From Bacteroidota bacterium (GTDB lineage: Bacteria > Bacteroidota > Bacteroidia > Bacteroidales > Prolixibacteraceae), in assembly GCA_029265715.1 (NCBI GenBank), contig JAJUGZ010000031.1, positions 1 through 40,720 on the forward strand: 40,720 nt of DNA, read 5' to 3'. This document shows positions 1-40,720 of the stretch, piece after piece. The translations under genes and the position numbers were made by a program. How positions within the stretch are numbered: position 1 is the stretch's first letter; the number at the start of each line of letters is the position of its first letter. The notes under the pieces were generated by a model that worked only from the letters and a program-made list of their open reading frames with translations, did no database searches and was not told the DNA's origin.

Positions 1-142
1 TATTTCATCTGTATAAATTTTCAATGTAGGTTCGTACAATTTTCGTAACAGTGTTCGCTTTTCAAGCTGAATCCCAACGGATGGAATAGCCATTTATACA
101 TTTTCGGTTTGTATGAGCGATGGCTCTTATGGCTATTTCATC
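1..142 (-). repeat. Palindromic intergenic repeat, A unit plus edge of next unit
   Basis: Read on the minus strand, the unit starts at 142 with GATGAAATAGCCAT (142-129), pairs with ATGGCTATTCCATC (93-80), and continues through an A-rich tail to position 10. Bases 9-1 open the next unit (GATGAAATA), which leaves the window. Inside the outer stem is a small stem GAGC/GCTC with a 4-base loop, and a second short pairing ATAC/GTAT. The unit is 133 bp, against 135 bp for the other complete A units. The tail differs from them: it carries the variant TTGAAAAGCGAACACTG in place of the more common TTTGAAAAACAG. Confidence 0.9.
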
Positions 143-238
143 TGTTTATAATTTGATTTTTAATTGCCAAATGGAACCCGCCATTATATCTGCTCCTGTG
201 TGTGAGAGACTATCTCTCGTGGCTCGTTTCATGGCAAC
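143..238 (-). repeat. Palindromic intergenic repeat, D unit, abutting a stop codon
   Basis: This unit lies between the stop codon of the outer-membrane protein gene (TAG at 241-239) and the A unit that starts at 142. On the minus strand its arms are TTGCCATGAAACGAGCCA (237-220) and its imperfect complement at 183-164. A perfect inner stem GAGAGA/TCTCTC (204-209 and 213-218) closes a 3-base loop. The tail ends in AAATTATAAACA and leads straight into GATGAAATAG of the A unit. It shares the TTGCC...GGCAA outer pairing with the E unit at 7069. Confidence 0.75.
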
Positions 239-1153
239 CTATCTGTAGATTTTGATACCGAACGACAAATCAATGCGCGACAGGTTTTCATAGTTATCTT
301 TATCCAGGTCGTAGGTTTGCGAATTGGTTCCATCGCTGGCTTTAACTTTCCGGAGGGTTGAGTAGAAAGCACTCAAATCGATTCCCAGTGAAATATGGGG
401 GGAGAGGAAATACTCGATGCCGAGACTGGCATCCATGGCTAAGCTATTCCCTTTGATAAGCATGGCATAGCCCGTGACTTCGGTTTCGTTCCGGTACATG
501 GCCATCCCAAGGGAGTAGGATGAATTCAGCTTGAGTTGCTGGCTGCGGTCCATCCATTGCTGCGCATAAAACGAAGCGCCCAGGTAATTTACGTAAATGT
601 TTTCACTGATTTTACTGTAAATCAGGGTTACTCCGTCTTTGGGATCAAAAAAGCCACTTTGGCTGTTTGAGTTATTAAAAAGCTTGTATTTCAGGCCGGC
701 GCCATATCCGGAAGGGAAGAGATAGGTCAGATCTGCCGCTCCCAAATATCCCAATCTTAATCCGTTGTAATACGATTTTGCTTCGTTTTTACTAAATCCG
801 CGATTGACCAGTTCTTTTTCTGCATCCTTCGAGCTGGCAATCAAATACCCCAGGCCTCCAGCCAGGCCCAAACGCCATCGTTGAACCTGAAGGGCGGGTT
901 CTGTTCTGAGTGTTTGCTTCAGGGGTGGGTCCTGAGGTTGCGAGTAGATGGTATAGTTTGAAACCGAACTTCGCGGAATGTCGCCGGATGTTTTCAGACC
1001 GTTCACCGTAAGATCGAAGAATATAGCCTTGCCGGTTACTTTCCTGATTTTACAGTTGATTGTGTCATTTTTTGTGGTAATGATTTTGTCTTGGGCAAGC
1101 GCCGAATGGCAAATTACTGCCAGCAAAAGCAGGAGCGGAATGTTGATCTTCAT
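239..1153 (-). CDS. Outer-membrane beta-barrel protein, family not recognised
   Basis: A 304-residue secreted protein. The start is the ATG at 1153, which gives a clean signal peptide (MKINIPLLLLLAVICHSALA, cleavage near AQ-D); an upstream in-frame TTG at 1177 is less likely. Residues 22-75 form a small beta-rich domain with the pattern ITTKNDTINCKIRKVTGKAI, seen in many secreted Bacteroidota proteins. From about residue 90 to the end, alternating hydrophobic and aromatic strands (GLAGGLGYLIA, GAADLTYLFPSGYGAGLKYK) and a terminal aromatic/basic segment (IDLSFGIKIYR) suggest an 8- to 10-strand outer-membrane barrel. No catalytic motif is visible. It reads alone on the minus strand, and a repeat array begins two bases past its stop. 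The role is unknown. Confidence 0.8.
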   Translation of the reverse strand: MKINIPLLLLLAVICHSALAQDKIITTKNDTINCKIRKVTGKAIFFDLTVNGLKTSGDIPRSSVSNYTIYSQPQDPPLKQTLRTEPALQVQRWRLGLAGGLGYLIASSKDAEKELVNRGFSKNEAKSYYNGLRLGYLGAADLTYLFPSGYGAGLKYKLFNNSNSQSGFFDPKDGVTLIYSKISENIYVNYLGASFYAQQWMDRSQQLKLNSSYSLGMAMYRNETEVTGYAMLIKGNSLAMDASLGIEYFLSPHISLGIDLSAFYSTLRKVKASDGTNSQTYDLDKDNYENLSRIDLSFGIKIYR

Positions 1154-1281
1154 AGAAGTTAAGGCTTGGTGGAACAATATAATATCAATAAAGCGAATAT
1201 ATTAATTCTTCACCAATAACCATAATATAACGGCTGTTAATTTTTTATGGCGAAAAAATCAAGGCGGCTTAATTCCGGCGT

Positions 1282-2577
1282 TCAGATCAGTTTTCCCGTT
1301 AAAACCAGCTTTTCCCCTTCGCCGGAAATACCGGTAAGTTTTACCTGCTGAATGGAGTTTTTCGGGATGGCATTTCCGGCAAATCCGATCGGAACATATA
1401 GATCGCCATAGCCCGAAGCCTTGGTTTTTGTGGCTTTTTCAACCAGTACCGCCTGTGTTTTCCCGATCAGTGACTCGAAATAGTGTCGTTTGTTTTGGTC
1501 GGCAAGCCGGCGGATTTGCTCCGAGCGGATGTTCTTTATCTTCTCCGGGACATGGCTTTCCATCCGTTCGGCGCGGGTTCCTTTCCGGACTGAATATTTA
1601 AACGTGTGCACATGGCTGAACTCAAATTCGCGAACAGCCTCCAGCGTTTCCTGAAATTCTTCTTCGGTTTCGCCCGGGAAGCCAACGATGATGTCGGTTG
1701 TGAGGTTAAAATCAGGATACCGGGTTCGGATTTTTTCAATAATGGCGCGGAATTGGGCAACATCGTACATCCGGCGCATGCGCAGCAGGGTTTTGTCCGA
1801 TCCGCTTTGCAAACATAAATGCAGGTGCGGCATCAGTTTCGGATGGTCGAACAGCTCCGGGAAACGGTCGCTAAAACCATCGGGTTCCAGCGAAGAAATA
1901 CGGACGCGAAAATCGCCGGGAACGTTCAGGATGGCTTCCAGCACATCTTCAAAACGGTTGTCTTCCCATTCGTAGCGGCCAATATTCACGCCGGTAATTA
2001 CCAGTTCTTTAAAACCATTGGCCAGTGTTTCTTTTACATTTTCGATGATTTGAGGCAACGGGCGGCTCACGGCACGTCCGCGGACTGTCGGAATGATGCA
2101 GAACGTACAAAAGTTATCGCAGCCATCCTGTATTTTGATAGCGCTGCGGGTGTGCAAACTTTTGTCGACGGTATGAAACTGAAATACATCGGCCTGCAGT
2201 TTCTCCGGATGGAGCAACTCGCCGCCAAAGTGCGCATCTACCAGGTTCAGGATCGAACCTTTCCGGTTGTTCTCAACCACATAGGTAATTTTCTCTTCAC
2301 CTTCAAGCGTTTCCTTGTAGTTGTTGGCCATACAACCGGTTACCACTACCATCGAGCCCTGATTGTTGCGGGCTGCCTGATTGATGATGTTGCGCGATTT
2401 CTGGTCGCTCTGGTTGGTCACGGTGCAGGTGTTCACCACTACCACGTCCGCTTTTTCGCGGAAGTCAACGATTTCATAGCCGGCTTTGTCGAAGTCAGAT
2501 ACCAGCGCGTCGGTTTCGTACTGGTTCAGCCGGCAGCCAAGCGTTTTAAAGGCAATCCGTTTTTTTGCAGAAGTCAT
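1282..2577 (-). CDS. mtaB: tRNA t6A37 methylthiotransferase MtaB
   Basis: A 431-residue radical SAM methylthiotransferase that adds a 2-methylthio group to N6-threonylcarbamoyladenosine at tRNA position 37. The N-terminal UPF0004 domain has three cluster cysteines, Cys15 (TLGCRLNQYET), Cys51 (NTCTV) and Cys82 (VTGCMA). The radical SAM domain carries CxxxCxxC at Cys153/157/160 (DGCDNFCTFC). A TRAM-like domain occupies roughly the last 65 residues. The GCRLNQYET signature and the NTCTVT context point to MtaB rather than MiaB or RimO. The start ATG overlaps the stop of the upstream miaB-type gene by 4 bases (ATGA), so the two are translationally coupled. Length is normal for the family. Confidence 0.92.
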   Translation of the reverse strand: MTSAKKRIAFKTLGCRLNQYETDALVSDFDKAGYEIVDFREKADVVVVNTCTVTNQSDQKSRNIINQAARNNQGSMVVVTGCMANNYKETLEGEEKITYVVENNRKGSILNLVDAHFGGELLHPEKLQADVFQFHTVDKSLHTRSAIKIQDGCDNFCTFCIIPTVRGRAVSRPLPQIIENVKETLANGFKELVITGVNIGRYEWEDNRFEDVLEAILNVPGDFRVRISSLEPDGFSDRFPELFDHPKLMPHLHLCLQSGSDKTLLRMRRMYDVAQFRAIIEKIRTRYPDFNLTTDIIVGFPGETEEEFQETLEAVREFEFSHVHTFKYSVRKGTRAERMESHVPEKIKNIRSEQIRRLADQNKRHYFESLIGKTQAVLVEKATKTKASGYGDLYVPIGFAGNAIPKNSIQQVKLTGISGEGEKLVLTGKLI

Positions 2578-3929
2578 TGTGCGTTCTCGATTTCTTTCTG
2601 AAGTACCAATTTACCGCTCATCGAAAAATCGGAGGCTGAAGTGATTTTTACATCGATCATTTTTCCCATCAGTTCCGGAGCTTTGTGGTCGAGCCTGACG
2701 GTAATTTTTCCTTCGGTCAGTCCGGTCGAAAAGCCGGTTTTCCGGTCAGTCCCGTTCACCAGCAGCCGTACTGTTTTCCCCACCATGCTTTCGTTGTACG
2801 TGCGGGTATAGATTTTCATCACTTCCGACAAGCGGCGAAAACGGTCTTTTTTCACATCCGGCGAAACGTCGTCCGGCCAGCGGTAACTGGCCGCGCCGGG
2901 CCGTGGCGAATACATGGCAATGTAGGCCATATTGAACCTGAACTCGTGGAACGCAGCCTCGGTATTTTGATACTCGGCTTCTCCTTCGCCGGTAAAACCA
3001 ACAATGATGTCTGTAAATAAGGTCGCTTGGGGAATCAGTTCGCGGATATCCTGAACAATCCGGCGGTATTTATCCATCGAGTGGCGTCGGTTCATTTTTA
3101 TCAGGACTTTTTCGTCGCCGCTTTGCATGGGCAGGTGAATTTGTCTGGCCAGGCACGGATATTGGGCGATTACCTCAATCACTTCGCGGGTCATATCCTG
3201 GGGGTGAGGCGAGGTGAAATAAACCCAGAATTCTTCGCCGGACTGATTCCCGTACTCCCCGATATTCCGGAGCAATTGGGCAAACGTAATTTCTTCCCCG
3301 TCTTTGTCTAATCCATACGAGTTCACATTCTGTCCCAGCAGGGTAATCGATTTGTATCCCTGGTTGACCAAGTGGCGCACTTCATCCAAGATTTCGCCGG
3401 AAGGCCTGGAAACCTCGCGGCTGCGCGTGTAAGGAACCGCGCAAAATGTGCAGAACTTATCGCACCCGTTCTGGATGGGTACGAAAGCTTCGTAGGTCGA
3501 TTCGTATTTGGGTTTAATTTGCCACAAATCGACGATATGCTCGTTTTTCGGCATCGCCGGCTTGGGTGCTTTCAACGATGCTGCATTGACAATGCCATAA
3601 TTCCGGATCATTTCAGGGAATTGGCCCAGTTCGCTCATCGGGAAAATGATGTCGAATTGTTTGAGCAGTTTTTCTTTATCGGCGGCAAGCACACAGCCCG
3701 AAAGGAACGTGATCAGGTTGCGTTTGCCCTTGTCCCGGTTCCATTGGGCGATTTTGTTGTAAACCTTATCGATGGGTTTTTGCCTTACGGAACAAGCCAG
3801 CATGCCAAGAAGATTGGCTTCGTTTTCGTTTTCCGTCCGCACGTAACCCATTTGTTCCAGAACGGCGGCAACACGCTCGCTGTCCGACAGGTTCATCTGG
3901 CAGCCTAATGTGATCAGGTGGTATTTCAT
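2574..3929 (-). CDS. miaB: tRNA ms2i6A37 methylthiotransferase MiaB-type
   Basis: A 451-residue radical SAM methylthiotransferase, predicted to thiomethylate isopentenyladenosine-37 of tRNA. Cluster cysteines are Cys10 (TLGCQMNLSDSE), Cys46 (ACSVR) and Cys79 (SGC); the radical SAM motif is Cys156/160/163 (NGCDKFCTFC); a TRAM domain follows from about residue 380. GCQMN and CSVRQ are MiaB hallmarks. The MLACSVRQ context and the whole N-terminal third differ from the GCQMNVADSE type that I associate with Bacteroidota, so it may belong to a separate MiaB-like clade or be a second copy. The ATG at 3929 lies exactly where a new repeat unit would begin: the upstream C unit (3931-4073) ends in TTTACTT and the gene continues with ATGAAATA. 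It is cotranscribed with mtaB. Confidence 0.85.
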   Translation of the reverse strand: MKYHLITLGCQMNLSDSERVAAVLEQMGYVRTENENEANLLGMLACSVRQKPIDKVYNKIAQWNRDKGKRNLITFLSGCVLAADKEKLLKQFDIIFPMSELGQFPEMIRNYGIVNAASLKAPKPAMPKNEHIVDLWQIKPKYESTYEAFVPIQNGCDKFCTFCAVPYTRSREVSRPSGEILDEVRHLVNQGYKSITLLGQNVNSYGLDKDGEEITFAQLLRNIGEYGNQSGEEFWVYFTSPHPQDMTREVIEVIAQYPCLARQIHLPMQSGDEKVLIKMNRRHSMDKYRRIVQDIRELIPQATLFTDIIVGFTGEGEAEYQNTEAAFHEFRFNMAYIAMYSPRPGAASYRWPDDVSPDVKKDRFRRLSEVMKIYTRTYNESMVGKTVRLLVNGTDRKTGFSTGLTEGKITVRLDHKAPELMGKMIDVKITSASDFSMSGKLVLQKEIENAQ

Positions 3930-3930
3930 A

Positions 3931-4073
3931 AGTAAATATTGTCGTTAAAATATTGAAATTTAGGCGCGTACTTATGGAACTCCATGCCATGAAAATTAGC
4001 TTCTCTACTAATATTTACATGGCCTTTGGTGCCACCACCATAAATTTTGTTACCGTGGCATGTTCGTTTCATT
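3931..4073 (-). repeat. Palindromic intergenic repeat, C unit, ends at the miaB start
   Basis: This 143-bp unit is nearly identical to 7439-7584: by eye the two differ at four bases plus one 3-base indel. On the minus strand it begins ATGAAACGAACATGCCA and has a right arm TGGCATGGAGTTCCAT. It contains an inner hairpin GGTG/CACC and ends CGACAATATTTACTT. The next bases are ATGAAATA, the first codons of miaB, where the other copy continues into an A unit with the same ATGAAATA. Confidence 0.9.
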
Positions 4074-4153
4074 ATTTGAAAGTTGCGAGTTATATGAGTA
4101 GTGAGTGTACATAGGGACTTAAACTTTTCACAGCTATTACCCATCTCTCATGA
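4074..4153 (-). repeat. Degenerate unit (F) between the reductase stop and the C unit
   Basis: This 80-base stretch fills the space between the reductase stop codon (4156-4154) and the C unit. On the minus strand it holds ATGAGAGATGGGTAATAG near its start, a weak ATGAG/CTCAT pairing, and ends GCAACTTTCAAATA before ATGAAACG. The end resembles the CAACTTTGAAAATTTATACAG tail of A units in shortened form. Assignment to the repeat family rests on that tail and on position, and is tentative. Confidence 0.4.
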
Positions 4154-4834
4154 CTAAAAATAGACTTCGCAATGAATTTGGTCGCGTTCAAAGCCTTTCT
4201 CTTTCAGGATTTCGAGCGCATCGAAAATCATATCACTGTTTCCGCAGAGATAAAAACGGCTGTCGGTCGGGAATTGGGCTTCTTTCAGGTAGCCGGTCAG
4301 CCTGCCATGATAATCGCCCTGTTTGTCGCGGCTGGTACACTGGATGTAACGTCCGTCGGCATATTCATGCCGGTCGTAGGCTTCGTCGCCCTGGCGTACG
4401 CCGTGAATCAGCGTATAGTCCAATTCGGGGTAGGTGCGGACCATACTCCGGAAGGGTGCAATACCAGTCCCGCTGGCAATAAAAATATGCTTGTGTGTAT
4501 CCCTGTAATTTTCGTCGATCCGGAATTTCCCGAAAGGGCCGTGCACTTCAACCAAAGCCCCGGGCTTTAGCTTCCGGAGTTTGGGCGTGAAATAGCCACC
4601 TTGAACTTCCTTGACCAGCACTTCAAGGTTCTCGTCGTTTTCGCCGCTATAGATTGAGTATTCGCGGCTTTGATAGTCGCCCTGGATGCTGAGCGAAATG
4701 TGTTGCCCGGCGCGGAACCGGAAGCGCGCTTTGGGCAAACGTACCGAAAATGTTTCGTTTGTTAGTTGTCTGATTTCTTCTACTTTGTAGAAGCTTTCGT
4801 CAATTTTTATTTCATTTTTTACACGTACTACCAT
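4154..4834 (-). CDS. Ferredoxin/flavodoxin-NADP reductase-like FAD oxidoreductase
   Basis: A 226-residue flavoprotein of the ferredoxin-NADP(H) reductase superfamily. The N-terminal beta-barrel holds the FAD motif RxYS (REYSIYS, near residue 57), and the C-terminal Rossmann domain has the NAD(P) motif GTGIAPFRSM (near residue 110) and the CGNSDMI segment. It ends in an aromatic residue (HCEVYF), as Fpr enzymes do. No 2Fe-2S ferredoxin domain is fused. The ATG at 4834 is preferred because family members start just before the first barrel strand; an in-frame ATG at 4885 would add 17 residues of poor fit. It lies upstream of miaB on the same strand, separated by repeat units, and is divergent from the flavodoxin-fold gene, a plausible redox partner. 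The exact substrate is not determined. Confidence 0.82.
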   Translation of the reverse strand: MVVRVKNEIKIDESFYKVEEIRQLTNETFSVRLPKARFRFRAGQHISLSIQGDYQSREYSIYSGENDENLEVLVKEVQGGYFTPKLRKLKPGALVEVHGPFGKFRIDENYRDTHKHIFIASGTGIAPFRSMVRTYPELDYTLIHGVRQGDEAYDRHEYADGRYIQCTSRDKQGDYHGRLTGYLKEAQFPTDSRFYLCGNSDMIFDALEILKEKGFERDQIHCEVYF

Positions 4835-4959
4835 GGCTTTTAAAATTTTGGATTGCAAACATAGGAAAATATCAATAAAAGACAAAAAGATCTTATAATG
4901 TCATAGGTGTTTCCGGACATATTTACCCGAATGACACCTGTTTTGTTTGGTGAATTCCG

Positions 4960-4967
4960 TAACTTTG
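4960..4967 (+). promoter_or_regulatory. Candidate -7 box for the flavodoxin-fold gene
   Basis: TAACTTTG matches the Bacteroidota -7 consensus TAnnTTTG exactly and sits 18 bases before the ATG at 4986. A TTTG element at the usual -33 distance is not clear, so this is a partial match. Confidence 0.5.
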
Positions 4968-4985
4968 GAAGAAAGCCGTTAAAAC

Positions 4986-5489
4986 ATGAGAACTTTAATT
5001 GTTTTTGCTACTACGCACGGATGTACCGAGAGTGTTGTGAATGAGTTGAAAGAAATGCTTTCCGGAGAGGTTGAGACAATAAACCTGAAGAAAGATCCAA
5101 ATCCATCGGTTGCTGATTTCGATCGGGTTATTATTGGCGGATCAATCCATGCCGGGCAGATTCAGCGGAGGGTGAAAGATTTCTGTCAGATGGCGCTTCC
5201 GGCGTTAGGCGATAAGCAGGTCGGCCTGTTTGTATGCTGCATGTACGAAGGGGCTGTGGCCCGCGAACAATTACAAAATGCATTTCCGGAAGAGCTTCAC
5301 CAAATGGCAAAGACCGAAGCCATCTTCGGTGGAGAATTTGATTTCAGGAAGATGAATTTTGTTGAGCGGATGCTGGTCAAGAAAATTGCGCATGTCTCAG
5401 AAAGCGTTTCCCGGATCGACCACAAAGCCATTGATCGGTTTGTAGCCAAAATGGAAAAAACATTCAGCCCGTTTATGTTCCTGATCTGA
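4986..5489 (+). CDS. Flavodoxin-fold protein, HemG-like
   Basis: A 167-residue protein with an FMN-binding flavodoxin fold: the phosphate loop ATTHGCTES lies right after the first strand, and IIGGSIHAGQIQRRVKDF and VGLFVCCMYEG match the second and third loops. Length and the GSSIH-like and Arg-Arg features resemble HemG, the menaquinone-dependent protoporphyrinogen IX dehydrogenase, including a basic amphipathic segment near residues 120-135 (FVERMLVKKIAHV). HemG is best known from gammaproteobacteria, and other flavodoxin-domain proteins share this pattern, so the haem role is an inference. The gene is divergent from the reductase and converges on the YihY gene with only 6 bases between stop codons and no visible terminator. 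Confidence 0.7.
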   Translation: MRTLIVFATTHGCTESVVNELKEMLSGEVETINLKKDPNPSVADFDRVIIGGSIHAGQIQRRVKDFCQMALPALGDKQVGLFVCCMYEGAVAREQLQNAFPEELHQMAKTEAIFGGEFDFRKMNFVERMLVKKIAHVSESVSRIDHKAIDRFVAKMEKTFSPFMFLI

Positions 5490-5495
5490 CGCAAT

Positions 5496-6428
5496 TTATT
5501 CGTCGTCTTCCAACGCGTTGCGGTGTGCTTCGTTTATGCTGGCATTCAGCTCGAAACCTACCAGCAGGATTAGTGAGATCAGATGAAGCAACAGCATTAC
5601 GACCAAAAGGGTGCCGATTGATCCGTATAATTTATTGTATTGGCCGAAGTGGTTGATGTAATAAGTAAACCCGATCAACGCTATAATGCTCAGAAACGTT
5701 GATAAAGTGCTTCCGGCCGAAATAAACCGCCATTTGGTTTTTTTTGCAGGGGCCAGGTAATACAGGAACGAGCAGGCAAAAAAGATTAGCGAAATAATTA
5801 CCAGCCATTTCCCGTATGTCAGCAGGTAATAAGTGAAATTTATTTTTAGCCAGCCGTTTGCCACCATGTAGTTAATTAGAAACTGTCCGCCAATGATTAA
5901 CGTAATTGCAATGGTCAGCAGGAAAGACAAAATCAGCAGCAGCAAAATGGCAATCAAGCGCTGGCCGAGCCAGGTGCGGCGTTCGAACGAATGCAGGGAC
6001 GCATCGAACGCGCTCATCATCGAGGCGATTCCATTGGTCGAGAAAACCAAGGCCATGAAAAAACCCAGGGAGAGCAAATCGCCTCGGGGCCGCATGATGA
6101 TGTCTTGAACAGTTTCTTCGATTGCCAGAAAGGCATTTTGGGGAACCATGTCGCGAATGAGCAGAAACAATTCATTCTGGAAATTTTGGACCGGGATGTA
6201 GGGAATCAGTGTGAACAAAAAAATGATGGCCGGGAACAGGGCCATGAAAAAACTAAAAGCCGTAGAAGAAGCCCGGGCCGACAAATCCCCGTCTTTAATA
6301 CTTTTCCAGAAGAATACCATTACATCGTATAATGGCATTCCGTCGAATCCGGGCAATGTTACACGTTGGGCTTTCCGTAAGATCTTGTCCCAGTAATGGT
6401 TCCTTTTGTCGCGAAAAGGCAAACGCAT
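5496..6428 (-). CDS. YihY/BrkB family inner-membrane protein
   Basis: A 310-residue integral membrane protein of the YihY (formerly RNase BN/BrkB) family. The N-terminal cytoplasmic stretch leads to a conserved DGDLSARASSTAFSFFMALF motif at the first membrane segment. About six membrane helices follow, with STNGIASMMSAFDASL and YGSIGTLLVVMLLLHL as further family signatures. The C-terminus is short and acidic (NALEDDE). The biochemical role of the family is not established; the old RNase claim was withdrawn. The start codon directly follows the DUF4783 stop with no gap, so the two genes form an operon. Confidence 0.88.
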   Translation of the reverse strand: MRLPFRDKRNHYWDKILRKAQRVTLPGFDGMPLYDVMVFFWKSIKDGDLSARASSTAFSFFMALFPAIIFLFTLIPYIPVQNFQNELFLLIRDMVPQNAFLAIEETVQDIIMRPRGDLLSLGFFMALVFSTNGIASMMSAFDASLHSFERRTWLGQRLIAILLLLILSFLLTIAITLIIGGQFLINYMVANGWLKINFTYYLLTYGKWLVIISLIFFACSFLYYLAPAKKTKWRFISAGSTLSTFLSIIALIGFTYYINHFGQYNKLYGSIGTLLVVMLLLHLISLILLVGFELNASINEAHRNALEDDE

Positions 6429-6824
6429 TTATCCTTGTTTTTCGATGCGCAATTGATGAATGTATGAATTATTTCCTTTGGCTTTCAATAGAAAATAAAC
6501 GCGGAAAACGCCGGTTGATGTTGTTAAGGTGCCAATGGCATATTGTGGCCCGTCTTTCCCTCCCTGATGAATAATCGTAAATTGTTTGGGTTTGTTTTGC
6601 TTAAAAAATTCAGCCACAATTTGTTGTGCCTGCGATTTGCTGTAAACATCATCGTGGTCGAGGACAACCAGTTCAACATTTTCGTTAAAGTATTCCGATA
6701 GTTGGCGATCGTTCCCGTTTTGGATACTCAATACAATTCCATCCGGAATTTGGGCAAAAGCACAAACCCCGTACAGTATAAAACCTAAAAAAAACAAGAT
6801 GAATTTGCGGATCAACGATTTCAT
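6429..6824 (-). CDS. DUF4783 secreted protein
   Basis: A 131-residue exported protein. The ATG at 6824 gives a signal peptide (MKSLIRKFILFFLGFILYG, cleavage after CAFA). The mature part is an NTF2-like alpha/beta fold of about 105 residues with GIVLSIQNGNDRQLSEYFNENVEL at its start and YAIGTLTTSTGVFRVYFLLK near its end, the pattern of the DUF4783 family found in Bacteroidota. No catalytic residues can be named. An in-frame ATG at 6947 would bury the signal peptide and is rejected. It lies immediately upstream of the YihY gene. Confidence 0.8.
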   Translation of the reverse strand: MKSLIRKFILFFLGFILYGVCAFAQIPDGIVLSIQNGNDRQLSEYFNENVELVVLDHDDVYSKSQAQQIVAEFFKQNKPKQFTIIHQGGKDGPQYAIGTLTTSTGVFRVYFLLKAKGNNSYIHQLRIEKQG

Positions 6825-7068
6825 ACTTATTCTGTTTTTATAAACAATTAAATTTTTAACGTACTTAGTTTTCAGTATGTTGCCCCGAAATATGCGGACA
6901 GGCTGAATCCTGAAAATAAAAATAAAACTTGTCAGGCATACAGACATACCAAAAACCGTGCAAATCTTTTTTCGGTAAACCTTTACCTTTGTAAAGGTAA
7001 CAATTTTGGGCAGAACAGCCGGATTTAAACAGAATAACCTGGTATTTATAGCTTATGAACCGCACATG
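6825..7068. other. Intergenic region with GGTAAA half-sites
   Basis: This 244-base non-coding stretch lies between the DUF4783 start and the first repeat unit. It contains the half-site cluster described separately and otherwise AT-rich sequence without a credible ORF. On the minus strand it should hold the DUF4783-YihY promoter, but no unambiguous TAnnTTTG box could be assigned in that direction. Confidence 0.5.
6974..7001. promoter_or_regulatory. GGTAAA half-site cluster over a plus-strand -7 box
   Basis: GGTAAA (6974-6979) and TTTACC (6982-6987) form one inverted pair. CCTTTAC (6980-6986) and GTAAAGG (6991-6997) form a perfect 7-bp inverted repeat around CTTT, and a third half-site GGTAAC follows (6996-7001). 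TACCTTTG (6984-6991) inside the cluster matches the TAnnTTTG -7 box on the plus strand, where the only downstream content for 720 bases is the repeat array leading to rlmH. This looks like an operator on a promoter; no regulator can be named and the -33 element is unclear. Confidence 0.45.
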
Positions 7069-7150
7069 TTGCCGGTAAAATGAACCCCGATGAGAATAAT
7101 TCTCAGCAGCATGTGAGTTCCATCAGGCAATTGAGAAACAAATTTTTATT
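7069..7150 (+). repeat. Palindromic intergenic repeat, E unit
   Basis: The outer arms TTGCC (7069-7073) and GGCAA (7126-7130) enclose ATGAAC (7080-7085) and GTTCCAT (7117-7123). A perfect inner palindrome TGAGAAT/ATTCTCA sits at 7091-7105. The tail TTGAGAAACAAATTTTTATT leads directly into the next unit at 7151. It is the same class as the D unit at 143-238, more diverged. Confidence 0.6.
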
Positions 7151-7247
7151 GATGAAATAGACATGAATTGCAAACACCAACAAATAATGAAAATAATAAC
7201 CGGATCATGGCTATTCCATCTGACAACTTAAAAACAAATTATTTACA
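7151..7247 (+). repeat. Palindromic intergenic repeat, B unit
   Basis: This 97-bp unit has arms GATGAAATAGACATGA at 7151 and ATCATGGCTATTCCATC at 7204-7220, a loop rich in A and C, and a tail TGACAACTTAAAAACA leading to TTTACA. Loop and tail are nearly identical to the units at 35120-35216 and 40637 onward. Here one arm base has changed (AGACAT instead of AGCCAT). Confidence 0.9.
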
Positions 7248-7438
7248 GATGAAATAGCCATAAAAGCAGAAGCTTCTACCAACCGAAAATGTACAAATGG
7301 CTATTCGCTTCGCGGATTTCACTGCGTGGATCGTTGCTGCGCTCCGATTCGCAAGCTCAATTCCATACCGGTGCGAATTTTATTGAAAAGCAAAAGCTGT
7401 TACGAAAATTGTACGAACCAACATTGAAAATTTATACG
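7248..7438 (+). repeat. Palindromic intergenic repeat, interrupted A unit
   Basis: The left arm GATGAAATAGCCAT (7248-7261), inner stem AAGC/GCTT (7264-7275) and a right arm beginning ATGGCTATTC (7287-7296) are present. The last arm bases are then replaced by a GC-richer stretch of about 75 bases (7297-7372). After it the tail resumes (GTTACGAAAATTGTACGAA, then GAAAATTTATACG) and ends at the next unit. Total length is 191 bp rather than 135. Confidence 0.85.
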
Positions 7439-7584
7439 GATGAAGCGAACATGCCACGGTAACAAAATTTATGGTGGTGGCACCAAAGGCCATGTAAATA
7501 TTATTAGTAGAGAAGTTAATTTTCATGGCATGGAGTTCCATAAGTACACGCCTAAATTTCAATATTTTAACGACAATATTTACT
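7439..7584 (+). repeat. Palindromic intergenic repeat, C unit
   Basis: This 146-bp unit begins GATGAAGCGAACATGCCA (7439-7456), has a right arm TGGCATGGAGTTCCAT (7526-7541) and an inner hairpin GGTG/CACC (7473-7484), and ends TATTTACT before TATGAAATAGCCAT of the A unit. It is almost identical to the copy upstream of miaB. Confidence 0.9.
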
Positions 7585-7720
7585 TATGAAATAGCCATAA
7601 GAGCCATCGCTCATACAAACCGAAAATGTACAAATGGCTATTCCATCTCGTTGAGAAACTAGTTTGAAAAATAGAAATAGATACGAAAATTGCAAGAAAC
7701 AACTTTGAAAATTTGTACAG
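7585..7720 (+). repeat. Palindromic intergenic repeat, A unit, runs into the rlmH start
   Basis: The left arm TATGAAATAGCCAT (7585-7598) pairs with ATGGCTATTCCATC (7634-7647). The inner stem GAGC/GCTC (7601-7604 and 7609-7612) encloses CATC. The tail ends CAACTTTGAAAATTTGTACAG at 7720. Exactly 135 bases after the unit start, where another unit would open with GATGAAAT, the sequence is GATGAAAAT and the ATG is the rlmH start codon. Confidence 0.92.
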
Positions 7721-8194
7721 ATGAAAATACAGCTATTGGTAATCGGCAAGACTGATGAAGTTTATTTACGAGAGGGGTTGGATATTTTTCTGAACCGCAT
7801 TGTGCATTACATTCCGTTTGAAATGAGGGTATTACCTGATGTAAAAAACACCCGGAAGTTGTCGGAAGAGCAGCAAAAGGAGCGGGAAGGAGAGTTGATT
7901 GTTCAGCAGTTAGTTGCCGGAGATGAGTTGATCTTGCTCGATGAAAACGGGAAGGAATTTAGTTCGTCGGGTTTTGCACAGTTTTTGGAGAAGAAGATGG
8001 TTTCGGGAATAAAACGGGTGGTTTTTGTAATTGGCGGGCCGTATGGCTTTTCTGCGCAGGTTTATCAGCGGGCCAATGGTAAAGTAAGTTTGTCGAAAAT
8101 GACGTTTTCGCACCAGATGGTGAGGCTGATTTTTGCCGAGCAGCTTTACCGGGCTTTTACAATTATTAAAGGCGAACCGTATCATCATCCGTAA
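7721..8194 (+). CDS. rlmH: 23S rRNA m3-pseudouridine-1915 methyltransferase RlmH
   Basis: A 157-residue SPOUT-class methyltransferase that methylates pseudouridine 1915 in helix 69 of 23S rRNA on the assembled ribosome. The full family pattern is present: MKIQLLVIGKT at the start, LDENGKEFSSSGFA in the middle, the SAM-binding knot segment VFVIGGPYGFS, and the C-terminal MVRLIFAEQLYRAFTIIKG followed by EPYHHP. Length is standard. The ATG lies in the ATGAAA that follows the repeat tail, so the untranslated leader is made entirely of repeat sequence. A sensor kinase gene follows after 21 bases. Confidence 0.97.
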   Translation: MKIQLLVIGKTDEVYLREGLDIFLNRIVHYIPFEMRVLPDVKNTRKLSEEQQKEREGELIVQQLVAGDELILLDENGKEFSSSGFAQFLEKKMVSGIKRVVFVIGGPYGFSAQVYQRANGKVSLSKMTFSHQMVRLIFAEQLYRAFTIIKGEPYHHP

Positions 8195-8215
8195 AAAATC
8201 GCTACTTTTTCAGGC

Positions 8216-11200
8216 ATGAACGTTATCCGCAAATATTTATTTCTTCTCCTGGCTGTCGGGTTTCTGATCCCGGCATTGATTTCCGAACATACGTTGCTGA
8301 AAGGCCATCCGGAGAAGAAATTGATTGCCCGGTTCCAACTGGCACTTCATCGTCAGGAAGTTAAACTCAACAGTTATCTGGATTCGATTGAAGAGATCGT
8401 TTGTCAGGATTCGGTCGAAATGAACTATGCTTCGGTTTTGTCGGGGCTTAACAGGCTTTACGATAAGGATGGGTTGGGTTTTTTAGTTTTCAAGGGGCGG
8501 GAGCTGGTGTTTTGGTCGGATAACAGCTTCTCGTTTGCCGCCGGCGTTTTCAACCAGAATGGAGAAGAGGGGCTGTTGACTTTGTCGAACGGAATTTTTT
8601 TGGAGAAACGGCGGGTATGCCATAACAAATTAACTCTTGTTGGCCTGATCCGGCTAAAAAATAATTATTCGTACGAAAATCAATACCTTATTAATGAGTT
8701 TGTTTTCCCGTTTGATCTTCCATCGGGGTTCAAAATCGTTTCAGAAAGCCGGGAGGGGGCTTATCCCATAAACAACCTTCAGGGAGAACAGGTTTTTTCG
8801 ATATTTCCCGAAGGGGAAGTTCATTGCAATTACGCTCAGCTTTATTGGCCTGTTTCCCTGTATGTTGTTGCGATTGTAATGCTGCTGCTTTTTGTTTGCC
8901 GGCTATTCAGAGAGAAACGTGACGAACCATTTATCCTGAAAATGGTTGTTCTGGCGGCGGTGTTGTTCGCCGGTTATTGGGTCCATATTCTTTTTGGTAT
9001 TCCTTCTGTTTTCCGGGAGCTCGATTTTTTTGGCCCGAAATATTATGCCGTTTCCGACTGGCTGCCTTCGCTGGGCGACTTTTTTATTATCGCGGTCCTT
9101 TTTTTTGTGTGGAGCGTGTTATTTGTTGAGGAGTTGTCGCGGCTCGAGATTCGGGAAAAATCACAAATCATTGCTGCGTATATCTTTTCCGGTTTACTTT
9201 ACCAGATAGCCGGATTGCTGATCAATAACCTTGTTTTAAATAGCAACATCTCGTTTAAGCTTTATCAGATTGATGACATTGATAATTACAGTTTCAGCAG
9301 CTACCTGGCTATTGCCTTGATTTTGTATTCGATTTTTCAGATCAACCTGAAGGTGATTGACCGGACGGAACAATTTATCCGGCGCCGCCGGTTTCTGATC
9401 ATCCATTTCTGGGCTTTTGTATTTTTTGTTGTATTAACCTTTGTTTTTCGCGGCCCCTATTTTTTTCTGGTGCTCCTCTTTCTGATGGTGAATATGTTGC
9501 ACCAGGCTATCAGCGAGCTTCAGATAAAAAGATTATCGCTCTCGTATATGATTTTATTTATTGCGCTGTTTGCGGTCAGTACCCTGTTGCTGGTTTATCG
9601 TTCGGTTAAGCAACGCGACATTCAGACCCAGCGCTTGAAAGCTATCACTCTGAGCTCGGAACATGACCCGGTTGCCGAAGTTTTTTTACACCAGGTACAA
9701 CAACGCTTTAACGTGGATTCGGTTATCCCCAGTTTGTTGAGTCCTCCGTATGCAGACTTGGAAAATTATCTGACCCGGAATTATTTTAACGGGTATTTTC
9801 GCAAGTTTGACGTACAATATATTATTTGTACCGGGGCCGATAGCGTTCAAATAAACTCGGGAGACCGCTGGGAACCTTGTTTCCCGTATTTTGATGAAAT
9901 GATCCGTAAATCGGGGAACAAGATCCCGGGAACCAACTTTTACTACATTGATAACATGAACGGGCGGGTTACCTACTTTGGCCAGTTGCATTATCCGCTT
10001 TCAATTGAGGCTAACGGGATATCGGTTTTTATTGAACTCAGTTCGAGGTCGATCTCCGAAGGGATTGGGTTCCCGGAGTTGCTGATGGAGAAATCGATGA
10101 TTAAACCGCAGCGGTACAAGTACCTTTCGTATGCAAAATATTACAATAACGAGCTGGTAAACCGTTCAGGCGATTATCCCTATAATTACTATATCCATTC
10201 GTACCGGGTCGATGCCCGCGATGATGAGTTTGTCCTGAGATCGTGGGATGGGTACAATCATTTGATCCATAATCTGGGTCAAAATAATTATATTATTGTC
10301 AGCAGCCGTATGATCACTTTTGGCGATTACCTGATTTCGTTTCCCTACCTGTTTGTTTTCTTTTTTCTTTTTGTACTGACCGTGGTTTTTTTTGGAAATT
10401 CATCGTTTCGGCGTCTGGCTTTGTCGCGCGATTTGCGTTTCAAGATTCAGGCATCCATCATTTCGGTTGTTTTGGTTTCGCTTTTGTTTGTTGCCAGCGG
10501 GACTATTTTTTACAATATTCAGGAATATAAAAGCCGGCATCAGGAAGATCTGAATGAAAAGATGAAATCGATCTCCGAAGAGATCCAGATGCGGTTAATG
10601 GATGTGGAACGGGTTACCCCCGAAATACAGAGCTGGTTGTACGACGAGCTGGTCCGGATGTCGAATATTTTCAGGACCGATATCAATATTTATGGATCGA
10701 ACGGAGAATTGGTTGCCACTTCCCGGCCTGAAATCCTGCAACGCGGGATCCTTTCGCCACAAATGGATGCCGAAGCCTATTACGAGCTGTCAGAGAACTT
10801 CCAGACGAACTATGTGCAACCGGAAAACATTGGTAAACTGTCGTACCTCTCGGCTTATGAACCCATTTTGAATAGTCGCGGCGAATACCTTGGTTTTCTG
10901 AACCTGCCGTATTTTATCCGCGAAGATGAGTTGAAGCAGGAGATATCGACTTTTATCGTGGCGTTTATCAACTTGTACGTGCTGCTTTTCCTGGCGAGTG
11001 TTATTGTGGCCTTGTTGCTTTCGAACCAGATTACCAGACCATTGAGTTTGATCCGCGACAAGTTGAGCAGCATTCAACTGGGGAAGAAAAATGAACCAAT
11101 CAATTACAAAGGGCAGGACGAAATTGGATCGCTGGTTAAGGAGTATAACCGCAAAGTAGAAGAACTGGCCGAAAGCGCCGAACTGCTTGCCCGATCCGAA

Positions 11201-11887
11201 CGGGAATCGGCCTGGAGGGAGATGGCTAAACAAATTGCGCACGAGATTAAAAATCCGCTTACTCCCATGAAGTTGAATATTCAATATTTGCAAAAAGCGA
11301 AAGAGGAGGGGAGCGAGCATTACGACGAATTCTTCAAACGGGTGACCAAAACATTGATCGAACAAATTGATACGCTTTCGGAAATTGCAACCGAGTTTTC
11401 AAACTTCGCCAAAATTCCTACGGCGAAGAATGAAGTCTTCAATCTGGTTGATATTCTGGAAAAAATAAGCGATTTATTTGAACCAACCAAAAAAGTGCGT
11501 TTTGTGCTCGAACGAAACGGGCTGCGAAATGTTCCGGTATTTGCCGACAAAGAGCAGTTCTCGAGGGCGATACTGAATTTGGTTAAGAATGCAATTCAGG
11601 CCATTCCGGTTAACCGGAAAGGAGAAGTAAAGGTTAAACTCGAATGCGACGGGGCAAAAGCCGTTGTAGCGGTAGCCGACAACGGGAGCGGTATTAGCGA
11701 CGAGTTGCGGGAACAGCTCTTTCAACCGAATTTCACAACCAAAACCAGCGGAATGGGGTTGGGACTGGCAATTGTAAAAAATATCGTTGACAACTTTGGA
11801 GGGAATATCTGGTATGAAACCGAGCTTCAGAAAGGGACCACGTTTTATGTGGAAATCCCGGTTTGTGATTCAGGTACGGTGAATTAG
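8216..11887 (+). CDS. Large multi-domain sensor histidine kinase, NtrY-like core
   Basis: A 1223-residue membrane histidine kinase. One N-terminal helix (residues 5-22) and an extracytoplasmic domain (about 25-205) precede a block of roughly eight membrane helices (about 207-475). A second extracytoplasmic domain (about 480-705), two more helices (about 710-770), a third sensor-like domain (about 780-905) and a helix (about 908-935) lead to a HAMP linker. The catalytic core has the H-box HEIKNPLTPMKL with phospho-acceptor His1009, the N-box LVKNAIQAIP with Asn1125, the G1 box VADNGSGIS, and the G2 region TSGMGLGLAIVKNIV. The HEIKNPLTPM form is typical of NtrY-type kinases. No partner response regulator is adjacent. 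The stimulus is unknown. Confidence 0.88.
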   Translation: MNVIRKYLFLLLAVGFLIPALISEHTLLKGHPEKKLIARFQLALHRQEVKLNSYLDSIEEIVCQDSVEMNYASVLSGLNRLYDKDGLGFLVFKGRELVFWSDNSFSFAAGVFNQNGEEGLLTLSNGIFLEKRRVCHNKLTLVGLIRLKNNYSYENQYLINEFVFPFDLPSGFKIVSESREGAYPINNLQGEQVFSIFPEGEVHCNYAQLYWPVSLYVVAIVMLLLFVCRLFREKRDEPFILKMVVLAAVLFAGYWVHILFGIPSVFRELDFFGPKYYAVSDWLPSLGDFFIIAVLFFVWSVLFVEELSRLEIREKSQIIAAYIFSGLLYQIAGLLINNLVLNSNISFKLYQIDDIDNYSFSSYLAIALILYSIFQINLKVIDRTEQFIRRRRFLIIHFWAFVFFVVLTFVFRGPYFFLVLLFLMVNMLHQAISELQIKRLSLSYMILFIALFAVSTLLLVYRSVKQRDIQTQRLKAITLSSEHDPVAEVFLHQVQQRFNVDSVIPSLLSPPYADLENYLTRNYFNGYFRKFDVQYIICTGADSVQINSGDRWEPCFPYFDEMIRKSGNKIPGTNFYYIDNMNGRVTYFGQLHYPLSIEANGISVFIELSSRSISEGIGFPELLMEKSMIKPQRYKYLSYAKYYNNELVNRSGDYPYNYYIHSYRVDARDDEFVLRSWDGYNHLIHNLGQNNYIIVSSRMITFGDYLISFPYLFVFFFLFVLTVVFFGNSSFRRLALSRDLRFKIQASIISVVLVSLLFVASGTIFYNIQEYKSRHQEDLNEKMKSISEEIQMRLMDVERVTPEIQSWLYDELVRMSNIFRTDINIYGSNGELVATSRPEILQRGILSPQMDAEAYYELSENFQTNYVQPENIGKLSYLSAYEPILNSRGEYLGFLNLPYFIREDELKQEISTFIVAFINLYVLLFLASVIVALLLSNQITRPLSLIRDKLSSIQLGKKNEPINYKGQDEIGSLVKEYNRKVEELAESAELLARSERESAWREMAKQIAHEIKNPLTPMKLNIQYLQKAKEEGSEHYDEFFKRVTKTLIEQIDTLSEIATEFSNFAKIPTAKNEVFNLVDILEKISDLFEPTKKVRFVLERNGLRNVPVFADKEQFSRAILNLVKNAIQAIPVNRKGEVKVKLECDGAKAVVAVADNGSGISDELREQLFQPNFTTKTSGMGLGLAIVKNIVDNFGGNIWYETELQKGTTFYVEIPVCDSGTVN

Positions 11888-11951
11888 GATTGTTCGGATT
11901 TTCCCGGCATGAGTGTTTTTTTAATACGTATCACTAATAAATAATTTGGTT

Positions 11952-12947
11952 ATGGAGTACAGGAAAATAGGCGATTCAGATTTGAGTTTATCTGTCGTAA
12001 CATTTGGGGCATGGGCTGCCGGAGGCTGGATGTGGGGCGGAACCGAGCGTTCGGAAGCAGTGAAAGCCATTCGGGCGGCTTACGATCAGGGAGTTACTTC
12101 GATCGATACAGCTCCCGCATACGGACAGGGGACCAGCGAGGAAATTGTGGGCGAGGCCATCAAAGGGATCCCGCGAGACAACGTGCAGATATTAACCAAA
12201 TTCGGGTTAAGCTGGACTGGGACCCAGGGGCAGTTTTTCTTTAAAAGTGAGGATAACCAGGGAAATCCGATCGATATGTATCGTTACGCCGGAAGGCAAC
12301 GTGTCATTCAGGAATGTGAAGACAGCCTGCGCCGGTTGGGAACTGATTACATCGATCTGTTGCAGATACACTGGCCCGACCCGACTACGCCGGTGCAGGA
12401 AACCATGGAGGCCGTTGCCCGGCTGATTAAAGAGGGAAAAGTTCGTTATGCCGGGGTTTGCAATTACGATGTCGAGCTGATGAAAGAGGCAGGCAAATAC
12501 GTTCATCTGGTTTCCGATCAGGTTCCGTATAGCATGTTGCGGCGCGACATTGAGCAGGATCTGGTCCCGTATCTGATTGAAAATAACCAATCGGTTTTAG
12601 CTTATAGCCCTTTGCAGCGGGGATTACTTTCCGGAAAAATTAAGCCGGGACATGTTTTTGCCCATGGAGACACCCGCGCCGGGCTGGCTTATTATTCCGA
12701 TAAAAACATTGAACTCACCAATGCATTTCTGGCTAAAATAAAACCGTTGGCCGAAGCAAAGAATGCGACATTAAGCCAGTTGGTTGTCCGATGGACGGTT
12801 GAGCAGCCCGGCATCACCATCGCGTTGGTTGGGGCGCGTAATGCCGATCAGGCAATCCAGAATGCCAAAGCCGGCGAGCTAAAACTGACCCCGCAGGAAA
12901 TTCAGTTTATTTCCGGGGAATTGGCAAAATTGAAATTAGAGATATAA
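11952..12947 (+). CDS. Aldo/keto reductase
   Basis: A 331-residue NAD(P)H-dependent oxidoreductase of the aldo/keto reductase superfamily, closest in pattern to the YhdN/general stress protein 69 group. The catalytic tetrad is visible: Asp52 and Tyr57 in SIDTAPAYGQG, Lys83 in ILTKFG, and His140 in LLQIHWPDP. The cofactor end is marked by LVGARNADQAIQNA near residue 295. The ATG at 11952 is chosen; a TTG two codons upstream is also in frame. It follows the kinase by 64 bases and precedes the MBL hydrolase. The substrate cannot be inferred. Confidence 0.92.
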   Translation: MEYRKIGDSDLSLSVVTFGAWAAGGWMWGGTERSEAVKAIRAAYDQGVTSIDTAPAYGQGTSEEIVGEAIKGIPRDNVQILTKFGLSWTGTQGQFFFKSEDNQGNPIDMYRYAGRQRVIQECEDSLRRLGTDYIDLLQIHWPDPTTPVQETMEAVARLIKEGKVRYAGVCNYDVELMKEAGKYVHLVSDQVPYSMLRRDIEQDLVPYLIENNQSVLAYSPLQRGLLSGKIKPGHVFAHGDTRAGLAYYSDKNIELTNAFLAKIKPLAEAKNATLSQLVVRWTVEQPGITIALVGARNADQAIQNAKAGELKLTPQEIQFISGELAKLKLEI

Positions 12948-12997
12948 ACGGATGGGGAAATTTCGATTTTCGAATTGAAGCTCTCTTTTTTTTGCAC

Positions 12998-13783
12998 ATG
13001 GAGAAACTCAAACTGACCATATTAAACGATAACATTGCCGGGCGCAATTGCCGGGCCGAACATGGGCTTTCATTTTTGGTTGAGGCCGACCAGCAATTTT
13101 TGTTTGACACAGGTTCGTCGGATCTGATCTTCTACAACGCCGAAAAACTGGGCATTGATTTACATCAGGTCGAAACCATCGTTTTGAGCCACGGGCACGA
13201 TGACCATACCGGTGGTTTATATGCATTTAACGGCCAAACCTTGGTGTGCCATCCGGAGACATTTGCCCGGAGGTTCCGGAAACAAAACGGGACAGCCCTG
13301 GGTATTCGGGTAAGTCTGGTTGAGGCGCAGCAGAAGTTTAAGCTTCGGATGTCGAAAGAGCCGTTGAGGCTTTCGGCGCAGGTGTGGTTTTTGGGCGAGA
13401 TTCCGCGGAATAATTCGTTTGAAAGTCAGCAAACGGCTTTTCGGTTCGAAGATGGGACCGACGATTTTATCCCCGATGATTCGGGGCTGGCCGTTCTAAC
13501 CGACCGGGGGGTGGTTGTTATCTCCGGATGCGCCCATTCCGGAATTTGCAACATGACAGAACATGCACTCGGGGTTACCGGAGAAACGCGGGTACTGGCT
13601 GTTGTGGGCGGTTTTCATCTTCAGAAGAACGATGAAGTGACCCGGCAAACCATTGCACGGTTGCAAGAACTGGGCGTCGGACAGGCGATCCCGTCGCATT
13701 GTACCGCTTTCGAAGCGCAGGCCGCCTTTTACCAGATTTTCCCGTTCGAACCGCTTAAAAGCGGGAATGTGCTTTATTTCTGA
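12998..13783 (+). CDS. MBL-fold metal-dependent hydrolase (COG1237-like)
   Basis: A 261-residue metallo-beta-lactamase-fold protein. The metal motif HxHxDH is complete (His65, His67, Asp69, His70 in LSHGHDDHTGG), and ISGCAHSGICNM and VVGGFHL supply the later ligands. Cys-Ala-His-Ser-Gly-Ile is the signature of the subgroup related to archaeal dihydropterin-ribofuranosylaminobenzene phosphate synthase, which in bacteria has no settled function. The ATG at 12998 is used; an upstream TTG is also in frame. There is a 50-base gap after the aldo/keto reductase and no terminator between, so the two may be cotranscribed. Confidence 0.87.
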   Translation: MEKLKLTILNDNIAGRNCRAEHGLSFLVEADQQFLFDTGSSDLIFYNAEKLGIDLHQVETIVLSHGHDDHTGGLYAFNGQTLVCHPETFARRFRKQNGTALGIRVSLVEAQQKFKLRMSKEPLRLSAQVWFLGEIPRNNSFESQQTAFRFEDGTDDFIPDDSGLAVLTDRGVVVISGCAHSGICNMTEHALGVTGETRVLAVVGGFHLQKNDEVTRQTIARLQELGVGQAIPSHCTAFEAQAAFYQIFPFEPLKSGNVLYF

Positions 13784-13864
13784 TTTTATTTGCAGAAATT
13801 CAACGATGGAAAGTGAAACCGCCTGCAAAATTTTATATTTGTTACAGAACTAAAACTGAACAAG

Positions 13865-14383
13865 ATGAAACGAACAGAATGGTCCATCCGGTTGATCCCA
13901 TATCAACTAACCGAAACCGTTGTGATCTTGCTGGCAACGATGTTGTTGCCATTGCTGGTCCATCTGTTGCCCGATTTGAATGACCAGCCCATGGGGAAAA
14001 TCTTACTTCCGGTATTCTGGGCGCCGATGGTTGCTGTTTATTTTTTCCGCAGGCATGTGGCGATTATTGCCGGGATTTTTGCCCCGTTGTTCAATTTTTT
14101 GTTGCTTGGGCGTCCGGATCCGGATATGGTTTTGCTGCTTAGTTTCGAGGTTGTTGTTTTTGTGCTGCTGCTCGATGCCCTGAGGCGGGTGAAATTTATG
14201 CAGTATCTGGCTGTCGCCGTTTCGTATATCGTGGCTGCCGCTTTTGCATTGCTGTTGATGTTTGTCTTGGGGAGCCTGTCAAATCCAATCGGTATGTGGA
14301 TCAGTTCGATGCAGGTTGCTGTTCCCGGAATTGGGCTGATGGTGTTGGCTAATCTGCTAATCTTGAGATTACAAAGAAAATAG
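13865..14383 (+). CDS. Small polytopic membrane protein, ECF S-component-like
   Basis: A 172-residue very hydrophobic protein with about five membrane helices: LTETVVILLATMLLPLLVHL, the GKILLPVFWAPMVAVYFF region, VAIIAGIFAPLFNFLLLG, MVLLLSFEVVVFVLLLDAL and a long C-terminal pair. The size, the helix pattern and the GIFAPLFNFLLLGRPDP segment suggest a substrate-binding S component of an energy-coupling factor transporter, but no vitamin-specific motif is recognisable and no EcfA/EcfT gene is adjacent. Treat the transporter assignment as an inference from topology. Confidence 0.6.
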   Translation: MKRTEWSIRLIPYQLTETVVILLATMLLPLLVHLLPDLNDQPMGKILLPVFWAPMVAVYFFRRHVAIIAGIFAPLFNFLLLGRPDPDMVLLLSFEVVVFVLLLDALRRVKFMQYLAVAVSYIVAAAFALLLMFVLGSLSNPIGMWISSMQVAVPGIGLMVLANLLILRLQRK

Positions 14384-14470
14384 TTTTTAGAATAACCCGG
14401 GTGTGGTCAGGAGTATGGTTTTTATTTATTGACCCTGACTATGCTTGTTGTTTGTTGATAAGACATACGA

Positions 14471-14872
14471 ATGATGGTTCCTTTATCGTTTCCCGAAATA
14501 ACCGCCCGGTTGAAATCGTTGAAATTACCCGCGTTTGATTTGATTTTGGGCATTGGTACCGGCGGAATTGTTCCCGCCAGTTTAGTCGCATTTCATCTGG
14601 ATTGCGAGATGAAGGTCCTGACGTTAAACTATCGCGACGAAACCAATACGCCCCGGCACGAAAATCCGGTACTCATTCAGTTTCCCGATTTGGGCGATTG
14701 GAAAGACAAGCGTATCCTGCTGGTTGATGATGTTTCGGTCTCAGGGAAAACACTGACCGAAGCCAGACGATTGCTCGACGGGTTCCACGTTCAGACGCTG
14801 ACTCTGAAGGGACATGCCGATTTTGTGCTTTTCCCCGAGATTAAGGATTGTGTAAAATGGCCCTGGAAGTAA
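14471..14872 (+). CDS. Phosphoribosyltransferase-domain protein
   Basis: A 133-residue type I phosphoribosyltransferase fold. The PRPP-binding signature ILLVDDVSVSGKT is intact near residues 82-94, and the preceding loop DLILGIGTGGIVPASLVA and the strand MKVLTLNYRDE fit the family. It is shorter than purine PRTases and lacks their C-terminal hood, resembling small stand-alone PRT proteins (Gpt/ComF-like) whose base specificity is undefined. Two ATG codons open the frame; the first is used. It stands between a membrane protein and the TMTC-like gene with no obvious functional link. Confidence 0.78.
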   Translation: MMVPLSFPEITARLKSLKLPAFDLILGIGTGGIVPASLVAFHLDCEMKVLTLNYRDETNTPRHENPVLIQFPDLGDWKDKRILLVDDVSVSGKTLTEARRLLDGFHVQTLTLKGHADFVLFPEIKDCVKWPWK

Positions 14873-14960
14873 TTTGCCGGCACTGAATTGCATGAGCTGG
14901 TATGATTTGTGGATTTAGTTAACTACATTTCGGGGTTTGATCGTTTAACTGAATTGATCC

Positions 14961-16859
14961 ATGACGAAACCCAAGGTTCCCCAAAAAAAACAAAGTGCGC
15001 CGGCTCAAAACGCCCCCCGCAGAAAATCATGGTTATTGGCTGGCTTGTTGGTCCTGATTACGTTTCTCATTTTCAACCCTTCGTTGAAATACGATTTTGT
15101 GAACTGGGACGACGATGTGAATGTGTTTAATAATGCCAATGTGGTTGGTAACCAGCCTGATTTACTCAAGTCGGTTTTTACCAGCACGGTAATCGGCGGG
15201 TATACGCCCCTTACGACCTTGAGTTTTGTCATCGAGCATCGGTTTGTTGGCTTAGACCCGCATGTTTACCACCAGACCAATGTATTATTGCACTTAATGT
15301 GTACTGTGCTGGTTTTCTTTATTTTCCGGGAATTGGGGCTGAGCCTGCTGGTTTCGTTCGTGGTTGCCCTGTTGTTCGGGATTCATCCGATGCGGGTCGA
15401 GTCGGTTGCCTGGGTTACCGAGCGGAAAGACGTCCTGTACGGAGCATTTTATTTGCTTTCGTTGTTAAGTTACGTTCGGTATCGAAAGACACAGAAGATA
15501 TCATTCTTTATCTTGACTTTGGGCGCGTTCGTACTGTCGCTGTTGTCTAAAATACAGGCGGTTTCGCTGCCGCTGGGATTGATTATGATCGATTTCTTTT
15601 TCGAAAAGAAATTCACATTTAAACAGTGGCTCAATAAAATCTCGTTTTTTGCGCTTTCGTTGGTCTTTGGTATTATGGGCATATATTTTCTCAAGCAGGA
15701 AGGCTCATTGGAAACCAATGCGGTTTTGCCGTTTTTCCAACGGGTATTTATTGGAAGCTATTCATTGATGGTGTATCTGATAAAGGCGGTTTTCCCATAT
15801 CAGATGTCAGCTATTTATCCCTATCCTGCAAAACTGAATAGTTGGCACTATTTAAGCATGGTTGCCGTTCTGGCGCTGGCATTCCTGGTTTTCAAGCTTA
15901 AAAGGTTCAAACCTGAAGTGTTTTTTGGAAGCCTGTTTTTCTTTGTGAATGTGGTTTTTATGCTCCAGATTGTTGGCGCCGGACAAGGGTTTGTTGCCGA
16001 CCGGTTTACTTATATCCCATACATTGGGTTGTTTTTCGTTTTTGCCATTTTGTTTGAATCGTCGTTGAAAACAACCCTGCGAACCCCTTTGGTCATTGGA
16101 GGAATTGGATATTTGCTTGTTCTGGGGGCGCTTACCTGGAACCGGGTTCCGGCGTGGCAAGACTCGGAAACGCTTTTTACCGACGTTATCGGGAAATATC
16201 CAAATGTAGCGGTGGCACATAATAACTTGGGCAAATATTACCGCGAACACAATAAGTACGATCTGGCCATCAAGCACTACGATCAGGCAATTGCAATCGA
16301 CCCGAATGGTTTTAAAAGTTACAGTAACCGGGGGAAAGCTTATTTTGATCTGGGGCAGGTTGATCGGGCGTTGGCCGATCTGAACAAGTCGCTGGCCATA
16401 AATGGCGGCAATATAGAGGCGCTCAGTAACCGGGGAGCTATCTGGGGTCAAAAAGGAAAGCTTGACTCTGCCCTGATCGACCTGGACAAGGCCATTGAAC
16501 TTGATCCGCGTTACAGCAATGCGTATTCAAACCGGGCCTTGGTGTATTATTCGTTGAAGGAATATGAAAAGGTTATCCAGGATGTGAACTCGTTTATGCG
16601 CATTGTCAACGAGCAAAATGCAGATATGATTAATCTTCGGGCGCTTGCCAATCTCAATCTGAACAAGAATCAGGAAGCGTTGAACGATTACAACCTGGCC
16701 ATTCAGTTAAATCCCAGACAGGGCGTATTTTTTCAGAACCGGTCGTATTTGTTGAGCAAGCTGGGCGATAAAAAAAATGCGTTAAGCGATATCCTGAAAG
16801 CTCAACAACTGGGAGTAAACGTGAACCCGCAATATATCAATTTCTTGAAGCAGCCCTGA
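14961..16859 (+). CDS. TMTC-like polytopic membrane protein with C-terminal TPRs
   Basis: A 632-residue protein built as a membrane half and a TPR half. Residues 26-405 contain about ten membrane helices, with YDFVNWDDDVNVFNNANV soon after the first helix and HPMRVESVAWVTERKDVLY further on. These acidic and His-Pro-x-x-x-Glu features are shared with GT-C glycosyltransferases of the PMT/TMTC kind (the Asp-Asp and RKDVLY motifs). From about residue 410 to the end, at least five TPR units follow (for example KHYDQAIAIDPNGFKSYSNR). In eukaryotes such proteins are O-mannosyltransferases; in bacteria the substrate is not known. The start ATG is in good context. It is the last gene of this plus-strand run. 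Confidence 0.8.
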   Translation: MTKPKVPQKKQSAPAQNAPRRKSWLLAGLLVLITFLIFNPSLKYDFVNWDDDVNVFNNANVVGNQPDLLKSVFTSTVIGGYTPLTTLSFVIEHRFVGLDPHVYHQTNVLLHLMCTVLVFFIFRELGLSLLVSFVVALLFGIHPMRVESVAWVTERKDVLYGAFYLLSLLSYVRYRKTQKISFFILTLGAFVLSLLSKIQAVSLPLGLIMIDFFFEKKFTFKQWLNKISFFALSLVFGIMGIYFLKQEGSLETNAVLPFFQRVFIGSYSLMVYLIKAVFPYQMSAIYPYPAKLNSWHYLSMVAVLALAFLVFKLKRFKPEVFFGSLFFFVNVVFMLQIVGAGQGFVADRFTYIPYIGLFFVFAILFESSLKTTLRTPLVIGGIGYLLVLGALTWNRVPAWQDSETLFTDVIGKYPNVAVAHNNLGKYYREHNKYDLAIKHYDQAIAIDPNGFKSYSNRGKAYFDLGQVDRALADLNKSLAINGGNIEALSNRGAIWGQKGKLDSALIDLDKAIELDPRYSNAYSNRALVYYSLKEYEKVIQDVNSFMRIVNEQNADMINLRALANLNLNKNQEALNDYNLAIQLNPRQGVFFQNRSYLLSKLGDKKNALSDILKAQQLGVNVNPQYINFLKQP

Positions 16860-16889
16860 CCGGGAACGATGTAAGCCGTTCAAACAAAA

Positions 16890-16920
16890 AAGTCATCCCG
16901 GGTGAATTTCAGGATGACTT
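16890..16920. terminator. Terminator between convergent genes
   Basis: A perfect 9-bp stem AAGTCATCC (16890-16898) / GGATGACTT (16912-16920) encloses a 13-base loop. On the minus strand it is followed by TTTTTGTTTG, so it ends the metallopeptidase transcript well. On the plus strand the following tract is weaker, but it may also serve the TPR gene. Confidence 0.8.
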
Positions 16921-16945
16921 CAAGCAGATAACGAAACAGTTTCTG

Positions 16946-18997
16946 CTAATCACGTTGTTTGAAATGGTCAACCGCGGCTTGCGCTGCATTCAGTAGTGGC
17001 TCGTTCGAGAGTGAAGTCCCGACTGCTTTCTGCATCCATTCGTTCGGGGTGAGTTGTCCCAGCGAGAAGATTCGTTCAACTTCCGGCGCAAGCGGATGGG
17101 TTTTGAAATATTCCTCTAACTGGAAGTGGATCAAATGACCGAAGGCGTAGTTGGGCAGGTACATGGGCGAGTTAACCATGTGTGAGTAGATGGCCAGGAT
17201 TGGTTCGTCGGTTTTCCCGAACGCAGGTGCATAATATTTATTCCAAACATCTTTACTGATTTGCAGGACGGCTTCTTTCAATTGGCTGGCCGTACAGGCC
17301 GGGTTGGCATATAACCATTGCCACATTTTCATATCGACCATCGAAACGCCCATGATCTCATAAACCGACCAGAAGATGTCGAGTGTTTTTAGAAAATCTT
17401 TGTCGGGGTTGGTGTCCTTCATGTCGAGCAGGAACAGGTCTCGTTCCTGGAAAACAAAGGCCAGTGCTTCGGTAAAAGCGGTATTCGGAACCCCGTTTAG
17501 CATATAATAAGGGACTTCGTGCAGCGAAATGGTTTGTTCGACGTTGTGCCCAAATTCGTGAACGGCAATGTTGTACCCTTTGTAGTTCATGCCTGTTTCC
17601 GGAATGCGGGTTCGAAGGTGTGCTTTTTCCGATTTCATCGAAGCGCCCCAGGCATGTCCTGAACCACGTGCTGCGTCAACAGTAATTTGGGAAGCGAGAA
17701 AGGCGGCCTTTTCATTGCTGAATCCCAGCTTTCTCAGCATGTTTGGCATGTCGGCTTCGAACGCGGCCGCATTGGGATATTTCTTTTGCGTGATGGCATT
17801 CAGCTTATCTTCAGCAATCGAACTGCGGGCTTTAAAGCCGTCGTACCAAATATCCCAGGGCTCTAGGTCGCGGCCCAGCCGTTTTTTGATCAGATCGGCC
17901 ACTGCTTTCACTTGCGGGGCGCTCAGGAATTGGTCAAACAATTGTTCAACTTCGGGTTGAGGAATCTGCATACCAGCCGAAAACGAACGTTTTATAGCGG
18001 TGTTCAAAACCGGATTGTAGACGTCCATGGCTTCAAAAGCCTTGAAATTATTCAGGATTTGCTGATAGCGGCTGTCGGGTTCGGGCGTTGATTCGCTTTT
18101 TGTTCCCTTGGAAAAAACTTCATTTGTGGCGGGGTTCCAGTCCATTTCTCCGGAGTTGATGACCTTCGCAGGAATGGATTGGTCGATAATCCGTTTCATA
18201 ACCTGATAAATCAGGGCTTGTTTTTCCAGTCCGTTGGTTGTATTGGCATAATTGGCTTTGATCTCGTCGCGCAGGTTCCAGTGGCTGAGCAGAACCATGT
18301 CGTCAGGGAAAAGCTTTTCGTTTTTGTCGTTCAGCAAATGGCCCATGAAAATGTTGTATTCGGCAATGTAAGAGTCCGACTGGGCTGAAACTTTGGCTGT
18401 CTGCTGAATCAGATTGGCCGGTATGCGTGAACTGAAAATATCTCCCAACCGGGCATAAGCCCATTCGAGAGACGACCACTGGCCCCCGAGCTCATTTTTT
18501 TCTTCGGTTGTATAGTACGGGAAGTTCAGGGCAATCAGAAATGCCATCTTGTTTTCATAAAAATCGTTGTTTAGATGAGCCCCGGCGCTGTATGCCGCAA
18601 ATTCGTGGTCGATTTCCAACAGAGGACCTGTTTGTTCGTGAACATTCTTTTGCAGATCGAGGCTGATCTTATTGAAATGCCCGTAAAGCGATTCTAAGTA
18701 TGCTGAAATTTTCAGGAAAACTTGTTCTTTTTCGGATGGCGCCCCGATAAATTTTTGAGAGCAGAAGGTTACAAATTCAGATGGTGTTCCATCCTCGGCC
18801 CGCCAAAGCGAGGCTGCATGGGTAACTCCTCTTTTGATTAGCTCCTGATTGGCATCGGGGAATTGATGGCTAATGGAATCGATGGCCTGGGTAATCACCG
18901 GTTTGTCGATGTACGGTTTGTTCTCCTCTTTTTCCGAGGCCGGTTGGCTGCATGCGGTAATGGCAAGCGCCAGGGTAATAACAAGGAATTTTTTCAT
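16946..18997 (-). CDS. M3-like zinc metallopeptidase lipoprotein
   Basis: A 683-residue exported peptidase. The N-terminus is a lipoprotein signal (MKKFLVITLALAITACS, lipobox ITAC, Cys16), so it is anchored in a membrane. The zinc motif HEFGH (His480, Glu481, His484) is followed 25-30 residues later by FTEALAF, which supplies the third ligand glutamate. The mostly helical body and the order of motifs fit the M3/oligopeptidase F clan, though the length and the N-terminal 400 residues are more divergent than PepF or Dcp. It probably cleaves peptides in the periplasm or at the cell surface. It stands alone, flanked by a terminator on its 3-prime side and by a divergent gene. Confidence 0.8.
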   Translation of the reverse strand: MKKFLVITLALAITACSQPASEKEENKPYIDKPVITQAIDSISHQFPDANQELIKRGVTHAASLWRAEDGTPSEFVTFCSQKFIGAPSEKEQVFLKISAYLESLYGHFNKISLDLQKNVHEQTGPLLEIDHEFAAYSAGAHLNNDFYENKMAFLIALNFPYYTTEEKNELGGQWSSLEWAYARLGDIFSSRIPANLIQQTAKVSAQSDSYIAEYNIFMGHLLNDKNEKLFPDDMVLLSHWNLRDEIKANYANTTNGLEKQALIYQVMKRIIDQSIPAKVINSGEMDWNPATNEVFSKGTKSESTPEPDSRYQQILNNFKAFEAMDVYNPVLNTAIKRSFSAGMQIPQPEVEQLFDQFLSAPQVKAVADLIKKRLGRDLEPWDIWYDGFKARSSIAEDKLNAITQKKYPNAAAFEADMPNMLRKLGFSNEKAAFLASQITVDAARGSGHAWGASMKSEKAHLRTRIPETGMNYKGYNIAVHEFGHNVEQTISLHEVPYYMLNGVPNTAFTEALAFVFQERDLFLLDMKDTNPDKDFLKTLDIFWSVYEIMGVSMVDMKMWQWLYANPACTASQLKEAVLQISKDVWNKYYAPAFGKTDEPILAIYSHMVNSPMYLPNYAFGHLIHFQLEEYFKTHPLAPEVERIFSLGQLTPNEWMQKAVGTSLSNEPLLNAAQAAVDHFKQRD

Positions 18998-19201
18998 CGA
19001 TGGTCGAATTGAGTTAAGATAAAATTCGGATACTTCTAATGTGCTCGAAGTTAAGTTATTCGCTGCCGGGCAACAAATGACTTTATTCAGGATTGGCAGA
19101 TTTACCGGCAGAATCCGGATTTTGATCGAATTCCGGGAAAGTCTTCTTTGCGATTTTGTAATTTTAAGCTTGTTTTTTAAAAGCTATTAAATACGAAGAA
19201 A

Positions 19202-19969
19202 ATGATGCAATCACACGAAATCGATTACAAGATTGTTGGACACGATGTCCAGTTGGTCGAGGTAGAACTGGATCCGGGAGAAACCGTTATTGCCGAAGCC
19301 GGAGCCATGCTGTACATGGAAGACGGGATTAGTTTTGTGGCCCGGATGGGAGATGGGTCGAACCCGAACGCCGGATTTTTCGATAAACTTCTTTCGGCCG
19401 GTTCCCGTTTGATAACAGGCGAATCTATTTTCCTGACCCATTTTACGAATCAAAACTGGGGCAAGCGAAAGGTCGCCTTCTCGGCTCCTTATCCGGGAAC
19501 GATCATCCCGCTCGACCTAAAACAACTGGGAGGCTCAATCATTGTTCAGAAAGATGCATTTTTGTGTGCCGCTCTCGGGACGAAAATCACTATGCGTTTT
19601 AACCGCCGGTTAGGCTCCGGATTCTTTGGCGGAGAAGGGTTCATCCTTCAGGAACTTCAGGGCGACGGGAAAGCTTTTATCCACGCCGGAGGTACCGTCA
19701 TTGAGAGGGTATTGAACAACGAGGTCTTACGGGTCGATACGGGATGCGTTGTTGGTTTTGAACCTTCGATTGATTTTAGCGTTGAGCAAGCCGGGAATTT
19801 ACGGTCGATGGTTTTTGGAGGTGAAGGAATTTTTCTGGCAACCTTGCGGGGGACCGGGAAGGTATGGCTGCAGTCGATGCCAATTCGTAAGCTGATTGCA
19901 CAGCTCAGTTCGTTTAGCCCGAATGCCCGGAAAGAATCCAGCGGGTTGCTGAATAATTTGTTCGAATAA
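19202..19969 (+). CDS. AIM24 / TIGR00266 family protein
   Basis: A 255-residue soluble protein of the TIGR00266/AIM24 family, which folds as a beta-sandwich related to tubby C-terminal domains. Visible signatures are [14 protein letters not shown] near residue 35, [11 protein letters not shown] near residue 75, the glycine-rich [19 protein letters not shown] near residue 140, and [16 protein letters not shown] near residue 185. No enzymatic residues are known for the family; its bacterial role is undetermined. Two ATG codons are adjacent and the first is used. It converges on the MlaF gene, with a shared terminator in between. Confidence 0.9.
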
Positions 19970-19982
19970 CAGGTCCAGGATA

Positions 19983-20022
19983 AATAACGAAGAGGCCGTC
20001 CGCCGACAGCCTCTTCGTTATT
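19983..20022. terminator. Bidirectional terminator overlapping the mlaF stop
   Basis: A perfect 14-bp stem AATAACGAAGAGGC (19983-19996) / GCCTCTTCGTTATT (20009-20022) has a 12-base loop. The right arm contains the last codon and stop (20018-20020) of the ABC ATPase gene, so termination and end of translation overlap. It separates two convergent genes. Confidence 0.8.
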
Positions 20023-20782
20023 CTTCGTCAATTTTTTCGTCGCGTATTTTTTGATACTGTTTATTGGCAAATACGAATTCTTTAAGGGTTTGGTTGTCGG
20101 TGTGCAGGATTTCGTGACGGTTGCCCGTCCAGCAAAGCGCCCCGTCAGAAATAAACACGATGTTGTCTCCAATTTCCATGACCGAATTCATGTCGTGTGT
20201 GTTTACAATGGTGGTAATTTTCAGATCCACCGTAATTTGATGGATCAGGGCATCAATCACCAGCGATGTTTCCGGGTCGAGGCCTGAGTTAGGCTCGTCG
20301 CAAAACAAGTATTTGGGGTTCAGGGCAATGGCGCGTGCAATGGCCACCCGTTTTTTCATTCCTCCGGATATTTCAGAGGGATAAAGTTTATTGGCATCCA
20401 CAATATTGACGCGTTCGAGGCAAAAATCAACCTGTTTTTGTTTTTCAGCCGATGACATTTCAGTAAACATATCGAGCGGGAAACGCACGTTTTCTTCGAC
20501 GGTCATCGAGTCGAACAAGGCGCCGCCCTGAAACACCATTCCCATTTCCTGTCGCAGTTTTTTTCGGGCTTTAGGGGGCATGTGGGTAAAATCCCGTCCG
20601 TCGTATAGAATCTGGCCGCGGTCGATTTCGTGCAATCCGACGATTGATTTAAGCAAAACCGTTTTCCCCGAACCACTTCGGCCGATTATCAGGTTCGTTT
20701 GTCCTTCTAGGAAGATGGCAGAAATATCTTTCAGGACATCTTTATTTTCAAACGATTTATAGACATTTTTAATTTCGATCAT
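20018..20782 (-). CDS. MlaF-like ABC transporter ATPase
   Basis: A 254-residue ABC ATPase with Walker A GRSGSGKT (residues 34-41), Q-loop FQGGALFDSMTV, signature SGGMKKRVAIARA, Walker B YLFCDEP, D-loop GLDPETS and H-loop NTHDMNS. FQGGALFDSMTVEENVRFPL is characteristic of the MlaF/TTG2A branch that powers phospholipid movement between the inner and outer membranes. Its start overlaps the permease stop by 4 bases (ATGA). The MCE-domain partner MlaD is not adjacent. The C-terminal tail is short and charged (IRDEKIDEE). Confidence 0.92.
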   Translation of the reverse strand: MIEIKNVYKSFENKDVLKDISAIFLEGQTNLIIGRSGSGKTVLLKSIVGLHEIDRGQILYDGRDFTHMPPKARKKLRQEMGMVFQGGALFDSMTVEENVRFPLDMFTEMSSAEKQKQVDFCLERVNIVDANKLYPSEISGGMKKRVAIARAIALNPKYLFCDEPNSGLDPETSLVIDALIHQITVDLKITTIVNTHDMNSVMEIGDNIVFISDGALCWTGNRHEILHTDNQTLKEFVFANKQYQKIRDEKIDEE

Positions 20783-21519
20783 CGGAACAGGATTTGGGTT
20801 AGTATAAGGTCAAAAACCAGGATCATGATGTTGGTTGTTACTACGGCGCGGGTACTGGCCGAACCCACTTCGAAAGCACCACCTTCGACATGGTATCCGA
20901 AATAGGCGGGAATGGAGGCAACCAGAAAACCAAAGAACAGTGTTTTGATGATGGAAAAGGTGACGTAGTAAGGCGTAAACCCATACTGAACCCCGTTTAG
21001 ATAGTCGGTTGCCGTAACGGCGCCAACGGCAGGCCCCACCATCAAGCCGCCAATCAATCCGAAAAAAACACTCAGAATAAAAAGAAATGGGAAAATGAAT
21101 ACAACCGCAATTATTTTGGGTAAAACAAGATGGTTGGCCGAGTTAATTCCCATGATTTCGAGCGAATCGATTTGCTCGGTTACTTTCATGCTGCCAATCT
21201 CCGAGGTAATGTTTGATCCGATTTTACCGGCCATGATCAGCCCCATAATGGTTGACGAAAATTCCAGGATCAGCGTGTCGCGGTTGCCCAGTCCGATCAG
21301 GTAAACCGGGAGAAAGGGATTGGCCATGTTGTAAGCCACCTGTAACGTGATAATTCCCCCCATGAATACCGAAATTATGACAACAATGCCGACTGAATTG
21401 AGTCCCAGGCTTTCAATCTCCTTAAAAATCTGGAGTGCAAAAATGCGATGCTTTTCGGGTTTCTGGAATACCCGGGCCAGCATGGCAAAATATCTTCCGG
21501 CGTGATAGAAAAAGTTCAT
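20779..21519 (-). CDS. MlaE-like ABC transporter permease
   Basis: A 246-residue permease of the MlaE family with about five membrane segments. The N-terminus (MNFFYHAGRYFAMLARVFQK) is an amphipathic elbow helix typical of the family, and the core carries SIGSMKVTEQIDSLEIMGIN-type and LVLPKIIAV signatures and an EGGAFEVGSASTRAVV segment near the end. The ATG at 21519 fits family starts; an in-frame ATG at 21570 would add 17 polar residues. It is the first gene of the pair and is divergent from the guanylyltransferase gene 257 bases away. Confidence 0.9.
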   Translation of the reverse strand: MNFFYHAGRYFAMLARVFQKPEKHRIFALQIFKEIESLGLNSVGIVVIISVFMGGIITLQVAYNMANPFLPVYLIGLGNRDTLILEFSSTIMGLIMAGKIGSNITSEIGSMKVTEQIDSLEIMGINSANHLVLPKIIAVVFIFPFLFILSVFFGLIGGLMVGPAVGAVTATDYLNGVQYGFTPYYVTFSIIKTLFFGFLVASIPAYFGYHVEGGAFEVGSASTRAVVTTNIMILVFDLILTQILFR

Positions 21520-21776
21520 AATCGATACGTTTTTGTTTTTTTCTGACAATTCAAAATCTGGGATAAGCATTTGACCCGCAAAATGATGACTATGTCGGGC
21601 AAATGGTATGATGTTTTGAATGGCCCTGCTAAAGGTACAAATAATCCAAAAGCAGTTATTTTTCTGTGTGTTTTAATTTCAAACTCATTATCTTGAAGTT
21701 TAAAACTGTCAAACTGATTTGCGCTGTAAACCAGTAAATTAGTTTGATTGTTTTGAATAAACGAAACATCCTGAAC

Positions 21777-22865
21777 ATGAATAACAATTATTGTGTAATT
21801 ATGGCCGGCGGTATTGGCAGCCGTTTCTGGCCTTTGAGTACGAGCGCTATGCCGAAGCAATTCCTGGATATTTTAGGTACTGGCAGAACTTTTATACAGC
21901 AAACATTCGACCGGTTTCGGAAAATTTGTCCTGTCGAAAACTTTTACGTGGTAACAAGTTCTGCATACAAGGATTTGGTGCTGGATCAAATTCCGGAATT
22001 AACCGAAGGACAAGTGCTGGCCGAGCCACTGCGCCGGAATACTGCTCCGTGCATTGCTTATGCCAATAATAAAATCAGGCGTGTTAATCCGGATGCTAAC
22101 ATTATCGTGGCGCCATCCGATCATTTAATTCTGGATGAAGCAAGTTTCCTGAAGCAAGTAGAAAATGGGTTAAAGTTTGTGTCAGGTAATGATGTTTTAC
22201 TGACACTCGGTATTACGCCAAGCCAGCCCGAAACGGGGTATGGTTACATTCAGATTGAAAGTTCCGGCGTGAAAGGCGAGGTTGAAAACCTTCACCGGGT
22301 TAAAACTTTTACAGAGAAGCCCGATTTACGAATGGCCAAAATATTTGTGGAAAGCGGCGAGTTTTTTTGGAACTCCGGAATATTTATCTGGTCTTTGAAA
22401 GCCATCGATCAGGCTTTTGCCAAATACTTGCCGGCTGTGGACGATTTATTCCGTCGAGGCGAAAAAATGTACAATACCCCCGACGAAATTCATTTTCTGA
22501 ACAAGACCTATCCGGAATGCCCCAATATTTCGATCGACTATGGCATTATGGAAAAAGCAGATAATGTGTATGTATTATGTTCTGATTTTGGGTGGAGCGA
22601 CCTCGGAACCTGGGGCTCACTTTACGAGAACCGGGCCAAAGATGAAAACGGGAATGCGATTGCCGGGAAAAACGTACTGGTTTACAACTCAAAAAATTGT
22701 GTTGTAAACATGCCTGAAGATAAGTTGGTGGTCCTTCAGGGGCTCGACGATTATATTGTTGTGGAAAAAGATAACACGTTGCTGGTTTGCCGGAAAGAAG
22801 ACGAGCAGCAAATCCGGCAGTTTGTCAACGATGTGATGATGACCAAAGGGGATAAATTTGTGTAG
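21777..22865 (+). CDS. manC: Mannose-1-phosphate guanylyltransferase
   Basis: A 362-residue nucleotidyltransferase that makes GDP-mannose from mannose-1-phosphate and GTP, a precursor for surface glycans and GDP-fucose. The N-terminal motif MAGGIGSRFWPLS is intact, followed by PKQFLDILG, the VAPSDHLI base-binding segment, ETGYGYI and FTEKPD, and SIDYGIMEKADNVYVL. There is no C-terminal phosphomannose isomerase domain, so it is the short, single-function form. The ATG at 21777 directly precedes the nucleotide-binding strand; an upstream TTG is rejected. A strong terminator follows. Confidence 0.92.
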   Translation: MNNNYCVIMAGGIGSRFWPLSTSAMPKQFLDILGTGRTFIQQTFDRFRKICPVENFYVVTSSAYKDLVLDQIPELTEGQVLAEPLRRNTAPCIAYANNKIRRVNPDANIIVAPSDHLILDEASFLKQVENGLKFVSGNDVLLTLGITPSQPETGYGYIQIESSGVKGEVENLHRVKTFTEKPDLRMAKIFVESGEFFWNSGIFIWSLKAIDQAFAKYLPAVDDLFRRGEKMYNTPDEIHFLNKTYPECPNISIDYGIMEKADNVYVLCSDFGWSDLGTWGSLYENRAKDENGNAIAGKNVLVYNSKNCVVNMPEDKLVVLQGLDDYIVVEKDNTLLVCRKEDEQQIRQFVNDVMMTKGDKFV

Positions 22866-22885
22866 GGAACGAATTGGAATAATAA

Positions 22886-22925
22886 TACCCCAAGAGGTGA
22901 GCCGGATCGGTCATCTCTTGGGGTA
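22886..22925. terminator. Bidirectional terminator
   Basis: The arms TACCCCAAGAGGTGA (22886-22900) and TCATCTCTTGGGGTA (22911-22925) form a 15-bp stem with a single wobble position and a 10-base loop. It lies between the convergent guanylyltransferase and nucleoside transporter genes. Confidence 0.8.
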
Positions 22926-22935
22926 TCGTCAGCTT

Positions 22936-24408
22936 TTATCCTAAGATCATTCCAATAATCGTGGCTGACATGAGCGACGCTAATGTGCCACCCAGAAGAG
23001 CCGGGATGCCATATCGCGAAAGCAAAATACGCTTGTTGGGAGCCAGGCCCCCGATGCCTCCGATTTGAATGCCAATCGAGGCAAAATTGGCAAATCCGCA
23101 AAGGACATAGGTAGCCATGATGATTGATTTGGGCTCGGTGAAAGCGCCCGATGTTTTCAGGTCGGCCAAGCTGATATATCCGATAAATTCGGTCAGGATA
23201 AGCTTTTCGCCCAGCAATCTACCTACCAGCAAAATGTCGTGCGAGCAAACCCCAATGAGCCACATGATCGGGGCAAAGGCGTAACCCAGGATAAACTGAA
23301 GCGACAAGCCCTCGTAACGTCCGTCGGTTCCCGAAACGATCAGCTCATTCAGACCGGTCCATGCTCCAATCTTGGCCGCAATAAAGTTGAACATGGCAAT
23401 GAATGCAATGAATGCGAGAAGCATTCCGGCCACATTGACTGCCAACCGGACACCTTCGGTCGTGCCATTGGTGATGGCATCTAATACGTTGCTCCCAATT
23501 TTATCCTTGGTAATTTCAATATTTTGGTTGATGTCTTCGGTAGGCGGAACAATCATTTTCGAGAAAATAACAGCGCCCGGCGCAGCCATAACCGACGCGG
23601 TAAGCAAATGTTTGGCAAATTCAAGCCGGAGCTGCGGATCGTCGCCACCCAGCATGGCAATGTAAGCAGCCAAAACACCTCCGGCTAATGTTGCCATACC
23701 TCCGGTCATGACCAGAAGGATTTCCGAGTTGTTCATCCGTGGAATATAGGCCTTGATCATCAGTGGGGCTTCGGTCTGCCCCAGAAAAATGTTGCCTGCA
23801 ACCGACAGCGATTCGGCTCCTGAAAGTTTTAACAATCTGGTAAATATCCAAGCCAGCGCCCAAACGATTTTTTGGATGATTCCCCAGTAGAACAACAGGC
23901 TGGTAAGGGCCGAGAAAAAAATAATGGTAGGCAAAACCTGGAACAGAAAAATATATCCGTAGGTTTTTGAGTCGAGCAGGTTCCCAAGCAGAAATTCGCT
24001 CCCGGCTTTGGTAAAGTCGAGAACTTTTACGAAAAGCTTTCCGAAAAACTCAAATGCTGATTGCAGAAATGGAATATACAGGATCCCGATGGCTAAGAGT
24101 ACCTGCAAGAGCAGCCCGATTGCGACAGTTTTCCACGGGATGTTTTTGCGGTCGGTACTAACCAAAAAGCCGATTGCAAGCAGGACCAGCATCCCCATTA
24201 TTCCACGCATGATGGTTGTTGCCGTCAACGGTGTTTTTCGTTCTTTGGAAAGAAGAATGTTCGAAGTTTTCTTCTCCTGAACCGGTTGCTGTTGAGTAAT
24301 TATTGAGTCGGTCGGAGTATTGCTTGCGGTTAAAGAATCAGTTTGGGCATAGGAAAAAGAAACTGAAAATGTGATCAGGCACAAGAGCAGTAAGATAATT
24401 TTTTGCAT
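22936..24408 (-). CDS. Concentrative nucleoside transporter (NupC/CNT family)
   Basis: A 490-residue nucleoside:cation symporter. After a signal peptide (cleavage near SYAQ-T) comes a polar Thr/Ser/Gln-rich linker (residues 22-60), then the CNT core with about ten helices. Family motifs are GQTEAPLMIKAYIPRMNNSE, TGGMATLAGGVLAAYI and the C-terminal YVLCGFANFASIGIQIGGIG. The extra exported N-terminus is a feature I associate with Bacteroidota CNTs. It should import nucleosides across the inner membrane, driven by Na+ or H+. It follows the bifunctional nuclease gene by 41 bases on the same strand, so nucleotide salvage may be the shared theme. Confidence 0.92.
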   Translation of the reverse strand: MQKIILLLLCLITFSVSFSYAQTDSLTASNTPTDSIITQQQPVQEKKTSNILLSKERKTPLTATTIMRGIMGMLVLLAIGFLVSTDRKNIPWKTVAIGLLLQVLLAIGILYIPFLQSAFEFFGKLFVKVLDFTKAGSEFLLGNLLDSKTYGYIFLFQVLPTIIFFSALTSLLFYWGIIQKIVWALAWIFTRLLKLSGAESLSVAGNIFLGQTEAPLMIKAYIPRMNNSEILLVMTGGMATLAGGVLAAYIAMLGGDDPQLRLEFAKHLLTASVMAAPGAVIFSKMIVPPTEDINQNIEITKDKIGSNVLDAITNGTTEGVRLAVNVAGMLLAFIAFIAMFNFIAAKIGAWTGLNELIVSGTDGRYEGLSLQFILGYAFAPIMWLIGVCSHDILLVGRLLGEKLILTEFIGYISLADLKTSGAFTEPKSIIMATYVLCGFANFASIGIQIGGIGGLAPNKRILLSRYGIPALLGGTLASLMSATIIGMILG

Positions 24409-24449
24409 GATAAATTGAAATAGTATAACGAAGTGTGGTTGATTGCTAT

Positions 24450-25034
24450 TTATTTCTTGCGCCGCCGGATTTCGTCGCGAACTTTCGATGCCCGTTCATA
24501 ATCTTCATTGTTGATCGCGTCGTTGAGTAAGTCATTCAGCTCAGCCAGCGTATAATTCTCATATTCAGATCGGGGGCGGTTGGTTTTTTCAAGCGGACGG
24601 TGTTGTTCTCCCGAGTCGAGTTCCAGATCCAGGACAATCCCGGCCTTTTTCAGAATCTCTTCGGTGGTATAAATAGGACACCGGAACCGGAGGGCTAATG
24701 CGACTGCATCCGACGTACGCGAGTCAATCCGGATTTGCCGGCCGTCGTTTTCACAAATCAGCTCCGAATAGAAAATGCCTTCTTCCAGTTTGTAGATAAC
24801 TACTTCAGAAATGACAATATCAAAAGCCGTTGCCAGATTCTTGAATAAATCGTGTGTTAAGGGGCGCGGAGGTTTCAGCCCTTCCAGTTGGATGGCAATG
24901 GCCTGGGCTTCGACCGGCCCTATGATGATCGGGATACGCCTTTCTCCATTTTCTTCGGCTAAAACCAGTGCATAAGCGCCTGACTGGGTTTGACTAACTG
25001 AAAGACCGAGTATGTTAAGTTTTACTTTTTGCAT
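24450..25034 (-). CDS. Bifunctional nuclease domain protein with UVR motif
   Basis: A 194-residue protein. Residues 1-135 form the DUF151/BFN domain (LPIIIGPVEAQAIAI-like core, here RIPIIIGPVEAQAIAIQLEG, then RPLTHDLFKNL and the SRTSDAVALALRFRCPIY segment). The last 40 residues are a UvrB/UvrC interaction motif (LNDLLNDAINNEDYERASKV). Plant and thermophile members have DNase and RNase activity in vitro; the bacterial function is not settled. It is the first gene of a pair with the nucleoside transporter, and is divergent from rplU across a 278-base region. Confidence 0.9.
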   Translation of the reverse strand: MQKVKLNILGLSVSQTQSGAYALVLAEENGERRIPIIIGPVEAQAIAIQLEGLKPPRPLTHDLFKNLATAFDIVISEVVIYKLEEGIFYSELICENDGRQIRIDSRTSDAVALALRFRCPIYTTEEILKKAGIVLDLELDSGEQHRPLEKTNRPRSEYENYTLAELNDLLNDAINNEDYERASKVRDEIRRRKK

Positions 25035-25198
25035 AGTCCATGGCAGGCATTACGTATGAAGCAAATATAACAATAGTTTTCTACAATGACTGGAGAAAAT
25101 GGTTGTTTTACCCGACAGAATTCCGGATTAAATGACTCGTCTGGTGGCTGAAAAAGTTTGTCAGGGAAAAATATTTTAAAGAATTTTACAGGTAAGGC

Positions 25199-25229
25199 TT
25201 TGGTAGTCATGTAAAAAAATATACTTTTG
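25199..25229 (+). promoter_or_regulatory. Promoter of rplU-rpmA
   Basis: TTTG (25199-25202) and TACTTTTG (25222-25229) are separated by 19 bases, a complete match to the Bacteroidota -33/-7 consensus TTTG-N19-TAnnTTTG. Transcription should begin near 25235, just before a structured leader. Confidence 0.75.
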
Positions 25230-25240
25230 CAGTCCAAAGT

Positions 25241-25291
25241 TTTCGGGCAGTGCCTGGTAAGTGGGAAAAGAAATTTCTCCGCCTGCCGAAA
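25241..25291 (+). promoter_or_regulatory. Candidate structured leader of the L21-L27 operon
   Basis: TTTCGGGCAG (25241-25250) pairs with CTGCCGAAA (25283-25291) with one bulged G, closing a 32-base interior that can itself form GGGAAA/TTTCTCC. The structure begins within about 10 bases of the predicted start of transcription and ends 21 bases before the rplU ATG. Ribosomal protein operons are often autoregulated by such leaders; a role here is inferred. Confidence 0.5.
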
Positions 25292-25312
25292 GGAATATTA
25301 AATGTTGAAAAC

Positions 25313-25624
25313 ATGTACGCAATTGTAGAAATTGCCGGTCAGCAAATGAAAGTTGAGAAAGACCGGAAGATTTATGTGCACCGCCTTGAAAATGCTGAAG
25401 GCGAAACTGTAGAATTCGCAAAAGTACTTTTAGTTGACAACGACGGTGACGTGAAAGTAGGGACTCCGGTTGTTGAAGGCGCCAAAGTTACTGCGAAAGT
25501 GCTGGAGCACATTAAAGGCGAAAAAGTTTTGGTATTCAAGAAAAAACGCAGAAAAAGTTACCAAAAAATGAATGGTCATCGCCAGTATTTGACCAAAATT
25601 CAAATCGAAGAAATTGTAGGATAA
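25313..25624 (+). CDS. rplU: 50S ribosomal protein L21
   Basis: A 103-residue ribosomal protein of the large subunit. The ATG at 25313 gives the standard start [20 protein letters not shown]; longer in-frame readings begin in the leader stem and are rejected. Conserved features include [16 protein letters not shown] and the basic [20 protein letters not shown] segment that contacts 23S rRNA. Length is normal. It is 17 bases ahead of rpmA and shares its promoter. Confidence 0.97.
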
Positions 25625-25641
25625 TCTAAAAAAAATTAACC

Positions 25642-25908
25642 ATGGCTCACAAGAAAGGTGTCGGTAGTTCGAAGAACGGTCGCGAATCGCACAGTAAACG
25701 ACTGGGCGTGAAGATTTTTGGCGGTCAGGATTGCAAAGCTGGCAATATTTTGGTTCGCCAAAGAGGAACCTCTCATCATCCTGGTTTAAATGTTGGAATG
25801 GGTAAAGATCATACCTTGTTCGCATTAGTGGATGGCACTGTTGTTTTCAAAAAGAAAGCTGACAATAAATCGTATGTTTCAGTTGAACCGGTTGTTTCGG
25901 TAAACTAA
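25642..25908 (+). CDS. rpmA: 50S ribosomal protein L27
   Basis: An 88-residue ribosomal protein whose N-terminus reaches the peptidyl transferase centre. The [20 protein letters not shown] start is canonical and needs no leader cleavage, and [23 protein letters not shown] and [13 protein letters not shown] complete the family. It is the second gene of the rplU operon and is followed by a strong terminator. Confidence 0.97.
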
Positions 25909-25931
25909 GACGATTTTAAATATGTATTGGA

Positions 25932-25972
25932 AGAATCTCCTGTCTTAGCGAAGGCAGGAGATTCTTTATTTT
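25932..25972 (+). terminator. Terminator of rplU-rpmA
   Basis: AGAATCTCCTG (25932-25942) pairs with CAGGAGATTCT (25955-25965), an 11-bp stem extendable by two pairs, followed by TTATTTTT. It stands 24 bases past the rpmA stop. Confidence 0.85.
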
Positions 25973-25980
25973 TAAATTTG
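25973..25980 (+). promoter_or_regulatory. Candidate -7 box for serS
   Basis: TAAATTTG matches TAnnTTTG and lies 29 bases before the serS ATG. It starts directly after the rpmA terminator's T tract; the -33 position falls in the stem and shows no TTTG. Confidence 0.45.
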
Positions 25981-26009
25981 CGGGTCAAAAATTTAAATCC
26001 GTATCGAAA

Positions 26010-27287
26010 ATGCTTAATTTAAGGTTCATACAGGAAAATCCCCAGGTGGTGATCGAAAAATTGAAAAAGAAAAACTTCGACGCCTCATCCATCGTTTCAC
26101 AAATCACGGAATTATCAGCAAAGAAAAACGAAATACAGGCAAAAGCAGACCAGTATAAGAGCGAAATGAACAAGCTCTCGAAAGAAATTGGCGGACTGAT
26201 GCGCGATGGTAAGATCGAAGAAGCCAATGCGGCTAAAGCCCGGACGACCGAGCTGAAAGACAGCATTAAACAACTTGACGACGATTTTGCGCAGATCGAC
26301 AAAGATGTGTTCGAGTTGCAGGTTTTGCTCCCCAACTTACCGGCTGATATCGTTCCGGAAGGGCGTTCGGCTGAAGACAACCTGATTGTTGCCCGAAAAG
26401 GCGATATTCCGGAATTGGCTGCCAATAATAAATTGCCTCACTGGGAACTGGCTAAAAAATACGACATCATCGACTTTGAATTGGGTGTGAAACTGACCGG
26501 TGCCGGGTTTCCGGTTTACAAAGGAAAAGGTTCGCGCCTGCAGCGGGCATTGATCAATTTTTTCCTCGATGAAGCCCGTGAAGCCGGTTATCTCGAAATT
26601 CAGCCTCCGCTGATGGTAAATGAAGACAGCGGTTTTGGAACAGGGCAGCTCCCTGACAAAGAGGGCCAGATGTACCATGCAACCGCCGATAATTTATACC
26701 TGATCCCGACGGCAGAGGTTCCGGTAACTAACCTGTATCGCGATGTGATTGTTGATGCCAGGGAACTGCCAATTAAAAATACAGCATACAGCGCCTGTTT
26801 TCGTCGGGAAGCCGGTTCGTATGGGAAGGATGTTCGTGGGTTGAACCGCCTGCATCAGTTCGATAAAGTTGAGATTGTGCAGATTGCCCATCCAGACAAT
26901 TCGTATGAGATTCTGGATGAAATGGTCGCCCATGTTGCCAGTTTAGTCGAAAAACTTGAGCTGCCTTATCGGATTTTGCGTTTGTGTGGCGGCGATATGA
27001 GTTTTACCTCGGCGCTTACCTACGATTTTGAAGTTTACTCGGCCGCCCAGGAAAAGTGGCTGGAAGTCAGCTCGGTTTCGAACTTCGAATCATTTCAGGC
27101 CAACCGCCTGAAGTTGCGTTATCGCGATGAAGCGACCAAAAAACCTCAGATTGCCCATACATTGAACGGAAGCGCATTGGCCTTGCCCCGCATTGTGGCT
27201 GCATTGTTAGAAAATAACCAAACGCCGGAAGGGATCCGCATCCCCAACGTTCTGGTCCCGTACTGCGGGTTCGATCTGATTAATTAA
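26010..27287 (+). CDS. serS: Seryl-tRNA synthetase
   Basis: A 425-residue class II aminoacyl-tRNA synthetase that charges tRNA-Ser (and tRNA-Sec where present). The N-terminal 110 residues form the long antiparallel coiled coil that grips the tRNA variable arm. The catalytic domain has motif 1 near LEIQPPLMVNEDSGFGTGQLP, motif 2 in CFRREAGSYGKDVRGLNR and motif 3 in NGSALALPRIVAALLENNQ. Length is normal. It stands as its own transcription unit between two terminators. Confidence 0.97.
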   Translation: MLNLRFIQENPQVVIEKLKKKNFDASSIVSQITELSAKKNEIQAKADQYKSEMNKLSKEIGGLMRDGKIEEANAAKARTTELKDSIKQLDDDFAQIDKDVFELQVLLPNLPADIVPEGRSAEDNLIVARKGDIPELAANNKLPHWELAKKYDIIDFELGVKLTGAGFPVYKGKGSRLQRALINFFLDEAREAGYLEIQPPLMVNEDSGFGTGQLPDKEGQMYHATADNLYLIPTAEVPVTNLYRDVIVDARELPIKNTAYSACFRREAGSYGKDVRGLNRLHQFDKVEIVQIAHPDNSYEILDEMVAHVASLVEKLELPYRILRLCGGDMSFTSALTYDFEVYSAAQEKWLEVSSVSNFESFQANRLKLRYRDEATKKPQIAHTLNGSALALPRIVAALLENNQTPEGIRIPNVLVPYCGFDLIN

Positions 27288-27310
27288 GGAAAATGACATA
27301 ACTACGTTTA

Positions 27311-27343
27311 AAAGCTGTCTCTTGGCCGGAGATAGCTTTTTTT
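27311..27343 (+). terminator. Terminator of serS
   Basis: AAAGCTGTCTC (27311-27321) pairs with GAGATAGCTTT (27329-27339) with one wobble and a 7-base loop, and is followed by a run of T to 27343. It lies 24 bases past the serS stop. Confidence 0.85.
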
Positions 27344-27416
27344 CTATACACTGGTTGGGCGCAACCGTTCTGCCAGGATAATTTTGGGTTTTAACAGGAA
27401 GATCGGGCAGAATTGC

Positions 27417-27424
27417 TAATTTTG
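27417..27424 (+). promoter_or_regulatory. Candidate -7 box for the mutL-rhomboid unit
   Basis: TAATTTTG matches TAnnTTTG and is 22 bases before the ATG of the small membrane protein. A -33 TTTG at the usual spacing is not evident. Confidence 0.45.
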
Positions 27425-27446
27425 TAGTTTATTAAACGGAATCGTT

Positions 27447-27737
27447 ATGGGACTCAGATTTTTTCATTTGCCAAAGCACAAGCAATTTAATATGCCTTAT
27501 CGCTTTTATGATCCGGATAAAGAGCGGATGCAGGAACGGGAAGACCGGATCAGGCAGGAACTGGAGTTAGAAAAGTCGGGAGAATCCGGAGGTTATCATG
27601 CAAACATTAAGGGCCAGTTTCGCAGCGCAACGCACAAACGTTCGCGAACCATCGACGAAGCCCGGCGAAACATGAACCGCCGTTTGTTATACATTATCAT
27701 CATCTTGGCCATTTTATTTTATTTGTTACTGAAATAA
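27447..27737 (+). CDS. Small C-tail-anchored membrane protein
   Basis: A 96-residue protein of unknown function. Residues 15-75 are strongly charged, with a heptad-like Glu/Arg-rich stretch (DPDKERMQEREDRIRQELE) that may form a coiled coil. Residues 78-94 (RLLYIIIILAILFYLLLK) are a single membrane helix at the extreme C-terminus, so most of the protein faces the cytoplasm. No family is recognised. It is 9 bases ahead of mutL and likely in its operon. Confidence 0.75.
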   Translation: MGLRFFHLPKHKQFNMPYRFYDPDKERMQEREDRIRQELELEKSGESGGYHANIKGQFRSATHKRSRTIDEARRNMNRRLLYIIIILAILFYLLLK

Positions 27738-27746
27738 CACAGTCAC

Positions 27747-29600
27747 GTGCCGGATATTATTCAATTATTACCCGACTCGGTTGCAAACCAAATTGCGGCA
27801 GGAGAAGTCATTCAGCGTCCTGCTTCGGTAGTTAAAGAATTGGTTGAAAATGCAATTGATGCCGGGGCTACCGAAATAAAAGTTCATATTAAGGATGCGG
27901 GGAGAACCCTGATCCAGATTATCGACAATGGCTGTGGCATGTCGGTTACCGATGCCCGGATGGCTTTTGAGCGCCATGCAACCTCGAAGATCCGTTCGGT
28001 GAACGATATTTTTGCCATCCGCACAATGGGGTTTCGCGGAGAAGCGCTGGCCTCGATTGCAGCGATTGCCGATGTGGAAATGCGGACCAAACAGCATGAC
28101 GAAGAAGTGGGTACGTTCATTCACATCAGTGGCTCGAAGGTTATTGCCCAGGAACCGGTGAGCTGTGCGAATGGGACAAATTTCATGATCAAAAATCTGT
28201 TTTTCAATGTTCCGGCTCGCCGCAAGTTTCTGAAACCAAATACGACGGAGTTAAAACACATCATCAGCGAAATGCAGCGGGTGGCCCTTGCAAATCCGGG
28301 TATCTCGTTTTCATTGTATAATAACCAAACCCCCATTTATGAACTTCCGGCGTCGAATAAAAGGCTCCGGATTGTTGCGATTTTCGGGAAATCCATCAAC
28401 CCAAGCCTGATCCCGGTTGATACCGCGACCAGTCTGGTGAAAGTTTCAGGTTTCATTGGGCAGCCCAAACAGGCGCGAAAAACCTTTGGCGAGCAGTTTT
28501 TCTTTGTGAACAACCGGTATATGAAACATCCGTTTTTTCATAAAGCCGTTATGCAGGCTTATGAGAAAATATTACCTCCGGATACCATTCCGTCGTATTT
28601 CATTTATTTCGACGTCGATCCGGCCGAGATCGATGTAAATATCCATCCAACCAAAACCGAGATTAAGTTTGAGAACGAAGCAGCTATCTGGCAGATACTT
28701 CAGGCGTCAGTTCGCGAAGCGTTGGGAAAATTCAATATTGTTCCATCGATCGATTTTGATCAGGCCGGAAGCGTTGAGATCCCGATGCCGCTGAAAGATT
28801 TTGCAGACGTTAAAATTCCGGAAATAAAAGTTGATCCCACTTACAATCCGTTTGTGCAGAAAACGCCAGGCCGGAATTATTCGCCGGTGAATCATGCTTC
28901 AAGGCCATCAGTCGATCGGAACCTGGAGCACTGGCAGAAATTATATGACGACACCGCGAACTCAAACCCGGTTTCGCAGGCTTCGTTCTTCCCGGAGCCG
29001 GTTCAGTCAGAACCAGCCAGTCGGGAGGATTCGTTCGCGGGAAAGAATTTTATTCAGTTTAAAAATAAATATATCCTGACGCCTGTCAAATCAGGATTAA
29101 TGGTTATTGACCAGAAACGGGCACACGAACGGATCCTTTTCGAGCGTTTTATGCAGGTGCTCGATAATCAGGAAATAGCCAGCCAGCAGCAGTTATTCCC
29201 GGAAACATTCGATCTGAATGCATCGGATGCCACTTTGTTGGTAAGTATTCTGGACGACCTGAAGGCGCTGGGTTTTGATATTCGGGAATTTGGGCATAAT
29301 ACGTTTATCATTAACGGGACGCCGGGAATGCTGAGTGCCGGGTCGCCACGGGAAATTATTGAGAGTTTACTGGAAGAGTTCAAAAACTCGTCTGGCGATT
29401 TAAAAGAACGCGCCCGCGAGAAAGTAGCCGTGTCGCTGGCAAAAGCTTCGGCTATTAATTACGGGCAATTGCTTAAGCCGGATGAAATCAGCGAGTTGAT
29501 CGACAGCCTGTTCGCTTGTCAGACTCCCAATTTTTCGCCAACCGGCAAAAAAGTATTGTCGATTATGCCACTCGACGATTTTGAGCGCATGCTGAAGTGA
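27747..29600 (+). CDS. mutL: DNA mismatch repair protein MutL
   Basis: A 617-residue GHKL ATPase that links mismatch recognition by MutS to strand removal. It starts at GTG (27747). The N-terminal ATPase is complete: ENAIDAGA, DNGCGM, TMGFRGEAL and the ATSK segment. A low-complexity linker covers about residues 340-420. In the C-terminal domain the DQHA(x)2E(x)4E nuclease motif reads DQKRAHERILFE, with the metal-binding His replaced by Lys, and the later CPHGRP-type motif reads FSPTGKKV. Nicking activity by this protein is therefore doubtful. It is 9 bases after the small membrane protein gene. Confidence 0.95.
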   Translation: MPDIIQLLPDSVANQIAAGEVIQRPASVVKELVENAIDAGATEIKVHIKDAGRTLIQIIDNGCGMSVTDARMAFERHATSKIRSVNDIFAIRTMGFRGEALASIAAIADVEMRTKQHDEEVGTFIHISGSKVIAQEPVSCANGTNFMIKNLFFNVPARRKFLKPNTTELKHIISEMQRVALANPGISFSLYNNQTPIYELPASNKRLRIVAIFGKSINPSLIPVDTATSLVKVSGFIGQPKQARKTFGEQFFFVNNRYMKHPFFHKAVMQAYEKILPPDTIPSYFIYFDVDPAEIDVNIHPTKTEIKFENEAAIWQILQASVREALGKFNIVPSIDFDQAGSVEIPMPLKDFADVKIPEIKVDPTYNPFVQKTPGRNYSPVNHASRPSVDRNLEHWQKLYDDTANSNPVSQASFFPEPVQSEPASREDSFAGKNFIQFKNKYILTPVKSGLMVIDQKRAHERILFERFMQVLDNQEIASQQQLFPETFDLNASDATLLVSILDDLKALGFDIREFGHNTFIINGTPGMLSAGSPREIIESLLEEFKNSSGDLKERAREKVAVSLAKASAINYGQLLKPDEISELIDSLFACQTPNFSPTGKKVLSIMPLDDFERMLK

Positions 29601-29760
29601 CAGAATGACGGGAACCGAACCGTTGATAAACATTTTGAGATTTTGGCCTGTTGATTGTAAGGGAATTGTGCCTGTTGCAAAAACAGGAATGAAGATCATT
29701 AAAGTTTTAACTTCGCCAACGAATTGTATAATTGATCGAAAGATACAGAACATATAAGAA

Positions 29761-30492
29761 ATGAGAGCCAGTTTTAACGCTACACCGCCGGTTGTAAAAA
29801 ACCTGATTATTTTAAATGCCATCATGTTGTTTGTAACGTATGTTTTAAGCATGCGTGGTATTGACCTGGCAAATATTCTGGGTTTGCATTACATCCAATC
29901 AACTGAGTTTAAACCCTACCAGTTGGTAACCCACTTGTTTATGCATGGAGGGATTACCCATTTGTTTTTCAATATGTTTGCTCTCTGGATGTTTGGGCGG
30001 ATTCTGGAAAGCGTATGGGGCCCCAAACGGTTTTTTATCTATTATTTTGTAACCGGATTAGGAGCTGCGGTGTTGCATACGTTTGTTAATTTCCTGGAAT
30101 TCCAGTCTGTTGCCTCCAAGATGTCGCCGGAGCAGATTGACATTGTCATGAGCCAGGGGGCTGAGGTTTTCAACGAGGGCAAAAATTTCGTTGATCCGCT
30201 TATGGCGAAATTGAATCTGGTTCTCAATGTCCCGACCGTTGGCGCTTCGGGGGCTGTATTTGGTATTTTGCTCGGGTTTGGGATGTTGTTCCCGAATACG
30301 GAATTGATGTTGTTGTTTCCTCCTATGCCGATTAAGGCCAAGTATTTTGTGCTTGGGTATGGCGCTCTCGAACTGATCCTGGGGATTACCAATTCTGGAG
30401 GGAACATTGCCCACTTTGCGCATTTGGGCGGGATGCTCTTTGGGTTTATCATGATTAAATACTGGAATAAAAATTCGTCTCATTTCTATTAA
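29761..30492 (+). CDS. Rhomboid-family intramembrane serine protease
   Basis: A 243-residue rhomboid with about six membrane helices. The catalytic serine is Ser163 in GASGAVFG and the histidine is His221 in HLGG; the HFFNMFALWMFG region after HGGITHL supplies the conserved L1/TM2 signature (FMHGGITHLFFNM). It should cut substrate helices within the inner membrane; no substrate can be inferred. It contains an insertion of about 45 residues after helix 3 (FLEFQSVASKMSPEQIDIVM). A second rhomboid follows after 3 bases. Confidence 0.92.
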   Translation: MRASFNATPPVVKNLIILNAIMLFVTYVLSMRGIDLANILGLHYIQSTEFKPYQLVTHLFMHGGITHLFFNMFALWMFGRILESVWGPKRFFIYYFVTGLGAAVLHTFVNFLEFQSVASKMSPEQIDIVMSQGAEVFNEGKNFVDPLMAKLNLVLNVPTVGASGAVFGILLGFGMLFPNTELMLLFPPMPIKAKYFVLGYGALELILGITNSGGNIAHFAHLGGMLFGFIMIKYWNKNSSHFY

Positions 30493-30495
30493 TCG

Positions 30496-31371
30496 ATGAC
30501 ATTTGCTGACGAAATAAAAAGTTCATTTCGCGAAGGTTCTTCGTTAACCCGCCTCATATATATCAACCTGGCCGTATTTGTGGTAATCAGGCTGATTAAC
30601 GTGGTTTATTTTTTGTCAGGCGAGCCATTTACCCTGCTAAACTGGCTTGCCTTGCCGGCCGATGTTCACCAGTTGGCAACCCGTCCGTGGACCATGCTGA
30701 CCTACATGTTCCTGCATTTCGATTTCCTGCACATCCTGTTCAACATTCTTTGGTTGTATTGGATGGGGCGGATCTTTCTTGGATATTTTGATCAGCAGAA
30801 ATTGGTCACCCTTTATTTATCGGGCGGCTTGTGGGGCGGCTTGTTTTACCTGGCGGCTTACAATTTGTTCCCGGCTTTTGAGGATACGGTCCCTGTATCG
30901 CAGCTGCTGGGCGCTTCGGCTTCGGTGATTGCCATTGTGGTTGCTTTAGCATTTTATGCGCCAAATCATTCGATTTATCTCATGTTTGTCGGACAGGTCA
31001 GGATGAAATATCTGGCGCTGGTTTCGGTTATTCTTTATATAATTGGCATTTCATCGACCAATGCCGGAGGGAACTTGGCCCATCTGGGCGGCGCTTTCTG
31101 GGGGATGGTGTACGTTTGGCAGCTCAAAAGAGGACGCGACCTGGGGAAAGGTGTTTCCGGCCTGTTTGCCTGGTTGGGCAAGGTGTTTAAACCCAAACCC
31201 AAAATTAAGGTTACTTACCGAAAAACATCCGACGATATCGAGTATAATCGCCAGCGGAACCAGAATCAGATGGTAATTAACGAGATTCTCGATAAAATCA
31301 GTAAGTCGGGTTATGATTCGCTGACCAAGGAAGAAAAGGAAATTTTGTTCCGAATGGGAGGGAGGAGGTAG
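30496..31371 (+). CDS. Rhomboid-family protease with C-terminal extension
   Basis: A 291-residue rhomboid with catalytic Ser141 in GASASVIA and His196 in HLGGAFWG, and the L1/TM2 signature MFLHFDFLHILFNILWLYWMG. After the membrane core, about 85 cytoplasmic residues follow: a basic linker (KVFKPKPKIKVTYRK) and a small helical domain (INEILDKISKSGYDSLTKEE) that ends in RMGGRR. That tail is common on the second rhomboid of Bacteroidota tandems in my recollection, and may regulate the protease. It is cotranscribed with the preceding rhomboid. Confidence 0.9.
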   Translation: MTFADEIKSSFREGSSLTRLIYINLAVFVVIRLINVVYFLSGEPFTLLNWLALPADVHQLATRPWTMLTYMFLHFDFLHILFNILWLYWMGRIFLGYFDQQKLVTLYLSGGLWGGLFYLAAYNLFPAFEDTVPVSQLLGASASVIAIVVALAFYAPNHSIYLMFVGQVRMKYLALVSVILYIIGISSTNAGGNLAHLGGAFWGMVYVWQLKRGRDLGKGVSGLFAWLGKVFKPKPKIKVTYRKTSDDIEYNRQRNQNQMVINEILDKISKSGYDSLTKEEKEILFRMGGRR

Positions 31372-31439
31372 TATTCATCCTATTGCCCGGAATCCGCAAC
31401 AGGGTTCAATTGCAATCCCAGTTCTCAATATTCCATCAT

Positions 31440-31499
31440 TTCCATATTTCATGCAATCTTCGTAACAGTGTTCGCTTTTCAATCTGGGAAATTGGTTCT
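31440..31499 (-). repeat. Solo tail remnant of the repeat family
   Basis: TTCGTAACAGTGTTCGCTTTTCAA (31460-31483 on the plus strand) recurs at 43-66 in the tail of the first A unit. Here the tail lies without hairpin arms, next to the TrmN6 stop codon (31502-31500), in the sense of that gene. It shows that fragments of the units persist alone. Confidence 0.65.
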
Positions 31500-32216
31500 C
31501 TAAAACTTCAGATAAAAATCCTTAGTCAGGGCCCGGTATTCAGGTGTATAATCAAAATGCTTTTCATATTCGATCAGCAAGGTTTCTTCCTGTAAATCTC
31601 CCTTTATAGCTGATAATTCAGCCATAATCCGGTGAACCGGTTTTTGTGGATTTGGCTTTACCCAACATATCCGGTTCACAAAAAGCCCGATTGGGGGTGA
31701 TGTTCGTTCCAGCTCCGTCCATTGTTCTGCCGGTAATATTAAAGAAAGCCGGCCCTGTGGTTTGAGCAGGGTGGATGCTCCGGAAAGCAATTCATTTAGT
31801 GTCAGGCCGGAGTTATGGCGGGCTTGGGCGCGCGCGTTGTCCGGGGCCAATGTTCCGTTGGTAAAAAACGGGGGATTGCAGACAATCAGGTCGAATTTTT
31901 CATTGCTTTCCAGATAGTCCTGAAATGAAATAGTTTGAACGGTAATTAGTTCATTCCATGGCGATTGACGTACGTTAAACAGCGCTTCGGCGGCAGCCTG
32001 GGCATCAATTTCAATCGCGGTGACTTTTGCATTGTAAAAACGTTGGGCAAGCATCAAGGCAATTAATCCGGTTCCTGTTCCAACATCCAATATGTGGGAG
32101 CATCTTTCATGACAGGATGCCCAGGCTCCCAGCAAAACGCCATCGATACCAACTTTCATGGCTGCTTTTTCCTGCACAATCCGGAATTGTTTAAACTGAA
32201 AATAGTTGTTGGCCAT
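31500..32216 (-). CDS. TrmN6-like tRNA/RNA adenine-N6 methyltransferase
   Basis: A 238-residue Rossmann-fold methyltransferase. Motif I is ILDVGTGTGLIALMLAQR, the acidic Glu after strand 2 is in VTAIEIDAQA, and the catalytic motif IV is NPPF, which marks N6-adenine methylation. The overall layout and length fit TrmN6, which modifies A37 of tRNA1(Val). The downstream FFTNGTLAPDNARAQARH segment is also family-typical. It is the last gene of the polysaccharide-like cluster by position (51 bases after the GT2), but its role is unlikely to be linked. Confidence 0.85.
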   Translation of the reverse strand: MANNYFQFKQFRIVQEKAAMKVGIDGVLLGAWASCHERCSHILDVGTGTGLIALMLAQRFYNAKVTAIEIDAQAAAEALFNVRQSPWNELITVQTISFQDYLESNEKFDLIVCNPPFFTNGTLAPDNARAQARHNSGLTLNELLSGASTLLKPQGRLSLILPAEQWTELERTSPPIGLFVNRICWVKPNPQKPVHRIMAELSAIKGDLQEETLLIEYEKHFDYTPEYRALTKDFYLKF

Positions 32217-32267
32217 CTTCCCCGATTAAGATTTGCAGTCAAAAATATAATGATTTGCGGGTTTGGA

Positions 32268-33692
32268 TCAGCCTTTTTTTGTTACAAACCCATTTCTTGT
32301 CATTTGTCCCCATGTTTTTTTCTTCCGAATGAAAAAGTCGATGTTCCCCTGAATGGCCCAATACACGACAAACGGGTGGAATAAGAATGGTTCGATCCAT
32401 GAATTCAGGATGAGTTTAAAAATCATTCGTTTGTTTTTGTACCGGTTAAATGCAAGGTGGTCGAACAGGATGGCATACGTTGAAAAAGCAATCGCGAAAA
32501 AGTAAACAAAAAACAGCATCACAAAAAAGAATGGCCAATTGGGTTGTCCCAGAATGGCAATAATAATGAAGTATGCGATTCCCAGTACTTCGACGATTGG
32601 CGCCAGCCATTCGAAGAGTAACCAGAACGGATGGGAGAGCAAACCCATTACGCCATACCTGGGGTTTAGAAATACTTTTTTGTGCATGAAAAGCGTGTCG
32701 ATTGTTCCTCTGGTCCATCGGTTTCTTTGGCGGCCAAGTATTTTCAGGTTGTCGGGGGCCTCTGTCCAGCAAAGCGGATCGGGAATATAAACAACCTTGT
32801 ATTTCTTTTTCTGATCGGCCATATAACGGCGTATCCTGACTACTAGCTCCATATCTTCGCCAACTGTTTTGGTGCAATAGCCCCCGCAGGCAATTACGAT
32901 CTCTTTGTCGAACATTCCCAGCGCACCGGAAATAATCAATAACCCGTCGAGCCGGCTCCATGCCAGGCGCCCCATCAGGAACGCACGGTTATATTCGTTG
33001 ACCTGGCAGCGGGGAAGAAACTTGTCGGGTACGTTTATTTCGGCTAAATGGCCATCTTTAATAACACACGAATTGGCAATCCGGATAACGCCGCCTGCAG
33101 CAATAACCCGCTTGTTGGTTTCTTCGAGAAAGGGTTTGACTAATTTCTGGAGTGCATTGGGGTCGATAATCGAGTCAACATCAATGGCAATAAAATAATC
33201 GCCTTTCGAAATGTTGATCCCAGCATTCAGGGCATCAGCTTTTCCTCCGTTTTCTTTATCAACAACCGTTAATTTAGACAGGGCCTGTTTCTTCGACTTA
33301 TAAATTCCCCGAATCTTGTTGCATCTTATTTTATAGTCGATGACATAGGGAACCTTTTCAAGCTCGAAAGCTGCTATTACTTTTTCCAGGGTATCGTCTT
33401 TGCTTCCATCATTCACGATAACGATTTCGAAGTTGGGATAGTAAAGAGACAGCAAGGCCCGTATGTTTTCAACGATGGTGACCGACTCGTTATAAGCCGG
33501 AGCGATTACTGTGACGGGAGGAGCGTAAGGCGACGACAAGATGGCATCGTAATTGGCAATCTTTCCGGCAAAATAATGTTTGCGCAGTTCCAACGCCGAA
33601 ACGATAGCCAGGAAAAAGTAGAACGTAAACAGGCTAATGGAATAATATAGAATAACGTTTTCTACAACGGTTGACAGGAAATTCATAATCAT
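32268..33692 (-). CDS. Membrane glycosyltransferase family 2, processive type
   Basis: A 474-residue inner-membrane glycosyltransferase. A first helix (about residues 10-33) is followed by the GT-A domain with PVTVIAPAYNES, the nucleotide-binding VNDGSKDDT, the ENGGKADALNAG loop, the DxD motif in AIDVDS, the general-base region GEDMELVVRIRR and QRNRWTRG, a QxxRW-type motif that marks processive polymerases such as PgaC, HasA and BcsA. Three or four C-terminal helices would form the translocation channel. The ATG at 33692 (or 33686) is used because an upstream ATG at 33737 would overlap the previous gene by 41 bases. The sugar is not known. It follows the HEAT gene by 4 bases. Confidence 0.88.
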   Translation of the reverse strand: MIMNFLSTVVENVILYYSISLFTFYFFLAIVSALELRKHYFAGKIANYDAILSSPYAPPVTVIAPAYNESVTIVENIRALLSLYYPNFEIVIVNDGSKDDTLEKVIAAFELEKVPYVIDYKIRCNKIRGIYKSKKQALSKLTVVDKENGGKADALNAGINISKGDYFIAIDVDSIIDPNALQKLVKPFLEETNKRVIAAGGVIRIANSCVIKDGHLAEINVPDKFLPRCQVNEYNRAFLMGRLAWSRLDGLLIISGALGMFDKEIVIACGGYCTKTVGEDMELVVRIRRYMADQKKKYKVVYIPDPLCWTEAPDNLKILGRQRNRWTRGTIDTLFMHKKVFLNPRYGVMGLLSHPFWLLFEWLAPIVEVLGIAYFIIIAILGQPNWPFFFVMLFFVYFFAIAFSTYAILFDHLAFNRYKNKRMIFKLILNSWIEPFLFHPFVVYWAIQGNIDFFIRKKKTWGQMTRNGFVTKKG

Positions 33693-33696
33693 TGAT

Positions 33697-34947
33697 TTAG
33701 TTTCGGGGGTCGGAAACGTGTGAAATAAACAAATCAATATTTAACTCCGGAAACGCACGTAAGCGTTCAAGATAGTCCCGGCCTTCACGGCTCATTTGGT
33801 TCAGGGTCCGGCAGGCCTCAATCTTTAACGAGATGTTATTTCCACAGACAACTTTGCCAAGAAACTCAATATCTTCATTCTCTCCGATTTGATTGAAAGC
33901 CATCAGGATTTCCATTTGGTTTTTTATGGTTTCAGACTCAAAAATCTCGATCAGCTTTTGTTTGCCTTCCAACAGGCGAAGTTCCGATACGGCCCTGATT
34001 GCCAGAAATCGCGTTAATTCGTCCGGATGATCAAGCAGGGCGATAATTTCATCCTTGTGCTCTTGTTGCTGAAAGTGGGTTACCATGCGTAAACTAAAAT
34101 TCCGGATGTTGCGGTGGTTCGATTTTAGCCAGGCAGACAATGATGGAACCTGAATGTCGTAAAGCCGGACCAAAAAAAATACATTCATCTGTGTCCATCG
34201 GGTGAAGGGCCTGACCAGTTGATCGAAGAACGCAAATGGTTTCGTCTGGTTTATGTATACGTACGAAATTTGTGCTTCGGAGCGGACGTAATCGTTCGGG
34301 TCGTTGATGTGTTTTTGTATAAAAGGCGACGCTTTTTGCGGGTACATATTGGTTAGCGTTCGTATGCCCATTACCCGTTTGTAGAAAAACACCGAGTTGG
34401 CCATTTTTCCTGCGTCTTGTTGAAGGTTCAGACGTTCAAATATTTCGAGGATCTTAGCGTCCGAATCTCCCCGAAGGTTTGTTTGGTAATTAAACAGCAT
34501 CGAGAGAAAGGCTTCGCGGTATCTTGGGCGGTTTATATATTTCAATTTTCTGATAGCTTCTTCGGCCGAAATTTCTTCGAACAGATAAGATGTCAGTACC
34601 TGTTCGTAATTTTCATTGGCTTTTGCAAGTTTTTTGTCCCTGGCAGCCTTGAGTATACTGGATATATAAAGGACCAGGATTGCCACCAGGGCATTAACAA
34701 TAAAAAGCATGGCCAGCAATAAGAAAAACGCGGCAGCATAATAATGGGTTTTTCCTTTTACTTCAGGGCCCATCAATCCAATTATGTGCTGCGGAAAATA
34801 ATTCAGGGCCCGTGTCAGGAAATGATGGGCTGATGTGACATCGATAGAGGCGTACCCGATTTTCCCGGCCTGCCGGGTACATTCACCTGCCAGGGATGGT
34901 AATCCGTAAAAGAGTGCAATGGATAAGAATGTCAAACGATTTTCCAT
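33697..34947 (-). CDS. HEAT-repeat protein with membrane anchor
   Basis: A 416-residue protein. A possible signal or first helix (MENRLTFLSIALFYGLPSLA) is followed by an extracytoplasmic stretch of about 45 residues and a strong membrane helix (AAAFFLLLAMLFIVNALVAI, about residues 71-95). The remaining 310 residues are cytoplasmic and helical, with HEAT-like pairs such as NDYVRSEAQISYVYI, HPDELTRFLAIRAVSELRLL and KIEACRTLNQMSREGRDYL. HEAT repeats are scaffolds, so it may assemble or regulate the glycosyltransferase encoded 4 bases downstream. A repeat array ends 28 bases before its ATG. Confidence 0.75.
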   Translation of the reverse strand: MENRLTFLSIALFYGLPSLAGECTRQAGKIGYASIDVTSAHHFLTRALNYFPQHIIGLMGPEVKGKTHYYAAAFFLLLAMLFIVNALVAILVLYISSILKAARDKKLAKANENYEQVLTSYLFEEISAEEAIRKLKYINRPRYREAFLSMLFNYQTNLRGDSDAKILEIFERLNLQQDAGKMANSVFFYKRVMGIRTLTNMYPQKASPFIQKHINDPNDYVRSEAQISYVYINQTKPFAFFDQLVRPFTRWTQMNVFFLVRLYDIQVPSLSAWLKSNHRNIRNFSLRMVTHFQQQEHKDEIIALLDHPDELTRFLAIRAVSELRLLEGKQKLIEIFESETIKNQMEILMAFNQIGENEDIEFLGKVVCGNNISLKIEACRTLNQMSREGRDYLERLRAFPELNIDLFISHVSDPRN

Positions 34948-34975
34948 AGGCTGATTTGACTCGTGAACCTGCGTT

Positions 34976-35119
34976 TATTTCATCCGTATAAATTTTCAAA
35001 GTTATTTCTTACAATTTTCGTATCTATTCCTGTTTTTCAAACTAGTTTTTCAACGAGATGGAATAGCCATTTATACATTCCCGGTTGGTATAAGCTTCAG
35101 CTTTTATGGCTATTTCATC
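34976..35119 (-). repeat. Palindromic intergenic repeat, A unit inside an operon
   Basis: On the minus strand the unit opens at 35119 with GATGAAATAGCCAT, has the inner stem AAGC/GCTT (35092-35103) and right arm ATGGCTATTCCATC (35070-35057), and a tail ending TATACG. At exactly 135 bases the sequence repeats GATGAAATA (34984-34976) and then changes to unique sequence 28 bases before the HEAT gene start. Confidence 0.92.
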
Positions 35120-35218
35120 TGTAAATAATTTGTTTTTACGTTGTCAGATGGAATAGCCATGATCCGGTTATTATTTTCATTATCTGTTGGTGTTTGCAAA
35201 TCATGGCTATTTCATCTA
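35120..35218 (-). repeat. Palindromic intergenic repeat, B unit abutting the yaiO stop
   Basis: On the minus strand GATGAAATAGCCATGAT (35216-35200) starts two bases after the yaiO-type stop codon (35221-35219), and pairs with ATCATGGCTATTCCATC (35163-35147), a 17-bp arm with one A-C mismatch. Unit length to the next GATG is exactly 97 bases, the same as at 7151. The loop is nearly identical to that copy. Confidence 0.92.
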
Positions 35219-36505
35219 TTATTTGAAGAGATATGCCAGAGCAGCCCGGGTTATGAATTCATCGCGCCACATATTTTGCCGGTATTGGGCTTTTTCGTAC
35301 CCGGCAGCCACATCAAACTGGAAATGGCTTCCAACCCGTTGTTTCCAACCGATTTGAATATTCCGTGATTTCAGGACATACCGGTCGTATTCGACGGTGT
35401 AAATGGCCGGATTATCCGGCGATGTGCCGGTGCCTGCACACAGAGACAGGTAGCTGTCGTCGCGGGACAGATATTTCCGGATTGTGAGTGATAATTTGGT
35501 TGAAAAATCATTGCCGTTATCAATCAAAAAGGGGCGGAACGAAAGCCAGTAGCTTCCCTGGTATTTCCCGACAGAACCTGTGTAAATATTTATTTTCCGG
35601 GAGGTGGCATTTGTTTGGCTAAAGTCCATATACCGATATCCGGCCGATAGCTCAAATGCGTGGGGAAGTCCTTGGTACACTTCTACACCGAACCTGGTTT
35701 TCGGGAAATTGTCTTCGCCCGAAAAGCTGTAGTTCAGGAACAGATACTTTTTTTGTGAAATTCTCGGATAAGCTTCAATGGCAAACTGTCTGGAAACACC
35801 GGCCCCATACCATTTTTCGCCATCCTGGACTAAATCGCCCCAGTACATTCGCCCGTAAATCATGCCCAATTTCGTTCTCCGTCCGTAACTTAAGGTCGAA
35901 AGGTGCCAATGGCGGATATACGGTTTCTTAAAATTCTCGTAGTAATATTCTGTTTCAATTTTATTTTTCCAGTTGTCAGAGTTGACTTCTTTTAACAGAT
36001 TGCTTGCCTGCTGATTTTGTGGGTCAATCTCCAGAACCTTGTTCAGTGAGGTTTTGCTTAAATCATATTCCTGAATTTTATATTCGGCCTGGGCTTTTTT
36101 CATCAGGAGCTCGCTGTTCAGAGGATGTACATTCAATCCGGTTTCGCAGACAGATATGGCTTCAACCGGGCGGTTCGACCAAATGTAAATATCAGCCAAA
36201 GCCAGTGTTGCCTCCAGATTGTCTGGTTTTGCGGCGAGTACTTTTTTTAGTTGGGTTTCTGCTTCACTGAAATTGTGGTTCCAGGCATTTACCCTGCCGG
36301 CAAAGATTCTTACATCTGTGTAATCCGGATATTGTTCCAGAATCTGGTAAGCTAAGTTAATGGCTTCGCGGTATTGTTTTTCGGATGCCAGTTTCCGGGC
36401 ATTCTCAAATTCAACGTCGGCGTTTAGCTTTTTTTTTTCCTGGGCCATCCCCAGTTGAAATGTCCAGACGAGAACGATAAGTAAGAGCGATATTTTAAAA
36501 TTCAT
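35219..36505 (-). CDS. YaiO-type outer-membrane barrel with TPR domain
   Basis: A 428-residue exported protein with signal peptide (cleavage near LGMA-QE). Residues 25-165 hold about four TPR units (for example EAINLAYQILEQYPDYTDVR and AVSVCETGLNVHPLN-like, here EAISVCETGLNVHPLNSELL). Residues 175-428 form a YaiO-family beta-barrel with alternating aromatic strands and the terminal ITRAALAYLFK. TPR plus outer-membrane barrel is also the plan of PgaA, the poly-N-acetylglucosamine export porin, so an export role for a polymer made by the nearby GT2 is plausible. Its start overlaps the response regulator stop by 4 bases. Confidence 0.82.
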   Translation of the reverse strand: MNFKISLLLIVLVWTFQLGMAQEKKKLNADVEFENARKLASEKQYREAINLAYQILEQYPDYTDVRIFAGRVNAWNHNFSEAETQLKKVLAAKPDNLEATLALADIYIWSNRPVEAISVCETGLNVHPLNSELLMKKAQAEYKIQEYDLSKTSLNKVLEIDPQNQQASNLLKEVNSDNWKNKIETEYYYENFKKPYIRHWHLSTLSYGRRTKLGMIYGRMYWGDLVQDGEKWYGAGVSRQFAIEAYPRISQKKYLFLNYSFSGEDNFPKTRFGVEVYQGLPHAFELSAGYRYMDFSQTNATSRKINIYTGSVGKYQGSYWLSFRPFLIDNGNDFSTKLSLTIRKYLSRDDSYLSLCAGTGTSPDNPAIYTVEYDRYVLKSRNIQIGWKQRVGSHFQFDVAAGYEKAQYRQNMWRDEFITRAALAYLFK

Positions 36506-36870
36506 CGTTTGGTTGCCATTAGTTTTTTAATCCGAACGGTCAATTCGCTCAGGCTGAATGGTTTAACCATATAGTCGTCGGCCCCAAGCTCGAAGGCTTT
36601 TAAAACAGTATCTTCAGCTCCCGCAGCCGATAAGACCAAGATCGGAAGATTGCGTTGGTACTCGTTCCGGATGGTTGAAACAACTTCGTGACCATTTACA
36701 TAGGGCATGAATAAATCGGTGATCAGTAGGTCGATCTCGTTGCTTTTCACATAATCAAGACACTCTTTCCCGTCGTTTACCTTGATGACTTCAAAACCGT
36801 CGCGAAGCAATTTGTGTGAAATTGTTTCGAGAATGAGTTTGTTATCCTCTGCTACCAAGATGCGTTTCAT
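36502..36870 (-). CDS. Single-domain response regulator
   Basis: A 122-residue receiver domain with no output domain. The acidic pair is Glu8-Asp9 (VAEDNK), the phospho-acceptor is Asp52 (LLITDLFMP), the signalling Ser81 is in VLSAAG, and Lys103 is in MVKPFS. It should work by protein contact, CheY-like, or as a relay. It is the first gene of the cluster, overlapping the YaiO gene by ATGA, so its dose is tied to the exporter. No kinase lies next to it. Confidence 0.93.
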   Translation of the reverse strand: MKRILVAEDNKLILETISHKLLRDGFEVIKVNDGKECLDYVKSNEIDLLITDLFMPYVNGHEVVSTIRNEYQRNLPILVLSAAGAEDTVLKAFELGADDYMVKPFSLSELTVRIKKLMATKR

Positions 36871-37296
36871 GTCTGTATTTTTAGTTTTTGGGGGTTAAAC
36901 TTAACAAAAATCAGGATAATTTCAGGGGCTGTTTATTTGAGAAATGCCCATTATATAATTCTTTAAAAAGACAAGGGGGAACCCCTGTTTTGATTAAAAA
37001 AATGATTGTTCGCTGAATTTCGGGGGTGTAAGGGCAATGACAACTGGGTTGTCGATTTCTGTTATGCTCTTGGTTATTTGCATAAAATAAGCTTGTTTGT
37101 CGGGTTCTGTTAATGACAGATTACATTTCGATCTACAGGGTGTCTTCCGGATTTTTCGGGCTCATCAGGGAGACAACAACCGTATATTGTTCGTGTCAAG
37201 GGACATAGCCCAAGTACTCTTGGTCTGTAGGAGAAGTGGGATGGCTAAATCGAAACAACAAACGGTTGTTATTCCCTGTAAAAAAACCGGATCAGG
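36871..37296. other. Intergenic region, 426 bases
   Basis: It separates the response regulator start from the acyl-CoA synthetase stop, both on the minus strand, so it should hold the cluster's promoter and the synthetase's terminator. A small AGGGG/CCCCT hairpin lies near 36976-36990, which on the minus strand would be in the response regulator's leader. AACAAC/GTTGTT (37254-37270) is a weak candidate terminator. No credible gene is seen, and no perfect TAnnTTTG box was assigned. Confidence 0.45.
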
Positions 37297-38949
37297 TTAT
37301 TCTACCTCGATGCCTCGCTCTTTCAGCATTTGCAGGCTCGACTCCCGCATTTTGTATTTTTGTATTTTTCCGCTGGCCGTCATAGGGAAACTATCAACAA
37401 ATACAACGTACTTGGGTATTTTATAACGGGCAATCTTTCCGCGGCAGAATTCGTGTACGTCTTCCTCTGTAAGGCTCATGCCGCTTTTAAGCTTGATAAA
37501 GGCACCTACCTGTTCTCCATATTTGGGGCTTGGCACGCCAATAACCTCTACAGCCTCAATTTCGGGCATGTTGTACAGGAAGTTTTCTATTTCACGGGGA
37601 TAGATATTTTCACCTCCCCGGATAATCATATCTTTGATTCGCCCGGTAATTTTGTAAAAGCCATCTTCGGTTTTTACAGCCAGGTCGCCGGAGTGTAGCC
37701 AACCGTTTGCATCGATAGCTTTGGCTGTTGCTTCCGGGTTTTTGTAATATCCTTTCATCAGGTTGTAGCCGCGGCAGCAAATTTCTCCCTGCTCGCCGAC
37801 AGCGCATTCTTCACCGGTATCCGGGTTAAAAATTTTGACTTCGACGTTCGGGTACTCAAAACCCACGGTGTTGGCTCTGACTTCCGGCGAATTGTGTGTC
37901 CGGGTGGCAGTCATGCCCGGCGAGCTTTCTGTCAGACCATAAACAATGATAATGTCTTTCATATTCATTCGGGTCATCACCTGGTTCATGGTTTCGATCG
38001 GGCAGGGGGCTCCGGCCATGATCCCGGTGCGCAGCGAGCTTAAGTCGAACATCGAGAACATCGGGTGATTGAGTTCGGCGATAAACATGGTCGGAACGCC
38101 GTAAAGGGCAGTACATTTTTCTTTTTCGACCGATGCAAGTACCATGAGCGGGTCGAAGTTTTCAACCATGACCATCGTTGCGCCATGCGTTACAATGGCG
38201 CACAATGCCAATACGCAGCCAAAGCAGTGAAACAGCGGCACACAAACCAACAAGCGGTCTTTGCTCGTGTATTTCATGCACTCGCCGGTTGCATAACCGT
38301 TATTCAGGATGTTGTGATGGGTTAGCATGACTCCTTTGGGGAATCCGGTTGTTCCGGAAGTATATTGCATGTTGACGACATCGTGGCAGTTCACTTTTTC
38401 TTTAACGGTTTCCAGTTCCAGGTCGTCGACATGGCTCCCGAGCAGGATCAGTTCGGTGGTGTTATACATGCCCCGGTGTTTTTCCTGCCCGATGAAAACG
38501 ACATTCCGGAGGTAGGGGAATTTGGCTGCGCGTAAATTTTCCCGGGTCGTGCTTTTCAATTCAGGGACCAATTCGAAAACCATGCTGACATAGTCGCTAT
38601 CGCGAAACCCATCGACCAGGCAAAGGGTATGTATGTCGGCATTCTGCATTAGGTATTCCAGTTCAGACAGCTTGTAATTTGTATTGATCGTAACCAGGAC
38701 TGCCCCGATCTTGGCGGTGGCAAACATGAAGGTCAGCCAGTCGGGGACATTGTTGGCCCAGATCCCAACTTTGTCGCCTTCGCGAACCCCAATATACAGC
38801 AAGCCCTTAGCCAGACAATTTACCCGTTCGTCAAATTGGGCGTAGGTAAAACGCAGGTCGCGGTCAGGATATACAATAAATTCATGGTCGGGTGTTTCAG
38901 TGGCCCACTTTTCGAGCATTTCGCCCAGGGTATAATCCAGTAACTGCAT
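37297..38949 (-). CDS. Acyl-CoA synthetase (AMP-binding, ACSF2/FadD-like)
   Basis: A 550-residue ANL-superfamily ligase that activates a carboxylic acid to acyl-AMP and then acyl-CoA. The P-loop [12 protein letters not shown] is near residue 190, [11 protein letters not shown] near residue 325, the YRTGD-type motif reads WLHSGD near residue 418, and the C-terminal hinge and lysine motif are [20 protein letters not shown] and [13 protein letters not shown]. The sequence fits medium- to long-chain fatty acyl ligases of the ACSF2 group rather than acetyl-CoA synthetases. It is 33 bases downstream of an XRE/cupin regulator gene and probably under its control. Confidence 0.9.
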
Positions 38950-38982
38950 GGTAATCGGTTTCTTTGTTTAATTTAACCAGAT

Positions 38983-39558
38983 TTAGAACGGAGCATATAG
39001 TACGGCAAGGATCTTTGCCGGCTGTGAATTTCCGGCGTGGACGTTGTGTGACACAATCGAGTCCAGATAAATACTGTCGCCTTTTTCAAGGATGTAAATA
39101 TCTTTGCCATAATTGATTTCGACAACTCCCTCTAAAACATAAATAAATTCTTCTCCCTCGTGCGATGAGAGCATATAATCTGATTTTTGACTGGGCTCAA
39201 TATCAACAATAAACGGTTCCATGTGTCGGCCTGCTTTATTGTATGCCAACGAAAAAAAGTTCAGGTGTTCGCGTGTTTCGTGCGGTTGAGATGTGAACCG
39301 GACCCCTTTGTGCAGGTCGTCGGCTTTTACAACTGCCGGGGCAAAATTGTCGTTGTCGTCTAAAAAGGTCCCCAGGCGGACTCCCAATGCTCTGGCAACT
39401 TTAATTAGCGGAGCTAATGACGGGATGATACGTTCTTCTTCTAACTTGCGGATCAGCGTTGTGTCAAGACCTGTCCGTTCTGCTAAATCTTCACGACTGA
39501 GTTTCTTTAATTCGCGAATTTGCCTGATTTTTTCTCCAACGTTTTTTTCAGTAGCCAT
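38983..39558 (-). CDS. XRE-family regulator with C-terminal cupin
   Basis: A 191-residue transcription factor. Residues 8-65 are a helix-turn-helix (KIRQIRELKKLSREDLAERT followed by GLDTTLIRKLEEER), and residues 110-188 form a cupin (HEGEEFIYVLEGVVEINYG and GDSIYLDSIVSHNVHA) that should bind a small ligand. Such regulators usually repress or activate the adjacent metabolic gene, here the acyl-CoA synthetase 33 bases downstream; an acyl or CoA ligand is a guess. Confidence 0.9.
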   Translation of the reverse strand: MATEKNVGEKIRQIRELKKLSREDLAERTGLDTTLIRKLEEERIIPSLAPLIKVARALGVRLGTFLDDNDNFAPAVVKADDLHKGVRFTSQPHETREHLNFFSLAYNKAGRHMEPFIVDIEPSQKSDYMLSSHEGEEFIYVLEGVVEINYGKDIYILEKGDSIYLDSIVSHNVHAGNSQPAKILAVLYAPF

Positions 39559-39701
39559 AACATGTCTTTTTTTGAGAGTGACTCACAAAATTAACTTAAA
39601 TTCGGGTTTGAGCAAATCATTCAGCCCTTCGCAAACGACGATATGTAATCGGGGGAAAATAGTTATACGGATCAACCGTTCATGACAATCCAAAATGAAC
39701 T

Positions 39702-39709
39702 TATATTTG
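39702..39709 (+). promoter_or_regulatory. Candidate -7 box for the lycopene cyclase gene
   Basis: TATATTTG matches TAnnTTTG and lies 54 bases before the ATG at 39764. The -33 position shows no clear TTTG. Confidence 0.45.
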
Positions 39710-39763
39710 CATTGTTTCGTTCAGCCCGGATTCACGTATCCTGAAATTTTAATCCATTCAGTT

Positions 39764-40444
39764 ATGAATTATACCTATCTGATTTTGCTTGTGTGTTTGA
39801 TTGCCGCTCCGCTTGCCCTGAGTTTTCGGAAGGATATTTATTTTTATACCAATTGGCGTTATCTGTTCCCTTCCATATTGATCACTGCTTTGCCGTTTGT
39901 TTGGTGGGACCTGAGGTTTACCCAGGAAGGTATCTGGTCGTTTAATCCGGAATATCTGACCGGAATTTCGCGCAAGGGGCTTCCCCTTGAAGAATGGTTG
40001 TCGTTTCTGGTTATTCCGTACAGCGCGGTTTATCTTTACGAAATTTTCAAGTATTACTGTGCCCGCTACGAATATGCGAACCCGTTTGTGATTGTAAGCC
40101 TGGTGTTGATTGTTGTTTTCGGGGCGATGGCCTGGGTTTTCAGGGCCCGGTATTACACGTTCTATGTATTCCTGTTCTCGGCTGTTTACCTTTGTTACAC
40201 TATATTTCGGAACTTGTTCAAGCAACACCTGACCAAGTTTTATTTTACCTTTTTTGCCATGTTGTTTCCATATCTGGTTTTTAGCGGAATATTAACCGGG
40301 TTAAAAGTCGTGGAATATCAGCCCGATCAGATTTTAGGAGTCAAATTATTTTCGGTCCCGGTTGAGAATGTGGTTTATCTTTTTCTGATGATCTTGATGG
40401 TTACTACGGTTTACGAGTATTTAAAGGAGCGGAAGTTTTTTTGA
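39764..40444 (+). CDS. Lycopene cyclase-domain membrane protein
   Basis: A 226-residue protein with six or seven membrane helices in two similar halves, each of the CrtYc/CrtYd lycopene cyclase type. The first half has WWDLRFTQEGIWSFN and the motif PLEEWLSFLVIPYSAVYLYE; the second has the shorter counterpart PVENVVYLFLMILMVTTVYE. The paired P-x-E-E/P-x-E-N motif is the family hallmark. The protein should cyclise lycopene in carotenoid synthesis. The ATG at 39764 precedes the first helix; an upstream TTG at 39695 is unlikely. No other carotenoid gene is in the window. Confidence 0.87.
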   Translation: MNYTYLILLVCLIAAPLALSFRKDIYFYTNWRYLFPSILITALPFVWWDLRFTQEGIWSFNPEYLTGISRKGLPLEEWLSFLVIPYSAVYLYEIFKYYCARYEYANPFVIVSLVLIVVFGAMAWVFRARYYTFYVFLFSAVYLCYTIFRNLFKQHLTKFYFTFFAMLFPYLVFSGILTGLKVVEYQPDQILGVKLFSVPVENVVYLFLMILMVTTVYEYLKERKFF

Positions 40445-40501
40445 GTATTTGGGATTTATAACGGAGGGTAATATATTTGGTAGTTTGTGCATGATTAAGT
40501 T

Positions 40502-40636
40502 GATGAAATAGCCATAAAAGCTGAAGCTTATACCACCCGGGAATGTATAAATGGCTATTCCATCTCGTTGAAAAACTAGTTTGAAAAACAGAAATAGATA
40601 CGAAAATTGTAAGAAACAACTTTGAAAATTTATACA
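40502..40636 (+). repeat. Palindromic intergenic repeat, A unit
   Basis: The left arm GATGAAATAGCCAT (40502-40515), inner stem AAGC/GCTT (40518-40529), right arm ATGGCTATTCCATC (40551-40564) and a tail ending TATACA lead at exactly 135 bases to the next unit. It lies 57 bases after the lycopene cyclase stop, in the same sense. Confidence 0.92.
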
Positions 40637-40720
40637 GATGAAATAGCCATGATTTGCAAACACCAACAGATAATGAAAATAATAACCGGATCATGGCTAT
40701 TCCATCTGACAACTTAAAAA
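40637..40720 (+). repeat. Palindromic intergenic repeat, B unit, cut by the window end
   Basis: GATGAAATAGCCATGAT (40637-40653) pairs with ATCATGGCTATTCCATC (40690-40706). The tail TGACAACTTAAAAA runs off the window. The order A then B is the reverse of that at 34976-35218 and differs from 7151-7438 too, so units can follow each other in either order. Confidence 0.92.

Follow-up and report, generated by a model that had tools for sequence, protein, structure and literature searches.

The DNA studied here raises the question of what the hairpin units found at five of its places are, and how they came to lie there. The window, i.e., the whole stretch analysed (40,720 nt), is an entire contig (C183) of a genome assembled into 200 contigs (4,204,664 bases in all), belonging to kin of the Prolixibacteraceae. 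An earlier note had described units that open with ATGAA and follow each other head to tail without a spacer, class A being 135 bp long three times and class B 97 bp twice; the coordinates bear out these lengths, units are present at all five places, and the boundaries between units are ATGAA. The features, including one remnant recognised by reading, are:

9-141, minus strand: ATAGCC-class unit, 133 bp, long tail; ATGAA junction at 4-8, then the contig end
142-232, minus strand: class D unit, 91 bp; ATGAAACGAGCCACGAG...GGTTCCATTTG...AACAG
3930-4072, minus strand: class C unit, 143 bp; the radical-SAM/TRAM gene 2574-3929 has the next ATGAA (3925-3929) as its start
7080-7151, plus strand: class E unit, 72 bp; TTCCATCAG...TTG ahead of the next ATGAA
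7152-7248, plus strand: class B unit, 97 bp, short tail
7249-7439, plus strand: ATAGCC-class unit, 191 bp; the right arm holds a nested 58-bp palindromic insert at 7307-7364
7440-7585, plus strand: class C unit, 146 bp
7586-7720, plus strand: class A unit, 135 bp; a SPOUT methyltransferase gene starts with the next ATGAA (7721)
31450-31486, minus strand: long-tail fragment (remnant)
34984-35118, minus strand: class A unit, 135 bp; then ATGAAATAA at 34983, where ATGAA is not a start and lies 36 bases ahead of the ORF start at 34947
35119-35215, minus strand: class B unit, 97 bp
40503-40637, plus strand: class A unit, 135 bp
40638-40720, plus strand: class B unit, incomplete at the contig end

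With the nested insert left aside, the window units measure 72-146 bp, and up to five stand in a row (7080-7720). Two arrays end exactly at start codons (3929 on the minus strand, 7721 on the plus strand), one stops at the non-start ATGAA, 36 bases short of an ORF start, and the remaining two reach contig ends. Two stretches assigned to the family by the earlier note had to be shortened: its place 3930-4153 holds the one unit 3930-4072 with nothing recognised in 4073-4153, and its remnant 31440-31499 contains, by reading, a piece of tail and nothing more. The hairpin of the first unit (81-141) was scored by the covariance model. Among the fetched stretches of the same genome, class D has four further distinct copies, while the class E unit is the sole one of its kind. 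A peptide reading was noted for the class C units.

The layout of a unit is as follows: ATGAA opens an imperfect hairpin, the right arm of which ends in TTCCATxyz, and a tail (mostly about 29, 43 or 72 bases) leads to the next ATGAA. Since TTCCAT of the right arm stands opposite ATGAA, the fourth base of ATGAA forms an A-C mismatch; a few copies with TTTCAT lack it (for example in L016 and L054, and at one place in the class-wide genome draw). In the window’s genome the arms are ATAGCCAT in classes A and B, ACGAACATGCCA in C and ACGAGCCATG in D, and others exist; across the classes with differing arms ATGAA is common to all, TTCCAT and a complement at the ends being usual. By reading, copies of the other-arm classes keep ATGAA, TTCCAT and a complement of AAG/CTT, ACT/AGT or CTG/CAG. 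Because the units were collected by an exact-arm pattern, the invariance of the arms in our alignments (A1, A2 and A4) is built in. A boundary was found for all but four of 165 hairpins, two of the four lying at contig ends, and two units without a boundary end in ATGAT and ACGAA (L106 and L167).

The modular high-copy family with a shared junction that the earlier note had proposed is evident from the counts in the genome. The 14-mer arm GATGAAATAGCCAT occurs 82 times exactly versus 0 for the reversed control, and 273 versus 5 times with up to one mismatch. A search with the 135-bp A unit returned many further copies: scoring 40 of the 207 candidates gave at least 53 matches, of which 25 reach an identity of 95% or higher. 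The covariance model of the main hairpin class (R1, built from 46 sequences) gave at least 149 matches at E 0.01 in the window’s genome, weak matches up to that value counted, as compared with 0-23 in 22 congeners (23 in G018, 15 in G013, 11 in G017, 8 in G011, 7 in G012, 5 in G003 and at most two in each of the other 16); as 150 candidates were scored per genome, 149 probably understates the number. The assembly breaks in units, several contigs having their end within one. The exact hairpin pattern was found in 22 of 199 relatives (the window’s genome included), which fall into 8 of 102 genera, with 0 for the control. A draw of 395 genomes from the class contained it in two, the window’s genome and one other. 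A narrower pattern retrieved 11 named stretches, all from metagenome-assembled Prolixibacteraceae, Bacteroidia or Bacteroidetes; kinship with these is the basis for placing the window’s genome. The viral contigs searched contained 0 units, the plasmids and phages searched gave no match, and an Rfam scan of the window gave 0 matches at the gathering score and three far below it at 7060-7740. We regard the family as a real one of small mobile hairpins, with an unusual target and probably amplified recently.

Mobility can be judged from sites that are filled in one genome and empty in another, a comparison which the earlier note had regarded as telling. Two units interrupt genes close to the 3' end, and each has a clean empty counterpart in congeners. 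In the Y1 transposase gene of the window’s genome, removal of the unit gives the joined flanks GAGTATGATGAA-AAATATTTATGG, as compared with GACTATGATGAA-CGATATTTATGG in the unit-free, 73% identical gene of G018; the joined flanks also read GAGTATGATGAAAAATATTTATGG and the G018 homologue (L063) GACTATGATGAACGATATTTATGG. Of the three related Y1 genes compared, those of G018 (L063) and G011 (L068) have ATGAA without a unit and that of G026 (L066) has ATGAG. In miaA of G018 the joined flanks are CAAAAGATGAAAAATAATGAC, versus CAAAAGATGAACCATAATGAA in G003. This comparison covered 17 loci, seven of which failed the filter, leaving ten with readable ends (G018 and nine others); the insertion place is an unbroken ATGAA in three of the nine (G013, G017 and G003, the last reading CAAAAGATGAACCATAATGAATGA) and has other letters in six. 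Both insertions split an ATGAA that is kept whole in some congeners, and therefore the element sits in ATGAA and has ATGAA on both sides. Judged by the congener sequences, ATGAA is the insertion site, a pre-existing copy having been entered at these two sites. Its presence at both ends may represent a duplication or a matching end of the element; the sequence fits either. As ATGAA at the delimited boundaries was built into our search, the independent support for a fixed short target comes from the two empty sites. At the sixth base, A is found in 76% of insertions versus 49% of 51 clean ATGAA starts (those not behind units), and the target consensus gave no further strong signal beyond ATGAA and this A.

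The usual target is the start codon of a gene, as shown by the count in relatives. The right end could be delimited for 71 units of relatives. Joining the flanks gives an ORF start at 51 of these, a non-ORF site at 14 and an ambiguous one at six; at the ORF-start insertions the start codon is regenerated downstream of the unit. The other ATGAA of the same loci comprise 48 starts, 104 non-coding non-starts and 527 within coding sequence. Relative to the other non-coding ATGAA, ORF starts are enriched with an odds ratio of 7.9 (Fisher p 1.6e-10), or 5.5 (p 2e-8) if the six ambiguous sites are counted against the enrichment; in reading these values, the 71 units are partly non-independent (L107, L109 and L131 represent the same site, present in three lake genomes), and the 14 non-ORF sites include one intragenic unit (L169) while the background of 104 is non-coding only. 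Among the genes sampled, 51 of 252 starts (about a fifth) have ATGAA. The downstream proteins are diverse, 57 scanned proteins matching 76 Pfam families, none of which is found in more than two members. Selection accounts for the rarity of units inside genes. Taken alone it does not explain the excess over other non-coding ATGAA, unless those sites are under selection too, as they may be; the start-codon bias could come from selection alone, and an active preference is not proven. The literature searches brought up no such element. As far as these and the searches named above show, the kind of element is known and its behaviour is new, the targeting of start codons being the most striking part.

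The arrays are best read as the result of new units entering the ATGAA left at junctions by earlier ones; each module looks like an insertion of its own, made by one related element into the ATGAA of another. The next unit is of the ATAGCC class in 27 of 90 cases in the window’s genome versus none of 71 in relatives, where the units are mostly single; short mixed-class arrays occur there as well, since a tail precedes at least L093, L120 and L126, and unit-like sequence follows L104.

The right end of the unit is in most classes able to pair with the foot of the hairpin. In relatives, the first base past the right arm makes a Watson-Crick pair with the last base ahead of the downstream ATGAA in 29 of the 31 short-tail units, by four pair types (11.0 on average in shuffles), and in 23 of 31 long-tail units (shuffled mean 8.7), and the second position is paired in 29 of 31 short-tail units (shuffled mean 19.2), each of these three counts being reached in 0 of 2000 shuffles. 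Position 2 of the long tails is paired in 6 of 31 units of relatives, and their mid-length-tail units have the complement in 0 of 8 at positions 1 and 2. In the window’s genome the first position is paired in all 16 short units (12.5 in shuffles) and in 46 of the 63 long ones (40.2 in shuffles). The left flank pairs with the hairpin foot in 13 of 71 units, or in 12 of 64 once tail-like flanks are left out. Since covariation with the hairpin foot is seen for the tail end and not for the left flank, the right end is part of the element, and for the most part it complements TTCCATxyz; it follows that a single internal strand, TTCCATxyz, is able to pair with either end of the element. Covariation scores for two alignments exceed those of shuffles (A1 0.171 versus 0.070, A2 0.107 versus 0.051; 0 of 500 shuffles), the stems of inner loops contributing to them. 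Pairs changed on both sides are not in excess in A1 (5 versus 4.2 in shuffles; 192 of 500), nor are pair types above shuffles in A1 (13 versus 11.7; 150 of 500) or A2 (11 versus 9.3; 72 of 500). When the ends of a unit are joined, the two are predicted under RNA parameters to form a common stem that includes the mismatched A-C pair of ATGAA, in each of the five window units folded; C and D have an extra internal loop and A a less regular outer end. Folded alone as DNA, four units have z-scores of -1.80, -0.83, -1.99 and -4.50, three of the four being only mildly better than shuffles. The modular high-copy family, the shared junction and the window arrays were seen in the earlier note; what it missed is that ATGAA is an insertion target and usually a start codon, that the modules look like insertions of related elements into each other, that the junction-adjacent bases pair with the foot in most classes, and that relatives mostly carry solitary units.

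We propose, with a probability of roughly 0.6 for the joint reading, that these units are non-autonomous mobile hairpins which enter ATGAA, usually at start codons, form arrays by re-insertion and are moved in trans as a folded single strand. TTCCATxyz would serve as a guide pairing with ATGAA at either end. After entry the start codon is rebuilt downstream, and start codons would be favoured in part for the reason that the protein then stays intact. The sequence entered by a mobile element is often damaged, whereas here entry rebuilds the split site. A more far-reaching version, which we put forward tentatively, is a self-guided single-strand element whose internal guide reads the start codon, with the target set by six guide bases, and which spreads gene by gene, always in the sense orientation. 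If this is true, proteins stay intact and each gene gains a new leader, a mini-ORF and a start-codon hairpin. The family offers a testable case of base-pair-guided targeting, of 5' leaders altered on a large scale within a single species, and of a mobile element with its enzyme yet to be found.

The nearest model is the IS200/IS605 family, in which, according to PMC6006769 and PMC8266576, a hairpin is bound by the enzyme and the position of the cut is determined by a guide immediately 5' of that hairpin, through pairing with the target. On the bottom strand the units have the order TTCAT, linker or tail, guide (the complement of TTCAT), hairpin and TTCAT, which is closely similar to an IS200/IS605 left end. 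The mismatched hairpin, the short fixed target and an internal guide pairing with the cleavage sites are shared with that family as these papers describe it, and the covariation supplies the expected guide complement, except in the mid-tail class (0 of 8). The units differ in that one hairpin would serve both ends with ATGAA at each, and in that they have no linked transposase, have start codons as the main target and form head-to-tail arrays. We do not assign them to the IS200/IS605 family, since no Y1 gene is encoded by the element and no matching autonomous copy was seen among the fetched Y1 matches.

The mobilising enzyme may be a Y1/HUH-type transposase, encoded by a second Y1-like gene of the genome or by a gene that the assembly lacks, or else a recombinase of another kind that reads hairpins; none was identified in the window’s genome or in the fetched Y1-type loci of relatives. 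The PF01797 search of the genome gave one Y1 gene at E 0.001, which is the gene with a unit in its 3' end and, by reading of its motifs, resembles subclass 1.2. Its flanks, like those of several of its relatives, carry repeats of a different REP type (CCCTGAAAGGGC/CCCAAGGC). G013, G017 and G012, with 15, 11 and 7 unit matches, have a best Y1 of 34-44% identity, while G001 and G021, both with 0 unit matches, have a homologue at 65-66%. This clear resident Y1/RAYT was rejected as the mover because it is flanked by other repeats and its close relatives do not track unit number. The second Y1-like gene (C60:5389-5733, L316), a distant match (28% identity, E 8.4e-6) to a Y1-type query derived from G130, remains a candidate on sequence grounds; the fetched stretch around it contains no unit. 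Among 79 Y1-type loci fetched from relatives one has a unit, the Y1 gene of G132 (L229), where it lies exactly at the start codon and the gene has its own repeat ACCGCGTAGCGGT. The other filter match, L083, is a long palindrome ATGAAATTGGGGG...CCCCCAATTTCAT read as the locus’s own repeat. The flanks read for the second Y1 type (that of the G130 query) in relatives carry repeats of their own, and no unit-bounded Y1 gene was seen among the fetched matches. The genome also has two tyrosine recombinases, one integron-integrase-like (377 aa, PF13495 and PF00589) with, by reading, a tail fragment of the unit family about 60 bases before its start; we rejected both as movers, this fragment being the single tie to the units.

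The same features can be read in other ways. If the units were cis-acting RNA leaders, TTCCATxyz of the mRNA would switch translation by pairing either with the AUGAA upstream, a mini-ORF of Met-Lys-stop, or with the gene’s start codon. Such leaders would be expected to precede start codons in gene orientation, as the units do, and to have covarying pairs; moreover, insertion places the start codon in a predicted hairpin formed by the tail, and in the ATAGCC classes the old start becomes Met-Lys-stop (ATGAAATAG). We nevertheless hold this reading to be rather unlikely, because at least 149 matches in one genome versus 0-23 in congeners fit a mobile element better, and because of the arrays of up to five units, the 14 of 71 units at non-ORF sites, the insertions near gene ends and the 57 downstream proteins without a common family. 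A regulatory effect as a by-product of mobility is possible, and both readings may hold. Integrons provide another analogy: their attC is a folded site spanning joined ends, the cassettes form head-to-tail arrays, and GTTRRRY/RYYYAAC boxes mark the recombination point. Gene-less cassettes with the core ATGAA, moved by a tyrosine recombinase, would share with integrons the folded site across joined ends (here a stem containing ATGAA with its mismatch) and the head-to-tail arrays, and the integrase-like gene with its nearby tail fragment would suit them. However, the units lack genes and, by reading of A1 and A2, the conserved GTTRRRY/RYYYAAC pair at the boundary, for which reason attC membership was rejected; a similar integrase is found in G021 with 0 unit matches and in G004 and G022 with one each, and integrase genes in relatives are, by reading, followed by ordinary attI-like sequence. 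Integron-like recombination thus appears to fit in part, by topology and not by core sequence, and we consider it unlikely.

Less probable still is a passive spread by template switching or gene conversion at ATGAA micro-homology, with no dedicated enzyme. It would agree with a sole clear target requirement of five bases and with the lack of an identified enzyme, whereas the exact unit ends repeated at many unrelated sites argue for a specific reaction, and the ends covary across genera. Least likely of all, in our opinion, are ordinary REP sequences spread by a resident RAYT. The units resemble REP, BIME and REPIN sequences as short, high-copy, intergenic palindromes with a mismatch, and two Y1 genes carry a unit, one in the 3' end and the other (G132) just before the start codon. 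In contrast to these sequences, they are 72-146 bp long, form direct and not inverted repeats, have no GTAG-like tetranucleotide at the hairpin foot in A1 or A2 (by the REP definition in PMC8266576) and are not tied to a RAYT, since a unit was found at 1 of 79 fetched Y1-type loci and the flanks of Y1 genes as read carry mostly other repeats. The misfit to REP/BIME claimed in the earlier note is upheld by the absent foot and the unlinked RAYT, with the RAYT gene flanked by other repeats, and REP/RAYT membership was rejected on this basis.

The misfit to MITEs, which it had also claimed, holds as well. MITEs moved by DDE enzymes have terminal inverted repeats and a variable target duplication. 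The units are likewise small, non-autonomous and of high copy number, but the five flanking bases are a constant ATGAA, and a hairpin at the left end faces an AT-rich tail at the right in place of terminal inverted repeats, so membership was rejected. The BOX elements of streptococci are modular with variable module order. The units share this modular make-up and varying order, but each module here looks like a complete element with the same target.

One of the small hairpin units, a copy of the ATAGCC class in the window, carries a second palindrome inside its right arm:

7249-7439, + strand: ATAGCC-class unit
7307-7364: 58-bp palindromic insert, GCTTCGCGGATTTC...GATTCGCAAGCTCAATTCC, after ATGGCTATTC

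In the fetched stretches of the window's genome, this insert has nine distinct matches including the window copy, and their position within the unit is mostly identical. The 58-bp palindrome is a second small repeat, nested inside the first.

In the class C units (in the window, 7440-7585 on the + strand and 3930-4072 on the - strand), a frame of 47-49 codons is open in 8 of the 11 copies that include the unit start, two of these eight being cut by a contig end, and is broken in the remaining three. The TGA stop of the open frames overlaps the next ATG. Such a frame may represent either a leader peptide or chance.

Units also occur at two Y1-type transposase genes, one being inserted within the 3' end of such a gene in the window's genome (L061) and another exactly at the start codon of a different Y1 gene in a relative (L229), which may be either a coincidence or a hint. 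The window's genome carries a second Y1-like gene (C60:5389-5733), which lies in a 202-aa frame; no unit was found near it in its fetched stretch. The Y1 genes in these bacteria (L062-L070, L228, L229, L241, L244-L254) are accompanied by their own REP-like repeats, which are of several different kinds, for example, CCCTGAAAGGGC, ACCGCGTAGCGGT, CCCCTCGTTGCAAACGAGG, and GCGGATTTGCAATCCGC.

The window's genome also contains:

L290, 93-1226: a gene resembling integron integrases, with 92 bases between its end and a contig edge

Similar integrase genes of relatives are followed by GTTATGCC or a similar sequence, which reads as attI-like.
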